Assembly: GCF_008017535.1 (NCBI RefSeq)
Contig: NZ_VRUA01000002.1
Location: forward strand, 186,001-250,000
DNA: 64,000 nucleotides
Source of the DNA: Ottowia flava
Lineage (GTDB): Bacteria; Pseudomonadota; Gammaproteobacteria; Burkholderiales; Burkholderiaceae_C
Reading direction: 5' to 3'
Position numbers and translations under genes: made by a program. Of this stretch, positions 1 through 64,000 are shown one piece after another; the first letter of the stretch is position 1; each line of letters starts with the position of its first letter. The notes under the pieces were generated by a model that was given only the letters and a program-made list of their open reading frames with translations, was not told the origin of the DNA and made no database searches.

Positions 1-152
1 GTATCCACGCGCGTGCGCTCCAGTTCCAGCCCCACCCTTTGCGTATAGAAACGCGCGCTTTGAGCGCCCGCCAACACCACCAGGGACAACCCAACAACCA
101 TCCACAGCACAAGGATGAGGGCAGCCCCCTTTTGACGACGAGCCTGCCTCAT
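1..152 (-). CDS. gspK: GspK pseudopilin, N-terminal fragment (runs off window)
   Basis: This is the start of the large minor pseudopilin of the type II secretion system; only about 50 codons are inside the window. The ATG overlaps the gspJ stop as ATGA. The visible N-terminus has a basic leader (RRQKG) followed by the hydrophobic helix AALILVLWMVVGLSLVVLAG and then ARFYTQRVGLELERTR. The +5 Glu found in other pseudopilins is absent, which is normal for GspK. In the family GspK caps the pseudopilus tip with GspI and GspJ. Its position as last visible gene of the gsp operon supports the call. Confidence 0.85.
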   Translation of the reverse strand, partial: MRQARRQKGAALILVLWMVVGLSLVVLAGAQSARFYTQRVGLELERTRVD

Positions 153-784
153 CGCGCCCCCGGCAGGGCAAACATCAGCGCAGGCCAATCGCCTTTGGCG
201 TCACCAATCACCACGCGCACGCGGGCCGGGAAGCGCCCCTGCTCACTCGACCACTGCCTGACCCATTCGCCGCTGACCCCATCCTGGTAATACCACTGGA
301 GACTGCGCACATCGGTGATCAGGTTTTGCCGCAAGGCTTGCCCCCAATCCAAAGCCATGGCCCCGCCATCGAACGGCAAGGCCTCCACCAGCAAATCAAT
401 GCCACCATCCGAGTGCCGCAACGGCCCCAGGCGAAACACGTGCAAGCCGCCGGCCTCCCCGCGCTCCGGCAATGGAGCGACCCACATCGCCCCGGCCTCG
501 GTCCCGGCAAAGAAAGGGGTGACCGTGGTCCCCTGCACCATCGAAAGCGGCCGAAGCCCGTCCAGCTTGCGCGTGAGCCATTGCGACACCACCAGCATCT
601 GCTCGGCGCGGTCCATCGTGGCCTGGTTGCGCTCCTCGGTGCGCCCGATCAGGCCAAACGCTGTGAAGACGAGCGCGACCACCAGCGCCGTCACGCCCAG
701 CGCGATCAGCAACTCCAGCAAGGTGAATCCCCTTGCTGGCCGGGCATGCCGCCGGCTCAGGGGGCGGTGCGGTAGAGCTTCCAT
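149..784 (-). CDS. gspJ: GspJ minor pseudopilin
   Basis: Type II secretion minor pseudopilin of 211 residues, acting in the periplasmic pseudopilus tip. The ATG at 784 gives a 19-residue basic leader ending ARG, then the prepilin-peptidase site and helix FTLLELLIALGV with the +5 Glu. The open frame extends further upstream, but that part only shadows gspI and has no secretion-like sequence. It overlaps gspI by 28 nt and gspK by 4 nt, so translation is probably coupled. The length fits GspJ (about 200 residues). Confidence 0.85.
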   Translation of the reverse strand: MEALPHRPLSRRHARPARGFTLLELLIALGVTALVVALVFTAFGLIGRTEERNQATMDRAEQMLVVSQWLTRKLDGLRPLSMVQGTTVTPFFAGTEAGAMWVAPLPERGEAGGLHVFRLGPLRHSDGGIDLLVEALPFDGGAMALDWGQALRQNLITDVRSLQWYYQDGVSGEWVRQWSSEQGRFPARVRVVIGDAKGDWPALMFALPGAR

Positions 785-1194
785 CCCGTCAACTCGAACA
801 AGGTTCCACCGCCATTGCGACCCACCTGCACAACGACCCGGGCCGCGGGCAAAGGCGGCACGTCCACTGGCGGGCCCATGACGCTGGCTATGGGAACGCT
901 CTCCTGCGCCACCTGAACCCGCCATTGCCAAGGCCCCTGCTGACCCGACTGAAGCGCCTGCAGATCCTCGGCAAACGTGGCGCTGGCCAGCACCGACCGT
1001 GCCACCATCGCCGCCTCGACGCGCGCCTCCACGTCCAGTGCGACCTTGGAGCTCTGCCCCACCGTCCGGTACAGCGCAGTGAAGGCCACTGCAGCAATTG
1101 CCATGGCGACCAGGGCTTCGAGCAGGGTGAATCCGCGCTGACCACCCATTCTTGGCGGTCGACCATCGCGGCCCCAACGGCTTGCCGGGCTCAC
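757..1194 (-). CDS. gspI: GspI minor pseudopilin
   Basis: Minor pseudopilin of the type II secretion system. The processing site is GGQRG followed by FTLLEALVAMAIAAVAFTALY, with the +5 Glu. Two starts are possible: a GTG at 1194 that overlaps the gspH stop as GTGA (145 residues), or an ATG at 1149 giving a six-residue leader and 130 residues, closer to the usual GspI length. I list the longer form because of the coupling, but 1149 is a strong alternative. Its place between gspH and gspJ matches the canonical order. Confidence 0.82.
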   Translation of the reverse strand: MSPASRWGRDGRPPRMGGQRGFTLLEALVAMAIAAVAFTALYRTVGQSSKVALDVEARVEAAMVARSVLASATFAEDLQALQSGQQGPWQWRVQVAQESVPIASVMGPPVDVPPLPAARVVVQVGRNGGGTLFELTGWKLYRTAP

Positions 1195-1673
1195 GCGCCA
1201 CCTGTCACCGCAGCAGATTCCACCGTACCCAGCAGCCAGTTCACGCCAAACTGCACGCCCCGGCCAGACCGCATGACCGCCAGTTGACCGCCGCGTGCAA
1301 ACCCATCTGGGCTGAACACGAAGATCGGCTCAACCCCACTGGCGCCAACGCCCGGCGCACCCTCGACGCGCTGCCAGCGCACCTCCAGGGCGGGCGGAAG
1401 CTCCACCAAGGTCACGTCGCCCGCGCTGAGCCGGTGCAATTGGGGCTGGTACGTCACCACCACCGGCTCACCCTTGTCGATGCTGACGGCGCGCGCGTGC
1501 TTGAGCTGACTGGTCACATCCCGCACCGCGGCTTGGTAGCGCGCGCGCTCCAGGTACGCCTGCGCACCACCACCAACGACCGCTACCGCGATGGCAGCAA
1601 CGCCGAGCACCACCAGCAGCTCCAGCAGCGTGAAGCCAGCGGTGCGGCGCTGCAGCGGTCGGGGGCGAGTCAT
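1191..1673 (-). CDS. gspH: GspH minor pseudopilin
   Basis: Pseudopilin of 160 residues with a 13-residue basic leader ending TAG and the conserved FTLLELLVVLGVAAIAVAVVG helix (cleavage before Phe14, Glu18 at +5). The C-terminal part has a GspH-like pattern (VEPIFVFSPDGFARGG). In the family it links the major GspG shaft to the I-J-K tip. It lies 30 nt downstream of gspG and overlaps the gspI start. Confidence 0.83.
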   Translation of the reverse strand: MTRPRPLQRRTAGFTLLELLVVLGVAAIAVAVVGGGAQAYLERARYQAAVRDVTSQLKHARAVSIDKGEPVVVTYQPQLHRLSAGDVTLVELPPALEVRWQRVEGAPGVGASGVEPIFVFSPDGFARGGQLAVMRSGRGVQFGVNWLLGTVESAAVTGGA

Positions 1674-1703
1674 CGGACAATGAGCAAAGGCAGGCGATCA
1701 GAA

Positions 1704-2153
1704 TCAGTTGTGGACATCGGCGTTCTCGCCTTCGCCACCTGCCTTGCCGTCACCGCCAAAGCTGAACACGTCCGGCGCACCGTTGCGGCCCGGGAATTTG
1801 TATTGGTAAGCACCGCCCCACGGGTCGTTGGGCAGGTCTTTCTTGAGGTAGGGGCCGTTCCAGCCATTGGCGCTGCCCGGCCGTTCAACCAGGCTGCGCA
1901 GACCTTCAGCGTCGCTGGGGTAGCGGCCAACGTCCAGTTTGAACAGGTCCAACGACTGCTCCAGCTCCTTGATCTGCACCGCCGCGGTCTTGGACTTGGC
2001 GCCGCCCAACTGGTCCAGCACCTTGGGCCCGATCAGGCCGGCCACCAGGGTCAGGATAACCAGCACCACCAGCAATTCGATCAGGGTCATGCCGCGGGCA
2101 CGGCTGGGGCGTTGCACGCGCGCCGCGCGTGAAAGTTTCAGGGGAAATTGCAT
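1704..2153 (-). CDS. gspG: GspG major pseudopilin
   Basis: Major pseudopilin of 149 residues, the shaft subunit of the type II secretion pseudopilus. The start at 2153 gives a 21-residue basic leader (RPSRARG) followed by MTLIELLVVLVILTLVAGLI. Diagnostic GspG features follow: GPKVLDQLGGAKSKTA, the LDVGRYPSDAEGLRSLV segment, the WNGPYLKKDLPNDPWG motif, and the C-terminal YKFPGRNG plus FSFGGDGKAGGEG calcium-site region. An upstream in-frame extension exists but would bury the leader. Confidence 0.93.
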   Translation of the reverse strand: MQFPLKLSRAARVQRPSRARGMTLIELLVVLVILTLVAGLIGPKVLDQLGGAKSKTAAVQIKELEQSLDLFKLDVGRYPSDAEGLRSLVERPGSANGWNGPYLKKDLPNDPWGGAYQYKFPGRNGAPDVFSFGGDGKAGGEGENADVHN

Positions 2154-2199
2154 TCGGAGAGTCCTTAACTCGTTGACTATCGGGAAGACAGCGTGGGAG

Positions 2200-3417
2200 T
2201 CACTTGCCCACGGTGTCGTTGATGGACAGCACACCGCCCAGGATGGCGATGATGATGATGGCCACGATCACGCCCAGGATGATGATGATCAGCGGCTCCA
2301 TGGCCGCCAGCAGGCGCGACATGGTACGCCGACCTTCTTCTTCGTAGCGGTCGGCCAGGGCCAGCGACGTGCCGTCCAGGTCGCCCGTCTCCTCGGCCAC
2401 GCGCATCAGCTGCGCGGTGCTGGATTGGCTGAAGTGGGCCGAACCGAAGCCGGTGGACAGCCGCTTGCCGGACTTGACGATGCCGACCAGCGGCTCCAAG
2501 TCCTTGCGCAGCGCGGTGTTAGTCACCGCGTCGCTGGCGATGCGCAGCGCGTCCACCAGCGGCACGCCGCGCTGCAGCAGGCCGCCCAGCGTGCGGAAGT
2601 AGATCGCCAGCTGCAAATTTCGGAGCACATTACCCATAAGGGGCATGCGCAAGACGCCAGAATCCAGCCGAATCCGCCCTGCCGGCGACGCCGCCCAGCG
2701 CGACAGCAGAAAGACCACGATGGTGAAAACCAGCAAGAGCAGCATCCAGTTGCTGCGCACGAAATCGCTGACGTTCAACACCAACCGGGTTAAGAACGGC
2801 AGGGCATCGCCCATCGAATCAAAAATCTCGCGGAACTGCGGCACCACGAAGGCCAGCAGGATGATCACCGACAGCACCGCTACCCCGGCCAGGATGAACG
2901 GGTAGGTCATCGACGAGATGATGTAGTTGCGCAGCTTGTCGTCGGCTTCCAGTTGACTCGTCAGCTCCTTGAGCACGGTGGTCAGGCCGCCCGAGGCCTC
3001 GCCCGCGCGGATCATCACCAGGTAACGCCGCCCCAGATCGCGCTCGAACGGCTGCAGGGAGGTGTAGAGCGACTTGCCGCCACGCACGCCTTCGGTCACC
3101 CGGATGACGAAGGCCTTCAGGCGGTCGTTGTTGGCGATCTCCTGCAGCATGGCCAGCGCCCGGTCCAGCGGCATGTTGGCGCTTTTCAGGTGCGACAGCT
3201 CGCGCGTGAACAGCAGGATGTCGGCGCGCTTCAGGCGCACTTCTTCGCTCTTGGTGGCCGCCATCGCCGCCGCGGCGGCATCGCCGCCCTGCAGGCTGAC
3301 GGGCGTGATGCCCTGCCCGATCAGGCGCAGGCGCGCCGCCTCCGCGCTGGGCGCACGGATGCTGCCTTGGCAGGGTTTGCCGTCGGTGGCGGTGCCGGCG
3401 TACTGAAAGTCAATCAT
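2200..3417 (-). CDS. gspF: GspF inner-membrane platform protein
   Basis: Polytopic inner-membrane protein of the type II secretion assembly platform, 405 residues, the usual GspF length. Two GspF domains are visible: the first around residues 70-195 (LFTRELSHLKSANMPLDRAL, IRAGEASGGL) and the second around 270-395 (YFRTLGGLLQRGVPLVDAL, RVAEETGDLDG). Membrane segments lie near residues 174-195, 224-240 and 373-392. The start overlaps the gspE stop by 8 nt. The protein is known to bind GspE and GspL. Positions 2610-2629 share an exact 20-mer with a dispersed repeat copy near 60660. Confidence 0.92.
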   Translation of the reverse strand: MIDFQYAGTATDGKPCQGSIRAPSAEAARLRLIGQGITPVSLQGGDAAAAAMAATKSEEVRLKRADILLFTRELSHLKSANMPLDRALAMLQEIANNDRLKAFVIRVTEGVRGGKSLYTSLQPFERDLGRRYLVMIRAGEASGGLTTVLKELTSQLEADDKLRNYIISSMTYPFILAGVAVLSVIILLAFVVPQFREIFDSMGDALPFLTRLVLNVSDFVRSNWMLLLLVFTIVVFLLSRWAASPAGRIRLDSGVLRMPLMGNVLRNLQLAIYFRTLGGLLQRGVPLVDALRIASDAVTNTALRKDLEPLVGIVKSGKRLSTGFGSAHFSQSSTAQLMRVAEETGDLDGTSLALADRYEEEGRRTMSRLLAAMEPLIIIILGVIVAIIIIAILGGVLSINDTVGK

Positions 3418-5143
3418 CCTGTCGGGCGACGCGCAACACTTCTTCGGCGGTCGTCAGTCCTTGCGCCACTTTGGTCGCGCCGTCCTGCAACAAGTTCCCG
3501 CCCACATAGCGCGCCTGCCCCCGCGAGAGGGCGGAGCCGCGCTCCAGAATCAGCTTTTTGACGTCTTCGGTCAGCAGCAGCAACTCGTGGATCGCCAGCC
3601 GCCCGCGGTAACCAGTGTTGCGGCAGGCCGGGCAGCCCACGGACCGGTACAGCGTCTGGCCCTCGGAGAGCTCCATCCCCAGCGTCTGGGCCGCCAGGCG
3701 CGACTGGTCCGGCGACATGGGCGCCTTGCAGGTATCGCACAGCTTGCGCACCAGGCGCTGCGCCAGCACGCCGACGACCGAGGCGGTGATCAGGTAGGGC
3801 TCCACACCCATGTTGATCAGGCGCACGATCGCCCCCAACGCGCTGTTGGTGTGCAAAGTCGATAGCACCAGGTGCCCGGTCAGCGCGGCCTGAACAGCGA
3901 TATTGGCCGTCTCGCCATCGCGCATCTCGCCGATCATGATGACGTCCGGGTCCTGGCGCAGGAAGGAGCGCAGCACGTGCGCAAACGTCAGGCCGATCTG
4001 CGGCTGCACCTGCACCTGGTTCAGCCATTGCAGGCGGTATTCGACGGGGTCTTCCACCGTCAAAATCTTCAGGTTGCGCCCTTCCAGCGACAGCAGGGAC
4101 GCGTACAGCGTGGTCGACTTGCCCGACCCCGTGGGCCCGGTGACCAGCAGCACGCCGTGCGGCACGTTCAGCAGCTCGCGCATGGCGGCCAGCGTGGGCT
4201 CGGTGAACTGCAGGCGGTCCAGCGACAGCAGATCGAGGTTTTTCTCCAGCAGACGCATCACCACCGATTCGCCGAACATGGTCGGCACGGTGGACACGCG
4301 CACGTCCAGCTCCTTGCCGTGCACGCGCAGGCGGGTGCGGCCGTCCTGCGGCAGGCGGCGCTCGGCGATGTCGAGCTGCGACAGGATCTTGATGCGCGAC
4401 ACCACGGCCGGCGCGTCGCGGTTGTCGATTTCGTCGATGGGAAAGATCTGGCCGTCGACGCGGATGCGCACGACGGATTTGTCTTCGTAACTTTCGATGT
4501 GGATGTCCGACGCCTGCGCGGACACCGCCTGCGACATGATCTGGTTGACGCGCTGGATGATCGGCGCCTCGGACGCCATGTCGCGCAGGTGCTCGATGAA
4601 TTCGGTGGCTTCGTAGCCACCCTCCTCGCCCGCCTCGCCTTCCGCTTCGCGCAGGAACCATTCGTCCAGCTGCTCGGCGATCTCGGTGCCCAGGCCCAGC
4701 GCGATGCGCGGCTCCTGGCCAAACACTAGGCGCAGCGCGGCGCGCAGACGCTCGCTGCCGGGGTCGGTGGCGGCGAAGTCGGGCGGCGTGTCGCCGTCGG
4801 CGTCGCCCAGCGGCAGCAGGCGATTGGCCAGCAGAAAGCTGGTGTTCAGGCGGACGGTGTTGGGTTTTTCGGCCGGGAAGTCGGCCTTGCGCACCAGTGG
4901 CACGCCGGCCAGCTGGGCCAGGGCCTGCGCCACGTCCACCTCGGACACCAGGCCCAGGTCGACCAGCAGCTGGCTGAGTCGCCCGCCCATGGTCTGTTGC
5001 ACGCCGTGAGCGCGGTCCAGATCGGGCGGCGAGAGCTTGCGGTCGGCCAGCAGGCGCTCGCCCAGGCGGGCTTCGAGTTGCTCCAGATCGGGGATGACGG
5101 CGGTTTCAGCCACGGGGTCCATTGCGAGTGCCATGGGCGACAT
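3410..5143 (-). CDS. gspE: GspE type II secretion ATPase
   Basis: Cytoplasmic ATPase that powers pseudopilus assembly. From the ATG at 5143 it is 577 residues; 5134 is an equally good start, while an upstream in-frame start at 5218 lies inside a dispersed repeat and is unlikely. A GAGGA ribosome site precedes 5143. Domains: T2SSE N-domain (residues 1-150), then the secretion ATPase with Walker A GPTGSGKSTT near 334, the Asp box, Walker B DPDVIMIGEMRD near 397, and the zinc tetracysteine (CDTC near 468, CPAC near 506). It is the first gene of gspEFGHIJK. Confidence 0.94.
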   Translation of the reverse strand: MSPMALAMDPVAETAVIPDLEQLEARLGERLLADRKLSPPDLDRAHGVQQTMGGRLSQLLVDLGLVSEVDVAQALAQLAGVPLVRKADFPAEKPNTVRLNTSFLLANRLLPLGDADGDTPPDFAATDPGSERLRAALRLVFGQEPRIALGLGTEIAEQLDEWFLREAEGEAGEEGGYEATEFIEHLRDMASEAPIIQRVNQIMSQAVSAQASDIHIESYEDKSVVRIRVDGQIFPIDEIDNRDAPAVVSRIKILSQLDIAERRLPQDGRTRLRVHGKELDVRVSTVPTMFGESVVMRLLEKNLDLLSLDRLQFTEPTLAAMRELLNVPHGVLLVTGPTGSGKSTTLYASLLSLEGRNLKILTVEDPVEYRLQWLNQVQVQPQIGLTFAHVLRSFLRQDPDVIMIGEMRDGETANIAVQAALTGHLVLSTLHTNSALGAIVRLINMGVEPYLITASVVGVLAQRLVRKLCDTCKAPMSPDQSRLAAQTLGMELSEGQTLYRSVGCPACRNTGYRGRLAIHELLLLTEDVKKLILERGSALSRGQARYVGGNLLQDGATKVAQGLTTAEEVLRVARQDD

Positions 5144-5180
5144 TGTCCTCAGTTCACCAGGGCGGGCGAACGGGCTTGCG

Positions 5181-5245
5181 AAAATAACATCAAAATTGGC
5201 CTCAAGCCCTACAACCACCTACGCGAGCAGCTATACAAATCATAG
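5181..5245 (-). repeat. 60-bp dispersed repeat, copy A (intergenic)
   Basis: Read on the minus strand this stretch gives ATAGCTGCTCGCGTAGG, then GTTGTAGGGCTTGAGGCC, then an A/T-rich tail. It lies between the glycosyltransferase operon and gspE, upstream of the chosen gspE start. Confidence 0.8.
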
Positions 5246-5255
5246 TCTGTTTTGC

Positions 5256-6209
5256 CTATTTCCACAGCAGCCAGCGGCTCAGGCGGTCCAACTCGGGCCC
5301 GACATAATACGTTCTGTAGGTGAACAGGCGCGCCAGCCGCCCCCGACCGCGCCAGGCCAGGTACTCAGCCACGTATCCATCGTCCAGCCCGTTGTCGCGC
5401 AAGCGGCGCCCCAGCGCCTCGGCCTGCGCCCGCGTGCCGCGCCCCAGCTGGCGCACCCGTTTCAGCACCCCGCCGCCGTCGCGTGCCAAGCGCATCAGCC
5501 GGCTGGGAAGGCCGCGGTCGCGCGCACCGATCTGATTGCGCCCGTGCTGGCGGTACCGCATCAGCGGCTCGGGCAGGTAGTCGCGCGCGCCGCTGCCACT
5601 CAGCACCGCCAGCCACCAGTCGTGCATGACGGCGTCGGGCGGCAGGGGCAGCGCCAGCTCCAGCAGGGCGCGGTTGATCAGCGTGGCGCAGCCGGTGACC
5701 TGGTTGACGCTGAGCAGCGTGCGCGCATTGACCTGTGCCGGTTCGATGCGCTGAAAGGCGGCGAAGGACGGGCTGATGACCTGCAGCTGCTCGTCCACCA
5801 CCGTCAGGTCGCTGTGCGCCAGACAGGGCGCGTCAGTGCCCACGCGCGCTTCCAGCGCCTGCACAGCGGCCAGCAGGCGCGCGGTCTTTTCGGGCAACCA
5901 GACGTCGTCCTGGTCGCAAAAGGCGATCCAGGCGGCGCTGCCGTCGTCCAGGCTGGCGCGCATCAGGCGCTCGAAATTGCGGATCACGCCGCCACCCTTG
6001 GGTTGTGGCGGCAACAGCAGCATGCGTCCCTCAAAAATACGTTCGTAGCGCCGCAGGATGGCCAGGGTGTCGTCGGACGAGCCGTCGTCGCTGACGATCA
6101 GGCGGAAGTTCGCGTGCGTCTGCGCCAGCAGCGAATCCAGCTGCGGCGCCAGGAAGGCGGCGCCGTTGTAGGTGGCCAGCAGGATGTCGACCAGGGGCGC
6201 GGCGCTCAT
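5256..6209 (-). CDS. Family 2 glycosyltransferase (rhamnosyltransferase-like)
   Basis: GT-A fold glycosyltransferase of 317 residues. The N-terminus DILLATYNGAAFLAPQLDSL, the SDDGSSDDT motif near residue 45 and FCDQDDVW near residue 96 are typical of family 2 enzymes that use dTDP-rhamnose or similar donors. The ATG at 6209 overlaps the preceding gene as ATGA. It is the last gene of the rfbBDAC operon, so transfer of rhamnose onto a surface polysaccharide is a reasonable inference; donor and acceptor are not shown by the sequence. Confidence 0.85.
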   Translation of the reverse strand: MSAAPLVDILLATYNGAAFLAPQLDSLLAQTHANFRLIVSDDGSSDDTLAILRRYERIFEGRMLLLPPQPKGGGVIRNFERLMRASLDDGSAAWIAFCDQDDVWLPEKTARLLAAVQALEARVGTDAPCLAHSDLTVVDEQLQVISPSFAAFQRIEPAQVNARTLLSVNQVTGCATLINRALLELALPLPPDAVMHDWWLAVLSGSGARDYLPEPLMRYRQHGRNQIGARDRGLPSRLMRLARDGGGVLKRVRQLGRGTRAQAEALGRRLRDNGLDDGYVAEYLAWRGRGRLARLFTYRTYYVGPELDRLSRWLLWK

Positions 6210-7411
6210 GACGGGCGGCGCCGGTGGGCGCATTCGGCCTGCATCAGCGCTTCGTACGCGTCGACGATAGCGGGCCAGGTGTAGTGTTCGGCGATGATCT
6301 GGCGCGCGCGGTCGGCGCGCTGGGCCACGGCTTCCGGCGACTGGGCAACGCGGGTGTTCAGCCGCTCGGCCAGCTCGGCGGGCTTGGCGAAGTAGTCGGC
6401 CGCATCGCGCGCCACTTCGCGGTTGTAGGGGTTGTCGTGTGCGATCACCCAGTTGCCACAGGCCAGCGCCTCCAGCAGCGACGGGTTGGTGCCCCCCACC
6501 GAATGGCCGTGCAGGTAGCTGGCGGCGTGCACGCGCAAAGCGTTCAGGCGCGCGGGCTCGTACACGCCGCCAGTGAAACGCACGCGGTCACTGGCTTTGG
6601 TCAGCAGCTGTTGCTGGTAGGGCGTGCCGCCGGTCACATCGCCCACGATGACCAGCGGCCAGTCGCCACCGCCCGACGCGGTGTGCAGGCGGTGGCCTTC
6701 GATGATTTCCAGCAGGTGGTTTTCCGGCTCCGGCCGCGCGACCACCACGTGGTAGCGCCCGGGCGTCAAGCTCCAAGGCGCGAGCAAGGCGGCGTCGGCC
6801 TGGCCGGGCAGCACCGGGTCGGCACCGTAGGCGATGAAGTCGCAGGGCGCGCCGCGCGGGTACAGCGTGCGGTAACGCTGGGCAATGGCCTCGGCGTCGG
6901 CGATCAGGCGCGTGGCGGCGCGGCTGGCGACCGACTCCATGGCGCGCAGGTAGGTGCGCGCGCCGCGCCCCCACTTGCTGCGCGCCCACTCCAGCCCGTC
7001 GACGTTGATCCAGACCGGCGTGCCGAAGGCGCGCGGCCCCCAGCAGGCCCAAGCCGCGCCGTAGCCCAGCATGTAGACCAGATCGAAGCCGCGCCGCGCG
7101 TCCCACAGGCACGCGCTGTCGTACGCCAGCACCGAGGCCGGGCCCCAGGCCGGGCGGCGGCGCGCGCGCACTCGCACGCCCTGGTGCCAAGTGTCGGGGC
7201 CCGGGGCGCCATCGGCTTCGGCGTACACCGTGACGGCGTGGCCGCGCTGCACCAGGCCAACGGCCAGGCGTTCGGCAAAGGTTTCAAACCCGCCGTAGCG
7301 GGCCGGGATGCCGCGCGTGCCGAGGATGGCGATGCGCAGTGGGGCCGCTGCCGCAGTGCTGCGCGGGGGCGCCGCCGCGGCGCCAGCGCCACGGGCCGGC
7401 GCCTGCGTCAA
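6206..7411 (-). CDS. DUF1972-type glycosyltransferase (GT1/GT4 fold)
   Basis: Glycosyltransferase of about 401 residues. The N-terminal LRIAILGTRGIPARYGGFETFAERL is the signature of the DUF1972 family of rhamnosyl and related transferases; the C-terminal GT-B donor site includes GGTNPSLLEALACG near residue 304. No ATG lies near the mature N-terminus. The best start is a TTG at 7411 that overlaps the rfbC stop as TTGA, giving a short Ala/Pro-rich leader. The much longer open frame upstream only shadows rfbC. It probably acts with the rfb genes in surface polysaccharide synthesis. Confidence 0.85.
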   Translation of the reverse strand: MTQAPARGAGAAAAPPRSTAAAAPLRIAILGTRGIPARYGGFETFAERLAVGLVQRGHAVTVYAEADGAPGPDTWHQGVRVRARRRPAWGPASVLAYDSACLWDARRGFDLVYMLGYGAAWACWGPRAFGTPVWINVDGLEWARSKWGRGARTYLRAMESVASRAATRLIADAEAIAQRYRTLYPRGAPCDFIAYGADPVLPGQADAALLAPWSLTPGRYHVVVARPEPENHLLEIIEGHRLHTASGGGDWPLVIVGDVTGGTPYQQQLLTKASDRVRFTGGVYEPARLNALRVHAASYLHGHSVGGTNPSLLEALACGNWVIAHDNPYNREVARDAADYFAKPAELAERLNTRVAQSPEAVAQRADRARQIIAEHYTWPAIVDAYEALMQAECAHRRRPS

Positions 7412-7965
7412 ATGTCGGCCTCGGCCAGCAGGCGCGCCGACGTCTTGTCCTTGTCGGACAGCACCGGCTCGGCGATGCCGTGCGACGCCAATGGCCACTC
7501 GATACCGATGGCGGGGTCGTCCCAGCGGATGGCGCGTTCGTGCGCGGGGCTGTAGTAGTCGGTGGTCTTGTAGAGGAAGTCGGCGGTGTCGGTCAGCACC
7601 ACGAAGCCGTGCGCCAGGCCGGGCGGGATCCACAGCTGGTGCTGGTTCTCTTCGCTCAGCACCGCGCCAGACCAGCGGCCAAAGGTGGGTGAATCGCGCC
7701 GGATGTCCACCGCCACGTCGAACACCGCGCCGCGCACGCAGCGCACCAGCTTGCCCTGCGCCTTGGGCGCCAGTTGGTAGTGCAGGCCGCGCAGCACCCC
7801 GCGCCGGCTGCGGCTGTGGTTGTCCTGCACGAACGGCAGATGGACGCCTGTAGCGTCGGCAAAGGCCTGCTGGTTGAAGCTTTCAAAGAAAAAACCGCGT
7901 GCGTCCCCAAACACCTTGGGTTCGATCAACATCACGTCGGCAATGGCCAGCGGCGTCAGGTTCAT
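7408..7965 (-). CDS. rfbC: dTDP-4-dehydrorhamnose 3,5-epimerase
   Basis: RmlC, the epimerase of the third step in dTDP-L-rhamnose synthesis. It is 185 residues, the family length. Seen motifs: EPKVFGDARGFFFESFN, QDNHSRSRRGVLRGLHYQ with the catalytic His, VRGAVFDVAVDIRRDSPTFG and WIPPGLAHGF. The ATG at 7965 is 3 nt downstream of the rfbA stop, and its own stop overlaps the next glycosyltransferase. Confidence 0.95.
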   Translation of the reverse strand: MNLTPLAIADVMLIEPKVFGDARGFFFESFNQQAFADATGVHLPFVQDNHSRSRRGVLRGLHYQLAPKAQGKLVRCVRGAVFDVAVDIRRDSPTFGRWSGAVLSEENQHQLWIPPGLAHGFVVLTDTADFLYKTTDYYSPAHERAIRWDDPAIGIEWPLASHGIAEPVLSDKDKTSARLLAEADI

Positions 7966-7967
7966 GG

Positions 7968-8873
7968 TCAATACACCCGCTTGTTCATCAACTGCAAGAG
8001 GTATTGACCATAGCCGCCCTTGACCAAGGGCTGCGCCAGGCGCTCGAGCTGCGCATCGTCGATCCAGCGGTGGCGCCAGGCGATCTCTTCCGGGCAGGCG
8101 ATCTTCAGGCCCTGGCGGTTTTCCAGCGTGGCGATGAATTGGCCGGCCTCCATCAGGCTCTGGTGTGTGCCGGTGTCCAGCCACGCGTAGCCGCGGCCCA
8201 TGATTTCGACGCTGAGCTGGCCTTGCTCCAGGTACAGACGGTTCAGGTCGGTGATCTCCAGCTCACCGCGCGGCGAGGGCTTCAAGCCCTTGGCCAGTTC
8301 GACCACCTGGGTGTCGTAGAAGTACAGGCCGGTGACGGCGTAGGGGCTCTTGGGCTTGGCCGGCTTTTCTTCCAGCGACAGCACCTTGCCGGCGGCGTCG
8401 AATTCGGCCACGCCGTAGCGCTCCGGGTCGTGCACGTGGTACGCAAAGACCGACGCGCCCGTCTGGCGGCCATCGGCGCTGGCCAGCAGTTCGTGAAAGT
8501 CGTGGCCGTAGAAGATGTTGTCGCCCAGCACCAGCGCGCTGGGGGCGCCGCCCAGGAAGGATTCGCCAATGACGAAAGCCTGCGCCAGACCGTCCGGGCT
8601 GGGCTGCACGGCGTACTGCAGGTTCACGCCCCACTGGCTGCCGTCGCCCAGCAGCTGCTGAAAGCGCGGCGTGTCCTGCGGCGTGCTGATCACCAGGATG
8701 TCGCGGATGCCGGACAGCATCAGGGTGCTGAGCGGGTAGTACACCATGGGCTTGTCGTACACCGGCAGCAGCTGCTTGCTGACCGCCAGCGTCGCCGGGT
8801 GCAGGCGCGTGCCGGAACCGCCGGCCAGGATGATGCCTTTGCGGGCGCTGGAGGTGTTGTGGTTTGAAGTCAC
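7968..8873 (-). CDS. rfbA: Glucose-1-phosphate thymidylyltransferase
   Basis: RmlA, which makes dTDP-glucose from dTTP and glucose-1-phosphate, the first step of the rhamnose pathway. The nucleotidyltransferase motif [16 protein letters not shown] is near residue 14, followed by [27 protein letters not shown] and the EEKPAKPKS motif. The preferred start is a GTG at 8873 overlapping the rfbD stop as GTGA, giving 301 residues; an upstream extension would add an unrelated leader. Confidence 0.95.
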
Positions 8874-9772
8874 AGGATTTCCTTGAGCATGCGGTCCACG
8901 CCCTGCTGCCACGGCGGCAGGGTGAGGCCGAACACGGCTTGCAGGCGCGTGGTGTCCAGGCGCGAATTGTGCGGGCGCCGTGCGGGTGTCGGGAAGGTGT
9001 CGCTGGCGACGGGCTCCACCTCTTTTACTACCAATTCAGGAGCTGCCTGCGCAGATCTGTATTGGCCAAACACGTGATTGGCGTACGAAAACCAGGTCGT
9101 GTAACCGGCCGCCGCCAAATGGTAAGTACCGCCGTCTTCCGGCCGCGCCAGGCACTGGCGCAGGGTGTGGGCGGTGATGTCGGCGATCAGCTCTGCCCCC
9201 GTGGGTGCGCCCCACTGGTCGTCGACGATGGTGAGGCGCTCGCGCTCGGCCGCCAAGCGCAGCATGGTGCGGGCAAAGTTGCCGCCGCGCGCCGCGTAGA
9301 CCCAGCTGGTGCGAAAGATCAGATGGCGACAGCCGCTGGCGCGGATGGCTTCTTCGCCGGCCAGCTTGGTCGCGCCGTAAACGCTGAGCGGGCCGGTGGC
9401 GTCGCCCTCGCGCCAGGGCGTGTCGCCGCCGCCGTTGAACACGTAGTCGGTGCTGTAGTGGACCAGCAGCGCACCCACCTCGGCCGCGGCCTGCGCCAGC
9501 GCGGCGGGCGCCTCGGCGTTCAGGCGCCGGGCCAACGCCGGCTCGCTCTCGGCTCGGTCGACCGCCGTGTGGGCGGCGGCGTTGACGATGGCCGCAGGGC
9601 GCAGTGCGCACACCGTGGCCGCCAGCGCGTCCGGGTCGTTCAGGTCGCCGTGCAAGGCGCCTTGGCCGTGGCGGTCCAGCGCCGTGAGCGGGCCGAGCGG
9701 CGCCAGCGCGCGCTGCAGTTCCCAGCCGACCTGGCCGTTCTTGCCCAGCAGGAGGATGCCGTGGCCCGCCAT
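8870..9772 (-). CDS. rfbD: dTDP-4-dehydrorhamnose reductase
   Basis: RmlD, the final NAD(P)H-dependent step to dTDP-L-rhamnose, 300 residues. The Rossmann motif [13 protein letters not shown] is at residues 7-19; [11 protein letters not shown] and YGATKLAGE (Tyr/Lys catalytic pair) follow, then [14 protein letters not shown]. Near residues 231-250 the segment [12 protein letters not shown] is encoded by an in-frame copy of the 60-bp dispersed repeat. It lies between rfbB (3 nt gap) and rfbA (overlap). Confidence 0.94.
9021..9080 (+). repeat. 60-bp dispersed repeat, copy B (inside rfbD)
   Basis: The plus strand reads AATTCAGGAGCTGCCTGCGC followed by AGATCTGTATTGGCC. It lies wholly within rfbD, which reads it on the opposite strand without a stop or frame change, as SAQAAPEL. 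Confidence 0.75.
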
Positions 9773-9775
9773 GCC

Positions 9776-10861
9776 TCAGGCAGCGGGCTGGGCCGCGCCG
9801 CCGTTCGACCCGTACTGCGTCGCCACCCAGTCGCGGTAGCCGCCCGACTGCACGTCGCGCACCCAGGCGTCGTTGGCCAGGTACCACGCGATGGTCTTGC
9901 GGATGCCGGTTTCGAACGTTTCGGCCGGCTTCCAGCCCAGCTCGCGCTCGATCTTGCGGGCGTCGATGGCGTAGCGTCGATCGTGGCCCGGGCGGTCCTG
10001 CACGTGCGTGATCTGCTGGCGGTAGCTGCCGCCGGCCGCGCGCGGGGCCAGCTCATCCAGCAGATCGCACACGGTGTGGACGATGGACAGGTTGGCCTTT
10101 TCGTTCCAGCCGCCGATGTTGTAGGTCTCGCCCAGGCGGCCCGCTTCCAGCACGCGGCGGATGGCCGAGCAGTGGTCCTTCACGTACAGCCAGTCGCGCA
10201 CCTGTTGGCCATCGCCGTACACCGGCAGCGGTTGGCCGGCCAGGGCGTTGACGATCATCAGCGGGATCAGCTTCTCGGGGAAGTGAAACGGGCCGTAATT
10301 GTTGGAGCAGTTGGTCGTCAGCACCGGCAGCCCGTGCGTGTGGTGCCAGGCGCGCACCAGGTGGTCGCTGGCGGCCTTGCTGGCACTGTAGGGGCTGTTG
10401 GGCTCGTAGACGTGGGTTTCGGTGAAGGCGGGCGCGTCGGGCGCCAATGTGCCGTAGACCTCGTCGGTCGACACGTGCAGGAAGCGGAAGGCGGCGCGCT
10501 CGGCCTCGGGCAGGCCACCCCAATACGCCCGCGCGGCTTCCAGCAAGCGAAAGGTACCGACGATGTTGGTGACGACGAAGTCCTCCGCCCCATGGATGGA
10601 GCGGTCAACGTGGCTTTCGGCCGCGAAGTTGACGATGGCGCGCGGCCGGTGCTCGGCCAGCAGGCGCTCCACCAAGGCGCTGTCGCCAATGTCGCCCTGC
10701 ACGAAGACGTGGCGCGGATCGTCCTGCACCGAAGCCAGGTTGGCCAGGTTGCCGGCGTAGGTCAGCTTATCGAGGTTGACGACCGGCTCGTCGCCCTGAG
10801 CCAGCCAGTCCAGCACGAAGTTGCTGCCGATGAAGCCGGCGCCGCCGGTGACAAGAATCAT
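9776..10861 (-). CDS. rfbB: dTDP-glucose 4,6-dehydratase
   Basis: RmlB, a short-chain dehydrogenase-fold enzyme making dTDP-4-keto-6-deoxyglucose. It has 361 residues, the usual size. Motifs: [19 protein letters not shown] at the N-terminus, [21 protein letters not shown], and [15 protein letters not shown] (YxxxK). [18 protein letters not shown] and [14 protein letters not shown] are also diagnostic. It is the first gene of the rfbBDAC-glycosyltransferase operon; a 145-bp gap separates it from the divergent phasin-like gene. Confidence 0.96.
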
Positions 10862-11006
10862 GAGATAGGTTTCCTTACCGCGGTGGCGGGCACTGCCGCC
10901 ATGATCGCGCCGATTATTTCATTTTCGCCACCCCCTGCACCCACGCGACGCCCGCAGGCCTTGCGGCACAATGGGCGCGTCCGCTTTGTGCGCCCCATCC
11001 TGCACC

Positions 11007-11462
11007 ATGGCCACTTCCCGCAAGCGCCCTGCCGCTGACCCTGCAGATCCGACACCGACTCCAACGCCCGGCCCAGACAACGTCTGGCTGGCCGGCATGG
11101 GCGCGCTGGCTCAGGCTCAGGCGCGCGGCACCCAGGCCTTCGATGCGCTGGTGCGCGAAGGCTTGGCCCAGCAGGCCAAGGCGCGCGAGGCCGCCGAGTC
11201 CGAGATGTCCAAGGCCGCTGAGCGCCTGAGCGCCATGACGTTGGGCAGCGCCAACCCCTGGGACCGCCTGGGCGGCATTTTTGAGGGGCGCGTACAGCAG
11301 GCGCTGGAGCGACTCGGCATGCCCTCGCCGGAACTGCTGGCCGCGCTGTTGGCTCGAATCGAGGCGCTGGAAGCGCGCGTGGCCGTTTTGGAAAGCGCAA
11401 CGCCCCCCGCCGGCGACCCGGTGCGCCGCCCGCGCGCCAAGCCCCGCTCCCCTGGAAACTGA
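11007..11462 (+). CDS. Phasin-like polyhydroxyalkanoate granule protein
   Basis: Small helical protein of 151 residues with a basic, Pro-rich N-terminus (about residues 1-25), a central helix LAGMGALAQAQARGTQAFDALVREG, and a C-terminal heptad-like segment LLARIEALEARVAVLES. This matches the pattern of PhaF/PhaI-type phasins, which coat polyhydroxyalkanoate granules. ATG 11007 is chosen over an upstream frame extension. Its stop overlaps the next start by one base (TGATG). No PHA synthase is nearby, so the assignment rests on sequence pattern alone. Confidence 0.6.
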   Translation: MATSRKRPAADPADPTPTPTPGPDNVWLAGMGALAQAQARGTQAFDALVREGLAQQAKAREAAESEMSKAAERLSAMTLGSANPWDRLGGIFEGRVQQALERLGMPSPELLAALLARIEALEARVAVLESATPPAGDPVRRPRAKPRSPGN

Positions 11463-12328
11463 TGTTGGCTTCGATCGCACAAACGCCTTTTTTTGACGCC
11501 CCTGACGCGGGGGCCCTGCGCCTGCAGCGCAAGCGCCTCGTCACCGCGCTGTCGGTAGCGGTGCTGGTTCACGCCGTGGTGCTGGTCGCGCTGGCCATGC
11601 CGCCGCGCTTTAAGCTGGGTATCGATCGCGCGGACCCGGTGGTCACCCGCTGGATTCCGCTGCCGGCCACCCCCAGTCCGGGCGTGGCGCGCGAAGAACC
11701 CGCGCCCGCCGAACCCAGCCGGCCGAAGGCCGAAGCCCCTGCCAAGCCCAAGGAGCGCCCGGAGCGGACACGCCCCACGCCCCGTCCGGCACGCGATGAC
11801 GACAAGTCTGCGGCGACCCAGGTCGCCGAAGCGCCGACCGACGCCGCTTCCGCCGCGTCGTCGCCGCTGCCCGAGGGTCAGGATCCGCTGCGCATGCTGC
11901 CGACCACACCCGAGCGCTTTCAGATGCTGGACCGCCTGAGCCGCGATGTCGACGCCGACCCGTCGCTGTTCGCCCCCGGCAACGCCATCAGCGTGACGAT
12001 CGACCTGAACGGCCAGCCCAAGGTCTGGCGCTTCATCATCGTGGCGGGAGAAACGGTGAAGTCGATGGGCGGGCTGGATGTGCCCACGTTGCGCCTGCTG
12101 CACTACCCTGAAAACGACCGCGACGACCGGGTCGAGGTCTGGCTGGTGCCGCAGTTGGCATACCGCCCCATCCAGATCAACGTGACCTCGCCGGGTGCGC
12201 TCACCGCCCAAAACTACACGGCGCGCGCCGCGCTGGACCAGTTGGACCGGGCGGCGCGTGGTGAGCCCCCAGCCGGCACCGCGCTTGGCGCGGGCGCATC
12301 GGCCCCGAACAAACCGGCGTCCCAGTAA
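11462..12328 (+). CDS. Membrane-anchored DUF3108-like envelope protein
   Basis: A 288-residue protein with one membrane segment near residues 29-45 (LSVAVLVHAVVLVALAM). A long Pro/Ala/Glu-rich, TonB-like periplasmic linker follows (about 65-140), then a folded C-terminal domain with IDLNGQPKVWRFIIV and RVEVWLVPQLAYRPIQI. The last part resembles DUF3108 periplasmic proteins of Burkholderiales. Function unknown; the linker suggests it spans the periplasm. It is translationally coupled to the phasin-like gene. A true TonB is less likely because the TonB C-terminal motif is not seen. Confidence 0.6.
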   Translation: MLASIAQTPFFDAPDAGALRLQRKRLVTALSVAVLVHAVVLVALAMPPRFKLGIDRADPVVTRWIPLPATPSPGVAREEPAPAEPSRPKAEAPAKPKERPERTRPTPRPARDDDKSAATQVAEAPTDAASAASSPLPEGQDPLRMLPTTPERFQMLDRLSRDVDADPSLFAPGNAISVTIDLNGQPKVWRFIIVAGETVKSMGGLDVPTLRLLHYPENDRDDRVEVWLVPQLAYRPIQINVTSPGALTAQNYTARAALDQLDRAARGEPPAGTALGAGASAPNKPASQ

Positions 12329-12347
12329 GCCCCGGCAGCGTCACCCC

Positions 12348-13004
12348 ATGGCCAAGAAAGCGCCCCGCCGCACCGCCGAGCGCATTCTGGCCGCCACGCT
12401 AGAGCTGTTCAACCGCTTTGGCGAGCCCAACGTCTCCACCACCGTGATCTCGGCCGAGCTGAACATCAGCCCCGGCAACCTGTACTACCACTTCCCGTCC
12501 AAGGACGAGCTGGTCAACACCTTGTTCGACCAGTACGAAGCCCGCGTGGTCGTGCTGCTGGCCGCCAGTGACGACGTGCGCGACCTGGAAGACGCATGGT
12601 TCTTCCTGCACACGCTGTTCGAGCTGATCTGGGCCTACCGCTTCCTGTACCGCGACCTGAACCACCTGCTGTCGCGCAACCGCCGACTGGAAACGCACTT
12701 CCCCGCCATCCTGATGCGCAAGAAGGGCGCGCTGCGCGTCATGCTCGACCAGTTGCTGGCACCCGACGCCGACGACGCCGCCACGCGCGACGCCGTGGCC
12801 GCGAGCATGGTGGTGCTGCTGACCTATTGGCTCAGCTACGAGTACGTGCTGCAGCCGCGCACCGCGATGGAGCCTGAGAACGCGCAGGACGCCCTGCTGC
12901 GCGGCGCCTACCACGTGCTCAGCCTGATGGCGCCGCACCTACCCGACGCGCCGCGCGAGCACCTGAAAGCGCTGACCGAGGCCTACCAGCCCGCCATGGG
13001 CTAA
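12348..13004 (+). CDS. TetR-family transcriptional regulator
   Basis: TetR-type repressor of 218 residues. The N-terminal helix-turn-helix is clear: RTAERILAATLELFNRFGEP, then TTVISAELNISPGNLYYHFPSKDELV. The C-terminal ligand domain has a buried aromatic-rich stretch (FFLHTLFELIWAYRFLYRDLNHLL) as in a TetR subgroup of betaproteobacteria. It starts 19 nt after the DUF3108-like gene, so it is probably co-transcribed with the phasin-like gene. Target and ligand are unknown. Confidence 0.88.
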   Translation: MAKKAPRRTAERILAATLELFNRFGEPNVSTTVISAELNISPGNLYYHFPSKDELVNTLFDQYEARVVVLLAASDDVRDLEDAWFFLHTLFELIWAYRFLYRDLNHLLSRNRRLETHFPAILMRKKGALRVMLDQLLAPDADDAATRDAVAASMVVLLTYWLSYEYVLQPRTAMEPENAQDALLRGAYHVLSLMAPHLPDAPREHLKALTEAYQPAMG

Positions 13005-13033
13005 GCTGCCGTGAACAACCGCCCTTGTTCACG

Positions 13034-13807
13034 ATGAGCGCCTGGACCCCTTGCCCGTTTGCCGCCGACAGCCCGTTCGACGTCGCGCGCGTGCGCGCGC
13101 TCTGGCCCGAGCTGCACGCCGTCGATGCCGAGCCGTTGCCCGAGGACGAGGCGCTGTTGCACGGCTGGGCGCTGTTCCACACCGGCCTGTTTGAACAAGC
13201 GGCCGACACCGGCCTGGCCTCCGGCATCGACGGCTGGTCGCTGGCCAACCGCGCCACCGCGGCCCACGCCGCGCTGGTCGAGCCGAACGAGGGCGCGCGC
13301 CTGGAACTGTTCAAACGCGTGCACCAGTTGGCCAGCGCCCAGGTGCTTCAGCGGCCGCAGCTGGCCAGCGCCTGGTACTGGCAGGGCTACGCGCTGGCGC
13401 GCTACGCACAGGGCATCCACGTGGCGCGCGCGCTGGCGCAGGGCCTGGGCAGCCAAGTGCGCGCGGCGCTGCACGCCACGCTGGCGCTCAACCCACGCCA
13501 CGCCTACGCCCACGTGGCGCTGGGCGCCTTCCAGGCCGCGGTGATCGACAAGCTGGGCCCGATGGTGGGTGCCATGACCTACGGCGTCACGGCCCGCTCC
13601 GCGCTCGACCACCTCGAGCAAGCGCAACGCCTGGCGCCGCAGTCGGCCGCCGTGCTGCACGAATGTGCGGGCGCGCTGCTGCTGCTGGACGGCCGCGCCC
13701 GGCTGGACGAGGCCACGCGCCTGCAGGAAGCCGCCGCCCGCGTGGCCCCGCGCGACGCCGTGGAGCGCCTGTGGGTCGAGCTGGCCCGCACCAGCCTGGC
13801 GCTGTGA
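13034..13807 (+). CDS. Helical-repeat (TPR-like) protein of unknown function
   Basis: Predicted cytoplasmic protein of 257 residues; I do not recognise the family. It is Ala/Leu-rich and helical, with TPR-like spacing in segments such as ASAWYWQGYALARYAQG, LALNPRHAYAHVALGAFQAA and AQRLAPQSAAVLHECAGALL. No signal peptide or membrane segment. The ATG at 13034 follows the TetR stop by about 30 nt, so it may be in the same transcript. A perfect 8-bp stem hairpin overlaps its stop codon. Confidence 0.6.
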   Translation: MSAWTPCPFAADSPFDVARVRALWPELHAVDAEPLPEDEALLHGWALFHTGLFEQAADTGLASGIDGWSLANRATAAHAALVEPNEGARLELFKRVHQLASAQVLQRPQLASAWYWQGYALARYAQGIHVARALAQGLGSQVRAALHATLALNPRHAYAHVALGAFQAAVIDKLGPMVGAMTYGVTARSALDHLEQAQRLAPQSAAVLHECAGALLLLDGRARLDEATRLQEAAARVAPRDAVERLWVELARTSLAL

Positions 13808-13823
13808 CCTGACGGCAGGTCAC
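13804..13823 (+). terminator. Stem-loop over the stop codon of the TPR-like gene
   Basis: GTGACCTG and CAGGTCAC form a perfect 8-bp stem with the loop ACGG, including the TGA stop at 13805-13807. No T-tract follows, so it may be an mRNA-stabilising or attenuating hairpin rather than a classic terminator. Confidence 0.4.
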
Positions 13824-13903
13824 GCACGCCACAGCGCTAACATCCACGCCAGCCGACGCGCCGCAGGCTGCGCCGTCATTTTTCTGAACCCAGGAGTTTC
13901 GCC

Positions 13904-14161
13904 ATGTCCGACCTGAAAGACCGTTTCGACGCCGCCGTCGCCAATTCCAAAACCCTGAGCGAGCGCCCGGACAACCCGACGCTGCTGAAGATCTATTCGC
14001 TGTTCAAGCAGGCGACCGAGGGCGACAACGAAGAAGCGAAGCCGGGCTTTGCCGACATCGTGGCGCGCGCCAAGTGGGACGCCTGGAAGAAGCTGGAAGG
14101 CACGAGCAACGACGAGGCGATGCAGCAGTACATCGACCTCATCGAAACGTTGAAGGGCTGA
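13904..14161 (+). CDS. Acyl-CoA-binding protein
   Basis: An 85-residue ACBP-family protein, full length for a free-standing bacterial homologue. Seen features: MSDLKDRFDAAVA, the PTLLKIYSLFKQATEGD segment that forms the ligand site in ACBP, and KWDAWKKLEGTSNDEAMQQY with the conserved Lys and Trp. In the family it binds long-chain acyl-CoA and buffers its pool. A strong AGGAG ribosome site lies 8 nt upstream. A 96-bp gap separates it from the previous gene. Confidence 0.93.
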   Translation: MSDLKDRFDAAVANSKTLSERPDNPTLLKIYSLFKQATEGDNEEAKPGFADIVARAKWDAWKKLEGTSNDEAMQQYIDLIETLKG

Positions 14162-14335
14162 CCCCCTGTGGCGCCGGAGGCGCCTTCCCCCTGCTCTCTT
14201 CGCGCTGCGCGCTTCGGGCAGGGGGGCAACGCCGATGCCCGGTACACGCCCGGGCATGGCGTTCGCTGGTATTGGCGCCCCGCTGATTGCAGGCGCGGCA
14301 GCATGAGGCACGGCCAACCGCCTTGCTGGTCATGG
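14162..14335. repeat. GC-rich dispersed repeat, copy 1
   Basis: This follows the acyl-CoA-binding protein stop. It contains the hairpin GGCGCC-GGA-GGCGCC and a C-tract/G-tract pair around CGCTGCGCGCTTCGGGCAGG, then a GC-rich tail. The reverse complement of 60780-60912 has the same order of blocks. No gene is supported here. The 14162-14481 gap holds this element plus short repeat copy C and nothing else I can recognise. Confidence 0.6.
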
Positions 14336-14355
14336 CGCGGCACTTTGCGCGTCGA

Positions 14356-14420
14356 CGTATTTTTTAAGCCAAATCGGCCTCTGACCCTAGAGCAGATTGC
14401 GCGATCAGCTACTGAATTTC
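14356..14420 (-). repeat. 60-bp dispersed repeat, copy C (intergenic)
   Basis: The minus strand reads AAATTCAGTAGCTGATCGCG, CTCTAGGGTC and AGGCCGATTTGGCTTAAAAA. This is one of the most complete copies and defines the 3' half of the consensus. Confidence 0.85.
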
Positions 14421-14481
14421 TAGCAGCCCTGCGAATACAGGACGCTCGCTGGCACACGCAATGCGTCGGCGCGCAGCGCGC

Positions 14482-15609
14482 TCAACGCGTCGTCTTGTCG
14501 TCCTGACCCGCCTGCGCCGTCGCCGTCTCCAGCGCCCGCAGTTGGGCCAGCCGCTCGGCTTTGGGCAGCTTGCCCAGCGCCGCGACGGCGGCGTGAAAGC
14601 GCGGCCAGTCGCTGCCTTCTCGCACAAACAGGGCTTCGAAGGCCGGCACCAGTTCGTCGTACGCGGCCTGCACGCCGAAAAAGGCGTTGTTGGCCTCGGC
14701 CACCCAGCGGTCGTAGCCGTCGTAGGGCGTGCCGGCCGCGGCCCAACGCGCTTTCAGGTCGGCGTAGCGTTGGCGAAAGCGCGCCACTGCTTCTTCTTTC
14801 ATAGCTGCCAGCACAGTTGTATCAATGCCTGGCGCCCCTTTTTGCTTGTAAACCGCGTTCAGGTCGTCGCGCGTCAGCCGGCTCAGCGCACGGAAGTCGC
14901 GCCGGCGCTGGTCGAAGGCGGCGTACTCGCGCCGAGCCGCCTCGCTGGCGTGCGTGGCCAGCCAGCGCTGGCCGCCCAGACGCTCCACGGCCGTGGCGTA
15001 CGACTCGTTGAACATGGTGTCGTCGTCCACGTACACGACCTGGTGCGCCAGCTCGTGAAAGATCATCCGCGCCAGCTCGCCCTCGGGGTAGCGGATGAAG
15101 GTGGAGAGCAGCGGGTCGCCCCCCATCCAGTTCAGCCAGCCCAGCGTGGAATAGGCCGGGATGCCGTACACGCGCACTTCCAGCCCCTCGTCGCGCTGCA
15201 GCTGCTCGGCCAGCGCGCGCGCCTCGGCTTCGTCGTAGTAACCGCGGTAACCCACGCAGCCGACCACCGGAAAGCACCAGCGCTTGAGCGTCAGCGAATC
15301 CGGCGGCGCCGCCGCCACGTTCCACACCGCCGCGCGGCGCTTCAGGTCGCTGTAGCGGTGGTAGCTGGCGTTGTCGGGCAGCGCCAGATCCGTGACTGCG
15401 AAGGCGCGGATGCGCTTGGCCAGTTCCAGCCGCTGGCGCAAGTCATCCGGCGTCGCCGGGTCGGCCAGCACTTCTTCCACCGGCTTGGCCGCGCCCATCA
15501 GCGCCAGGTGGCCCTGGATGGATTGGGCGTAGTAGCTGGCGGCGGTGCAGCCGGAGAGCAGCCAGGCGCCAGCCACGGCCAACAGCACCCAGGCCGCGCG
15601 CCGCTTCAT
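14482..15609 (-). CDS. Secreted DUF2265-type putative aminopeptidase (lipoprotein)
   Basis: Putative zinc peptidase of 375 residues. The N-terminus MKRRAAWVLLAVAGAWLLSGC is a lipoprotein signal with lipobox LSGC, so it is probably membrane-anchored outside the cytoplasm. The HExxH motif appears as FHELAHQVVYVDDDTMFNESYAT, with a downstream Glu that could be the third ligand. This fits the bacterial DUF2265 'putative aminopeptidase' family. The start overlaps the stop of the upstream molybdopterin oxidoreductase as ATGA. A degenerate copy of the dispersed repeat encodes GIDTTVLAAMKEEA. Confidence 0.8.
   Translation of the reverse strand: MKRRAAWVLLAVAGAWLLSGCTAASYYAQSIQGHLALMGAAKPVEEVLADPATPDDLRQRLELAKRIRAFAVTDLALPDNASYHRYSDLKRRAAVWNVAAAPPDSLTLKRWCFPVVGCVGYRGYYDEAEARALAEQLQRDEGLEVRVYGIPAYSTLGWLNWMGGDPLLSTFIRYPEGELARMIFHELAHQVVYVDDDTMFNESYATAVERLGGQRWLATHASEAARREYAAFDQRRRDFRALSRLTRDDLNAVYKQKGAPGIDTTVLAAMKEEAVARFRQRYADLKARWAAAGTPYDGYDRWVAEANNAFFGVQAAYDELVPAFEALFVREGSDWPRFHAAVAALGKLPKAERLAQLRALETATAQAGQDDKTTR
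14788..14840 (+). repeat. 60-bp dispersed repeat, copy D (inside peptidase gene)
   Basis: The plus strand reads TGCTTCTTCTTTCATAGCTG followed by CCAGCACAGTTGTATC. It is partly degenerate but shares the 5' half of the consensus, and it is read through in frame by the minus-strand peptidase gene. Confidence 0.5.
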
Positions 15610-17636
15610 GCTGGCGCCCGCTCCACCTGCACCGCACAGTCGTAAAACGTCGGCCCACGGCCCATGTCGGTCAGCTTCTGGCTGGTGACTTCGTTGACGT
15701 TGGTGCCGGCCAGGCCGAACTTGCGCCACCAGATGCCCAGGCCGTTGACGACGCCGGGGCGGGCGCGGGTGCTGACGTCGGCCTTGACGCGGTAGTCGCC
15801 GCGGGCGTTGAAGACGCGCACCACGGCGCCGGAGGTAATGCCGCGGGTGGCGGCGTCATCGGGGTGGATTTCAAGCAGCGGCTCGCCTTCGATGCTGCGC
15901 AGGCTTTGCACGTTGACGAAGCTGCTGTTGAGGAAGTTGCGCGCCGGCGGCGAAATCATGGCCAGCGGGTAGTCGGGCGAGGCGCCGGCGGGCTCGTGGT
16001 TGGGGATGAAATCGGGCACGTCAGGCCCGCCAGACGTGCGCAGGCCGCTATCAAATTGGCACTTGCCCGATGCGGTGGGAAAGCCGCCTTCGGCGTACGG
16101 CGCATCGGGAATCGCCAGCGCGGCAAAGCCGTTTTGCAGCAGCGCGTTGAAGTCGATCTGTTTGCCGTAGGCCTGGCGGCACAGGGCTTCGTCGCTGTCG
16201 GCAAAGCACGGGGCGTCCAAGCCCATGCGCGCGGCCAGGTCGCGGAAGATCTGGGCGTTGCTGCGCGCTTCGCCCATGGGCGCGATGGCCGGGCGGTTGA
16301 GCAGCACGTCGGTGTGGCCATAGGCCAGGTGGATGTCCCAGTGCTCCAGTTGCGTGGTGGCGGGCAGGACGATGTCGGCGTGGTCGGCCGTGTCGGTCAG
16401 GAAATGCTCCAGCACGACGGTGAACAGGTCTTCGCGCTGGAAGGCGCGCACCACCTTGGGCGATTCGGGCGCGACGGCGACGGGGTTGCTGTTGTAGACC
16501 ACCAGCGCCTCGACCTTGGGGCCGAAGTCGGCCGACGCTTCGCGCAGCAGATCGTCGCCGATGGTGACCATGTTGATGGTGCGCGGCGTGCGCCCGGCCA
16601 GCAGGTCGGGCCGCTGCAGCGTGGCGCGGTCGACCGGGAACTGGCTGGAGCTGGACAGCAGCACGCCGCCCGCGCGGTGGCGCCAGGCGCCGGTGAGCGC
16701 CGGCAGGCAGGCGATGGCGCGGATGGCGTTGCCGCCGCCCGCGCAGCGCTGCACGCCGTAGTTGACGCGGATGGCGGCCGGTGTGGTGGTGCCATAGTCG
16801 CGCGCCAATTGCACGATTTGCGCCGCTGGCACGCCACAGGCCTGCGCGGCCCGCTTCGGATTCCATAGCATGGCGCGCGCTTTCAGCGCTTCCCAGCCGA
16901 CCGTGTGGCGGGCGATGTAGTCGTGGTCCAGCCAGTCGTGCACGATCAGCTCGTGCATGATGGCCAGCGCGAGCGCGGCGTCGGTGCCCGGCAGCAGGGC
17001 GATGTGCTCGTCGCACTTGTCGGCCGTTTCGCTGCGGCGCGGGTCGATGCAGACCAGGCGCGCTCCGTCGCGGCGCGCCTGCTGCGCCAGGCGCCAGAAG
17101 TGCAGATTGCTGCCGATCGAGTTGCTGCCCCAGATCAGGATCAGCCGGCTTTCGGCGAAGAATTCGACCTTCATGCCGACCTTGCCGCCCAGCGTGCGGG
17201 TCACGGCCTCGCCGCCGGCGGTGGCGCAGATGGTGCGGTCCAGCAGGCTGGCGCCCAGCTGGTGGAAGAAGCGCCGGTCCATCGATTCCCCTTGCACCAG
17301 GCCCATGGTGCCGGCGTAGCTGTAGGGCAGGATGGCCTGCGGGTCACGCGCGGCGATGGCGCCCAGGCGCTGGGCGATCTCGTCCAGGGCGGCGTCCCAG
17401 GTGATGGGCTCGAACCGGCCTTCGCCCTTGGCGCCGACGCGCCTGAGAGGCGTCAGCACCCGTTCCGGATGGTTGGTCCTTTCGGCGTACTTCGACACTT
17501 TGGCGCACAGCACGCCGTCGGTCGACGGGTGCGCCGGGTTGCCACGCACCCGGACGGCGCGGCCATCCTCGACGGTGGTCACCAGGCTGCAGGTGTCGGG
17601 GCAATCGTGGGGGCAGGCGCCAACCACCTCAGCCAT
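15606..17636 (-). CDS. Molybdopterin-dependent oxidoreductase (BisC/DMSO reductase superfamily)
   Basis: Large oxidoreductase of 676 residues from the ATG at 17636 (a GTG at 17645 is an alternative). An N-terminal [4Fe-4S] motif CPHDCPDTC with a later Cys (GVLCAKVSKYAERTNHPERV) is clear. The molybdopterin domain has GSNSIGSNLHFW and IDPRRSETA, and the C-terminal dinucleotide-binding domain has a barrel near LLEIHPDDAATRGI. There is no signal peptide, so it is probably cytoplasmic. Subtype and substrate cannot be assigned. It is translationally coupled to the downstream lipoprotein peptidase. Confidence 0.88.
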   Translation of the reverse strand: MAEVVGACPHDCPDTCSLVTTVEDGRAVRVRGNPAHPSTDGVLCAKVSKYAERTNHPERVLTPLRRVGAKGEGRFEPITWDAALDEIAQRLGAIAARDPQAILPYSYAGTMGLVQGESMDRRFFHQLGASLLDRTICATAGGEAVTRTLGGKVGMKVEFFAESRLILIWGSNSIGSNLHFWRLAQQARRDGARLVCIDPRRSETADKCDEHIALLPGTDAALALAIMHELIVHDWLDHDYIARHTVGWEALKARAMLWNPKRAAQACGVPAAQIVQLARDYGTTTPAAIRVNYGVQRCAGGGNAIRAIACLPALTGAWRHRAGGVLLSSSSQFPVDRATLQRPDLLAGRTPRTINMVTIGDDLLREASADFGPKVEALVVYNSNPVAVAPESPKVVRAFQREDLFTVVLEHFLTDTADHADIVLPATTQLEHWDIHLAYGHTDVLLNRPAIAPMGEARSNAQIFRDLAARMGLDAPCFADSDEALCRQAYGKQIDFNALLQNGFAALAIPDAPYAEGGFPTASGKCQFDSGLRTSGGPDVPDFIPNHEPAGASPDYPLAMISPPARNFLNSSFVNVQSLRSIEGEPLLEIHPDDAATRGITSGAVVRVFNARGDYRVKADVSTRARPGVVNGLGIWWRKFGLAGTNVNEVTSQKLTDMGRGPTFYDCAVQVERAPA

Positions 17637-17767
17637 GGTGGTCACCCGGTGCGCTGTGGCGCGGAATGAACAACGGCATCAAAATACTCGGGTATGTAAT
17701 AAAAAGTTAGGGTTTAAACAGTAGACTTCCGCCTGCTTTTTGCAGTCGCAGTCTCGGAGTGCAACCC

Positions 17768-18904
17768 ATGCGTCAGCCATTTTCATCCAATCGTCGTCGG
17801 TTTGTTCAGGTTATGGGCGCGAGCGCCGCGGTCGGCGCGGGCTGGGTCCGCGCGCAGGACAACCGCATCCTGCTGGGCCAGTCGGCTGCCTTCACCGGTC
17901 CGTCGATGCAACTGGGCACGCAGTTTCATGCCGGTGCGCAGCTCTACTTCCAGCAGTTGGCCGGGCAAGGTGGCGTGAACGGCCGCCCGGTCGAGATCCG
18001 CCAGCTCGACGACGGCTACGAGCCCGACCGCTGCGCCAGCAATACCGAAAAGCTGATCAAGGACGATGTGTTCGCCCTGTTCGGCTACATCGGCACGCCC
18101 ACCAGTCTGGTGGCGCTGCCGATGGCGTCGGCGGCCAAGGTGCCGTTCATCGCGCCCTTTACCGGCGCCATGAGCTTGCGCGCGCCCTTCAAGCGCGAGG
18201 CCTTTCACGTGCGCGCCTCCTACGACGACGAAACCGAGCTGATCGTCAAGCAGCTCACCCACCTCCACCAGGACCGCATCGCGGTTTTCTACCAGAACGA
18301 CGCCTACGGCAAGGCGGGCCTGACCGGCGTGACGCAGGCCCTGGGCGCACGCAAGCTCAAGCCGGTGGCCGAGGCCACGGTGGAGCGCAATTCGGTCGAC
18401 GTTGGCGCCGCGGTGGCCAAGCTGGCGGGTTCCGGCGCGCAGGCGATCGTGCAGATCGGTTCGTACAAGGCCAGCGCCGCCTTCATTCGCGCGGCGCGCA
18501 AGGCCGGATTTGGCGGTACCTTCTACAACGTGTCCTTCGTCGGCACGCAGGCGCTGGCGGACGAATTGGGCAAGGACGGCGCCGGCGTGATGGTGTCGCA
18601 GGTGATGCCCTCACCGTACAACCCGGCTCGCACGATCGCGCGCGAGTTCGTGGCCGCTGCCCAGAAGAGCGGCAAGGTGCAGCCCAATTTCTCCAGCATG
18701 GAAGGCTACCTGGCAGCCAAGGTGTTTGCCGAAGGCCTGCGCCGCGCGGGCAGCAAGCCGTCGCGTGAGAACCTGATTGCCGCGCTGGAGTCGATCAACG
18801 AGGACTTCGGCGGCTACCGCGTGGGCTTTGCGCCCAACAACCATGTGGCTTCGCGCTTTGCCGAACTGTCCATGCTGACCGGCGACGGCCGCGTCAGGAC
18901 CTGA
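17768..18904 (+). CDS. Liv-type ABC transporter substrate-binding protein
   Basis: Periplasmic binding protein of 378 residues in the branched-chain amino-acid (peripla_BP_6) family. The N-terminus NRRRFVQVMGASAAVGAGWV carries consecutive arginines, so export may be by Tat; cleavage is probably after VRAQ. Family features: ILLGQSAAFTGPSMQLGTQ, GGVNGRPVEIRQLDDGYEPDR and FALFGYIGTPTS. A GGAG site lies 8 nt before the ATG. No permease or ATPase is adjacent, so it is an orphan receptor. It is divergent from the molybdopterin oxidoreductase. Confidence 0.9.
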   Translation: MRQPFSSNRRRFVQVMGASAAVGAGWVRAQDNRILLGQSAAFTGPSMQLGTQFHAGAQLYFQQLAGQGGVNGRPVEIRQLDDGYEPDRCASNTEKLIKDDVFALFGYIGTPTSLVALPMASAAKVPFIAPFTGAMSLRAPFKREAFHVRASYDDETELIVKQLTHLHQDRIAVFYQNDAYGKAGLTGVTQALGARKLKPVAEATVERNSVDVGAAVAKLAGSGAQAIVQIGSYKASAAFIRAARKAGFGGTFYNVSFVGTQALADELGKDGAGVMVSQVMPSPYNPARTIAREFVAAAQKSGKVQPNFSSMEGYLAAKVFAEGLRRAGSKPSRENLIAALESINEDFGGYRVGFAPNNHVASRFAELSMLTGDGRVRT

Positions 18905-19075
18905 AGCGCCCCCTCTGCCGGGAACGGCGACCGACCCTGCTCCGCCGGTGACGGCTTCCCCCGTCCCTTAGCGCTGCGCTCTGGGAGCCGGACGCCGCCA
19001 GCGCTGCGGGGCGGCCTTGGCGCGGCCGCTTGCTTGAACGGAGCGCGTTGCCTGGCCTGGCGGCCCATGTAGGGC
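18905..19075. repeat. GC-rich dispersed repeat, diverged copy 3
   Basis: This non-coding stretch has C-tract blocks (GCGCCCCCTCTGCC and CGGCTTCCCCCGTCC), then AGCGCTGCGCTCTGGGAGCC and GCGGGGCGGCC, in an order like the GC-rich elements at 14162 and 60780. The whole 18905-19227 gap holds this element, short repeat copy E and the leader of the next gene. Confidence 0.45.
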
Positions 19076-19081
19076 CAGCCA

Positions 19082-19150
19082 AGAAATGCATAAGAATCGG
19101 CTCCCGGCCCTACAACCACTTGCGCGGGCAGCTTCTTTTTCAATAGCAGT
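19082..19150 (-). repeat. 60-bp dispersed repeat, copy E (intergenic)
   Basis: The minus strand reads AAGCTGCCCGCGCAAGTGGT, then TGTAGGGCCGGGAGCCGATT. It sits between the orphan receptor gene and the M20 amidohydrolase gene. Confidence 0.8.
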
Positions 19151-19227
19151 CTGCACCTTGGTTGCTGTGGCTGGGGTCTTCACCCGGGACCGCCCACGTC
19201 GGCACCATGCACGCTAGACTGCGGTGC

Positions 19228-20478
19228 ATGAAGCTGATCGACTCCATCCTGACCCAGGCCGCCGGCATCGCCGCCGTGCGACGCGACATCCACGCGCACC
19301 CCGAGCTGTGCTTTGAAGAGGTGCGCACCGCCGACGTGGTGGCGGCCAAGCTGACGGAATGGGGCATCCCGATCCACCGGGGCCTGGGCACGACCGGCGT
19401 GGTGGGCATCGTGCACGGGCGCGACGGCGGGCAAAGCGGCCGCGCCATCGGTTTGCGCGCCGACATGGACGCGCTGCCGATGACCGAGTTCAACACCTTC
19501 GCCCACGCCAGCACCCACCACGGCAAGATGCACGCCTGCGGCCACGACGGCCACACCGCCATGCTGCTGGCGGCCGCGCAGCACTTTGCGGCACACCGCA
19601 ACTTCGACGGCACGGTGTACCTGATCTTCCAGCCCGCCGAAGAAGGCGGCGGTGGCGCGCGCGAGATGATCAAGGAAGGCCTGTTCCAGCAGTTCCCCAT
19701 GGAAGCCGTGTTCGGCATGCACAACTGGCCGGGCATGGCGGTGGGCAAGTTTGCCGTCTCCACCGGGCCCGTGATGGCGTCCAGCAACGAATTCAGGATC
19801 ACCATCACCGGCAAGGGCGGCCACGCCGCACTGCCGCACACCGGTGTCGACCCGGTGCCGATCGCCTGCCAGATGGTGCAGGGTTTTCAGACCATCCTGA
19901 CGCGCAACAAGAAGCCGGTGGAAGCGGGCGTGATCTCGGTCACCATGATCCACGCCGGCGAAGCCACCAACGTCATCCCCGACAGCTGCGAGCTGCAGGG
20001 CACGGTGCGCACCTTTACCTTCGAGACGCTGGACCTGATTGAGCGCCGCATGCAGGAGATCGCCGAAGGCATCAGCGCCGCATATGGCGCGACCTGCGAC
20101 TTCCACTTCCACCGCAATTACCCGCCCACCATCAACACGCCGTACGAGGCCGAGTTCTGCCGCGGCGTGATGGCCGACATCGTCGGCCCCGAGAACGCCG
20201 AGGCGCAAGAGCCGACCATGGGCGCGGAGGACTTCTCCTTCATGCTGCAGGAAAAGCCGGGCGCATACTGCTTCATCGCCAACGGCGACGGTGCGCACCG
20301 TGGCCAGTATGAAGGCGGCGGGCACGATGCCGGCCCCTGCACGCTGCACAACCCGCATTACGACTTCAACGACGACCTGATCCCACTGGGCGCCACTTAC
20401 TGGGTGCGCCTGGCCGAGCAATGGCTGGCGCATCAGCCGCCGGCCGACCGGCCCATGCCCCAGGGCGCCGGCAAGTAA
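19228..20478 (+). CDS. M20-family amidohydrolase (hippurate hydrolase-like)
   Basis: Metal-dependent aminoacylase/hippuricase-type enzyme of 416 residues that would cleave N-acyl amino acids. Metal-site motifs: IHAHPELCFEE, GLRADMDALPM, HACGHDGHTAML near residue 101, FQPAEEGGGGAREMI (catalytic Glu) and GMHNWPGM. The dimerisation domain has GGHAALPHTGVDPVP. ATG 19228 (MKLIDSILTQA) is preferred; upstream in-frame starts would add an unconserved leader. The substrate is inferred only from the family. Confidence 0.9.
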   Translation: MKLIDSILTQAAGIAAVRRDIHAHPELCFEEVRTADVVAAKLTEWGIPIHRGLGTTGVVGIVHGRDGGQSGRAIGLRADMDALPMTEFNTFAHASTHHGKMHACGHDGHTAMLLAAAQHFAAHRNFDGTVYLIFQPAEEGGGGAREMIKEGLFQQFPMEAVFGMHNWPGMAVGKFAVSTGPVMASSNEFRITITGKGGHAALPHTGVDPVPIACQMVQGFQTILTRNKKPVEAGVISVTMIHAGEATNVIPDSCELQGTVRTFTFETLDLIERRMQEIAEGISAAYGATCDFHFHRNYPPTINTPYEAEFCRGVMADIVGPENAEAQEPTMGAEDFSFMLQEKPGAYCFIANGDGAHRGQYEGGGHDAGPCTLHNPHYDFNDDLIPLGATYWVRLAEQWLAHQPPADRPMPQGAGK

Positions 20479-20496
20479 ACACGGCGTCGCCGCGCC

Positions 20497-20931
20497 GTGA
20501 CGACCCGTCCAGCGCCCGCGTTCACCCGCGGGTTCGGCCCGGCCACGCCGCTGCTGCGCCTGTTCGACGAGGCGCACACCCGCGCCTTCTACGTCGACTT
20601 CCTCGGCTTCACGGTTGACTGGGAACACCGTTTTGGCGACAACTTCCCGCTGTACCTGCAGGTGTCGCTGGGCGGCTGCGTGCTGCACCTGACCAGCCAC
20701 TACGGCGACTGCTGCCCGGGCGGCGCCGTGCGCATTCCGGTGGCCGACATCGCCACGCTCACCGCGCTGCAGCAGCGCCTGCTGGCGGCCGATTTCCGTT
20801 ACGCCAAGCCGGGGCTGGAAGACACGCCCTGGGGCACGCGCGAATTGCGCCTGGGCGACCCGGCCGGCAACCGCCTGGTCTTTTTCGCCGACCTTCCGCC
20901 ATCCAACAACAGCACCGAGGAGACCCCGTGA
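20497..20931 (+). CDS. Glyoxalase/bleomycin-resistance (VOC) superfamily protein
   Basis: A 144-residue VOC-fold protein starting at GTG 20497. It has the glyoxalase-type N-terminal strand (LLRLFDEAHTRAFYVDFLGF), VDWEHRFGDNFPLYLQV and the C-terminal RELRLGDPAGNRLVFF with a likely metal-site Glu. It resembles bleomycin-resistance-like proteins, but no function can be assigned. It follows the amidohydrolase by 18 nt and overlaps the next gene as GTGA, so the three form an operon. Confidence 0.8.
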   Translation: MTTRPAPAFTRGFGPATPLLRLFDEAHTRAFYVDFLGFTVDWEHRFGDNFPLYLQVSLGGCVLHLTSHYGDCCPGGAVRIPVADIATLTALQQRLLAADFRYAKPGLEDTPWGTRELRLGDPAGNRLVFFADLPPSNNSTEETP

Positions 20932-22034
20932 TCCCGATTCCCGCCGCGTTTTCGTCCAGCTACGCCCAGGCCCGCGTTAAATTTCTGGAAGCCGCCGCCA
21001 CCGACGGCCTGCGCATCGAATCCTTCAACCACCCCCTGCCCGGCCGCGACGGCGAACAGCTGGCGATGGACATCGCGCTGGACGGCAGCCCGGACGCCGA
21101 GCGCCTGCTGATCGTCAGCAGCGCCTGCCACGGTGTGGAAGGCTACTGCGGCAGCGGCGTGCAGGTGTTTGCGCTGCGCGACGACGAGTGGCGCGCCAAG
21201 GCCCGCGATGCCGGCGTGGCCGTGCTGTACATCCACGCGCTCAACCCGTACGGGTTCTCGCACGTGCGCCGCGTCACCCAGGAAAACGTCGACCTGAACC
21301 GCAACTTCCACGATTTCAGCCAGCCGCTGCCCGTCAATGAAGCCTACCGCCAGGTGCACGCGCTCCTGTTGCCGGAAACCTGGCCGCCCGACGACGCGAA
21401 CCGCGCTGCGGTGCAGAGCTACATCGAAACCAAAGGCCTGGGTGCCTGGCAGGCCGCCATCTCCAGCGGGCAATACGAATACCCCGATGGCCTGTTCTTC
21501 GGCGGCACCGCGCCCACCTGGAGCCACCAGACCCTGCGCCAGGTGTTGGCGAAGTACGCCAGCCGCGCCAGCGACATCGCCTGGATCGACCTGCACACGG
21601 GCCTCGGCCCCAACGGGGTGGGCGAGCCGATCTACGCCGGCGCCGACGACGCCGACACCGTGGCCCGCGCGCGCCGCTGGTGGGGCGAGCACGTCACGTC
21701 GATCTACGACGGCACATCGACCAGCCCGCTGCTGCGCGGCCTGATGTGGAACGCGATCTACGACGCCGCGCCGAACGCCCGCTACACGGGCATTGCCATG
21801 GAATACGGCACGGTGCCGGTGCCGGAAGTCATGGACGCTCTGCGCGGCGATCACTGGCTGGCGCAGCACCCTGAAGCCCCGGCCGAGCTGGCCGCGCAGA
21901 TCAAGGCGCGGCTGATGGCGGCGTTCTGCACGGACACCGATGCGTGGAAGGGCCAGATCATCAGCCAGGCGCGGCAGGCGATGTTTCAGGCGGTGGATGG
22001 GATGGCGGGCGCTGGGGATCCGGCGGCGGCTTAA
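20928..22034 (+). CDS. DUF2817 / M14-like zinc carboxypeptidase-fold protein
   Basis: A 368-residue protein of the DUF2817 family, related to M14 carboxypeptidases. Likely zinc-site residues are in SSACHGVEGYCGSG and AWIDLHTGLGPNG; HALNPYGFSHVRRV and ENVDLNRNFHDFS are the conserved family blocks. There is no signal peptide. The start is a GTG overlapping the VOC gene stop. Its TAA stop falls at the edge of repeat copy F. It may act on peptides or N-acyl amino acids together with the upstream amidohydrolase; this is inference from position. Confidence 0.82.
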   Translation: MIPIPAAFSSSYAQARVKFLEAAATDGLRIESFNHPLPGRDGEQLAMDIALDGSPDAERLLIVSSACHGVEGYCGSGVQVFALRDDEWRAKARDAGVAVLYIHALNPYGFSHVRRVTQENVDLNRNFHDFSQPLPVNEAYRQVHALLLPETWPPDDANRAAVQSYIETKGLGAWQAAISSGQYEYPDGLFFGGTAPTWSHQTLRQVLAKYASRASDIAWIDLHTGLGPNGVGEPIYAGADDADTVARARRWWGEHVTSIYDGTSTSPLLRGLMWNAIYDAAPNARYTGIAMEYGTVPVPEVMDALRGDHWLAQHPEAPAELAAQIKARLMAAFCTDTDAWKGQIISQARQAMFQAVDGMAGAGDPAAA

Positions 22035-22098
22035 CTTTTTGGGCTTATCGGGCGCTGGCCTTACGGGGGATCGCGCGGGCAGCTATTGAATTTGCAGT
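22034..22098 (-). repeat. 60-bp dispersed repeat, copy F (intergenic)
   Basis: The minus strand reads AAATTCAATAGCTGCCCGCG, then diverges in the middle (CCCCCGTAAGGCC) and ends in an A-rich tail. It directly abuts the stop codon of the DUF2817 gene. Confidence 0.75.
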
Positions 22099-22133
22099 TT
22101 TCGTGCTTGTTCGACGTTGGTGTTTGAACGACG

Positions 22134-22766
22134 TTGAGAGGCCGGGAAGTGCGCCCGGCGGCGCAGTTTCTTTCTTTGACTCGCCAAAGAAAGAAACCAA
22201 AGAAAGGCGACCCCACGTCTGCGACCCCTGCGCCGTGTGCAGGGGCAAACCTGCGTCGCGCTTCTGCCGGGGTGGGCCGCAGAACTCACTGCGCTGCTTT
22301 GCAGCTCCGTTCAGACAGCTGCGGCCAGTCAGTGCACGAAGCGGCTGCATCCTTTGGTGCAGCCGCCACCCCGCCAGAATCACGCCGCAGGCGCAGCCTC
22401 AAGGGGCGTGGAACAGCCACTCGGGCCATCGCAGCGCTCGGCCTCGGATTCGCGGCCGAGCGCAGCGATGGCCCGGATCGTCTTCATTCCCCTGTGGACG
22501 TGCCGAGAAGCGCAGAGCGGGCGGTGGGCGCGGGCACCGAAGGATGGCCGCGCTTCGTGCTCTGACTCGCTGCAGCTGTCTGAGCGGCGCTGCGCAGCAG
22601 CAAAGCGAGTTCTGCAGCGCCACCGCCCGATCGAGCATCGCAGGTTGCCCCGCAGCATCGCTGCGGGGACACGGCCAGTGGGGTCGCCTTCTTTTGCCTT
22701 CTTTTCTTGGCGAGTCAAGAAAAGAAGGTGCGCCGCCGGGCGCACGTCCCGGCCTCCGAACTTCAA
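22134..22766. repeat. Large imperfect inverted-repeat island with antiparallel homologous frames
   Basis: Two related arms of roughly 250 bp face each other. The left arm starts with TTCTTTCTTTGACTCGCC and GGCGACCCCAC; the right arm carries the same blocks in reverse. In the middle, 22423-22443 and 22454-22474 form a 21-bp stem with one mismatch and a 10-base loop. Open frames on both strands (22134-22565 plus, 22380-22766 minus) encode similar sequences (TRQRKKPKKGDPT versus TRQEKKAKEGDPT; LRSDSCGQSVHEA versus RRSDSCSESEHEA), as expected for an inverted duplication. I do not call these genes. The 22035-22879 gap holds this island plus repeat copies F and G. Confidence 0.75.
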
Positions 22767-22789
22767 TGAATCGTCGAAGCAAAACGAGC

Positions 22790-22858
22790 AATTGACTACA
22801 AATTCAGTAGCTCCTCACGCCAATGTCTATAGGGTAAAACGGCAAAATCACTTAAATC
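22790..22858 (+). repeat. 60-bp dispersed repeat, copy G (intergenic)
   Basis: The plus strand reads AATTCAGTAGCTCCTCACGC, then GTCTATAGGGT and AAAATCACTTAAAT. It lies between the inverted-repeat island and coaX. Confidence 0.65.
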
Positions 22859-22879
22859 CCGCGCGCTCCGCGCACCCAT

Positions 22880-23659
22880 TTAAAACCGGCTCGCCATCTC
22901 ACTGCGCTCACGTGCAATCACCAGCAGCCCGTCAAAAATCATGCTCTCGATCAGCTCGAACGGGCGCGTCATCGCCGGCAGCATCTTCCAGCCCGCGCCG
23001 CCCGTCATCAGGCACAGCGGCTCGGCCGCGCAGCGCTTGAACAGGTGCTGGAACATGCGCTCGCACGCCCCGGCGATGGCGAAGGTGCCGCCGCTGGTCA
23101 GGCCGTCGCTGGTGTTGGTCGGGAATTCGCACACATCGCCCGTCGGCACGTGCAGGCCGGCCGTGCCCGACTCCAGCGCGCGCAGCATGATGCCGTGCCC
23201 CGGCAGGATCAGCCCGCCCAGGTAGCGTCCGTGCTGGTCGATCGCTTCCACCGTCACGGCCGTGCCCACCATCACCAGCAGGATCGGGCGCGGCGGGCCG
23301 CGGCGCAGCATGTGGTGGCGCGCGCCGATCATCGCCACCCAACGGTCGGCGCCCAGGCGCGAAGGGTAGTCGTAGCCGTTGGTGAGGCCCGCCTCGGCCT
23401 CGCTGGCCACGACCCAACGCGGCTCAACGCTCCAGCCCTCCATCTGCTCCTGCACGCGGTGCTTGACCGCCTGGCCGGCGACGATGCAGCCCAGCATCGT
23501 CGTCGGCTCGGGCTGGGACGCCCACACGCCCTCACCCAGCCGGTCGATCTGCTCCAGAAATTCCGCGCCGTGCGCCAGCACCTGCGCCTCGGGCGCGGGC
23601 CGCTCGTACAGCGTCCATTTCAGTCGCGTATTGCCAACGTCGATCGCCAAAAAAGTCAT
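22880..23659 (-). CDS. coaX: Type III pantothenate kinase
   Basis: CoaX catalyses the first step of coenzyme A synthesis, phosphorylating pantothenate. It is 259 residues, the family size. The N-terminal ASKHA motif [12 protein letters not shown] is at residues 4-15, [13 protein letters not shown] near residue 106, the second phosphate motif [10 protein letters not shown] near 135, and [11 protein letters not shown] near 152. It stands alone here; in many betaproteobacteria it follows birA, which is not in this window. Confidence 0.94.
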
Positions 23660-23776
23660 GGGGCGCCATTATTAGCGAGTTTGTCCTACAGGTGTTGCGG
23701 TGCCCGCCGGCGCGACCCGTCATCGGTGCGGGTTACATTTCGGCTTTCCGTTCCAACCCCTCAAAGGAGAATGCAC

Positions 23777-24259
23777 ATGGGATTGTTCAGTTTCATCAAG
23801 GAAGCCGGTGAGAAGCTCTTCGGCGGCAAAGAAGTCGAACAGGCAGCAACCTCCAGCGCGCCCAATCTGGCCGAGCTGAACGCCAAGGCCGGCGACGCGA
23901 TCAAGACGTACATCGAAAAGCAGAACCTGGGCCTGTCCGGCCTGACCGTGGCTTTTGACGGCGCCACCGGCAAGGTCACCCTGGGCGGCAGCGCCCCCAG
24001 CCAGGAAGCCGCTGAGAAGGCCGGCCTGTCTGCCGGCAACGTGGCCAGCGTGAGCGATGTCGACAACAACCTGCAGTACCCCGCCGGTACCGCTTCGCAG
24101 TACCACGACGTGGTGAGCGGCGACACGCTGTCCGCCATCTCCAAGAAGTACTATGGCGACGCTAACAAGTACAACGTGATCTTCGAAGCCAACAAGCCGA
24201 TGCTGTCGGACCCGAACAAGATCTACCCCGGTCAGAAGCTGCGCATCCCGGCGCTCTGA
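23777..24259 (+). CDS. kbp: BON-LysM potassium-binding protein Kbp
   Basis: A 160-residue homologue of E. coli Kbp (YgaU), a cytoplasmic K+-binding protein made of a BON and a LysM domain. The N-terminus MGLFSFIKEAGEKLFGG is nearly family-invariant; the BON domain spans roughly residues 30-105 (SVSDVDNNLQ) and LysM 110-158 (YHDVVSGDTLSAISKKYYGD, NKPMLSDPNKIYPGQKLRIP). ATG 23777 is preferred over 23771 because AGGAG sits 7 nt before it. A strong terminator follows. Confidence 0.93.
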   Translation: MGLFSFIKEAGEKLFGGKEVEQAATSSAPNLAELNAKAGDAIKTYIEKQNLGLSGLTVAFDGATGKVTLGGSAPSQEAAEKAGLSAGNVASVSDVDNNLQYPAGTASQYHDVVSGDTLSAISKKYYGDANKYNVIFEANKPMLSDPNKIYPGQKLRIPAL

Positions 24260-24310
24260 TTTGCATAGCTGCCTGCGCAGACCCATGTAGGGTTTCGCAG
24301 GCTTTATGCG
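24258..24310 (+). repeat. 60-bp dispersed repeat, copy H (intergenic)
   Basis: The plus strand reads TTGCATAGCTGCCTGCGCAG, then ACCCATGTAGGGTTTCGCAGG. It begins at the kbp stop codon and ends just before the kbp terminator. Confidence 0.8.
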
Positions 24311-24312
24311 AG

Positions 24313-24337
24313 AAAAGGCACCTTCGGGTGCCTTTTT
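24313..24337 (+). terminator. Rho-independent terminator after kbp
   Basis: AAAAGGCACC and GGTGCCTTTT form a perfect 10-bp stem with a TTCG tetraloop, and the stem's 3' side runs into a T-tract. Confidence 0.9.
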
Positions 24338-24404
24338 CATGGGCGCTTCCAAGCCACCTGCGTGCGCGACAGGCACCGCGCATCGGCGCGCGTACAGTGC
24401 ACGC

Positions 24405-25883
24405 ATGAACGCCGCCGCCCCCGCTTCGCCGTCCGCTGCCCCTGACGCCCCCGACGCCATCACTGCGCTGGACGCCACGGCGCTGTCGGAAGCGATCCAC
24501 GCGCGCCAGCTGTCGTGCCGCGAGGTGATGCAGGCCTACCTGGCGCGCATCCACCGCCTCAACCCGACCTACAACGCCCTGGTGTCGCTGCGCCCTGACG
24601 ACGCGCTGCTGGCCGAGGCCGACGCTTGCGACGCCGAGCTGGCGCGCGGCCAATCGCGCGGCTGGATGCACGGCCTGCCACAGGCGATCAAGGACCTGGC
24701 CAACGTGGCGGGCCTGCCCACCACGTTGGGCTCGCCGCTGATGAAGGACTTCGTCGCGCAGGAAGACGGGCTGATGGCCGCGCGCATGAAAGCGGCCGGC
24801 TGCATCGTCATCGGCAAGAGCAACACGCCCGAATTCGGCCTGGGCTCGCATACCTTCAACGAGGTGTTTGGCGCCACGCGCAACGCCTATTCGCCCAGCA
24901 AGACGGCCGGCGGCAGCAGCGGCGGCGCGGCCGTGGCGCTGGCGCTGCGCCTGCTGCCGGTAGCCGACGGCTCGGACTTCATGGGCAGTTTGCGCAACCC
25001 CGCGGCCTGGGCCAACGGCTTTGGCCTGCGACCCAGCCAGGGCCGCGTGCCCATGGTGCCGGCGCTGGACGTGTGGGTGTCCCAACTGGGCACCGAGGGG
25101 CCAATGGGCCGCAGCGTGCGCGACGTCGCGAAGCTGTTGGAAACACAGGCCGGCTGGTCGCAAAGCGCTCCTTTATCGATAGCTGGTCGCGCAGACTCCT
25201 CTAGGGCCGGCGACGCATTGGACGTCAAAGCCCAGCGCATCGGCTGGCTTGGCAACCTGAACGGCTACCTGCCGATGGAAGACGGTATCCTGGCGCGCTG
25301 TGAAGACGGCTTGCAGCGCCTGCAACACCAGGGCTGCGCAGTCGAACCGGCCACGCTGGGCATGGCGCCGGAACGGGTGTGGATGGCCTGGCTGGTCTGG
25401 CGCCGCGTGCTGGTGGCGTCGCGCGTGGCGCCGTTCTTGCTGAAGGCCGGCAACCGCACGCTGATCAAGCCCGAAGCGCTGTGGGAGCACGACCAGGCCC
25501 AAGGCTGCAGCGCAGCCGAATTCCTGTCGGCCAGCGTGACGCGCACCCAGTTCTACCAAAGCATGCTGGCGCTGTTCGAGCAGTACGACTTTTTGGCGCT
25601 GCCGACCACGCAGGTCTGGCCGTTCGACGTGACCGAGCGCTGGCCGCAGTCGATCGCCGGCCGCCCCATGGACACCTACCACCGCTGGATGGAGGTCGTC
25701 ATCTACGCCACCTTCGCCGGCCTGCCCTGTATCAGCGTGCCGGTGGGCTTCAGCCCCGACGGCCTGCCCATGGGCATGCAGCTGATCGGCCCCCCGCAGG
25801 ACGACGCCGGCGTGCTGCGCCTGGCGGCGGCGTACGAAGCGGTGATCGGCGATTGGCTGGGGCGGTTGCCGGGCGTGGGCTGA
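24405..25883 (+). CDS. Amidase (amidase signature family)
   Basis: Amidase of 492 residues from ATG 24405. The Ser-cisSer-Lys core is visible: Lys in GLPQAIKDLANVAGLP (near residue 91), KTAGGSSGGAAVALALRLLP near 166, and DGSDFMGSLRNPAAW with the nucleophile region. The C-terminal part has FAGLPCISVPVGFSPDGLPMGMQLIGPP. The substrate cannot be told. Around residues 254-275 (PLSIAGRADSSRAGDALD) the DNA is a clear in-frame copy of the dispersed repeat, in a surface-linker position between core blocks. Confidence 0.92.
   Translation: MNAAAPASPSAAPDAPDAITALDATALSEAIHARQLSCREVMQAYLARIHRLNPTYNALVSLRPDDALLAEADACDAELARGQSRGWMHGLPQAIKDLANVAGLPTTLGSPLMKDFVAQEDGLMAARMKAAGCIVIGKSNTPEFGLGSHTFNEVFGATRNAYSPSKTAGGSSGGAAVALALRLLPVADGSDFMGSLRNPAAWANGFGLRPSQGRVPMVPALDVWVSQLGTEGPMGRSVRDVAKLLETQAGWSQSAPLSIAGRADSSRAGDALDVKAQRIGWLGNLNGYLPMEDGILARCEDGLQRLQHQGCAVEPATLGMAPERVWMAWLVWRRVLVASRVAPFLLKAGNRTLIKPEALWEHDQAQGCSAAEFLSASVTRTQFYQSMLALFEQYDFLALPTTQVWPFDVTERWPQSIAGRPMDTYHRWMEVVIYATFAGLPCISVPVGFSPDGLPMGMQLIGPPQDDAGVLRLAAAYEAVIGDWLGRLPGVG
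25165..25230 (+). repeat. 60-bp dispersed repeat, copy I (inside amidase gene)
   Basis: The plus strand reads TATCGATAGCTGGTCGCGCA, then GACTCCTCTAGGGCCGGCGA. The amidase reads it as SIAGRADSSRAG, the open frame in this orientation. Confidence 0.8.
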
Positions 25884-25956
25884 CCTGAAGGCGCCGCGGC
25901 GGCGCACGATTGCGATGCTGAGCGTGACGGGTCTCACGCAAAAGCACCCATGAAAA

Positions 25957-26025
25957 CGCTATGAATTCAGAAGCTATCCGCGCAAGTGGTTCTAAGGCCG
26001 ACGCCAGAATTCTTCACAAAAACGG
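25957..26025 (+). repeat. 60-bp dispersed repeat, copy J (intergenic)
   Basis: The plus strand reads GCTATGAATTCAGAAGCTAT, CCGCGCAAGTGGTTCTAAGG and then AGAATTCTTCACAAAAA. It lies between the amidase gene and the convergent persulfide dioxygenase gene. Confidence 0.75.
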
Positions 26026-26066
26026 AATCAACCCAAAACCGGCGGACCGGCAAGCGCCCCGGCCCC

Positions 26067-27272
26067 TCAGTTCTGCCGCCAGGGCAGACCGGCGTGGCGC
26101 CAGCCGTTCTGGTGGCCGCGCTGGGCGTTGGCGTCGGGGTCGCCTTCAAAGCCGCCCAGCACGTTGTACGCGGTCAGCCCGAGCTCCGTCGCGCGCTTGG
26201 CGGCGGCGATGGAGCGCACGCCGCTGCGGCACAGCAACATTACTGTCAGCCCTTCTTCCGCCGCTGCCTGCACCTGCACATCGAAATCGGGGTTGAGCGC
26301 CATGCCCGGCCATTGCTTCCAGGCGACGGCGGCGGCGCCCGGCACAAAGCCGACCCATTCGCGCTCGGCATCGGTGCGCACGTCGACCAGCACAGCGCGG
26401 CCGCTGTCCATCCACTGGCGAGCGGTTTCGGGTGTGATGTCGCCGGCATAGCCGTCCGCCAGGGCCGGCTCGCCCCGGGCAGGTGATGAAGCTTGCGGCG
26501 CGTTGCGCCCGGAGCGCTGGTTGGCCGGTACGGCTTCGTCGATGCGGCGCGGTTTCGGTAAGTCTAAAGCATCCATCAACGCCACGAATTCGTCACGTGA
26601 CTTGTCCGCGAGGCGCGGATTGGTCGCTTTTTCCAAGCCAATTGTGGACTGAGTACGTTCGTGGTAATCGTGCCCTGGCCAGACAATGGTGTCGTCGGGC
26701 AGGGTGAACAGCTGGCCAGTGATGCTGTCGTAAAGCTGCGCGGCCGAGCCGGACTGGAAGTCGGTGCGCCCGCAACCGCCAATCAGCAGGGTGTCGCCGG
26801 TGAAGACGTGGCGCTCGTCCTGGCGCAGATCGGGCCGCATTTCATGGCCGAGCGGCACATTTGACGCCTCGGTTGGCACCTCTTCGGGGTCGTGCCATTT
26901 GCGCTCCCAATAGAAGCACACGCTACCCTGCGTGTGCCCCGGCGTGTGCAGCACGCGCACGGCTTCGCGCCCGAAGCGCAGCACGTCGCCGTGCTTGAGC
27001 TGCACTGCTGCGGTGCCCACGCCGCAACCGACCGGCGCGGCCAGCTGGGCCCCGGTCATTTCCGCCAGTTGCGCTGCGCTGGTGATGTGGTCAGCATGTG
27101 CGTGCGTTTCCACCGCCCATTTGAGCTTCAGGTTCAGGCGACGCAAGGCGTCGAGGTCGCGCTCGAGCTGCTCCGTCACAGGATCAATGATCAACGCATC
27201 CCGCGACACCTCATCGAACAGGATGTAGGTGTAGGAATGCGAGGTCGGATCAAAAAGCTGCGTGGGGTTCAT
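26067..27272 (-). CDS. Persulfide dioxygenase-rhodanese fusion protein
   Basis: A 401-residue fusion. The N-terminal metallo-beta-lactamase domain (1-240) has the ETHAHADHITSA metal motif near residue 55, LHTPGHTQGSVCFY, FTGDTLLIGGCGRTDFQ and VWPGHDYHERTQSTIG, the ETHE1-type persulfide dioxygenase pattern. The C-terminal rhodanese domain (about 285-400) has LVDVRTDAEREWVG and the active loop LLCRSGVRS with Cys near 345. Such fusions oxidise glutathione persulfide to sulfite and transfer sulfane sulfur. It lies 110 bp downstream of a CsoR-like regulator on the same strand, fitting sulfide detoxification. Confidence 0.9.
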   Translation of the reverse strand: MNPTQLFDPTSHSYTYILFDEVSRDALIIDPVTEQLERDLDALRRLNLKLKWAVETHAHADHITSAAQLAEMTGAQLAAPVGCGVGTAAVQLKHGDVLRFGREAVRVLHTPGHTQGSVCFYWERKWHDPEEVPTEASNVPLGHEMRPDLRQDERHVFTGDTLLIGGCGRTDFQSGSAAQLYDSITGQLFTLPDDTIVWPGHDYHERTQSTIGLEKATNPRLADKSRDEFVALMDALDLPKPRRIDEAVPANQRSGRNAPQASSPARGEPALADGYAGDITPETARQWMDSGRAVLVDVRTDAEREWVGFVPGAAAVAWKQWPGMALNPDFDVQVQAAAEEGLTVMLLCRSGVRSIAAAKRATELGLTAYNVLGGFEGDPDANAQRGHQNGWRHAGLPWRQN

Positions 27273-27382
27273 GGCCCCAGTGTAGAGCGAACGACCCGAC
27301 CCGGCACGCCTGCCGTCATGTGAAAGCCGGTCTCGGGCTTGCCGTGGCCGGCCAAGCGCCAGGCTAGGCCCGGCGCAGCCGC

Positions 27383-27628
27383 TCAGGCAAAGCGGACCAG
27401 GATGTCGGCGACATCGTCGGCACCGGCCTTACCGTCGGCTATCAGTGTTGCGACCATGGCAAAGAACGCCTTGTCCAGCGCCTTGCGGGCAGCCGTCATC
27501 TGCTGCGCGACCTGCTCGGATTCGGCCTCCGCCTGAATCAGTTTCTGCAGCCCGCGCAGTTGTCCTTCCACGCGCGCGAGACGCGCGCAAAGTGCCTTCT
27601 TTCCAGCTTCTTCAGTGACGATGCTCAT
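27383..27628 (-). CDS. CsoR/FrmR-family (DUF156) small repressor lacking the usual ligand residues
   Basis: An 81-residue all-helical protein with the family core ARLARVEGQLRGLQKLIQAE and QQMTAARKALDKAFFAMV. In FrmR and CsoR the sensing Cys sits in the AEC stretch of helix 2; here it reads AESEQVAQQ, so Ser replaces Cys, and the later His/Cys pair is also missing. Only Cys14 (KKALCARL) is present. It is upstream of the persulfide dioxygenase-rhodanese gene, suggesting a CstR-like persulfide role, but the residues do not match CstR either. An inverted pair of TAGTACTGG boxes lies just upstream. Confidence 0.85.
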   Translation of the reverse strand: MSIVTEEAGKKALCARLARVEGQLRGLQKLIQAEAESEQVAQQMTAARKALDKAFFAMVATLIADGKAGADDVADILVRFA

Positions 27629-27644
27629 GATTTAGCCCCTTACT

Positions 27645-27699
27645 CCAGTACTACTTTGGTGTCTATATGCACCTCTCTCTCAGGACCGAATAGTACTGG
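27645..27699. promoter_or_regulatory. Candidate operator pair for the CsoR-like repressor
   Basis: CCAGTACTA at 27645-27653 and TAGTACTGG at 27691-27699 form a 9-bp perfect inverted repeat spaced by 37 bp, directly upstream of the CsoR-like gene start. Each half contains the self-palindromic AGTACT. Short G-tracts beside the boxes resemble sites of the CsoR/FrmR family. Confidence 0.5.
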
Positions 27700-27914
27700 G
27701 AAGTAGACCGAGTTGACTAATCTGATTCACATATTTTTGACACATGATGACAACATACCCAGTGACAACCTAAGTATGTCGCCCATTGCCAACGGAATAA
27801 GGTGAGCGCCCGCACATCTGCATGGCTACATAGCCCCGAGCTGCGGGGGGTTTGCGAAAACCACACACGCCCTGTAACTTCGGGCCACTTCGACTTCCCA
27901 GAAACGAACGTGGA

Positions 27915-28757
27915 ATGACCAAAAAAAGCAACAACCCCACCGGCAGTCCGGCATTAGCCTGGACGGTTCCGGTCGGCGGCGCCCGTTTTTCCTTGCAAAA
28001 ACTGTCGCCCGGCGACAAGCCTTTTTCAATCGGCAACAAGACCGAGGACAAAAGCCGCATCACCGAACTGGCGCAGGAAATCGACGCGCTGCAGGACATT
28101 TTCTGGGCCGACAAGCGATTCAAGTTGCTGGTGCTGTTGCAGGGCACCGACACGGCCGGCAAGGACGGGACGATCCGCGCGGTGTTCAAGGAAACCAGCC
28201 CGCTGGGCGTGCGCACGCACGGCTGGAAAGCGCCGACCGAACTGGAGCGCAGCCACGACTTCCTCTGGCGCATTCACCAGCAGGTGCCAGCGGCGGGCGA
28301 ATTCATGATCCACAACCGCAGCCACTACGAGGACGTGCTGGTGCCAGTGGTCGAGGGCTTCATCGACGCCGCCGGCACCGCCCAGCGCTACCGGCAGATC
28401 AACGATTTCGAACGCCTGTTGTGCGAAACCGGCACGGTGGTCATGAAATTCATGCTGCACATCAGCTTCGACGAACAGCGCGAGCGCCTGCAGGCGCGCA
28501 TCGACGACCCCACCAAGAACTGGAAGTTCAGTGAGGGCGACCTGGAAGTGCGGACGCAGTGGAAGGCCTACCAGAAGGCCTACGACGACCTGCTGCGCGC
28601 CACCTCCACCGAATGGGCGCCCTGGACCGTGGTGCCGGCCGACAGCAAGACCCACCGCAACTTGATGATCGCCACCCTGGTGCGCGACAAGCTGCGGTCG
28701 CTGCAGTTGCGCTATCCGCCGGCAGACCCCGAGCTGAAAGGGCTTCATATCCAATAG
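27915..28757 (+). CDS. Polyphosphate kinase 2 family protein
   Basis: PPK2-type enzyme of 280 residues that transfers phosphate between polyphosphate and nucleotides. The Walker A region LLVLLQGTDTAGKDGTIRAV is near residue 74, followed by a lid-like segment PTELERSHDFLWRIHQQVP, and NRSHYEDVLVPVVEG. NDFERLLCETGTVVMKFMLHIS and EWAPWTVVPADSKTHRNL complete the family pattern. The ATG at 27915 is preceded by GTGGA. Whether it is of class I (ADP) or III (AMP/ADP) is not decided. It is divergent from the CsoR-like gene across a 286-bp gap. Confidence 0.9.
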   Translation: MTKKSNNPTGSPALAWTVPVGGARFSLQKLSPGDKPFSIGNKTEDKSRITELAQEIDALQDIFWADKRFKLLVLLQGTDTAGKDGTIRAVFKETSPLGVRTHGWKAPTELERSHDFLWRIHQQVPAAGEFMIHNRSHYEDVLVPVVEGFIDAAGTAQRYRQINDFERLLCETGTVVMKFMLHISFDEQRERLQARIDDPTKNWKFSEGDLEVRTQWKAYQKAYDDLLRATSTEWAPWTVVPADSKTHRNLMIATLVRDKLRSLQLRYPPADPELKGLHIQ

Positions 28758-28770
28758 GGGGCAGCGCAAG

Positions 28771-28808
28771 CAGCTCCTTATTCGATAGCAATCTGCTTGA
28801 CGAAAGCA
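28771..28808 (+). repeat. Degenerate short repeat, copy K (intergenic)
   Basis: AGCTCCTTATTCGATAGCAA followed by TCTGCTTG shares only the 5' part of the dispersed repeat consensus. It may be a decayed copy. Confidence 0.35.
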
Positions 28809-28848
28809 GCGCTCACCCCGTCAGGCTGCGCCCGTGACCTGATCCGCC

Positions 28849-29748
28849 TCAGCGCTGGGCGGCGCCGAAATGCCGACGCACCCTTGCGGCGAAGTCGGCC
28901 GCGGCATCGGAAAGCGCTGACTGGGCGGCAAAGGCCATCACCACGGCCACCGGCGACACGGGCTCGATCGGCCGCACCGCCAGGCCTTCGCCCAGCGCCG
29001 TGGCGACATAGGGGTTGACGATCCCCACGCCGGCGCCGCCGCGCGCCATCATGCAGACGGTGCTGGAATAGTTGGTCTCGACCATGCCGGACGTCTCTAC
29101 CGCGTGCTGCTGCAGCGCGCGCCGCAACTGCTGCCAGGTGCTGTCGTTCTCGCCCAGCGTGAGCAGCACCTGACCTTGCAGATCGCGCACATGCAGGCGC
29201 GCGCGCTGCGCCAGCGGATGGGACGGGTGCATCACGGCGACCATGTCGCGCTCGTCCAGCACTTCGGCATCCAGGCCCGCTCGGCGCACTGGCTGGGTGG
29301 TCAACACCAATTCGTGGCCGCCGCGGGCCAGGCTGGTCTGCAGCACGCTCATGCCGGCTGTCTCGATCTTCACGTGCATCTCAGGTCGGTCGCGCATGAA
29401 GCCGGGCACGATCTGGGGCAGCACGCTCAGCGCCAGCGCCGGCGTGCAGCCAATGCGCAGCGAACCCGCTCCGGAGCGGCGGATCGCCGCGACTTGCAGG
29501 GCGATGGCGTCCATGCCTTCGAAATGGCGCTCAACCACGGCCAGCAGGGCCTGCGCTTCGGGCGTGGGGCGCAGGCGACCGTGGTGCTGGTCGAAAAGCC
29601 GCAGCCGCGTCTCATGCGCCAGTTGCGCGATCAGGCGGCTGACCGACGGCTGCGTGGTGTGCAGCACCTCGGCGGCGGCGGTGACGGTGCCGGTCTGCAT
29701 GACCGCACGAAACGCCTCGATCTGGCGGGGGTTCAGTGCGCGAGGCAT
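28849..29748 (-). CDS. LysR-family transcriptional regulator
   Basis: LysR regulator of 299 residues. The winged helix-turn-helix is at residues 5-65 (LNPRQIEAFRAVMQTGTVTA, TTQPSVSRLIAQLAHETRLRLF), followed by the effector domain. It is divergently placed against a tripartite tricarboxylate receptor gene with a 112-bp shared gap, the usual arrangement for a regulator of an adjacent uptake operon. The effector is probably a carboxylate related to the receptor ligand (inference). Confidence 0.93.
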   Translation of the reverse strand: MPRALNPRQIEAFRAVMQTGTVTAAAEVLHTTQPSVSRLIAQLAHETRLRLFDQHHGRLRPTPEAQALLAVVERHFEGMDAIALQVAAIRRSGAGSLRIGCTPALALSVLPQIVPGFMRDRPEMHVKIETAGMSVLQTSLARGGHELVLTTQPVRRAGLDAEVLDERDMVAVMHPSHPLAQRARLHVRDLQGQVLLTLGENDSTWQQLRRALQQHAVETSGMVETNYSSTVCMMARGGAGVGIVNPYVATALGEGLAVRPIEPVSPVAVVMAFAAQSALSDAAADFAARVRRHFGAAQR

Positions 29749-29860
29749 GAGGTATTCGACCAGGATGGCATATCAAAAATGTATGACGTGGCGACAAAGA
29801 AGCATTGTTCAGAATACTTCACGCGCCTTAGGCTTGCCCCTTGAAGAGAAGGAGAAAGCA
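29749..29860. promoter_or_regulatory. Divergent promoter region between LysR and tricarboxylate receptor genes
   Basis: This 112-bp gap must hold both promoters. GTATTC near 29753 and GAATAC near 29812 are inverted. An A/T-rich stretch around GGCATATCAAAAATGTATG is the best candidate for a LysR site. I cannot fix the exact box. Confidence 0.4.
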
Positions 29861-30865
29861 ATGCCCATCGTGATGAATTCATACCATCGCCCGCGCCGTG
29901 CGTGGCTGGCCGCCTCGGCCGCTGTGTTTGGCTTGGCGTTCAGCGCCGGCGCGCTCAGCCAGTCCGCGCCCTACCCCAGCAAGCCGATCAAGATCATCGT
30001 GCCGTTCACCGCCGGGGGCAGCTCGGATGTGCAGGGGCGCATGCTGGCGGACGCGCTCAGCCGGTTGTACGGACAGTCGGTGATCGTCGACAACCGGCCC
30101 GGCGCCGGCGGCCACATCGGCGGCAAGGCGGTGGTCGACGCGACGCCCGACGGCTATACCGTGCTGTTGGGCTCAATCGGCCTGCACGCGACCTACGGCG
30201 TCTACAAGAAGCTGCCGTACGACCCCAGCAAGGACCTGAAGATCGTCACCGTGCTGGCTGAAATGCCGCACGTGGTCGTGGCCACGCCGTCGCTGCCCGC
30301 CAAGAACCTCCAGGAGCTCACGGCACTGGCCAAGCGGCAGCCGGACACCGTCCACTTCGGCTCGGCGGGCATCGGCTCGTCGGTGCACATGCTGGGCGAG
30401 CTGTACAAGCTGGCTTCGGGCGCGCCCATCGTGCACGTGCCCTACAAGGGCAGTTCGGCCGCGCTGAACGACTTGCTGGGCGGTCAGATCCAGCTCATGT
30501 TCGAGAATCCGCCCACCGTGATTCCCCAGGTCAAGAACGGCAAGCTCAAGGCCCTGGCGGTCTCGGGCCAGCAGCGCATCGCCGCCCTGCCGGATGTGCC
30601 CACCGGCATCGAGTCCGGCTACCCCGGTTTCCAGGCCACGTCATGGACCACGGTGGCCGTAGGCGCCAACGTGCCCGACGCGATTGCGGACAAACTGAAC
30701 GCGGACATCCGCAAGATCGTTTCCGCGCCGGAGTTTCGCAAGGGCCTGGAAGAGCAGGGCATGACCGCCGTGGCCAACACGCGGGAGACCGCACGCAGCT
30801 TCGTCGCGGCAGAGAAGGTCAAGTGGGACAAGGTCATCGCGCAGGGCAAGCTGAATGCCGACTGA
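29861..30865 (+). CDS. Tripartite tricarboxylate (Bug-type) substrate-binding protein
   Basis: Periplasmic solute receptor of 334 residues. The signal peptide covers roughly residues 1-35 (RRAWLAASAAVFGLAFSAGA). The family motifs are YPSKPIKIIVPFTAGGSSDV, VIVDNRPGAGGHIGG and VHVPYKGSSAALNDLLGGQI. A GGAG site lies upstream of ATG 29861. Bug receptors are very numerous in Burkholderiales and many lack nearby TctA/TctB, as here. Its 3' end overlaps the beta-propeller gene by 11 nt. Confidence 0.93.
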   Translation: MPIVMNSYHRPRRAWLAASAAVFGLAFSAGALSQSAPYPSKPIKIIVPFTAGGSSDVQGRMLADALSRLYGQSVIVDNRPGAGGHIGGKAVVDATPDGYTVLLGSIGLHATYGVYKKLPYDPSKDLKIVTVLAEMPHVVVATPSLPAKNLQELTALAKRQPDTVHFGSAGIGSSVHMLGELYKLASGAPIVHVPYKGSSAALNDLLGGQIQLMFENPPTVIPQVKNGKLKALAVSGQQRIAALPDVPTGIESGYPGFQATSWTTVAVGANVPDAIADKLNADIRKIVSAPEFRKGLEEQGMTAVANTRETARSFVAAEKVKWDKVIAQGKLNAD

Positions 30866-32159
30866 CACAGTGACTACTGCTCCGCTTGCCGCTGGGCAGG
30901 CCGCCGCGCCGCGCGCGCGCCGCCTGGGCGGCGACGCACGCCACCACTTCTTTGGCTACTACAACAAGAGCACCTGGGACCGCAGCGGTCGCTGCGTGCT
31001 GGCCCAGCGCACGCCCTACCGCGATGTGCTGCTGCGCCCGGATTCGGAAGCCGAGGTCGGCTACTTCGACCTGCAGGACGGCGATCGCTTCCACGCGCTG
31101 GCCCGCACGCGCGCCTGGAACTGGCAGATGGGCAGTCAGCTGCAATGGCTTGACGGGCTGCCGGGGCGGCAGTTCATCCACAACATCCGAACCCCGGACG
31201 GGGGCCACCCCTACCGCGGCTTCGGCGCGCAGGTCGTCGACGCCGACACCGGCGCCATCCGGCCCCTGCCCGCGCCGGTATACGTGGTAGCGCCCAGCAG
31301 CGAATGGGCGCTGTGCGTCGACTACCGCCGGCTTTACGTGACGCACGAGACCATCGGCTACAGCGAGCCCGACGGACCGTTCGATCTGCCGCTGGCGCCC
31401 TCGGCCGACGGCATCTGGCGCATGGAACTGGCGACCGGCGCGCTGCGGCTGCTGGTCAGCTACGCCGACCTCAAGGGGTTTCACCATCGCCCGTCGATGG
31501 ACAAGGCCATCCACTGGGTGAGCCACATCGAGATCAACCCGGCGTCATCGCGCATCCTGCTGCTGCACCGCTGGACCGAGCGCGTGAAGGACGAAACCTG
31601 CTTCCTGCACCGCCTGATCACCATGAACCCGGACGGCAGCGAGCTGCGCCTGCTGGAATGCTCCGACCACCCGCTGCCGCAACTGGCCGACGACTTCGAC
31701 CCCAGCGCCGTGGGCACCTTCGACTATGAGAAGTCGGAGTGGCAGATCTCGCACCCGCTGTGGCGCAACGACCATCAGATCATCGTCTGGGGACCGCACG
31801 ATGGCGCGATCCACTACCACCTGTACGACGACGCGCCGGGCGGCGCCGTCCAGGTGGTGGGCGACGGCACACTGACCGAAAACGGCCACATGACGTTCTC
31901 GCCGGCCAACCAGCGCTGGCTGCTGTCGGACACCTACCCCGACGCCACCACCCACGAGCGCATCCTGTTCCTGTACGACATGGACACCGGTCGCAAGATC
32001 GATCTGGGCAGCTTCTACGCCGACCCGACCTTGTCCAAGGAGAACCGCTGCGACCTGCATCCGCGCTGGAGCCGCGACGGCCGCCAGATCTGCATCGATT
32101 CGGTGCACGAAGGCGATCGGCAGATGTACGTGCTGGACGTGGCGGATCTCGTCGGCTGA
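30855..32159 (+). CDS. WD40-like beta-propeller protein (oligogalacturonate lyase-like fold)
   Basis: A 434-residue protein without an obvious signal peptide. Repeated blade-like strands such as EVGYFDLQDGDRFHAL, GIWRMELATGALRLLVSYAD, LHPRWSRDGRQICIDSVHEGDRQMYVLDV and NENGHMTFSP-type turns suggest a beta-propeller. The HHFFGYYNKSTWD and HPLWRNDHQIIVWGPHDG segments recall the oligogalacturonate lyase/TolB-like group. Catalytic function is not established. It overlaps the Bug receptor gene by 11 nt, so the two are probably co-translated and act on related compounds. Confidence 0.65.
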   Translation: MPTDTVTTAPLAAGQAAAPRARRLGGDARHHFFGYYNKSTWDRSGRCVLAQRTPYRDVLLRPDSEAEVGYFDLQDGDRFHALARTRAWNWQMGSQLQWLDGLPGRQFIHNIRTPDGGHPYRGFGAQVVDADTGAIRPLPAPVYVVAPSSEWALCVDYRRLYVTHETIGYSEPDGPFDLPLAPSADGIWRMELATGALRLLVSYADLKGFHHRPSMDKAIHWVSHIEINPASSRILLLHRWTERVKDETCFLHRLITMNPDGSELRLLECSDHPLPQLADDFDPSAVGTFDYEKSEWQISHPLWRNDHQIIVWGPHDGAIHYHLYDDAPGGAVQVVGDGTLTENGHMTFSPANQRWLLSDTYPDATTHERILFLYDMDTGRKIDLGSFYADPTLSKENRCDLHPRWSRDGRQICIDSVHEGDRQMYVLDVADLVG

Positions 32160-32177
32160 AGGGGCCTGGCGACGCGC

Positions 32178-32603
32178 CTACGCGTCCGGCCGGTGCCAGA
32201 GCCAGATGCCGACGGCCAGCATCACCGCCGGTACACCCAGGCGCAGCCAGAGCGGGATCTGCGGCAGGAACTGCATGCCGATGGCGCTGACCGCCATCAT
32301 GCTGGAGCTGAGCCACTTGATGCGGCGGGGAATCGCGCCGTGTCGGCGCCACTGCACGATGGGCGGACCGAACAGGCGGTGGTTCAGCAGCCAGATCTCG
32401 AACGCAGGCCAACCCTTGCTGGCGGCCCACGCCGACGCAATCAGGAACGGCACCGTGGGCACCACCGGCAGCGCGACGCCCACCAGGCCGAGCCCCAGGC
32501 AGGTCAGCGCGAGCGCGCGCCATGCCAGCACGGTGAGGCGGCGCCGCAGCGCCACGCGTTCGGGGCTGGGCACGGGGCGCTGGTGCTCGGGCAGTCCGGT
32601 CAT
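32178..32603 (-). CDS. DUF454 (YbaN-like) inner-membrane protein
   Basis: A 141-residue membrane protein of the YbaN/DUF454 family. The ATG at 32603 precedes the typical block LGLGLVGVALPVVPTVPFLIAS, then FEIWLLNHRLFGPPIVQWR and a second membrane hairpin (SSMMAVSAIGMQFLPQIPLWL and LGVPAVMLAVGIWLW). Function is unknown in the family. It is convergent with the beta-propeller gene, separated by 18 bp. Confidence 0.85.
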   Translation of the reverse strand: MTGLPEHQRPVPSPERVALRRRLTVLAWRALALTCLGLGLVGVALPVVPTVPFLIASAWAASKGWPAFEIWLLNHRLFGPPIVQWRRHGAIPRRIKWLSSSMMAVSAIGMQFLPQIPLWLRLGVPAVMLAVGIWLWHRPDA

Positions 32604-32781
32604 CGCGCGCTTGCCCTCGGTGCACGTCCATCCGCGCACGGGCCGCGCCCGGCGTAACGGGACGCTGCGGGGCACGGCAATGGGGCTGCCTTCCTGCCAG
32701 ATATTTGCATGGCAGCAGCATGCCACGGCGCCCTGCCCACCGCTGTCAGCCAGCGCCTGATTTGGGGCAAAAGCCCTCCCC

Positions 32782-33588
32782 TCATCCACCCGGCGGGGAC
32801 TTCAGGCGGTCGAGGCGCAGGCGGTCGCGCGCGTCGGTCACGCGGGCCACGGCCCAGTAGCTCACGCCGATGGCGCCCAGCCCGGCCGCGCCGGCCAACA
32901 GGAGCAGCACCAGGATCTGGTACTTCGCGGCTTCGAGCGGTGCCATGCCGGCCAGGATCTGCCCCGTCATCATGCCCGGCAGGGTGATGATGCCGGCGGC
33001 CGACATCTGGTTCATCACCGGAATCAGGCCCTGCTGCAGCGCGGCGCGCTGCAGGCCGCCCAGCGCCTGGCGCCGCGTGGCGCCAAGCGCCAGCTGGGCC
33101 TCGATGGCGGCGCGCTCGCGCGCGACGCCGCGCGTGAAGGCGTTGAGCGTGATGCTCACGCCGTTCATCACCGAGCCCAGCACGATGCCCACCATCGGGA
33201 TCGCCGCCTGCGGCGACCACCAGGGTTGGTGCGCCAGCATCGCCAGCCCCAGGCCGGCCACCACGACCGTGGCCAGCGTGCTCATCGCCGCGCCCATGCC
33301 CCAACCCCACCAGCCGCGCAACTGCCGTTCCTGCCGCGCATAGATCTCGCGCGCCGCCGCGCCCAGCATGAACACCAGCACGGCGCCCACCAACCAGGGC
33401 GACTGCAGGGCAAACACCATCTTCAGCATCAGGCCGACCAGCAGCAGCTGCACCACCACCCGCACTCCGGCCACCAGCAGCGGCCGCGCCAGCCCCAGCC
33501 CCAGCACCAACGACAGGCCAGCGTTGACGACCAGCAGCGATGCCGCGAGCAGCAGCTCGCTGAATTCCACCGTTGGCACGGAACTCAT
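32782..33588 (-). CDS. fetB: FetB-like ABC exporter permease
   Basis: Integral membrane protein of 268 residues, the permease of the FetAB (YbbL/YbbM) family linked to iron export and oxidative stress resistance in E. coli. Several hydrophobic segments are visible, with LGSVMNGVSITLNAFTRGV and ALGATRRQAL in the family-conserved cytoplasmic region, then LIPVMNQMSAAGIITLPGMM. The start overlaps the fetA stop as ATGA. A long upstream extension only shadows fetA. The transported substrate here is inferred from the family. Confidence 0.85.
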   Translation of the reverse strand: MSSVPTVEFSELLLAASLLVVNAGLSLVLGLGLARPLLVAGVRVVVQLLLVGLMLKMVFALQSPWLVGAVLVFMLGAAAREIYARQERQLRGWWGWGMGAAMSTLATVVVAGLGLAMLAHQPWWSPQAAIPMVGIVLGSVMNGVSITLNAFTRGVARERAAIEAQLALGATRRQALGGLQRAALQQGLIPVMNQMSAAGIITLPGMMTGQILAGMAPLEAAKYQILVLLLLAGAAGLGAIGVSYWAVARVTDARDRLRLDRLKSPPGG

Positions 33589-34256
33589 CGGGGCCCCGCT
33601 TCCAGCGCCAGGGCGTCGGCGGTTGGTCGGCTCGCCTCGGCTTGCAACGCGCCGTCGGCCAGCGTGTAACGCCGATGCGCCAGGCGCTGCGCCTGGGCAG
33701 CATCGTGAGTGACCAGCAGCAGCCCCGCGCCTTCGGCCAGGCGCTGGCGCAGCAGCTGCTCGACCAGCGCGCGCGCCTCTTCGTCCAGACCGGAGGTCGG
33801 CTCGTCCAGCAGCAGAACGCGGTTGTCCGGCTGCAGCGCGCGCAGCAGGGCCAGGCGCTGGCGCTCGCCGGTGGAACAGCGCGCGACCGGCGCGCCCGCC
33901 AAGTCGGGCGCCAAGCCGACGCGGGGCAGCAAGGCGGTCAGGTCCACGCCCGGCGCGAAATGGGCAGCCACCGTGTCGGCCCACCACCCGGACTCGGCAG
34001 CGACGTAGGTGACACGGCGGCGCCACAGCGGCGCCGGCATGGCGCTGCACGCGGCACCGCCCAGCCACGCGTCGCCCTCATGGGGGTCCAGATCGGCAAC
34101 GGCGCGCAGCAGCACGCTCTTGCCCGCGCCCGACGCACCCATGATCGACACGCACTCGCCCGCCGCCACGTCCAGATCGACCGGCCCGACGTGCAGCCGA
34201 CGCAGGCCCTTCAGCACGAGCAGCGGGGCGGTTCCGGGCACCGAGGTCGAGGGCAT
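33585..34256 (-). CDS. fetA: FetA-like ABC exporter ATPase
   Basis: ATPase subunit of 223 residues paired with the permease. Walker A SIMGASGAGKSVLLRAV is near residue 38, the signature is ARCSTGERQRLALLRAL (variant of LSGGQ), Walker B VLLLDEPTSGLDEE, and switch His in LLLVTHDAAQA. It is the first gene of the fetAB operon; dispersed repeat copy L starts 3 bp upstream of its start codon. Confidence 0.87.
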   Translation of the reverse strand: MPSTSVPGTAPLLVLKGLRRLHVGPVDLDVAAGECVSIMGASGAGKSVLLRAVADLDPHEGDAWLGGAACSAMPAPLWRRRVTYVAAESGWWADTVAAHFAPGVDLTALLPRVGLAPDLAGAPVARCSTGERQRLALLRALQPDNRVLLLDEPTSGLDEEARALVEQLLRQRLAEGAGLLLVTHDAAQAQRLAHRRYTLADGALQAEASRPTADALALEAGPR

Positions 34257-34258
34257 GA

Positions 34259-34325
34259 AACTCCTGATTCAATAGCTGGTCGCGCAGGTGGTTGTAGGGC
34301 TGGAGGCACAAATCACTTGAAATCC
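34259..34325 (+). repeat. 60-bp dispersed repeat, copy L (intergenic)
   Basis: The plus strand reads TGATTCAATAGCTGGTCGCG, then CAGGTGGTTGTAGGGCTGGA and CACAAATCACTTGAAAT. It lies directly upstream of the fetA start. Confidence 0.85.
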
Positions 34326-34428
34326 CCGTGTCGCCAGTCGGCGCTGATCCCTGCCGCCGGATCATAGTGCGCGCCTCAGCGCGCCGCCGCAGTCACGCGG
34401 CGGTCTCGGGCAGCGTGGACAATGGGCC

Positions 34429-35922
34429 ATGATCTCGCTTCCGCCGTTCATTCCGCCTGCCCCGTTCGACGATGCCGCTGCCGCGCTGGCCCAGGTGCAG
34501 CGCATCTACGACGCCGGCTGCGCCCACCTGCGCAGCGCCCTGCTCGCCTACATCGAGGGCCCGGCCGACCCGGTCGGCCCCTTGACCCGCGTGCGCGCCT
34601 GCTACCCGTTCGTGCGCCTGCACGTGCCGCATGGCCGCCACCCCGACACGCGCCTGGCCTACGGTTTTGTCAGCCAGGGCGGCAACTACGAAACCACGCT
34701 GACGCGGCCCGAGCTGTTCTCCTCATACTACTTGGAGCAGTTCCGCCTGCTGATCGAAAACCACGGCGTCACGCTGGAGGTGGGCACCAGCCATGAGCCG
34801 ATCCCGCTGCCCTTCAGCCTGGGTGAGGACGAGCACTTCGAAGGAGGCCTCAGCCTGCGCCAGCGCCAGCGCCTGGCCGACATATTCGACCTGCCCAACC
34901 TGAACGCGATGAACGACAGCATCGCCAACGGCACGTTCGAGCCGCCGCCGGGCGAACCCGCCCCGCTGGCCCTGTTTACCGCCCCGCGCGTCGACTATTC
35001 GCTGCACCGCCTGCGCCATTACACCGGCACCTCGCCCGCGCACTTCCAGAACTTCGTGCTGTTCACCAACTACCAGTTCTACATCGACGAATTCACTGCG
35101 CTGGGCCAGCAGGAAATGGCCAACCCCGACAGCCAGTACACCCGCTTCGTGCAGCCCGGCAATGTGATCACGCACCGCACAGGCCTGACGCCGCCCGCTG
35201 ACGAGGCCAACGGCCTGCCGCCACCGCGCCTGCCGCAGATGCCGGCCTACCACCTGGTGCGGCCGGACCGCAGCGGCATCAGCTTCGTCAACATCGGCGT
35301 CGGCCCCAGCAACGCCAAGACCATCACCGACCACATCGCCGTGCTGCGCCCGCACGCCTGGATCATGGTCGGCCACTGCGCCGGCCTGCGCAACAGCCAG
35401 CAGCTGGGCGACTACGTGCTGGCCCACGGCTACGTGCGCGAAGACCATGTGCTGGACGAAGACCTGCCGATGTGGATCCCCATTCCCGCGCTGGCCGAAG
35501 TGCAGATCGCCCTGCAGCAGGCGGTCGCGGACGTCACCGCGCTGACGGGCGACGAACTCAAACGCGTGCTGCGCACCGGCACCGTCGCCACCACCGACAA
35601 CCGCAACTGGGAACTGCTGGGCGCCGGCGCGCCGCAGCGCCGCTTCTCGCAGTCGCGCGCCGTCGCGCTCGACATGGAAAGCGCCACCATCGCCGCCAAC
35701 GGCTTCCGCTTCCGCGTGCCCTACGGCACCCTGCTGTGCGTCAGCGACAAACCCATGCATGGCGAGATCAAGCTGCCCGGCATGGCCAACCACTTCTACC
35801 GCGAGCGCGTGAACCAGCACTTGAAGATCGGCATCCGCGCGATCGAGCGCCTGCGCGAAAACGGCCTGGACCAGCTGCACAGCCGCAAGCTGCGCAGTTT
35901 TGTGGAAGTGGCGTTTCAGTAA
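34429..35922 (+). CDS. amn: AMP nucleosidase
   Basis: Amn cleaves AMP to adenine and ribose-5-phosphate. The length of 497 residues matches the proteobacterial enzyme. The N-terminal Amn-specific domain includes YPFVRLHVP and RLAYGFVSQGGNYETTLTRP. The C-terminal nucleoside-phosphorylase fold has FVNIGVGPSNAKTITDHIAV, WIMVGHCAGLRNSQQLGDYV and the substrate segment ALDMESATIAANGFRFRVPY. It is a stand-alone gene. Confidence 0.95.
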   Translation: MISLPPFIPPAPFDDAAAALAQVQRIYDAGCAHLRSALLAYIEGPADPVGPLTRVRACYPFVRLHVPHGRHPDTRLAYGFVSQGGNYETTLTRPELFSSYYLEQFRLLIENHGVTLEVGTSHEPIPLPFSLGEDEHFEGGLSLRQRQRLADIFDLPNLNAMNDSIANGTFEPPPGEPAPLALFTAPRVDYSLHRLRHYTGTSPAHFQNFVLFTNYQFYIDEFTALGQQEMANPDSQYTRFVQPGNVITHRTGLTPPADEANGLPPPRLPQMPAYHLVRPDRSGISFVNIGVGPSNAKTITDHIAVLRPHAWIMVGHCAGLRNSQQLGDYVLAHGYVREDHVLDEDLPMWIPIPALAEVQIALQQAVADVTALTGDELKRVLRTGTVATTDNRNWELLGAGAPQRRFSQSRAVALDMESATIAANGFRFRVPYGTLLCVSDKPMHGEIKLPGMANHFYRERVNQHLKIGIRAIERLRENGLDQLHSRKLRSFVEVAFQ

Positions 35923-36013
35923 GCGCCGCGCGATAACCACAATTGGCGGCGCGGCCCAGACCGGGCTGCACCCGGCTTCGCGGCCCAGCGATACTCCCCT
36001 AAACTCATGGGAG

Positions 36014-36042
36014 GGCCCGCCCGACGTCATGCACGGCGGGCC
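36014..36042 (+). other. Stem-loop upstream of the IPTL-CTERM gene
   Basis: GGCCCGCC (36014-36021) and GGCGGGCC (36035-36042) form a perfect 8-bp stem with a 13-base loop. It may end the amn transcript or structure the 5' leader of the next gene; no T-tract follows. Confidence 0.35.
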
Positions 36043-36068
36043 GCACTTGACCAATCAGGGAGAAAAAA

Positions 36069-38057
36069 ATGTTGGCTTGGCGTTTTACCCAGGGCATGTT
36101 GCTGGCTGGGCTGATCGTCGGCTCGGCCCAGGCCACGCCGGTGACGGCCGTTTTCGGTGATCAAGCGGGCACGCTGTGGGCACCGGCGGCGCCCACCGCC
36201 GTCACCGACCGAAGCACCATCGTCATCGGCTTTCAGGTGGGCACGGGGGCCAGTGCCAAGCGCTATTCCACCGGCGCCAACGACAGCTTGATGCCCACCG
36301 TTCCGGCATTCACACCGGCGCAATTCCAGGCGCTGGCCCCGGACAGTATCCTGACGCCCACCAGCGGCAGTCCGCTCATCGGCAAGGGCACCGCCTTCCC
36401 GATTGACCCCAAACCCCCGACACCCCCGCCACTTGCGCCGCTGATCACCGACGGCGTCCAGGGCCTGGAGTTGGCCACTGCCGTATTCAACTTGCCGGCC
36501 CAGACACTGCGCTTTCGTGTTGGGCTGCCCGCTTCGCCGGACTTGACCACGCCGGCCATGCTGGTCACACAAGTGGGCGACACCAGCAAGCCCGACGTCT
36601 ACCAGTTCGTAAACAGCGTTGGCACCGTGGTGGGCCACCCCGTGTCCATCATTGTCAGCCCAACCGGCATCGCACGCATCAATTGGCAGTTCTACCGCGT
36701 TGATGGGAGCAACGCCGCTCACGCGCCGGGCACCATCACGGGGGTTGGACCGCGAGCCGTGCGCCTCGCCAGTTTCACGCTGGCTGACTTCGGCATCACC
36801 GCCGCCAATGCTGGCACTGTCGCGAGTTTCGAGCAAAGCCTGAGCGGGGAATCGGACGTGGCCTTCGTCGCATACAACAAGGGCTTGGTCATGGTGCACG
36901 GGCCGGACATGGCAATTGACCTGTCTGGGCTGACCAATGCGCCGTTGGTCCAAGCACAGTCCTACTACGGGACATTCACCTGCCAGAACAGGGGCACGGG
37001 CGGCGCCAGTGCGGCAGCGATGCCGGCCACCAACTGCACCGTGAGCACTTTGCCCGCGGGTCTTGCCGTCAGCGGCTGCTCCATCGACACGGCTGCGCCG
37101 CCGCCCCCCTGGACCGCCGGACAAACTTTGCCGGCCGGCGCCACGGTGACGTGCGCCGTCTCCGGCACGCCCACTGCCCTGGGCACCACCGCCGTCAACG
37201 GCAGCACCAGCGGGGCCAACCTCACCACAATCAACGGCACACCCGTTACCACGCCCGACACCGACCCAAGCAACAACAGCGCCATGCTGGCGTTGACCGT
37301 CAGCGCCGCGCCGCTGGCCGACATGCGGGTCGACAGCGTCAACCTGCCTGCTGGCACCGTGGGTCAGCCATACAACGGCAGTTTTGCGTGCGGAAACCAC
37401 GGTGCCGGTGCCGCCTCGGCTGGCACTTGCGCGCCCGCCGGGCTGCCGTCCTGGGCGACGGCTGATTGCACGCCTAAGCCGCCCGCGGCCTTGGCGTCAG
37501 GCGCCGTCATCAACTGCACGGTGACGGGCACGCCCGACGCCAAGGGAAGTTCGTCGGTCATCGTGCGCACTAGCGCGGCGCAGGAGTCGGACACCACCAA
37601 CAACGAAGGCAGCGCCACACTGGTCATCGGCGGCACGCCCAACGTGATGATCGATCTGAGCGGGCTGCCCACCACCGGCACCGTCAATCAGCCCTACACG
37701 GGCCACTTCAGCTGCACCAACCAAGGCACGGCCGACGCCACGGGCACCGTGTGCAACGCCACCCTGGCGCCGTGGATGGCCCTGGGCGCCTGCACGCTCA
37801 GCCCTTCGAGCAGTGCGTGGACGTCGCCGAGCGACATTCCTGGAGGCCAGACCGTGACCTGCCAAGTCACTGGCACGCCCACCCAGACCGGCCCGTCGAC
37901 CATCAACGGCACTGGCGGCACGAACACCGCCACGACCACCGTCACCGTCGCGGGGGCCGCCTTGCCTGTGCCGACGCTGGGGCAATGGGCATTGATGCTG
38001 CTCGCCGGCTTGCTCGCCGCGTTCGGCCTGCATCGCTCGAGCCGCCGCGCACACTGA
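36069..38057 (+). CDS. IPTL-CTERM sorted surface protein with repeated beta domains
   Basis: A secreted protein of 662 residues. The signal peptide is at about 1-22 (FTQGMLLAGLIVGSAQA). Three related extracellular repeats begin near residues 283, 416 and 528, each with a Gly-x-Tyr-x-Gly-x-Phe-x-Cys-x-N core (SYYGTFTCQNRG, PYNGSFACGNHG, PYTGHFSCTNQG) and cysteine-rich, CARDB-like or DUF11-like strands. The C-terminus is a textbook IPTL-CTERM signal: VPTLGQWALMLLAGLLAAFG followed by a basic tail. In the family this tail is an exosortase/archaeosortase-type sorting signal; no sortase gene is in the window. An AGGGAG site precedes the ATG. Confidence 0.85.
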   Translation: MLAWRFTQGMLLAGLIVGSAQATPVTAVFGDQAGTLWAPAAPTAVTDRSTIVIGFQVGTGASAKRYSTGANDSLMPTVPAFTPAQFQALAPDSILTPTSGSPLIGKGTAFPIDPKPPTPPPLAPLITDGVQGLELATAVFNLPAQTLRFRVGLPASPDLTTPAMLVTQVGDTSKPDVYQFVNSVGTVVGHPVSIIVSPTGIARINWQFYRVDGSNAAHAPGTITGVGPRAVRLASFTLADFGITAANAGTVASFEQSLSGESDVAFVAYNKGLVMVHGPDMAIDLSGLTNAPLVQAQSYYGTFTCQNRGTGGASAAAMPATNCTVSTLPAGLAVSGCSIDTAAPPPPWTAGQTLPAGATVTCAVSGTPTALGTTAVNGSTSGANLTTINGTPVTTPDTDPSNNSAMLALTVSAAPLADMRVDSVNLPAGTVGQPYNGSFACGNHGAGAASAGTCAPAGLPSWATADCTPKPPAALASGAVINCTVTGTPDAKGSSSVIVRTSAAQESDTTNNEGSATLVIGGTPNVMIDLSGLPTTGTVNQPYTGHFSCTNQGTADATGTVCNATLAPWMALGACTLSPSSSAWTSPSDIPGGQTVTCQVTGTPTQTGPSTINGTGGTNTATTTVTVAGAALPVPTLGQWALMLLAGLLAAFGLHRSSRRAH

Positions 38058-38071
38058 GAGGGTTGGTGAAT

Positions 38072-38104
38072 AAAAACGGGCGGCCACGGGCCGCCGTTTT
38101 TTTT
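38072..38104 (+). terminator. Rho-independent terminator after the IPTL-CTERM gene
   Basis: A GC-rich stem (ACGGGCGGCC with GGCCGCCGT, one bulged G) is followed by eight T residues. Confidence 0.88.
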
Positions 38105-38351
38105 GCATCGCGGGCGGCGCATCCGGTCTGGCATGGGCACCCGCCGACCCGACGCTGCAAGCCCCAGCGTTGCAGGTCGGCCAGGAAATTCGCCAAGGCC
38201 TGAGCGCTGCGCTTTGCTGACGCCGACAGCACGCAGCAAGACGGGCAATCGAGTCTCCGTGTCCTGGGACAGTGCGACCAAGCGGGCCGGCATGGCCCAG
38301 CCCTAAAACTCCGCTCCCGTCCCCTCTTGTCCGCACCCAGGGTTAGTCCTA
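38105..38351. other. Non-coding stretch upstream of the TetR cassette
   Basis: I see no supportable gene between the terminator and the operator pair. Short frames here lack start signals and codon bias. Composition falls from high GC to more even near 38340, where the atypical cassette begins. Confidence 0.5.
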
Positions 38352-38400
38352 GTGAGTGCGACTCACCTAACGTGTACGATTGTAAGTGAGTGGAACTCAC
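38352..38400. promoter_or_regulatory. Tandem palindromic operators upstream of the TetR gene
   Basis: GTGAGT-N3-ACTCAC occurs twice, at 38352-38366 and 38386-38400. Their centres are 34 bp apart, and both are followed by C-C/T-rich flanks (ACTCACCT). They lie about 84 bp before the TetR start, typical of autoregulation. Confidence 0.7.
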
Positions 38401-38483
38401 CTTGAAGGCGCCAGCGTGTTTGCAAGCCTTCTGCTCCGGGGTGCACCTCATCCGCGGGCGTGTAGTGACACAAGGGGATCGCT

Positions 38484-39140
38484 TTGCAACCACACATCAA
38501 TCATCCCACCCTGCCTGATGACCAAGCGGCCGAGGCAACGGAGATCAAGCCGAAGACCGGCACCCGCTTGCCCAAGGAAGTGCGCATGCAGCAAATCGAA
38601 TTTGCCGCGCTGAAGGTCTTTAGATGCCGTGGCTACAAGGACGGCTCAACCAAAGAAATCGCCAAAGAGGCTGGCGTGACCGAGGGCCTGATTTTCAAGT
38701 ACTACCCGACCAAAATTCAAATACTCGAAAACATCATTTGCACCTGGTACGACAAGGCGCTCAGCCAATACCTGGCACAGATTCAAATAATCGAATCACT
38801 CAACGACAAGTTGAAATATGCAATCAGTCACAACCTGGAATGCATGTGCAATGACGCGGAAATATCCAACTTGTATCTCGAACTCAGAAGAGACAGATAT
38901 TTCAAGAGTTCTCGACTACTTGAATACAACAAGCTGTATGTGGGAGAAATGATTAATGTCATCAAAAACATACAAGACACCCACAACACTGGGCGTGAGC
39001 CCATCCGACCAACTCTCATCGCGCAGATGATCTACTCCATGGCAGAAGCCAGAAGCGAGCCTCATCGATTTGGAGAGAAAAAGATCAATATTCAAACGAC
39101 GGCCGATGAGATTTACGAACTCTTCATGCGGCTGCTCTAA
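38484..39140 (+). CDS. TetR-family regulator (atypical composition)
   Basis: TetR-type regulator of 218 residues. The helix-turn-helix follows a 30-residue leader: QIEFAALKVFRCRGYKDGSTKEIAKEAGVTEGLIFKYYPTK is the DNA-binding region (near residues 37-78). The C-terminal domain is Asn/Ile/Lys/Tyr-rich and uses A/T-ending codons, unlike the rest of the window. The best start is a TTG at 38484 with AGGGG 8 nt upstream; ATG 38586 is an alternative that would remove the leader. It is first gene of a cassette with a PaaK-like ligase and a crotonase. Confidence 0.88.
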   Translation: MQPHINHPTLPDDQAAEATEIKPKTGTRLPKEVRMQQIEFAALKVFRCRGYKDGSTKEIAKEAGVTEGLIFKYYPTKIQILENIICTWYDKALSQYLAQIQIIESLNDKLKYAISHNLECMCNDAEISNLYLELRRDRYFKSSRLLEYNKLYVGEMINVIKNIQDTHNTGREPIRPTLIAQMIYSMAEARSEPHRFGEKKINIQTTADEIYELFMRLL

Positions 39141-39167
39141 CCACCGCCTTCAACACAGGACTTCATC

Positions 39168-40529
39168 ATGCACGGAATCAGGTATGCGAGCCAAGGTATA
39201 AATTCGCTGAGCGAAGAGCAACTTCGCGCGCACCAATGGATGCTGCTTCAGCAGCAAATTTCCTATTGCCTGGATAATTCCACCTATTATCGAAAGCGAT
39301 TCAAGGATCTGGATGTTGAAGTTGGCGATATCAAGGGGCTTGACGATTTTCTAGCCCTCCCCGTGCTGATGGGCAAAGACCAAGAGCGGTTGGCTCAAAA
39401 CGAATCGCTGGAAAAGCAAGGTCACCCCTTCAGCTCGTACCTGTGTGCCCGGCTCGACCAGATCGCGGTGACGGCCACCACCAGCGGAACCACGGGTGAC
39501 CCGACCTTCACCTACACACTCACACACAGCGACCTGCGTCACCTGAATTCGGGCATTTCCTCGATGATGAACCACGCGGGCATCCTCCCGGGAGAGCGCG
39601 TCCTTTTTGCCCACGCTCTGGGGATTTACGCCACCTCGGCCGTCCTGCCACCCCTCCGAAATTCGGGCGTCTTGCCGATCGATGTGGACGTTCGTGGCGG
39701 AACCGACGCGATTCTCAAATTCGCGCAGATGACTTCGCCCACCGCCTTGATGACCACGCCGTCGCTGGCGCAGTACCTGGCCGAGGCGATGCCGCAGAAA
39801 ACCGGTAAACCGGTTTCTTCGCTCAATCTCAAGGCAGTTTTTGTGGTTGGCGAAATTGGCGCCGGCATTCCTGAAATCAAGGAAAAGATCGAATCCGCCT
39901 ACGGTTGCCGGGTATACGACTGGATCGCACCTTTTGCGCAAACCCTGGCATTTTCATGCAATAGCCATGAATACCACGGCATGCATGCGGTGACACCGGA
40001 GATCGACCTTTACCCGCTCGACCTCATTGACCCGGAAACTGGCCGGCACGTCGAACCCGTGGATGGCGCCATTGGCGAAGCGATCTGCACCTCGCTCAAT
40101 CGGCAAGCGCGGCCTATCCTGAAATACGCAACCGGCGACATCGTTCAGATTTACCGGAACGAATGCCCGAACTGCGGCTTTAAAGGCCCACGATTCAAGG
40201 TTATCGGCCGCTCGGACGACATGCTGATCGTCAAAGGCGCCAACATTTATCCGGCCTCGATCCGCACGGTGATCAACGAATTTGTGCCTCAAATCACAGG
40301 GCAAATGCGCATCGTGCTGAACCAACCGCCGCCGCGCGTGGAGCCGCCCTTGCTGATCAAGGTGGAAAAGGGCGAAGGCATGACGGATGAAGCCGTCAAG
40401 GACGTCGACGCAAAAATCAAGAACGCCCTGCATACGCGCATCCGGCTGACACCCGCCATTGAATGGGTGAACGCGGGCGAACTTGAGCGCGCCGTGACCA
40501 AGACCCCCATGTTTGAAAAGAGGTATTGA
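39168..40529 (+). CDS. Phenylacetate-CoA ligase-like adenylate-forming enzyme
   Basis: A 453-residue AMP-binding enzyme of the PaaK type. The P-loop-like motif is VTATTSGTTGDPTFTYTLTH near residue 105. The C-terminal hinge is CPNCGFKGPRFKVIGRSDDM, then LIVKGANIYPASIRTVINEF, as in phenylacetate-CoA ligases, which activate an aryl or other carboxylic acid to its CoA ester. The true substrate is open. It starts 28 nt after the TetR stop and is 1 nt from the crotonase start, so it is one operon. GC is lower than the surroundings. Confidence 0.87.
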   Translation: MHGIRYASQGINSLSEEQLRAHQWMLLQQQISYCLDNSTYYRKRFKDLDVEVGDIKGLDDFLALPVLMGKDQERLAQNESLEKQGHPFSSYLCARLDQIAVTATTSGTTGDPTFTYTLTHSDLRHLNSGISSMMNHAGILPGERVLFAHALGIYATSAVLPPLRNSGVLPIDVDVRGGTDAILKFAQMTSPTALMTTPSLAQYLAEAMPQKTGKPVSSLNLKAVFVVGEIGAGIPEIKEKIESAYGCRVYDWIAPFAQTLAFSCNSHEYHGMHAVTPEIDLYPLDLIDPETGRHVEPVDGAIGEAICTSLNRQARPILKYATGDIVQIYRNECPNCGFKGPRFKVIGRSDDMLIVKGANIYPASIRTVINEFVPQITGQMRIVLNQPPPRVEPPLLIKVEKGEGMTDEAVKDVDAKIKNALHTRIRLTPAIEWVNAGELERAVTKTPMFEKRY

Positions 40530-40530
40530 A

Positions 40531-41331
40531 TTGAAAACACCGGAATTCGAAACACTGCGACTTGACGTGGCAGGCGACACGCTCGTTGCCACGATGTCGC
40601 GCCCGCGCGAGCTCAACGCCGTATCTTCTGCCCTGCTCGAGGAACTGGTCCAGCTGGCCGATTGGTTGAAATACCAAACCAGCATCCATTTCCTGATTCT
40701 GGACCACGAAGGCCCCGCGTTTTCGGCCGGTGCCCACCTGAAGGAAGTCAGCGGCATTCTTGACGATAAAGAACACGCCGTGGATCGGCTTCGCATCAAC
40801 CAGATCGTTGCCACCGAGATGGTCCGCAAGATGAGCAATGTCGAGCAGATCACCTTTGCCGCCGTTCGCGGGCCCGCCTACGGCGCCGGCGTGGGCATCG
40901 CGATGACCTGCGACTTCCGCGTGATGGAAGAAAACGCCAAGTTCAACTTGCCTGAAACCCGGCTTGGCATGTTTCTGACCTACGGCCTGACGCCCAGCCT
41001 CGTTGCTTCCATCGGGTTGGCCAAGGCCAAGGAAATGATCATGTTTTGCGAGGACTGGGACGCAGAAAAATGCCAACAGGCCGGTCTGGTCGAGCATGTC
41101 GTCGGCACGGGCGCGGCGCGCACCAAGATTGCCAGTCTGATCGATCAGCTGCGCACCATGGATTGGCAAGCGCTTCGACTGGTTAAGCGGATTGCCAACT
41201 CGGCCGCCGCCGCGATCGTCAACTCACCATCGACCACCGAGGTCGAACTCGCTGGCTTTGCCATTGCCGGCGGCGAGGTCGCGACGCACCTCAATGACTT
41301 TGTTCGCCGCAAAGCCGAAAGCAAGAACTAA
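40531..41331 (+). CDS. Enoyl-CoA hydratase/isomerase-family protein with altered active site
   Basis: Crotonase-fold protein of 266 residues starting at TTG 40531 with AGGT upstream. The CoA-binding AFSAGAHLKEVSG and oxyanion-hole VRGPAYGAGVGIAMTCDF are present. In classical hydratases the Glu after the GGG turn is catalytic (GGGCEL); here the same place reads GAGVGIA, so that Glu is missing, while the second Glu appears in LPETRLGMFLTYG. It may be an isomerase, hydrolase or unusual hydratase. It is coupled to the CoA ligase and precedes a Liv-type receptor. Confidence 0.85.
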   Translation: MKTPEFETLRLDVAGDTLVATMSRPRELNAVSSALLEELVQLADWLKYQTSIHFLILDHEGPAFSAGAHLKEVSGILDDKEHAVDRLRINQIVATEMVRKMSNVEQITFAAVRGPAYGAGVGIAMTCDFRVMEENAKFNLPETRLGMFLTYGLTPSLVASIGLAKAKEMIMFCEDWDAEKCQQAGLVEHVVGTGAARTKIASLIDQLRTMDWQALRLVKRIANSAAAAIVNSPSTTEVELAGFAIAGGEVATHLNDFVRRKAESKN

Positions 41332-41363
41332 AACGGCGCCCTTCCACCATTGATTCTGGAGAC

Positions 41364-42578
41364 ATGATGAAACTTTCACCCTCGCTGTTGGCCTTGTCGG
41401 CTGCTTGTCTGGCCGCCGGTGCGCAAGCCCAGATTTCGGACGACAAAATCAAGATCGGTGTGCTGACCGATATGTCGGGCATATTCTCCGATTTTTCCGG
41501 TCGCGGCTCGGTTGAGGCGGCCAAGATGGCGGTAGAGAAACTCGGGGGAAAGATTGCCGGCAAGCCCGTCGAGGTGGTCTTTGCCGACCATCAAAACAAG
41601 CCGGATGTTGGGCTGGCCATTGCGCGCAAGTGGTTTGACACCGAGGGGGTCGATGCCATCGTCGATATTCCGCAGACGGCCATCGCGCTGGCGGTCGTGA
41701 ACCTGGCCGTCGAGCGCAACAAGGCCGTTCTGCTTTCGTCTGCCGCGTCCTCGGACTTGTCAGGCTCCAAATGCACACCCAACCACGTGATGTGGACCCA
41801 CGACTCCTGGGCTTACACCAACACGGTCGGCAGGCAGATGGTCAAGGAGGGTGGCGACACCTGGTTTGTCCTGGCTGCGGACTACGTGTTCGGGAAAGTG
41901 CTCACCAACGACCTGACGTCGGCCGTCAATAAAGCCGGCGGCAAGATGGTCGGGACGGTCGCGCACCCGGTCGGCACCAACGACTTTTCGTCGTTCCTGC
42001 TACAAGCGCAGAGCTCAAAGGCCAAGGTCATCGCGCTCGGCAACTCGGGCGCCGACGCTGCCAACGCCGTCAAGCAGGCCACCGAGTTCGGGTTGACCCA
42101 AGGCGGCAAGCAACGGCTGGCGGGCTTGTTCATGACGCTGCCCGATATCCATTCCTTGGGCACCAAACTGACCCAAGGCATGTACCTCAGCACGACCTTC
42201 TATTGGGACAAGAACGACAGCACGCGCGCTTTCACGAAGCAGATATCGGCACGCAACAAGGGCATCTACCCCGACGCGCCGCAGGCGGGCGTCTATTCAG
42301 CCGTGCTCCACTACGCGAAAGCCATTGAATCGGAAAAAACCGACGCGGGCGACAAGGTCATCGCCGCGATGAAGAAGATCCCCACCGATGATCCGCTGTT
42401 CGGCCCGGGGCGGGTGCGGGAAGACGGTCGCAAGATCCACCCCGTGTACCTGATGCAGGTCAAGACGCCCAAGGAGTCGACCGGTCCCTACGACGTCTAC
42501 AAGACCGTCGCCGTCACCCCGGCAGAAGAAGCGTTCCAGCCGCTGGCGGAAAGCGCCTGTCCGCTGGTCAAGAAGTAA
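41364..42578 (+). CDS. Liv-type ABC transporter substrate-binding protein (cassette member)
   Basis: Periplasmic receptor of 404 residues. The signal peptide is at about 1-22 (LLALSAACLAAGAQA). Family motifs: KIGVLTDMSGIFSDFSGRGS, AGKPVEVVFADHQNKPDVG and FVLAADYVFGKVLTNDL. A GGAG site precedes the ATGs at 41364/41367. It sits with a CoA ligase and crotonase, so its ligand is more likely an aromatic or branched acid than an amino acid (inference). No permease is adjacent, but livHMGF lies 3.8 kb downstream. Confidence 0.9.
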   Translation: MMKLSPSLLALSAACLAAGAQAQISDDKIKIGVLTDMSGIFSDFSGRGSVEAAKMAVEKLGGKIAGKPVEVVFADHQNKPDVGLAIARKWFDTEGVDAIVDIPQTAIALAVVNLAVERNKAVLLSSAASSDLSGSKCTPNHVMWTHDSWAYTNTVGRQMVKEGGDTWFVLAADYVFGKVLTNDLTSAVNKAGGKMVGTVAHPVGTNDFSSFLLQAQSSKAKVIALGNSGADAANAVKQATEFGLTQGGKQRLAGLFMTLPDIHSLGTKLTQGMYLSTTFYWDKNDSTRAFTKQISARNKGIYPDAPQAGVYSAVLHYAKAIESEKTDAGDKVIAAMKKIPTDDPLFGPGRVREDGRKIHPVYLMQVKTPKESTGPYDVYKTVAVTPAEEAFQPLAESACPLVKK

Positions 42579-42667
42579 GCGGAAGGGCAGCGGCCAGATA
42601 AACAGGCGCTGTGCTGCTAAGCAGCGCAGCGCCACGGACGCGCCAACCGCTCAGCCGCTGCCGCCGA

Positions 42668-44830
42668 TCAGTACGCCGGACGGAACTTCTGGATCGCCGC
42701 GCGCACCTCGTCTGACAGCGCAAAGCCCGCCCCGTACCGGGCCGCCAATGCCGCGCAGCGCTTGTCAAACTCCTCGACGCCCTGCCCATAGATGAACTGC
42801 ATGGCGCCGCCCGTCCACCCCGGAAAGCCGATGCCGAAGATGCTGCCGATGTTGGCGTCGTGCACGCTGGTCAGCACGCCTTCGGCCAGGCAGCGGGCGG
42901 TTTCAACGGACTGGCGGTACAGCAGACGGTCTTGCACGTCCTTTGCGGTCCACGGCACGTCGGCACGTTCGAACAGCGTTTTCAACTCGGGCCACAGGTG
43001 CTTCTTGCCATCGGCGCCGTAGTCGTAGAAGCCGCCGCCGCCCGCACGACCCGGGCGCTTCAGCGCCTTCACCATGCGCTCAACCAGCAACTCGCCTGGT
43101 GTGGCGCCGTAGGTTTTGCCTTCCGCTACAAAGTCGGCGCGGGTCTGGTCCAGCACATGGACGGACAGCGACAGCGCGGTTTCATCCAGCACAGCCAGCG
43201 GCCCGACCGGCAGACCGGCCTGGACGGCAGCGTTCTCGATCACGGCCGCCGGAATGCCTTCGCCCAGCATGGCCGCGCCTTCCATCACGTAGGCGCCGAA
43301 GGTGCGGCTGGTGTAGAAGCCGCGCGAGTCGTTGACAACGATGGGCAGCTTGCCCAGCGCCAGCACGTAGTCGTAGGCGCGCGCCACCGTCTCGTCGTCG
43401 GTCTGCTGGCCGCGGATGATTTCCACCAGCTGCATCTTGTCGACCGGGCTGAAAAAGTGGATGCCGACAAACTGGGCCGGCCGCGCGCTGGCCTGCGCCA
43501 GCCCGCTGATCGGCAGCGTGCTGGTGTTGCTGGCGAAGATACCGCCGGGCGCCAGCATGGGCTCGGCCTCGCGCGTGACCTGGGCCTTCAAATCGCGTTG
43601 TTCAAACACCGCTTCGATGATCAGATCGCAGCCGTTCAGGTCGGCCACGTTGGCGGTGGGCGTGATGCGCCCCAGCAGCTCGGCCTGCTCCACCGCGCCC
43701 ATGCGGCCCTTGGCCACGCGCGCGCTGGTGAGCTTCTCGCTGTAGGCCTTGCCGTGCGCGGCCTTGTCGGCGCTGACGTCCTTCAACACGGTGGCCATGC
43801 CGCGGCTGGCCTGCGCGTAGGCGATGCCCGCGCCCATCATCCCGGCACCCAGCACGCCCACCTTCCTTGGGCGCCACTTGGGCACGCCACCGGGGCGCGA
43901 CTGGCCGCTCTTGATCGCGTTCATGTTGAAGAAGAACGTGTTGATCATCGCCCTGGTCACCGGGCTGGCCAGCAGCCCCGCCAGGTAGCGGCTCTCGATC
44001 CGCATCGCGGTGTCGAAGTCGACCTGCGCGCCTTCGACCATGGCCGACAGCGTGGCCGCCGGCGCTGGGTACAGGCCGCGCGTGCGCGCCTTCAGCATGG
44101 CCGGCGCCACGGGCAACATCGCGGCCACCTTGGGGTTGTCCGGCGTGCCGCCCGGCATGCGGTAGTCCTTGCGCTCCCACGGGTGCTGCGCCGCTTCGGG
44201 CTGGCCTTGCACGCTGTCGATCCAGGCGCGGGCGGCGGGCAGCAGCGCGTCGGCGCTGGCCACCAGCTCGTGCACCACACCCAGTTGAAGCGCCTCTTGT
44301 GGGCCGAACAGCTTGCTTTCGACCAGGTACGGCTGTGCCCCGGTCAGGCCCAGCAGGCGCGTCATCTTGGTGATGCCACCGCCGCCCGGCAGCAGGCCGA
44401 TGCTGACTTCGGGCAGGCCGAGACGGATCTTCGCGTCGTCCACGGCGATGCGGTAATGGCCCACCAGGCCCAGCTCCCAGCCGCCGCCCAATGCCGCGCC
44501 GTTCAGGCAGGTCGCGATGGGCTTGCCCAGCGTTTCGATGGTGCGGAAGTGGCGCTTCATGCCCTCCACTTCGGCGAAGAACCTGCGCGGCGCTTCCACC
44601 GCGTCCATGCGCATCACACCCTTGAGGTCAGCGCCCGCGAAGAAGGTGCTTTTGGCCGACGCGAGCACGATGCCGCGGAACTGGTCTCGCTCCGCGCTGA
44701 GCTGGGTGGCCAGCGCGGTCAGATCGGCCTGCCAGGCCTCGCTCATGGTGTTGACCGGCGCTGCCGGATCGTCGAAGGTGACGACGGCAATGCCGTCCTC
44801 GATGGCGTAGCGCAGGGTCTTGTAGCTCAT
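42668..44830 (-). CDS. FadJ-like 3-hydroxyacyl-CoA dehydrogenase/enoyl-CoA hydratase
   Basis: Bifunctional beta-oxidation enzyme of 720 residues from ATG 44830. The N-terminal crotonase domain (1-230) keeps both catalytic Glu residues, in LNGAALGGGWELGLVGHYR and LGLPEVSIGLLPGGGG. The C-terminal dehydrogenase domain (about 325-700) has VGVLGAGMMGAGIAYAQAS, DLIIEAVFEQRDLK and FVGIHFFSPVDKMQLVEII with the catalytic His. It lies 61 nt downstream of a thiolase gene, with repeat copy M filling the gap. The pair makes a FadJI/FadBA-like module. Confidence 0.92.
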   Translation of the reverse strand: MSYKTLRYAIEDGIAVVTFDDPAAPVNTMSEAWQADLTALATQLSAERDQFRGIVLASAKSTFFAGADLKGVMRMDAVEAPRRFFAEVEGMKRHFRTIETLGKPIATCLNGAALGGGWELGLVGHYRIAVDDAKIRLGLPEVSIGLLPGGGGITKMTRLLGLTGAQPYLVESKLFGPQEALQLGVVHELVASADALLPAARAWIDSVQGQPEAAQHPWERKDYRMPGGTPDNPKVAAMLPVAPAMLKARTRGLYPAPAATLSAMVEGAQVDFDTAMRIESRYLAGLLASPVTRAMINTFFFNMNAIKSGQSRPGGVPKWRPRKVGVLGAGMMGAGIAYAQASRGMATVLKDVSADKAAHGKAYSEKLTSARVAKGRMGAVEQAELLGRITPTANVADLNGCDLIIEAVFEQRDLKAQVTREAEPMLAPGGIFASNTSTLPISGLAQASARPAQFVGIHFFSPVDKMQLVEIIRGQQTDDETVARAYDYVLALGKLPIVVNDSRGFYTSRTFGAYVMEGAAMLGEGIPAAVIENAAVQAGLPVGPLAVLDETALSLSVHVLDQTRADFVAEGKTYGATPGELLVERMVKALKRPGRAGGGGFYDYGADGKKHLWPELKTLFERADVPWTAKDVQDRLLYRQSVETARCLAEGVLTSVHDANIGSIFGIGFPGWTGGAMQFIYGQGVEEFDKRCAALAARYGAGFALSDEVRAAIQKFRPAY

Positions 44831-44832
44831 GG

Positions 44833-44897
44833 ATGCTCTTAATTGAGTAGCTGGTTGCGCAGGTAGTTGTAGGGCTGCAACCTGATTTCTCTTAAAT
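44833..44897 (+). repeat. 60-bp dispersed repeat, copy M (between thiolase and FadJ-like genes)
   Basis: The plus strand reads TGCTCTTAATTGAGTAGCTG, GTTGCGCAGGTAGTTGTAGG and CTGATTTCTCTTAAATT. The thiolase TAA stop at 44892-44894 lies within the CTTAAA end of the repeat. Confidence 0.85.
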
Positions 44898-46097
44898 TCT
44901 CTCAACGATGGTGGCAATGCCCATGCCACCGCCCACGCACAGCGTGGCCAGGCCGTAGCGCAGCTGGCGGCGGTGCAGCTCGTCGATCAGCGTGCTGAGG
45001 ATCATGGCGCCCGTGGCGCCCAGCGGGTGGCCCATGGCAATGGCGCCGCCGTTGACGTTGACCTTCTCGTGCGGCACGCCAAATTCCTTCATGAACTTCA
45101 TCGGCACGGCGGCAAACGCCTCGTTCACTTCGAACAGGTCGATCTGGTCGATCGTCATGCCCGCCTTGGCCAGCGCCTTGCGCGTGGCGGGCATCGGGCC
45201 GGTGAGCATGATGGTCGGGTCGGCGCCCGACAGCGCCGTGGCGACGATGCGCGCGCGCGGCGTGAAGCCGTGCGCCTTGGCCGCGGCCTCGCTGCCGATC
45301 AGCATCGCCGCGGCGCCGTCGACGATGCCCGACGAGTTGCCGGCGTGGTGCACGTGGTCAATGCGCTCGACCTGCGGATAGCGGCCCAGCGCCACGGCGT
45401 CAAAGCCCAGCGCACCCAGCTGCGCGAACGAAGGCTTCAATCCGCCCAGTGCCTCCACCGTGGTGCGTGGTTTGATGAACTCGTCGGCGTCCAGAATGGT
45501 CTGGCCCAGCCAGTCTTTCACCGGTACGACCGAGCCGGAGAAGTAGCCACTGTCGCGCGCCTTGGCCGCGCGCTGCTGCGACACCACGGCAAAGCCGTCC
45601 ACGTCTTCGCGCGAAAAGCCTTCCATGGTGGCGATCAAATCGGCGCCCACGCCTTGTGGCACGAAGTCGGTCGCCATGTTGGTGGCCGGGTCCTGCGCCC
45701 AGGCCCCGCCGTCGGCGCCGATGGGCACGCGGCTCATGCTTTCCACCCCGCCAGCGACCACCAGATCTTCCCAGCCGGAGCGCACTTTCTGCGCGGCCAG
45801 GTTCACGGCCTCCAGGCCCGACGCGCAGAACCGGTTGATCTGCACCCCGGCGCACTGCCAGTCCCAGCCTGCCTTGAGCGCCGCGACCTTGGCGATCACC
45901 GAGCCCTGTTCGCCGATGGGCGACACCACGCCCATGACCACATCGTCCACCACCGCCGTGTCGAAATCGTGGCGCGTGCGCAAGGCCTCTAGCGTGCCCG
46001 CGAGCAGGTCGACGGGTTTGACCTCATGCAGGCTGCCGTCCTTCTTGCCTTTGCCGCGGGGGGTGCGCACGGCGTCAAACACATAGGCTTCGCTCAT
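44892..46097 (-). CDS. Acetyl-CoA C-acyltransferase (thiolase)
   Basis: Thiolase of 401 residues, FadA/FadI-like. The acyl-binding Cys is in [17 protein letters not shown] (near residue 92), then [19 protein letters not shown] with the catalytic His and [15 protein letters not shown] with the second Cys. It completes the beta-oxidation pair with the FadJ-like gene downstream. Its stop codon is supplied by repeat copy M. It is divergent from livH across a gap with palindromic operators. Confidence 0.94.
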
Positions 46098-46139
46098 CAG
46101 GTGTCTCCTCGGAAAGAACCGAATCTGCGCAGTATAGGC

Positions 46140-46167
46140 ATTTCACCAAGTGTGCGCTTGGTGAAAT
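46140..46167. promoter_or_regulatory. Perfect palindrome upstream of the thiolase gene (candidate operator)
   Basis: TTTCACCAAG-N6-CTTGGTGAAA at 46141-46166 is a perfect 10+10 inverted repeat, 11+11 if flanking A/T is counted. It is about 43 bp from the thiolase start. The form suits a TetR-family repressor of fatty or branched acid degradation. Confidence 0.7.
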
Positions 46168-46240
46168 TCACCCTGTCGTTCGGGCAGATGTCGCACCCTG
46201 CTGGAGCTGTGCGATGCGGCTTCAGCACCGGCCACTGGGA

Positions 46241-46267
46241 TTTTCACTGAGTGCTTGCTTGGTAAAA
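46241..46267. promoter_or_regulatory. Second, imperfect operator-like site toward livH
   Basis: TTTTCACTGAGTGCTTGCTT followed by GGTAAAA matches the first palindrome at 7 of 10 arm positions. It lies about 115 bp before livH. Two related sites would let one repressor control both divergent operons. Confidence 0.45.
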
Positions 46268-46381
46268 ATCCAACACAATGGCCGCTACCGCATGCGATCT
46301 AGGGTTTGCGCTAACGAGAACCCGGGACCGACATCGCTAGAGTCCGCCCAATACCCCCCAGCCCTGGAGCCAAGGAGACAC

Positions 46382-47257
46382 GTGCAATTTCTGCAGTTGG
46401 TGATCAGCGGTATCGCGCAAGGCTGTATCTACGGCCTGATTGCGCTCGGCTTCGTGCTGATCTACAAGGCCACCGAAACCGTCAGCTTCGCCCAGGGCGA
46501 GCTGATGATGCTCGGCGCCTTTGCCGGCCTGGTGTGCATGACGATGCTGGGCTTTCCGTACTGGCTGGCCATCATCGCCAGCATCGCAGCGGTGGGCATG
46601 TTGGGCATGGCCACCGAGCGCCTGGTCATTCGCCCCATTTTGGGGCAGCCTGCGTTCTCGATCGTGATGCTGACCATCGGCCTGGGCTACGTCGGCCGCG
46701 GGCTGATCACCATGGTGCCTGGCATCGGCACCGAAACGCACACCCTGCCCGTGCCGTACAAGGACATGGTCTGGAAGCTGGGCTCGCTGGTGCTGAGCGC
46801 CGAGCAGGTGGTGGTCATCGCGGTCACCACCGTGTTGTGCGCGGCGCTGTACGGCCTGTTCAAGTACAGCAAGCTGGGCATCGCGATGCAGGCCTCGTCG
46901 CAGAACCAGCTGGCGGCGTACTACATGGGCATCCCGGTGCAGCGCCTGAACGGACTGGTGTGGGCGCTCGCTGCCAGCGTTGCGGCCATCGCGGGCCTGT
47001 TGCTGGCGCCGATCACCTTCGTGCACGCCAACATGGGCTTCATCGGGCTCAAGGCGTTCCCGGCCGCCGTGGTCGGTGGCTTCGGCAGCCTGCCCGGCGC
47101 CATCGTGGGCGGCCTGATCATCGGCATCGTGGAATCGCTGGCGGGCTTCTACCTGCCTGAGGGCTTCAAGGACATCGCCGCCTACATCGTGGTGCTGGTC
47201 ATGCTGGTGGTGCGGCCCAACGGCCTGTTCGGCGAGAAGCTCAGGAAGAAGGTCTGA
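46382..47257 (+). CDS. livH: Liv-type ABC transporter permease LivH
   Basis: Inner-membrane permease of 291 residues starting at GTG 46382 with AAGGAG just upstream. Typical LivH blocks: QLVISGIAQGCIYGLIALGF, ETVSFAQGELMMLGAFAG, the cytoplasmic AMQASSQNQLAAYYMGIP coupling region and GLKAFPAAVVGGFGSLPGA. It is first gene of livHMGF; the livM start overlaps its last base. Confidence 0.93.
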   Translation: MQFLQLVISGIAQGCIYGLIALGFVLIYKATETVSFAQGELMMLGAFAGLVCMTMLGFPYWLAIIASIAAVGMLGMATERLVIRPILGQPAFSIVMLTIGLGYVGRGLITMVPGIGTETHTLPVPYKDMVWKLGSLVLSAEQVVVIAVTTVLCAALYGLFKYSKLGIAMQASSQNQLAAYYMGIPVQRLNGLVWALAASVAAIAGLLLAPITFVHANMGFIGLKAFPAAVVGGFGSLPGAIVGGLIIGIVESLAGFYLPEGFKDIAAYIVVLVMLVVRPNGLFGEKLRKKV

Positions 47258-48333
47258 TGCGATTCATCTTCAAGACCGACTACGCGCAGGACATCCGCCT
47301 GATCAAGCATGGCGGCCAGGCCTTCTGGTATGGCCTGCTCGCCGTTTTCCTGCTGCTCGCGCCCTGGATCGTTCCCGAATACTGGCTGGCGCAACTCAGT
47401 TTCGTGCTGATCTACGGGATCATTGGCCTAGGCTTGATGCTGCTGGCTGGTTACACCGGACAATTCTCACTGGGCCACGCCGCCTTCGTGGGTGTGGGCG
47501 CCTACGCCCAGGCGGTGCTGACCAACGCGGGCCTGCCCTTCCCGCTGGCGATGCTGTGCGCGGCCGTGCTGGCTGCGCTGGTCGGCGTGGTCGTCGGGCT
47601 GCCAGCGTTGCGCGTGAAAGGCATCTACCTGGGCATTGCGACGCTGGCCTTCGGCTTCATCGTGGAAGAAGTGTTCGCGCGCTGGGAAAAACTGACCGGC
47701 GGCAACGCCGGCATGCACGTGAAGGCACCGACCATCGGCAGCTGGCACATCGATTCGGGCGAAGGCTTTTATTTCATCGCGCTAGTCACCGCCGTGCTGT
47801 GCACGCTGGCCATCCTGAATCTGCTGCGCAGCGCCACCGGGCGCGCCTTCGTCGCCATTCGCGACTCGGAAATTTCGGCGCAGAGCATGGGCATCCAGCT
47901 CGCGCGCTACAAGACGCTGTCGTTCGCGCTGTCGGCGGCGCTGGCGGGCATTGGCGGCGCGCTGTATGCGCACAAGATGCGCTTTCTGTCGCCCGACCAG
48001 TTCAGCATCCTGCAGTCGATCGACCTGCTGCTGCTGGTCGTGATCGGCGGGCTGGGTTCGGTGCACGGCGCCTTCCTGGGCGCCATCTTCCTGATCGCCA
48101 TGCCGCAGCTGATCTCGCTGTTCAAGGACTACCTGCCCGACGCCATCGGCCAGGCGCCCGGATTGCAGGCCGTGGTGTACGGCGCGGTGCTGATCGCGTT
48201 CGTGCTGTTCGAGCCGCTGGGCCTGTACGGCCGCTGGCTGAAGATCCGCACCTGGTTCCAGATGTTCCCGTTCTACCGCCAGGGCATGTTCAAGCGGCAG
48301 AAGTCGTTCCAGAAATCCGATCGGCTGAAATGA
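47257..48333 (+). CDS. livM: Liv-type ABC transporter permease LivM
   Basis: Second permease, 358 residues, with LivM family blocks [57 protein letters not shown] (coupling helix) and [18 protein letters not shown] basic C-terminal tail ([18 protein letters not shown]) is unusually long. The livG ATG overlaps its stop as ATGA. Confidence 0.93.
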
Positions 48334-49142
48334 ACGACGTTCTGCTCTCTGCCAAGAACCTCAGCGTGCGCTTCGGCGGCGTGTTGGCCGTCAACGATGT
48401 CAGCTTTGACGTGCGCCGCGGCGAAGTGTTCACGCTGATCGGCCCCAACGGCGCCGGCAAGACCACGGTGTTCAACCTGATCAGCCGCATCTACACGCCG
48501 ACCAGCGGCGAGATCGACTACGCCGGCCCGGACGGCTTGATCAAACTGACGGCCCAGCCGCCGCACAAGGTGGCCTCGCTCGGCATTGCGCGCACCTTCC
48601 AGAACATCGAGCTGTTCGAGCACGCCACGGTGTTGCACAACCTGCTGATTGGCCGTCACACGCACCGCCAGACCGGGTTCTGGAGCGAGGTCTTCTTCAC
48701 GCCCGCCACGCGCCGGGCCGAGCTGGCCGCGCGCGAGCAGGTAGAACGCGTCATCGACCTGCTCGACCTGCAGCACCACCGCGACGCCACCGTGGCCGGC
48801 CTGCCCTACGGTGTACGCAAGGTGGTCGAGCTGGCGCGCGCGCTGTGCGCCGAACCCCGCCTTCTGCTGCTGGACGAGCCTTCGTCCGGCCTGAATGTCG
48901 AGGAAACCGAGGACATGGCCTTCTGGATCCAGGACATCGTGCAGGAGCTCGGTACCACGGTGCTGATGGTCGAGCACGACATGACGCTGGTCTCGCGCGT
49001 ATCGGACCGCGTGGTCGCCATGAACCAGGGGCAGGTGCTGGCGCTGGGCACACCGGCCGAGGTGCAGAGCGATCCGGCGGTGATCGAGGCCTACCTGGGA
49101 TCGATCGACGACGTGTCCTCACTGAGGAGGACGGCGGCATGA
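48330..49142 (+). CDS. livG: Liv-type ABC transporter ATPase LivG
   Basis: ATPase of 270 residues. Walker [18 protein letters not shown] is near residue 37, the Q-loop [10 protein letters not shown], the C-loop (signature) region is [18 protein letters not shown] (diverged from LSGGQ, as commonly in LivG), Walker [13 protein letters not shown] and switch His [10 protein letters not shown]. It overlaps livM and livF by 4 nt each. Confidence 0.93.
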
Positions 49143-49957
49143 CAAATGCTATGACTTCAGTAGCTGCCTGCGCAGACCCATCTAGGGCAGAAGCCCTATT
49201 GAAGCTGCAAAACATCGAAAGCGCCTACGGCCCGATCAAGGCCATTCGCGGCGTGAGTCTGCAGGTGCGACAAGGCGAGATCGCCACCGTCCTCGGCAGC
49301 AACGGTGCCGGCAAGACGACGATCTTGAAGACCATCTCCGGCATCATCGATCCGCGCAAGGGCTCGGTGAACTTCCAGGGTCAGGACATCACCGCGCGCG
49401 ACCCGGCCCGCATCGTGCAGCTTGGCCTCAGCCACGTGCCGGAAGGCCGCGAGGTCTTTCCGCTGCTCTCCGTGCGCGACAACCTGCTGATGGGTGCGTA
49501 CACACGGCGCGACCGCGACGGCGTGGCGCGCGACATCGAGCAGGTGTTCCAGTACTTCCCGATCCTGCGCGAGCGGGCTGGCCAGGATGCCGGCCTGCTC
49601 TCCGGTGGCCAGCAGCAGATGCTGGCCATCAGCCGCGCGCTGATGGCCGAACCCGCGCTGATCCTGCTGGACGAGCCCAGCCTGGGCCTGTCGCCCAAGC
49701 TGACCAAGGAAATCTTCGAGATCGTGGTGCGCATCAACCGCGAGCGCGGCACCACCATCCTGTTGGTGGAGCAAAACGCCAACATGGCACTGAACGCGGC
49801 CGACTACGGCTACGTGCTGGAGAACGGGCGCATCGTGATGGAAGACCGGTGCGATCGCCTGCGCGAGAAGGACGACATCAAGGAGTTCTACCTCGGCATG
49901 AAGGACGCCGGCGTGCGCGGCGAGCGGCGCTGGAAAAAGAAGAAGACCTGGAGGTAG
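49139..49957 (+). CDS. livF: Liv-type ABC transporter ATPase LivF with repeat-derived N-terminus
   Basis: Second ATPase, 272 residues. Walker A TVLGSNGAGKTTILKTI is near residue 55, signature LLSGGQQQMLAISRALM, Walker B LILLDEPSLGLSP, switch LLVEQNANMAL. The ATG at 49139 overlaps the livG stop. Most LivF proteins begin near LKLQNIESAYGPIKAIRGVS; here a 20-residue extension (TSVAACADPSRAEAL) is encoded by repeat copy N. A TTG at 49198 could be a minimal alternative start. Confidence 0.92.
   Translation: MTNAMTSVAACADPSRAEALLKLQNIESAYGPIKAIRGVSLQVRQGEIATVLGSNGAGKTTILKTISGIIDPRKGSVNFQGQDITARDPARIVQLGLSHVPEGREVFPLLSVRDNLLMGAYTRRDRDGVARDIEQVFQYFPILRERAGQDAGLLSGGQQQMLAISRALMAEPALILLDEPSLGLSPKLTKEIFEIVVRINRERGTTILLVEQNANMALNAADYGYVLENGRIVMEDRCDRLREKDDIKEFYLGMKDAGVRGERRWKKKKTWR
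49147..49205 (+). repeat. 60-bp dispersed repeat, copy N (start of livF)
   Basis: The plus strand reads GCTATGACTTCAGTAGCTGC, then CTGCGCAGACCCATCTAGGG. It is translated in the same open frame as the amidase copy (SVAACADPSRA versus SIAGRADSSRA). Confidence 0.85.
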
Positions 49958-49962
49958 CGCCC

Positions 49963-51822
49963 GTGTCAAATCTCTGGGACCTGAGCCACATTCAACCGCG
50001 CATGGACAGCGTGCTCGATGGCGACACCCTGCCTGCCATGTTCTGGAACGCCGTGCGTGCGCGCGGTGACCACGTCTGGCTGCGCGAGAAGGACCTGGGC
50101 ATCTGGCGCAGCTGGAGCTGGCGGGAGTCGGGCGATGCGGTCGCCGAGATCGCCGCAGGCCTCATGAGTCTGGGCTTCGCGGCGGGCGACACCGCCTCCA
50201 TCCTGTCCAACACGGTGATCGAATGGGTGCTGTGCGATCTGGCCGTGCTCAGCTGCGGCGCGGTGTCCAACGGCATCTATCCCACCGACGCCGCCTCGCA
50301 GGTGCACTACCTGTGCGAGGACTCGCGCACCAGCATCCTGTTCGTCGAAGACGACGAGCAGCTCGACAAGGCGCTGGAAGTGCGCGCCCAGTTGCCCGGC
50401 CTGCGCAAGATCGTGGTGTTCGACATGGAAGGCCTGCGCGGGCTGAGCGACCCCGACGTGCTCAGCCTGGCGCAGCTTCGCGCGCTGGGACGCGAGCACC
50501 TGAAGGCCCACCCCGACGCCGTCGTGCGCGCGGCGGCCGCCGTGCAGCCGGACGACCTGGCGATTCTGGTCTACACGTCGGGCACCACAGGAAAACCCAA
50601 AGGCGCGATGCACACGCACGGTGGGCTGACCTACACCGTGCGCGGGTACAACACGCTGATCGCGCGCGATGAGCACGACGAATGCATGTGCTTTCTGCCG
50701 CTGTGCCACATCGCTGAGCGCATGGGCGGCGAATACTTCGCGCTCTACACCGGCGCCAAGCTCAACTTCGTCGAGAACCCGGACACGGTGCCCGAGAACG
50801 TGCGTGAGATCGCACCCACGGTGTTCACGGCCGTGCCCCGCGTGTGGGAAAAGTTCTATTCCGGCGTGACCATCGCGCTGAAGGAAAGCACGCGGCTGCA
50901 GCGCGCGGTCTACGCCTGGGGCATTGGCGTGGGCCAGCAGATTGCGGCACGTGTGCTGGCCGGCGAACCGGTTCCCGCTGGCCTGAAAGCGCGTTTTCGG
51001 GTGGCGCGCTGGCTGGCGCTGGACAACGTGCGCAAGCTGATCGGCATCCACCGCGCGCGCTACCTCGTGACGGGCGCGGCCCCCATCTCACCCGAGCTGG
51101 TCAAGTGGTACCTGGCGCTGGGCGTGCCGATGCTCGAAGTCTGGGGCATGACCGAGACCTGCGGCGCCTCGACCGGTGTGCGGGTCGACCGGGTCAAGCC
51201 TGGCTCGATCGGCCGCGCAACCGACTTCAACCAGGTGCGGCTAGATCCAGACTCCGGCGAGATTCAGGTCAAGGGCCCGAACGTGTTCAAGGGCTACCTC
51301 AACCTGCCGGAAAAGACGGCCGAGACCTTCACCCCCGACGGCTGGCTGCGCACGGGCGACGTGGGCACCGTGGACGGCGAGGGCTTTTACCGCATCACCG
51401 ACCGGATGAAAGACATCATCATCACGGCGGGTGGCAAGAACATCACGCCCAGCGAACTGGAAAACGAGCTGAAGTTCAGCCCCTACATCACCGACGCTGT
51501 GGTCATCGGCGACCAGAAGCCCTATTTGGTGGTGGTGATCATGGTCGACCAGGAGAACGTGGAGAAGTTCGCGCAGGACAACGACGTGCCGTTCTCCAAC
51601 TACGCCAGCCTGACGCGCGCGCCCGAAGTGCAGGCGCTGATCCAGGGGGTGATCGACGAGGTGAACCGCAAGTTCGCCCGCGTCGAGCAGATCAAGCGCT
51701 TCTTCCTGCTGGACACACAGTTGACCGCCGAGGACGAGGAGTTGACCCCCACCATGAAGCTCAAGCGCAAGCTGGTGCAGACCAAGTACGCCCCGCAGAT
51801 CGACGCGATGTACCGAGCCTGA
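49963..51822 (+). CDS. Long-chain-type acyl-CoA synthetase (AMP-binding)
   Basis: Adenylate-forming CoA ligase of 619 residues starting at GTG 49963 with GGAGG 8 nt upstream. The AMP-binding motif ILVYTSGTTGKPKGAMHTHG is near residue 200, LEVWGMTETCGASTG near 390, GWLRTGDVGTVDGEGFYRI and DIIITAGGKNITPSELE near 480. Its position between livF and a Liv-type receptor means the imported compound is probably a carboxylic acid activated at once to its CoA ester. Such Liv-ligase clusters are common in Burkholderiales. Confidence 0.93.
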   Translation: MSNLWDLSHIQPRMDSVLDGDTLPAMFWNAVRARGDHVWLREKDLGIWRSWSWRESGDAVAEIAAGLMSLGFAAGDTASILSNTVIEWVLCDLAVLSCGAVSNGIYPTDAASQVHYLCEDSRTSILFVEDDEQLDKALEVRAQLPGLRKIVVFDMEGLRGLSDPDVLSLAQLRALGREHLKAHPDAVVRAAAAVQPDDLAILVYTSGTTGKPKGAMHTHGGLTYTVRGYNTLIARDEHDECMCFLPLCHIAERMGGEYFALYTGAKLNFVENPDTVPENVREIAPTVFTAVPRVWEKFYSGVTIALKESTRLQRAVYAWGIGVGQQIAARVLAGEPVPAGLKARFRVARWLALDNVRKLIGIHRARYLVTGAAPISPELVKWYLALGVPMLEVWGMTETCGASTGVRVDRVKPGSIGRATDFNQVRLDPDSGEIQVKGPNVFKGYLNLPEKTAETFTPDGWLRTGDVGTVDGEGFYRITDRMKDIIITAGGKNITPSELENELKFSPYITDAVVIGDQKPYLVVVIMVDQENVEKFAQDNDVPFSNYASLTRAPEVQALIQGVIDEVNRKFARVEQIKRFFLLDTQLTAEDEELTPTMKLKRKLVQTKYAPQIDAMYRA

Positions 51823-51936
51823 ACGGGCATGTCAGGGTATTCACTGCGCCAGTCGCCACCACCCTTGCGCACAATTTCCCACACTGCGTCGCCGTCGCGA
51901 CGCGCCTTTTGCCGCCGCCTTATCAAGGAGAACGCC

Positions 51937-53097
51937 ATGCCAATGAAACACGCCCTGGTCGCCCTCGCGTGCACCGCCGTCGCCAGCGCCGCCTGGGCCC
52001 AATCCCAGGGCATCAGCAAGGACCAGATCTCGCTGGGGTCGATCCAGGATCTGTCGGGCCCACTGGCGGGCTTCGGCAAGCAGCTGCGCATGGGCATGCA
52101 GCTTCGGGTCGACGAAATCAACGAGCAGGGTGGCATCAACGGCCGCAAGCTGTCGCTGAAGTTCGAGGATTCGGGCTACGACCCCAAGCGCGCCGTGCTG
52201 GCCGCGCAGAAGCTGGTGAACCAGGACAAGGTGTTTGCCATCCTCGGGCACATCGGCACCGCGCAGAACGTCGCCACGTTTCCCGTGCTGTTTGAAAAGA
52301 ACGTGATCAGCTTCTTTCCGGTGACGGCCGCGCGCGAGATGTACGAGCCGCACAACCGCCTGAAGTACTCGTTTGCCGCGACCTACTACGACCAGATTCG
52401 CCTGGCTGCGCCCAAGCTGTTCAAGGAAAAGAACGCCAAGAAGGCCTGCGCGATCTACCAGGACGACGAGTTCGGCCTGGAAGTGCTGCGCGGCGCCGAG
52501 GACGGCCTCAAGACCATTGGCGTGCCGCTGGCCGAGAAAACCTCGTTCAAGCGCGCTGCCACCGATTTCTCTTCGCAGGTTGCGCGCATGAAGGCGGCGG
52601 GTTGCGATTTCGTGGTGATGGGCACGATCATCCGCGAGACGATCGGCACGATTGCGGAAGCACGCAAGAACAGTTTTTCGCCCACCTTCCTGGGCTCCAG
52701 CGCAGCCTACACCGACCTGATCCACAAGCTCGGCGGCAAGGCGATGGATGGGCTGTACGCCACGATGACGGTGCAGAACCCCTACACGGACGAGACTTCA
52801 CAACCAATCCGCTTCTGGGCCAACAAGTACAAGACCAAGTTCAACGAGGACCCTGCCGTGTTCTCGGTCTACGGCTACAACGTGGTGGACTCGTTCGCCA
52901 AGGCCGCCCAGAAAGCCGGCCCCAACCTGACCACCGACAGCTTCATCAAGGCGATGGACAGCATGACGCTGCCGCCGGACATGTTCGGCTCGGCCGAAAT
53001 GACCTTCACCGCCACCAAACGCCTGGGCAGCAACACGTCGCGCCTGTCGCAATTGCAGGATGGCCGCTGGAAGGTGGTGTCCGACTACATCAAGTAA
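51937..53097 (+). CDS. Liv-type ABC transporter substrate-binding protein
   Basis: Periplasmic receptor of 386 residues; the signal peptide ends at about residue 22 (CTAVASAAWAQ). Family blocks: ISLGSIQDLSGPLAGFGKQL, EQGGINGRKLSLKFEDSGYD and VFAILGHIGTAQNVATF. ATG 51937 has AAGGAG 7 nt upstream. It closes the livHMGF-ligase-receptor operon and is followed by a terminator. Confidence 0.93.
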   Translation: MPMKHALVALACTAVASAAWAQSQGISKDQISLGSIQDLSGPLAGFGKQLRMGMQLRVDEINEQGGINGRKLSLKFEDSGYDPKRAVLAAQKLVNQDKVFAILGHIGTAQNVATFPVLFEKNVISFFPVTAAREMYEPHNRLKYSFAATYYDQIRLAAPKLFKEKNAKKACAIYQDDEFGLEVLRGAEDGLKTIGVPLAEKTSFKRAATDFSSQVARMKAAGCDFVVMGTIIRETIGTIAEARKNSFSPTFLGSSAAYTDLIHKLGGKAMDGLYATMTVQNPYTDETSQPIRFWANKYKTKFNEDPAVFSVYGYNVVDSFAKAAQKAGPNLTTDSFIKAMDSMTLPPDMFGSAEMTFTATKRLGSNTSRLSQLQDGRWKVVSDYIK

Positions 53098-53122
53098 GCA
53101 GCGACCTGGGTCGCTCAAAGCA

Positions 53123-53150
53123 AGGGCCGCCCCAGGGCGGCCCTTTCTGC
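53123..53150 (+). terminator. Rho-independent terminator after the Liv operon
   Basis: AGGGCCGCC (53123-53131) pairs with GGCGGCCCT (53136-53144), followed by TTCTGCTTTT. It separates the Liv operon from the convergent catabolic operon. Confidence 0.85.
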
Positions 53151-53196
53151 TTTTGCCAGGCTCGGCGAGGTCGGCCAGTCCTGGGCAACGCGGCGC

Positions 53197-54774
53197 TCAG
53201 TTCGCCCGCGCCTGCAGCAGTTCGCTCAAGGTCTTGCGCAGCACGTGTTTTTGCACCTTGCCGGTGGCGGTGGCCGGCAGCACGTCCACGAAGTGCACGA
53301 CCTTGGGCACCTCGAAGCCGCCCAGGCGCTCCTTGCAGTGCGCCAGCACGCTGTCTTCGTCCGCGTCGGTATCGGGCTTGCGCACCACCACCGCACACAC
53401 GGCTTCGCCCCAGTGCGCATGCGGCACGCCGAACACAGCGGCACCCGCCACGGCCGGATGCGCCAGCAGCACCGCTTCGACGCGCACGCTGGCGACGTTC
53501 TCGCCGCCGGTCTTGATCATGTCCTTCTTGCGGTCCAGAAAGACCATCTGCCCGCCTTCGTCCCACATGCCGAGGTCGCCCGTGTGGTGCCAGCCAAAGC
53601 GCTGCGCGGCCGCGGTCGCCTCTGGGTCCTTGAAGTAGCCCATCATCACGTTGGGGCCGCGGTGCACGATCTCACCCACCTGGCCGGCGCCCAACAACCG
53701 ACCGTCGTCGTCCATGACCGCGGTCTCGTTGGTCACCAGCGAGGTTCCCCAGTAGTTGCCGTCGCTGCCGGGATGGGCCAGCGGGTCGAAAGTCATGGTG
53801 GCCGGATAGATTTCGGTCTGCCCGGTGGCCAACATGATGTGCGGGCACATGCGTTCGGCGATCTGCGCAATCAGGGGCTTGGGGATGGGCGCCATCGCGT
53901 ACACACACTGGCGCAGCGTGGTGGGACGGAAATTGGGGTCGGCCAACACGGCCGCGTACATCAGCGGCAGGCCAACGTACACCGTCATGCCCTCTCGCAC
54001 GACCAGGTTCGCGACCTCGGCCGGCACGAAGGCGCGCGTCAGCACCACGCAGGCACCGGCCGCGCACGCCGTGGCGGCCAGCGTATGCTGCGCGCAATGG
54101 AACAAGGGCAACCAGCCGCTGACCACGTCGTGCTCGGTGTAGCGCATGCCAACCATGTTGCCCATGATGGCGCTGTAGACCGACAGGTGCGAATGCACCA
54201 CACCCTTGGGGTGGCCCGTGGTGCCACTGGTGTACATCAGCAGCGCGGGCTGGTCGCCGTCGATGACCACATCGGGCAGGTCGGTCGGCTGCCCCGCTTC
54301 CGCCTGCGCCAGGGGGGTGCCGTGCGCAGACGTGGCACCGCCGGCCATGGTCACCAGCACCGGCACGTTCAGATCGCGCACCACCTGCAGCAACTCGGGC
54401 GCGGCGCACAGCGCTTCGTCCACCACGACGGCCGATACCTCGGCGTGCTGCAGGATGTAGGCAATGGCGGACGCGTCCAGCTTGATGTTGACGGGCACCC
54501 AGACCTGGCCCGCCTTGTGGATGGCGTAGGTGGCCACCACCATGTCGGTCGAGTTGGCGCACAGCATGCCGACCTGCTTGCCAGCGCCCACCTGGGCCAG
54601 CAAGTGGTGCGCCAGCTGCGAGCTGCGCGCGTCCAGCGTGCGGTAGTCGATGCGCTGGTCGCCATCGACGAGCGCGGTGCGCGGGCCGAAGCGCTGCGTG
54701 GTGCGGTACAGCAGGTCGCCCAGGGCGACTCGCCGGATGCGGCGCGCCGCATCGGTCAGGGGCATCTCAATCAT
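53197..54774 (-). CDS. Acyl-CoA synthetase (AMP-binding), last gene of the carboxylase operon
   Basis: CoA ligase of 525 residues. Motifs: LLMYTSGTTGHPKGVVHSHL near residue 185, ATGQTEIYPATMTFDPLAHP, FGWHHTGDLGMWDEGGQM and FLDRKKDMIKTGGENVASVR near 420, with the catalytic Lys in PATATGKVQKHVLRK. It lies 74 nt after the SDR gene. The substrate is unknown; another ligase is encoded two genes upstream, so the operon may activate two different acids. Confidence 0.92.
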   Translation of the reverse strand: MIEMPLTDAARRIRRVALGDLLYRTTQRFGPRTALVDGDQRIDYRTLDARSSQLAHHLLAQVGAGKQVGMLCANSTDMVVATYAIHKAGQVWVPVNIKLDASAIAYILQHAEVSAVVVDEALCAAPELLQVVRDLNVPVLVTMAGGATSAHGTPLAQAEAGQPTDLPDVVIDGDQPALLMYTSGTTGHPKGVVHSHLSVYSAIMGNMVGMRYTEHDVVSGWLPLFHCAQHTLAATACAAGACVVLTRAFVPAEVANLVVREGMTVYVGLPLMYAAVLADPNFRPTTLRQCVYAMAPIPKPLIAQIAERMCPHIMLATGQTEIYPATMTFDPLAHPGSDGNYWGTSLVTNETAVMDDDGRLLGAGQVGEIVHRGPNVMMGYFKDPEATAAAQRFGWHHTGDLGMWDEGGQMVFLDRKKDMIKTGGENVASVRVEAVLLAHPAVAGAAVFGVPHAHWGEAVCAVVVRKPDTDADEDSVLAHCKERLGGFEVPKVVHFVDVLPATATGKVQKHVLRKTLSELLQARAN

Positions 54775-54848
54775 GGTTTTGTCTCCGGTTGTTGGTTGAG
54801 TTCAAGCTGCCACTCTCAGCGGTGGCATGCAACGGATTGGTCTGGCGA

Positions 54849-55664
54849 TCAAGCGCCGGCCGTCTGTGCCAGTCGGGCGGCGGCAGTGACCATGGGCGTC
54901 AGCTGTCCCTGCGCACCGCCATCGCACGCGATCACCGTGCCCGACACGTAGGCGGCGGCATCCGAGCCGAGGAACATCGCCAGTTGCGCAATGTCTTCCG
55001 GCGTGCCCATGCGGCCCAGTGGCACCATGTCGCGCACCAGCGCATCGCCTTCAGGCCCTTGCGGTGCCAAGCGCTTCATGCCCTCGGTGCCTGCGATGGG
55101 CCCCGGTGAAATGCCATTGACGCGCACGCCCAGCGCGCCCCATTCGATCGCCAGCACCCGGGTCAGCTGATCCACGCCCGCTTTGGCCGCGCAGACATGG
55201 GCCTGGTAGGCCATCGGCACGACCGACTGCGGCGCGGTGATGAAAATCAGGCTGGCACCCGGCTTGCGCAGGTGCTCCAGCGCACGCCTGGCCACGTGAA
55301 AGCTGCCTTGCAGGTCGATGTCGACCACCACCTTGAAGGCGTTGGACGACATGTCGGCCGCGGCCGCCAGAAAGTTGCCCGCCGCGCCCGAAACCAGCAC
55401 GTCGATCGGCCCATGCCGCGCCACGGCCTGCGCCAGCGCAGCGCCCACCGCCTCGTCATCGCGCACGTCCGCGATCACGCCGAAGCCGTTGGGTCCGAGC
55501 GTTGCCGCAGCAGACTCCACGTTGGGGGCCTTCCGGCTGGCCACGGTGACCTTGGCACCCTGGCGTGCGTAGGCCTGCGCAATGCCCAGGTTGATGCCGG
55601 TGGTGCCGCCAAACACCACCACGTGGCGGCCCGAGAAATCAAAGCTGACGTTGTGTTTCATCAT
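54849..55664 (-). CDS. SDR-family 2,4-dienoyl-CoA reductase-like protein
   Basis: Short-chain dehydrogenase of 271 residues (starts at 55664 or 55661, with AGGAG upstream). The NADP-binding turn is VVFGGTTGINLGIAQAYARQG. The usual YxxxK is replaced: the segment reads QAHVCAAKAGVDQLTRVLAIEW, then NGISPGPIAGTEGMKRLAP. This pattern closely matches peroxisomal-type 2,4-dienoyl-CoA reductases, which lack the canonical Tyr. It would reduce a dienoyl-CoA formed during degradation of an unsaturated or terpenoid acid. It overlaps the upstream ligase gene by 26 nt. Confidence 0.85.
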   Translation of the reverse strand: MMKHNVSFDFSGRHVVVFGGTTGINLGIAQAYARQGAKVTVASRKAPNVESAAATLGPNGFGVIADVRDDEAVGAALAQAVARHGPIDVLVSGAAGNFLAAAADMSSNAFKVVVDIDLQGSFHVARRALEHLRKPGASLIFITAPQSVVPMAYQAHVCAAKAGVDQLTRVLAIEWGALGVRVNGISPGPIAGTEGMKRLAPQGPEGDALVRDMVPLGRMGTPEDIAQLAMFLGSDAAAYVSGTVIACDGGAQGQLTPMVTAAARLAQTAGA

Positions 55665-57255
55665 CGTCTTCTCCTGCCTGCGGCGTGGGTCGCGCTTCAT
55701 CGCGCAGCGCCGCCTTTTGGATCTTGCCGGCAGGGGTCATCGGCAGTGCGTCGCGAAACACGACCTGGCGCGGCACCTTGTAGTCGGCCAGGTGTTCACG
55801 GCAGTGCGCAACGATGGCGTCGGCCGTCTGGCCGCTGTCCGGCTTAGCGACGACGTAGTAGCGGCCGATCTCGCCCAGCACCGGGTCCGGCACGCCGATG
55901 CCCGCCACCATCACCACGCCGGGCAGCGCCCCGATCACGCCTTCGACCTCGGCCGGGTACACGTTGAAGCCGCCTTGCAGGAACATGTCCTTGCGCCGCC
56001 CCATCAGGTAGATCTGCCCGGCCGCGTCCTGGTAGCCCATGTCGCCGGAGTGCAGCCAGCCCTCCGCGTCAAACGTGCCTTCGTCCTGCTGCGCGCCGAC
56101 GTAGCGCGGGATCACGCCGCAGCCGCGGAACAGCAGCTCCCCAACTTCGCCCACGGCGGCGTCGGTGCCGTCCGGGTTCAGCACGCGCACGCTGGCGCCG
56201 CGCAAGGGTTTGCCGATGGAGTTGAGCAGCGCGTCCTGCGTGGCACCGCGCGGCGTCATCACGACGGCGCCGGACGACTCCGACAGGCCATACAGGTTCA
56301 TCAGTGTGGCGTTCGGGAAGGCCGTCTGCAGCCGTTTGAGCAGCGCCGGCTCGACGTTGGAGCCGCCCACGATCATCAAGCGCACACGCGACCAGTTGCC
56401 CTGCGCAAAGTCCGGATGCATCAGCAACAGCGTCAGCATGGTCGGCACGCCGACCAACATGGTGGGCGGGTGGCGCCGCGTCATGGCCAGAACGGTGTCT
56501 GGCTGGAAGGCCGCGACCAGTTCGCTGGCGCCACCGGCGATCAGCATCGACAGCACGCCGCAAGTGATGCCACCCACGTGGTTGAGCGGCAGGGCCAGTT
56601 GCAGCAGATCGGTGGACGCCATGCCGGTGTGCGCCTGCTGGGCGCTGGCCGACGTGAGTTGCGATCTGTGGGTCAGCCCAGCGGCCTTGGGCCGGCCGGT
56701 GGTGCCGGAGGTGTAAATCACCATGACCAGGTCGTCCGGTGCCGGACCCACGCCGCTCGGGGCCGCTGTCTCGCCTGCCCGGTCCTGCATCCACTCACCA
56801 AAATCCACGTCGCCATCGCCGTCAGCTTGGGGCGCGCCGACGAACATCAGGTGCTGCAGGTGCGGCATGCGTGCACGCGCGGCGTGCAGGTAGCCCACAT
56901 AGTCAAACCCGGCAAAGCTGGCCGGCGCCAGCACCGCCTTGGCGCCGCTGTCGCTCAGCATGAAGTCCAGCTCGGTGTCGCGGTAGCGCACGCTCAGGCC
57001 CACCACTACTGCGCCGATGCGCGCGGCAGCGAAATACAGCGCAACCCATTCGATCTGGTTGGGCAGGATCACGCCAATGCGGTCGCCGTGGCCGATGCCC
57101 AGCGCCTGCAGGCGCTGCCCGATGCGCGTCGCCAGCCGATCCATCTCAGGCCAGGTGTACGTCGCATCCTGGTCGATGAATGCCGTGCCGGCGTGCTCGG
57201 CGGCGGTGTGTGCCAGGGCGGCACCCACGGTGCCGGCTGGATCGTCAAAACGCAT
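55639..57255 (-). CDS. Acyl-CoA synthetase (AMP-binding)
   Basis: CoA ligase of 538 residues. Motifs: VMVIYTSGTTGRPKAAGLTH near residue 185, LYGLSESSGAVVMTPRG, GWLHSGDMGYQDAAGQIYLM and RRKDMFLQGGFNVYPAEVEG near 425, with Lys in TPAGKIQKAALRDEA. It sits between the acyl-CoA dehydrogenase gene (131-nt gap holding repeat copy O) and the dienoyl-CoA-reductase-like gene (overlap). Confidence 0.92.
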   Translation of the reverse strand: MRFDDPAGTVGAALAHTAAEHAGTAFIDQDATYTWPEMDRLATRIGQRLQALGIGHGDRIGVILPNQIEWVALYFAAARIGAVVVGLSVRYRDTELDFMLSDSGAKAVLAPASFAGFDYVGYLHAARARMPHLQHLMFVGAPQADGDGDVDFGEWMQDRAGETAAPSGVGPAPDDLVMVIYTSGTTGRPKAAGLTHRSQLTSASAQQAHTGMASTDLLQLALPLNHVGGITCGVLSMLIAGGASELVAAFQPDTVLAMTRRHPPTMLVGVPTMLTLLLMHPDFAQGNWSRVRLMIVGGSNVEPALLKRLQTAFPNATLMNLYGLSESSGAVVMTPRGATQDALLNSIGKPLRGASVRVLNPDGTDAAVGEVGELLFRGCGVIPRYVGAQQDEGTFDAEGWLHSGDMGYQDAAGQIYLMGRRKDMFLQGGFNVYPAEVEGVIGALPGVVMVAGIGVPDPVLGEIGRYYVVAKPDSGQTADAIVAHCREHLADYKVPRQVVFRDALPMTPAGKIQKAALRDEARPTPQAGEDDDETQRQL

Positions 57256-57327
57256 GTCTCCGTCCTTGTGTTGCGCGCCGTGTGGCGCGTGAAGTGTTAG
57301 GTACGCTGCGGGGTGGCATCAAGCTTG

Positions 57328-57393
57328 ATGCTCTTGTTTTTCTAGCTATCCGCGCATATCCCTCTAGGGCTCAAAGGCTTTTTGATTCAAATC
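57328..57393 (+). repeat. 60-bp dispersed repeat, copy O (intergenic)
   Basis: The plus strand reads TGCTCTTGTTTTTCTAGCTA, TCCGCGCATATCCCTCTAGG and CTTTTTGATTCAAAT. The acyl-CoA dehydrogenase stop codon (57387-57389) lies in its 3' end. Confidence 0.8.
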
Positions 57394-58624
57394 CTCCACT
57401 GGCGCGCCGCCAGCTCGCGCATGATCTCGTCGGTGCCACCGCCGATGGTCAGCACCTTCACCTCGCGGTAGATGCGCTCGCACACCGTGCCGCGCATGTA
57501 ACCCATGCCGCCCGAAATCTGCACACCCGCATCGGCGCAGAACGCCATGGCCTGCGTCGCGTGGTTCTTGAGCACGCAGACCTCGCCCACCCAGTCGGCA
57601 CCGGTGTCGCCGCCGTCCGCGCGCGCGGCCAATTGCTCCAGCCAGGCTTCGGTGGACCGGATGCGCTGTTGCATGTCGATCAGCCGGTGGCGCACCACCT
57701 GGTGCTGTGTGAGCGTCACGCCGAAAGTCTGGCGTTCGCGTGCCCAGGCCAGCGCTTCGTCGTAGCAGGCCTGCGCAAAGCCCAGCGCCGCACAGGCGAT
57801 GCCGAAGCGCTCGCCATTGAAGTTGCCCATGATGGCCTTGAAGCCCGCGCCTTCCTCGCCCAGCAGGTAGCGCGCCGGCACGCGCACGCCGTCAAAGCGC
57901 AGGTGCGCCGTGTCGGAACAGAGCCAGCCCATCTTGTCCAGGCGGGTGCGGCTGAGGCCGGCGCTGTCGCCCGGCACCAGGAGCAGGGAGATGCCGCCCG
58001 CGCCGTGGGTGCCGGCGTCCCCGCCGCTGCCGCCGGGCCGCCCCAAGGCAGCGGCAGCCCCCTTGGGGGGCAGCGCACCATGCGCAGCAGGGAGCGTGGG
58101 GGCGGGTGTCCGCACGGCCACGGTGATCCAGTCGGCGCGCATGCCCGAGGTGATGAACACCTTTTCGCCATCGATGACGTACTCGTCGCCCTCGCGCCGC
58201 GCGCGGGTGCGCAGCGCCGCCACGTCAGAGCCACCGCCGGGCTCGGTGATCGCCAGTGCGGCGATGCGCTCGCCCGCGAGCACCGGCGCAATCACTTCCT
58301 GCTTGACGGCATCGCTGCCCAGCGCCAGCACAGGCGGCAGTCCGATGTTGTGGGACAGCAGGCTGGCCAGCACGCCGCCGCTGGCGCCGTACCGGCACAA
58401 CGGCACCCACAGACTGAGGCGCATCCGGTGTGACGCTGGCGTGCCGCCATAGGCTTCGGGGTAGCCCAGGCCGAGCAAACCCAGATCGGCCGCCTCGCGG
58501 TACAGCGCGCGCGGAAACTCGCCGGCCGCGTCCCACGCCGTGACGTGCGGCGCGATGCGCTCGCGCGCAAAACGCGCCACCGTGTCGGCCAGCAGCGCGC
58601 GCTCTGCGGCTGTGGCGTCGGCGT

Positions 58625-58628
<4 letters not shown>
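57387..58628 (-). CDS. Acyl-CoA dehydrogenase with a repeat-encoded insertion
   Basis: FAD-dependent acyl-CoA dehydrogenase of 413 residues. Family blocks: LALGSDAVKQEVIAPVLAGE, AALAITEPGGGSDVAALRT, DGEKVFITSGMRADWITVAV, the middle domain LDKMGWLCSDTAHLRFDGV, and RQTFGVTLTQHQVVRHRL. The C-terminus has LTIGGGTDEIMRELA, where the Glu of classical EGT-type enzymes is Gly. Between VAVRT and ISLLLVPGD a low-complexity Pro/Ala/Gly segment of about 38 residues (about 171-208) is encoded by a GC-rich dispersed repeat. The start overlaps the carboxylase gene stop as ATGA. Confidence 0.9.
58005..58118. repeat. GC-rich hairpin repeat inserted in the acyl-CoA dehydrogenase gene
   Basis: CCCCAAGG (58041-58048) and CCTTGGGG (58061-58068) form a hairpin inside a GC-rich block with GGGCCGCC. 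I recognise this pattern from intergenic regions of Comamonadaceae. It is read through in frame as Pro/Ala/Gly-rich protein. Confidence 0.6.
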
Positions 58629-60592
<1,964 letters not shown>

Positions 60593-60604
60593 GCGCCCTC
60601 CGTT

Positions 60605-60682
60605 GTAAAAAAAATTGGAATGAAATCGCCCCGCGGCGCTGGTGCCATTTGCGCAGGCAGCTGCAAATTTCGGAGCAATAAA
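60605..60682 (-). repeat. 60-bp dispersed repeat, copy Q (intergenic)
   Basis: The minus strand reads TGCTCCGAAATTTGCAGCTG, CCTGCGCAAATGG, and ends with GGCGATTTCATTCC plus a run of T. It lies just upstream of the carboxylase alpha start. The segment 60658-60677 is identical over 20 bases to a stretch inside gspF. Confidence 0.75.
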
Positions 60683-60699
60683 GATGCACCGATTGCACG

Positions 60700-60912
60700 G
60701 GCAGACACACAAAGCTCGAGACATAAACGCGCCGACTCGCCTCGCGAAAGCCCAGCCGCCCACCGCACACCACTGCGCGAATGGCCGCGGAGCAGGCCAC
60801 CCCAGCGAACGCGGTCGACGCACCTGCGGCGGCGACTCGCGTTGTCCCCCTGCCCGAAGCGCTTCAGCGCGAAGAGAGCGGGGGGATGGCGCCGCAGGCG
60901 ACTCAGGGGGGT
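60700..60912. repeat. GC-rich dispersed repeat, copy 2
   Basis: Its reverse complement from 60912 carries C-tract, GGCGCC, C-tract, CTCTCTTCGCGCTGAAGCGC, TTCGGGCAGGGGGACAACGC and then GCGTTCGCTGGGGTGGCC, in the same order as the element at 14162. The 60593-60914 gap contains this, copy Q and no supportable gene. Confidence 0.6.
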
Positions 60913-60914
60913 GC

Positions 60915-62084
60915 TCATCTTTTCGCCATCCCCATGGTCTTCGCAATGATCCCCATCATCACCTCGTCCGCCCCGCCGCCAATCGACGCCAGGCGCCCAT
61001 CGCGGTACAGGCGCGACACACGGTTGTCCAGCGTGAAGCCCATGCCGCCCCAGAACTGCAGACAGGTGTCGGCCACCTCGCGCATCAGGCGTCCGGCCTT
61101 CAGCTTGGCCATGCTGGCCCACTGCAACACGTCGTCGCCCTGCACGTAGCGCTCACCCGCCGCCCAGGTCAGCGCGCGCAGCGCTTCGACCTCAGTCTGC
61201 AGCTCGACCAGCTTGAACTGCACCCACTGCTGGTTGAGCAGCGTGCTGCCGAACATCTGGCGGTCGCGCGCCCAGGCAATGGTTTCCTGGATGCATTCGT
61301 CCAGCGCCAACAGCGCATTGGCGGCGGCCCACAGGCGCTCTTCCTGGAACTGCTGCATCTGGTAGATGAAGCCTTGGCCTTCCTGCCCGATCAGGTAGCG
61401 CTGCGGCACGCGCACGTCGTCGAAATAGATCAACCCGGTGTCGGACGAATCCATGCCGATCTTGCGGATCTTGCGCGCCACCTCGATCCCCGGCGTCAGC
61501 TGGCCGCCGCGGCCGTCGCGCATCGGCACCATGACCAGGCTCTTGTTCTTGTGCAGGTTGTCGCCGCCCGTGTTGACCAGCATGCACATCCAGTCGGCCT
61601 GCAGGCTGTTGGTGATCCACATCTTCTGGCCGCTGATCAGGTAGTCGTCACCGTCCTTGCGCGCCACGCTCTTGATGCCCGACACATCACTGCCCGCCGC
61701 CGGCTCGCTGACGCCGATGCACCCGACCATGTCGCCCGCGATGGCCGGCGCGAGAAAGTCGCGGCGCAGCTCATCGCTGCCGAAGCGCGCCAGCGCGGGC
61801 GTGCACATGTCGGTCTGCACGCCAATCGCCATGGGCACGCCGCCGCAGCGGATGTGGCCCAGCGTCTCGGCCATGACCATGCTGTACGAATAGTCGAGCC
61901 CCGCGCCACCGTACTCGACCGGCTTGGTCAGGCCCAGCAGGCCCAGATCACCCAGGCCCTTGAAGACCTGGTGCGCGGGGAAAATTTCGGCCTCTTCCCA
62001 TTCGTCGACGTGCGGGTTGATGTGCTCGTCGATGTAGCGCTTGAGCGTGTCGCGGACCTGCTCGTGTTCGTGCGTCAGCTGCAT
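60915..62084 (-). CDS. Acyl-CoA dehydrogenase
   Basis: Acyl-CoA dehydrogenase of 389 residues. Family blocks: LGLLGLTKPVEYGGAGLDYS, CIGVSEPAAGSDVSGIKSVA, GQKMWITNSLQADWMCMLVN, IGMDSSDTGLIYFDDVRVP and RQMFGSTLLNQQWVQFKL. The C-terminal LASIGGGADEVMMGIIAK lacks the EGT Glu. It resembles AtuD/citronellyl-type dehydrogenases in context (next to the carboxyltransferase), but substrate cannot be fixed from sequence alone. It lies 42 nt after the carboxyltransferase gene. Confidence 0.92.
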   Translation of the reverse strand: MQLTHEHEQVRDTLKRYIDEHINPHVDEWEEAEIFPAHQVFKGLGDLGLLGLTKPVEYGGAGLDYSYSMVMAETLGHIRCGGVPMAIGVQTDMCTPALARFGSDELRRDFLAPAIAGDMVGCIGVSEPAAGSDVSGIKSVARKDGDDYLISGQKMWITNSLQADWMCMLVNTGGDNLHKNKSLVMVPMRDGRGGQLTPGIEVARKIRKIGMDSSDTGLIYFDDVRVPQRYLIGQEGQGFIYQMQQFQEERLWAAANALLALDECIQETIAWARDRQMFGSTLLNQQWVQFKLVELQTEVEALRALTWAAGERYVQGDDVLQWASMAKLKAGRLMREVADTCLQFWGGMGFTLDNRVSRLYRDGRLASIGGGADEVMMGIIAKTMGMAKR

Positions 62085-62126
62085 GGGTGTCTCCTCGGAT
62101 TTTTGGCTCTCGAACCGACGGGCGCG

Positions 62127-63770
62127 TCACATGCGCGCCACGCCGAACTGCATGGGCCGAACTTCGCGCGCCGCGCCTTCGGCGATCGTGTCCAGGCAAA
62201 AACGCAGCACGGCGCGCGTGTCGCGCGGGTCGATCACGCCGTCGTCCAGCAACAGGCCGCTGGTGTAGAAGGCGTCGGCCTGCGCTTCGAACATGGCGAC
62301 GATCTGCTCGTACTGCGCTTGCGATTCGGCCGGGTCGGGCGTCAGGCCTTTGCGCGCCAGGCCGGCCTCGGTCACGATCTGCATGGTGCGGGCGGCCTGC
62401 TCGCCGCCCATCACCGCGGTCTTGGCGCCGGGCCAGCTGAACAGGAAGCGCGGTGCGTAGCCGCGTCCGCACATGCCGTAGTTGCCCGCCCCAAAGCTGG
62501 CGCCGCACTGGATGGTGAGCTGCGGCACCGTGGCGTTGGTCACCGCCTGGATCATCTTGCTGCCGTGCTTGATCATCCCGCCCTGTTCGCTGTCCTTGCC
62601 GACCATGTAGCCGGTGGTGTTTTGCAGGTAGACGATGGGGTGCCCGAGCTGGCACATCCATTGGATGAAGTGCGTGGCCTTGTTGGCGCCCGCCACGTCG
62701 ATCGGCCCGTTGTTGCTGATGATGCCGACGCGGTGACCGCCGATGCGGGCCTGCACGCACAGCGTAGGCGCGCCGTACAGCGGCTTGAATTCCAGCAGGT
62801 CGGAACCATCCACGATGCGCGCCATCACCTCGCGCATGTCGACCGGCTCGCGGTGGTGCGGCGGCATCAGGCCGAGCAGATCGTCGGCGCCGAAGTGCGG
62901 CTCCAATGCTTCTGAATTCATAGCTGCCCGCGCAGATGTATCTAGCGCCACAGGCCGATTCGACTCAGAAAACCCGCGGATGACGGCGCGCGCCATGCCC
63001 AGCGCCTGCCGGTCGTTCTCGGCCAGGTATTCGCCCAGGCCCGACACGCCGGTGTGCATCTCGGCGCCGCCCAGCTCTTCTTCGGTAGCGATTTCACCCG
63101 TCGCCGCTTTCAGCAAGGGCGGGCCAGCGAGGAAGGCGCGCGAGCGGCCGCGCACCATGATCACGATGTCAGACAGGCCCGGCATGTACGCACCGCCCGC
63201 CGTGCCCGAACCGTGCTGCACCGTGACCACCGGCAGCCCCGCCGCCGAATGCCGCGCCAGGTTGCGGAACAGCGAGCCGCCGTGCACGAAGCCTTCGACG
63301 CGGTAGCGCATCAGGTTGGCGCCCGCGCTTTCAACCAGGTGGATGAAGGGCAGGCGGTTTTGCAGTGCGATCTCCTGCACGCGCAGGATCTTGTCGAGCC
63401 CGCGCTCCTGGATCGCGCCGGCCTCGATGCCCGAGTCGCTCGCCACCACCATGCAGCGCACGCCTTCGATGAAGCCGATGCCCGCCAGCATGCCGCCGCC
63501 CGGCACCGATTTGGCCGGGTCGCGCCGATCCTGCAGGTAGCCGGCCAGCGTGCACAGCGGCAGCCACGGCGCACCCGGGTCGAGCAGCAGCGCGACGCGC
63601 TCGCGCGGCAGCAGTTGCCCGCGTTTGTCGAACTGCGGCTTGGCGCGCGCTGACGCATCGGCCGCGCGCGCTTCAAGCGCACGCCAGGCAGCGATGCGCT
63701 CCAGCGTGGCGGCGCGGCGCGCCTGGGCCTGCTCGCCCTGGGAATTCCAATGGGAAGAGAACACGCTCAT
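62127..63770 (-). CDS. Acyl-CoA carboxylase carboxyltransferase (beta) subunit
   Basis: Carboxyltransferase of 547 residues, MccB/AtuC type. N-domain: RGQLLPRERVALLLDPGAPW, HLVESAGANLMRYRVEGFVH, VQHGSGTAGGAYMPGLSDIV. C-domain: REVMARIVDGSDLLEFKPLY, NNGPIDVAGANKATHFIQWM, GASFGAGNYGMCGRGYAPRF. The linker between the two halves includes ALDTSARAAMNSEALE, translated from repeat copy R. It works with the alpha subunit encoded downstream. The start overlaps the partial SDR gene as ATGA. Confidence 0.93.
   Translation of the reverse strand: MSVFSSHWNSQGEQAQARRAATLERIAAWRALEARAADASARAKPQFDKRGQLLPRERVALLLDPGAPWLPLCTLAGYLQDRRDPAKSVPGGGMLAGIGFIEGVRCMVVASDSGIEAGAIQERGLDKILRVQEIALQNRLPFIHLVESAGANLMRYRVEGFVHGGSLFRNLARHSAAGLPVVTVQHGSGTAGGAYMPGLSDIVIMVRGRSRAFLAGPPLLKAATGEIATEEELGGAEMHTGVSGLGEYLAENDRQALGMARAVIRGFSESNRPVALDTSARAAMNSEALEPHFGADDLLGLMPPHHREPVDMREVMARIVDGSDLLEFKPLYGAPTLCVQARIGGHRVGIISNNGPIDVAGANKATHFIQWMCQLGHPIVYLQNTTGYMVGKDSEQGGMIKHGSKMIQAVTNATVPQLTIQCGASFGAGNYGMCGRGYAPRFLFSWPGAKTAVMGGEQAARTMQIVTEAGLARKGLTPDPAESQAQYEQIVAMFEAQADAFYTSGLLLDDGVIDPRDTRAVLRFCLDTIAEGAAREVRPMQFGVARM
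62906..62973 (+). repeat. 60-bp dispersed repeat, copy R (inside carboxyltransferase gene)
   Basis: The plus strand reads TGCTTCTGAATTCATAGCTG, CCCGCGCAGATGTATCTAGC and AGGCCGATTCGACTCAGAAA. It is a near-complete copy, and the minus-strand gene reads all of it without a stop. Confidence 0.85.
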
Positions 63771-64000
63771 GAACTGAACACTTTCGGCGTGACGTAGCGA
63801 TGAAAGCCGTCGAAGGGGCGCACCGCTGCGCGCTGCTGCACCTCGGTCGGTGCAGCCACCTGGCCCCAGCCCATGCGCACCTGCGGGCGGGCGCCGTCGA
63901 TGCGCAGCACCGTGCCGCTGATGAAGCTGGCTGCCGGGCTGAGCAAGAACACGATGCCCGCCGACACCTCAGCCTCGGTGGCAAAGCGCCCGAGCGGCAC
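63767..64000 (-). CDS. SDR-family oxidoreductase, C-terminal fragment (runs off window)
   Basis: The last 77 residues of a short-chain dehydrogenase are visible. LGRFATEAEVSAGIVFLLSP and AASFISGTVLRIDGARPQ are the typical C-terminal SDR blocks. The 5' part lies beyond 64000. It is translationally coupled to the carboxyltransferase gene, as an SDR gene (AtuB or AtuG) is in the acyclic-terpene (atu) clusters. Confidence 0.85.
   Translation of the reverse strand: MPLGRFATEAEVSAGIVFLLSPAASFISGTVLRIDGARPQVRMGWGQVAAPTEVQQRAAVRPFDGFHRYVTPKVFSS

What the first reader, a model, noticed from the sequence alone, without database searches (positions are those of the whole stretch)
5181..62973. About 18 copies of a roughly 60-bp dispersed element in 64 kb
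Copies A to R share TGCTCTTAATTCAATAGCTG, the self-complementary core CTGCGCAG, a TCTAGGGC or TGTAGGGC block, and an AGGCCGATTTGACTTAAA-like end. That is one copy per 3.5 kb on average. Twelve lie between genes and six in genes; 13 of 18 point the same way. I do not recall a name for this family; in behaviour it recalls REP/ERIC and Rickettsia palindromic elements, but the sequence is its own. A non-autonomous mobile or RNA-structured element seems possible.
Basis: partly seen in the sequence, partly recalled or inferred. Interest (0 to 1): 0.78.

Follow-up and report, generated by a model that had tools for sequence, protein, structure and literature searches.

The report
Possible DNA uptake signal in Comamonadaceae
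A 60-base sequence motif is scattered about once every 3,200 bases through the sampled part of this bacterium's genome, and in most of the genes compared it formed in place rather than being inserted, which fits a "self" label for taking up DNA from relatives.

Summary
The family is real and larger than reported: 20 copies in the window, 145 in 464 kb of the genome, none in reversed DNA (about 1,300 per genome by extrapolation). It is common but patchy in one bacterial family (by names of related contigs Comamonadaceae, genus probably Ottowia) and at background level in the other families sampled.

The mobile-element and RNA-structure readings do not hold. Most genic copies compared sit on pre-existing coding sequence. 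At the MccA site 34 orthologue rows, 9 with the motif, are all ungapped, and carriers spell the same residues with very rare codons. Other genic sites differ from relatives by 0 to 48 bp, never by a whole element. No meaningful consensus RNA fold exists. Copies behave much like independent draws from a weight matrix. The central part differs between related genomes.

These are published properties of DNA uptake sequences (USS/DUS). Transformable Comamonadaceae reportedly prefer their own DNA; no signal is named in the passages I read. Best explanation (about 0.55): an uptake-type recognition sequence, about 60 bp and in dialects. Main rival: a binding or methylation-linked site like HIP1. Uptake itself is untested; competence genes do not separate motif-rich from motif-poor genomes.

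The parts
5184..5249 (-). motif copy, intergenic
   Evidence: 38.7 bits; copies at the same site in G438 and G314
9025..9096 (+). motif copy inside rmlD-type gene 8870-9772 (gene on - strand)
   Evidence: span to flanks 78 bp here and 78 in motif-free G614; also 78 in G602, which keeps a degraded motif there
14356..14428 (-). motif copy, intergenic
   Evidence: 52.4 bits; copies in the same gap of G438, G314, G521; gap about 260 bp longer here than in G602 and G614
14786..14859 (+). motif copy inside gene 14482-15609 (- strand)
   Evidence: spans 78/78 (G614), 89/83 (G595), 74/74 (G602, partly motif-like there)
15994..16062 (-). weak motif copy inside molybdopterin oxidoreductase gene 15606-17549; doubtful
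   Evidence: 21.5 bits; not in the preferred codon frame; 60/62 bp with G602
16805..16871 (-). weak motif copy inside the same gene; doubtful
   Evidence: 30.2 bits; not in the preferred frame; 65/65 bp with G602
19079..19153 (-). motif copy, intergenic
   Evidence: G314 and G521 carry a copy in the opposite orientation in this gap
22031..22101 (-). motif copy at the left end of a 620-bp inverted repeat
22793..22866 (+). motif copy at the right end of the 620-bp inverted repeat
24250..24316 (+). motif copy beginning at the stop codon of gene 23771-24259
   Evidence: G521 lacks it, G602 keeps a partial one
25162..25237 (+). motif copy inside amidase gene 24405-25883, read in frame
   Evidence: 80 bp here, 92 in motif-free G602
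25955..26024 (+). motif copy, intergenic
28730..28795 (-). motif copy, intergenic
34255..34329 (+). motif copy, intergenic; highest-scoring window copy (54.6 bits)
44831..44904 (+). motif copy between the thiolase and FadJ-type genes; present in the seven genus genomes aligned (own included) and in G314, absent from G614
49144..49211 (+). motif copy spelling the N-terminal extension of the LivF-type gene 49151-49957
   Evidence: span 48 bp longer than in G438 and G595, 36 bp longer than in G614, 3 bp shorter than in motif-free G602
57326..57398 (+). motif copy, intergenic
   Evidence: stretch 60 bp longer than in G595, but with 579 bp of unaligned flank, so not a clean empty site
58835..58906 (+). 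motif copy inside MccA-type carboxylase gene 58625-60592 (- strand); key in-place site
60613..60679 (-). motif copy, intergenic, in a stretch 314-320 bp longer than in G438, G602 and G595
62904..62978 (+). motif copy inside carboxyltransferase-type gene 62127-63770 (- strand)
   Evidence: 100 bp here, 88 in G602, which itself has a motif-like sequence there

Best explanation
It is a genome-wide DNA recognition sequence of the uptake-signal kind. A surface DNA receptor, probably a minor type IV pilin, would bind the roughly 60-bp tripartite motif (GCTAT-AATT-TAGCTG, then GCGC with a genome-specific middle, then GGCC-ATTT-AAA). Fragments carrying good matches would be taken up and recombined more often, so better matches replace worse ones site by site. 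This would build the motif by point changes in gaps between genes and in permissive parts of genes, in either orientation, in whichever reading frame stays open. When the receptor's specificity changes or competence is lost, the whole set drifts to a new dialect or decays. Shown here: abundance, formation without insertion at most comparable genic sites, no conserved RNA fold, no strong strand bias, species-specific middles, patchy presence. Inferred: the receptor, the uptake bias and the drive.
For: In place: at the MccA site 34 orthologue rows are all 21 residues without a gap, 9 of them with the motif; 32 of 34 keep E-L-R/K-A-P-F-N-G, and G314 and G521 spell ELRA as GAATTAAGAGC where motif-poor G602 has GAGCTGCGCGC. 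Equal spans to motif-free relatives at RmlD (G614), 14786 (G614) and MccA (G602). DNA ligase and an RsmB-type protein align ungapped to solved structures through the motif core, HemD and a response regulator within 1 residue. DNA-level constraint: 252 of 555 codons in the cores of 39 genic copies are rare ones against 1600 of 24727 in the rest of the same genes. Weight-matrix behaviour: the closest pair of 103 copies reaches 52 of 65, as in 7 of 200 column shuffles. Spacing more regular than random: CV 0.82, 1.1% of 5000 uniform placements as even (preference for gaps may add to this). Dialects: the middle 24 bp is assigned to its own genome for 118 of 145 own copies, 17 of 22 in G438, 18 of 23 in G314, but only 5 of 18 in G521. 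Literature: USS and DUS lack orientation bias, are somewhat more regular than random, favour non-coding DNA but are common in genes, and USS are not insertions (PMC1626085, passages and one section); A. temperans was transformed only by its own species' DNA and V. eiseniae shows selective DNA binding (PMC4212676, passages and one section).
Against: No uptake experiment exists for this motif. ComEC (34 of 34 genomes), GspH/FimT pilins (34 of 34) and a ComEA-type domain (33 of 34, all below its curated cut-off and mostly in frames of about 800 residues, so perhaps not ComEA) occur in motif-rich and motif-poor genomes alike. About 60 bp is far longer than DUS (10-12 bp) or the USS core (9 bp), and H. 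influenzae USS lie 65% in genes against 39 of 145 here. USS have an unusually strong consensus; here only the core is strong. Some genic sites show length change: LivF 48 bp against G438 and G595, DapE 8-12 and an RlmD-type protein 8 residues. Both ends of six copies of a 620-bp repeat carry the motif, which a pure uptake model does not predict. Variance of pairwise identity exceeds the shuffles (SD 4.87 against 3.57, reached by 0 of 200). The 400 kb of C1 has 74 + and 51 - copies.
Confidence: 0.55

Rival explanations
1. A chromosomal binding or processing site of another kind, comparable to HIP1 of cyanobacteria: a nucleoid protein, or a methylation-linked repair bias, creates and keeps the motif in place.
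For: Explains in-place formation, orientation independence, dialect change and loss in some lineages equally well. HIP1 has a similar patchy, replaceable pattern (PMC4390886, abstract).
Against: HIP sites are short palindromes tied to orphan methyltransferases; here the conserved blocks span about 60 bp with spacing. The near-absence from a genus member such as G602 (8 pattern hits; 6 degraded profile hits at E < 0.01 in the G602 stretches read) is hard for an essential organising site.
Confidence: 0.25
2. A non-autonomous mobile element (REP/RAYT-mobilised or MITE) that inserted at many sites and then decayed.
For: Dispersed; prefers gaps between convergent genes: 34 copies against 45 such gaps of at least 70 bp, 58 against 136 tandem, 14 against 57 divergent. 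Ends of a 620-bp repeat carry it. Some intergenic sites are longer than in relatives: 314-320 bp at 60613, about 260 bp at 14356, 60 bp at 57326 with long unaligned flank.
Against: Genic copies compared show no whole-element insertion. No near-identical copies among 103. Conservation is very uneven along the motif. Y1 transposase matches occur in 16 of 17 motif-rich and 13 of 17 motif-poor genomes, and G593 with 312 pattern hits has none. No conserved hairpin in own copies.
Confidence: 0.09
3. A Rickettsia-palindromic-element-like in-frame insertion that adds peptides to proteins.
For: 33 of 39 genic copies share one codon frame per orientation (13 of 17 same strand, 20 of 22 antisense). LivF carries it in an N-terminal extension of variable length.
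Against: The frame preference is what stop codons in the other frames would give. Proteins are not longer by the motif at most compared sites. 106 of 145 copies are intergenic.
Confidence: 0.03
4. Overwriting of partly matching sites by an abundant single-stranded DNA carrying the motif (retron-like or short-tract gene conversion), giving concerted evolution without insertion.
For: Would explain genome-specific middles at orthologous sites and unchanged length.
Against: No such donor was sought or found; unchanged ELRA residues at MccA argue for stepwise change under protein selection; partly matching rows are seen there (L074, L092).
Confidence: 0.07

Closest known systems
DNA uptake sequences: USS of Pasteurellaceae and DUS of Neisseriaceae
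   Same: Hundreds to thousands of copies, both orientations, regular spacing, gap preference with genic copies, formed by substitution rather than insertion (shown for USS), family-restricted with dialects (PMC1626085, PMC3630211: passages read).
   Different: About 60 bp in several blocks rather than a 9-12 bp core; loose consensus outside the core; fewer copies in genes; uptake bias not tested; very patchy within genera.
HIP1 (highly iterated palindrome) of cyanobacteria
   Same: Very abundant motif, replaced or lost in some lineages (PMC4390886, abstract read).
   Different: HIP1 is an 8-bp palindrome tied to methyltransferases; no methyltransferase was examined here.
REP/REPIN elements with RAYT transposases
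   Same: Dispersed in gaps; GTAG occurs in the own dialect (its role as a REP tag is recalled).
   Different: No conserved hairpin, no near-identical copies among 103, Y1 transposase not associated, genic copies compared not inserted.
Rickettsia palindromic elements (RPE)
   Same: Most genic copies read in one frame.
   Different: Not insertions at most compared sites, mostly intergenic, no fold (RPE features recalled, not read).

Membership tests
DNA uptake sequence (USS/DUS) | Strong over-representation in the genome | tested here: met
   145 copies in 464 kb, 0 in reversed DNA; 168 against 0 for the 15-mer in the whole genome
DNA uptake sequence (USS/DUS) | Arises by substitution in existing sequence, not by insertion | tested here: met
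   MccA 34 rows ungapped; equal spans to motif-free relatives at RmlD, 14786 and MccA; ligase and RsmB-type ungapped. Exceptions: LivF, DapE, RlmD-type. Genic sites only
DNA uptake sequence (USS/DUS) | No orientation bias, regular spacing | tested here: met
   90/78 in own genome, 256/238 in G314 and 232/247 in G438, though 74/51 in the 400 kb of C1; CV 0.82
DNA uptake sequence (USS/DUS) | Species dialects | tested here: met
   Middle 24 bp genome-specific in three of four genomes; not in G521, 5 of 18
DNA uptake sequence (USS/DUS) | Promotes uptake of DNA by competent cells | not testable with these tools
   Needs an uptake assay
DNA uptake sequence (USS/DUS) | Competence machinery tracks the motif | tested here: inconclusive
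   ComEC, GspH/FimT, ComEA-type found in rich and poor genomes alike
REP/RAYT | Conserved hairpin with covariation | tested here: not met
   At most 2-3 pairs and under 1 kcal/mol in any set folded
REP/RAYT | Associated Y1 transposase | tested here: not met
   G593 has 312 pattern hits and no Y1 match; 16 of 17 rich and 13 of 17 poor genomes have one
Rickettsia palindromic element | In-frame insertion lengthening proteins | tested here: not met
   LivF is an exception
HIP1-like motif | Cognate orphan methyltransferase | not tested
   No methyltransferase search or methylation data

The most novel reading that the evidence does not exclude
A third family of bacteria, Comamonadaceae, has evolved its own DNA uptake signal, and it is of a new design: about 60 bp in spaced blocks with a species-specific middle, so that closely related species carry different 'mating dialects'.
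Probability: 0.5. Interest if true: 0.85.

Novelty: new variant of a known kind. Interest (0 to 1): 0.72.

Why it matters
In the papers read here uptake signals are described for two families, Pasteurellaceae and Neisseriaceae. A 2014 study found that transformable Comamonadaceae prefer their own DNA and named the sequence specificity as a subject for future work (PMC4212676, passages). A concrete candidate sequence with dialects makes that directly testable, and would give a third independent case for asking how uptake specificity arises and isolates species. Even if the function is different, in-place sites by the hundred per genome show a strong DNA-level force acting on coding sequence.

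Tried and rejected
RNA element: Rfam gave no match at gathering scores; RNAalifold at most 2-3 pairs. RAYT-mobilised REP: Y1_Tnp search of own genome and of 34 genomes (17 rich with 94-494 pattern hits, 17 poor with 0-17) shows no association. Competence-gene association: three families, no discrimination. Plasmid depletion: in three 50-kb stretches of two Comamonadaceae plasmids the profile gives 6 hits at 4 distinct places; two stretches were chosen because they held a BLAST hit. Six Acidovorax contig loci around MccA give 19 raw hits in 109 kb. The direction fits uptake signals, but the samples are not matched, so I do not use it as evidence. Phages: 15 records with weak matches, none a Comamonadaceae phage by organism name. 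Literature: searches listed 20 of 747, 15 of 143, 10 of 144 and 10 of 1,037 papers; none listed names such a repeat or uptake sequence in Comamonadaceae in its title or abstract start. The lists are not exhaustive: PMC4212676 came only. The two REP surveys hold none of the six names that I looked for in each. The library holds open-licence papers only.

Dropped rows and choices: genic counts rest on a gene caller that I wrote, which covers 78-86% of the DNA. Column-shuffle and fold tests used the 103 intergenic copies scoring at least 18 bits, of 106. MccA rows are those with tblastn E <= 1e-20 among the 43 loci plus eight genus regions; three pairs of rows are the same genome twice, leaving 31 distinct. 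A BLAST-flank pair at MccA against G595 (298/712 bp) joins distant flanks and was not used; the same site is ungapped. PDB comparisons cover 7 of the 39 genic copies, chosen as likely enzymes; protein names there are partly my labels.
Full report
What is there. A profile made from the window finds 20 copies of a motif of about 64 bp. With 400 kb of contig C1 of the same genome added there are 145 copies at E < 0.01 in 464 kb and none in the reversed DNA. That is one per 3.2 kb, or about 1,300 in 4.12 Mb by extrapolation. The consensus is close to TGCTATnAATTtnATAGCTGCCtGCGCAGATGGttgTAGGGCtgGAGGCCgATTTgaCTnnAAA. Information is very uneven: GCT, TAGCTG and GCGC are nearly invariant while some neighbouring columns are close to random. 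Part of that contrast comes from searching with a profile.

Where it occurs. A 14-mer pattern counted in 300 genomes drawn from the order is abundant only in the window's own family (249, 110, 30, 14 in the four best of nine members); genomes of the other families have 0-5 hits, about the level of the reversed-pattern control. Of 299 genomes of the family, 179 have at least one hit, with counts from 0 to 494 and large differences inside single genera. The 29 genomes searched in the genus range from 0 to 494. Named loci carry it in Acidovorax, Comamonas and Ottowia contigs. Family and genus names are inference: contig G602:C117 has the same length as a contig of a MAG called OTTO1, and the closest named locus is Ottowia sp..

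Position. By my gene caller 106 of 145 copies are intergenic and 39 genic. Gaps between convergent genes are richest and divergent gaps poorest. Of the genic copies 17 lie on the gene's strand and 22 on the other, and 33 of 39 sit in one frame per orientation. Consensus stop codons close other frames, so this frame bias is expected by selection against stops. Orientation independence in genes points to DNA rather than RNA as the level of function.

Not inserted. I compared window genic copies with motif-poor genus members. Those have few or no pattern hits, but G602 keeps degraded copies: 6 profile hits at E < 0.01 in the G602 stretches read, none in those of G614 and G595. Clean comparisons, where the relative has no motif-like sequence: RmlD 78 bp between flanks here and 78 in G614; site 14786, 78/78 with G614 and 89/83 with G595; MccA 75/75 with G602; amidase 80/92 with G602; LivF 85/88 with G602 but 79/43 with G614 and 81/33 with G595. 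Less clean, because G602 still looks motif-like there: RmlD 78/78, 14786 74/74, site 62904 100/88. The two weak copies give 65/65 and 60/62 with G602. No genic site shows an extra 64 bp. At MccA, 34 orthologue rows (31 distinct) are ungapped over 21 residues. Nine rows carry the motif, and 32 of 34 keep E-L-R/K-A-P-F-N-G. Carriers use codons such as AGA and TTA, each 0.2% of its synonyms in the own genome. Partly matching rows exist (L074, L092). Against solved structures the motif core differs by 0 residues in DNA ligase (a weak copy of 22.7 bits) and an RsmB-type protein, 1 in HemD and at the end of a response-regulator domain, 2 in RmlD, 8 in an RlmD-type protein and 8-12 in DapE. A whole element would add about 21.

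Rare codons. In motif cores 252 of 555 codons are rare (<10% of synonyms), against 1600 of 24727 in the rest of the same genes (Fisher p about 4e-138). This shows that the DNA sequence is kept at the expense of codon preference. It would hold for an old insertion too, so it does not by itself decide between the two.

Not young copies. Among 103 intergenic copies the mean pairwise identity is 36.5 of 65, the maximum 52; 7 of 200 column shuffles reach that maximum. The spread is wider than in the shuffles (SD 4.87 against 3.57; 0 of 200 reach it), which some copies being closer to the consensus than others would give.

Dialects. In four genus genomes the flanking blocks are alike and the middle differs: G314 GCGCTTG-N5-CAAGCGC, G438 CCAGCGC-N11-GCGCC, own GCGCAGATGGnTGTAGGGC. 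Assigning the middle 24 bp to a genome succeeds for 118/145, 17/22 and 18/23, but fails for G521 (5/18); the flanks give 93/145, 5/22, 9/23 and 3/18. At orthologous sites (36 pairs) flanks are 70% identical and middles 53%; unrelated copies between genomes give 46-51% and 43-46%. So sites are inherited while middles diverge faster. RNAalifold gives no more than 2-3 pairs in any set. The middle does fold better than mononucleotide shuffles in G438, G314 and G521 (-14.6 against -10.9, -11.6 against -7.6, -11.7 against -8.8 kcal/mol), less so in the window (-11.2 against -10.0). A dyad may therefore matter at DNA level in some dialects.

Trans factors. Y1 transposase matches: 16 of 17 motif-rich, 13 of 17 motif-poor genomes (one of the latter below the cut-off); G593, rich, has none. 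ComEC, GspH/FimT and a ComEA-type domain are nearly universal. None explains the patchiness.

Reading. The combination of family-wide abundance, substitution origin, both orientations, regular spacing, gap preference and dialects is what is described for USS and DUS (PMC1626085: passages and the section 'USS are not insertions'; PMC3630211: passages). Efficient type IV pilus-dependent transformation is reported in V. eiseniae, with selective DNA binding, and own-species preference in A. temperans; no signal is named in the passages I read (PMC4212676). I did not see whether these two species carry the motif. I therefore commit to an uptake-type recognition sequence as most likely, and hold a HIP1-like binding or methylation site as the main rival (PMC4390886, abstract). 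The uptake step is inferred, not shown.

Loose ends against a simple account: the motif brackets a 620-bp inverted repeat (12 of 12 ends in six of ten copies read, 11 with the same facing), although G614, with 4 pattern hits, has dozens of places matching that repeat. Some intergenic copies lie in stretches longer than in relatives (314-320 bp at 60613, about 260 bp at 14356, 60 bp at 57326 with long unaligned flank). In one gap the four genomes carry copies in different orientations (19154). Changes made on checking (degraded motifs in G602, intergenic length differences, G438 consensus) did not move my odds.

Noticed in passing
window 22130-22760: A repeat of about 620 bp made of two inverted arms of about 300 bp, with 10 copies (this one included) at 84-100% identity in the own genome and dozens of matching places in motif-poor G614; the six copies read carry the 60-bp motif at both ends.
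   Followed up: partly
L115:753-1259 (Achromobacter plasmid, class 1 integron cassette): An integron cassette annotated as DUF1010 carries the motif; the stretch matching Pfam PF06231 starts within the antisense translation of the motif, so that family may be partly a translated DNA motif and the cassette may come from Comamonadaceae. 1,760 plasmid records match the query weakly; most of the 30 listed are under DUF1010.
   Followed up: partly
MccA orthologues, e.g. L089:11374, L098:11520, L088:6964: A second motif-like site recurs inside MccA genes of Acidovorax, Comamonas and relatives.
   Followed up: no
L072:4349, L079:13209, L092:13190, L087:13179: In several genera a motif copy follows the reverse complement of a start codon, so that its GCTCC end could serve as the ribosome-binding site of the gene on the other strand (sequence); similar cases in C1.
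   Followed up: no
G314: 20 Y1 transposase matches, including several with identical scores, full-length and half-length, suggesting an active IS200-like element there.
   Followed up: no
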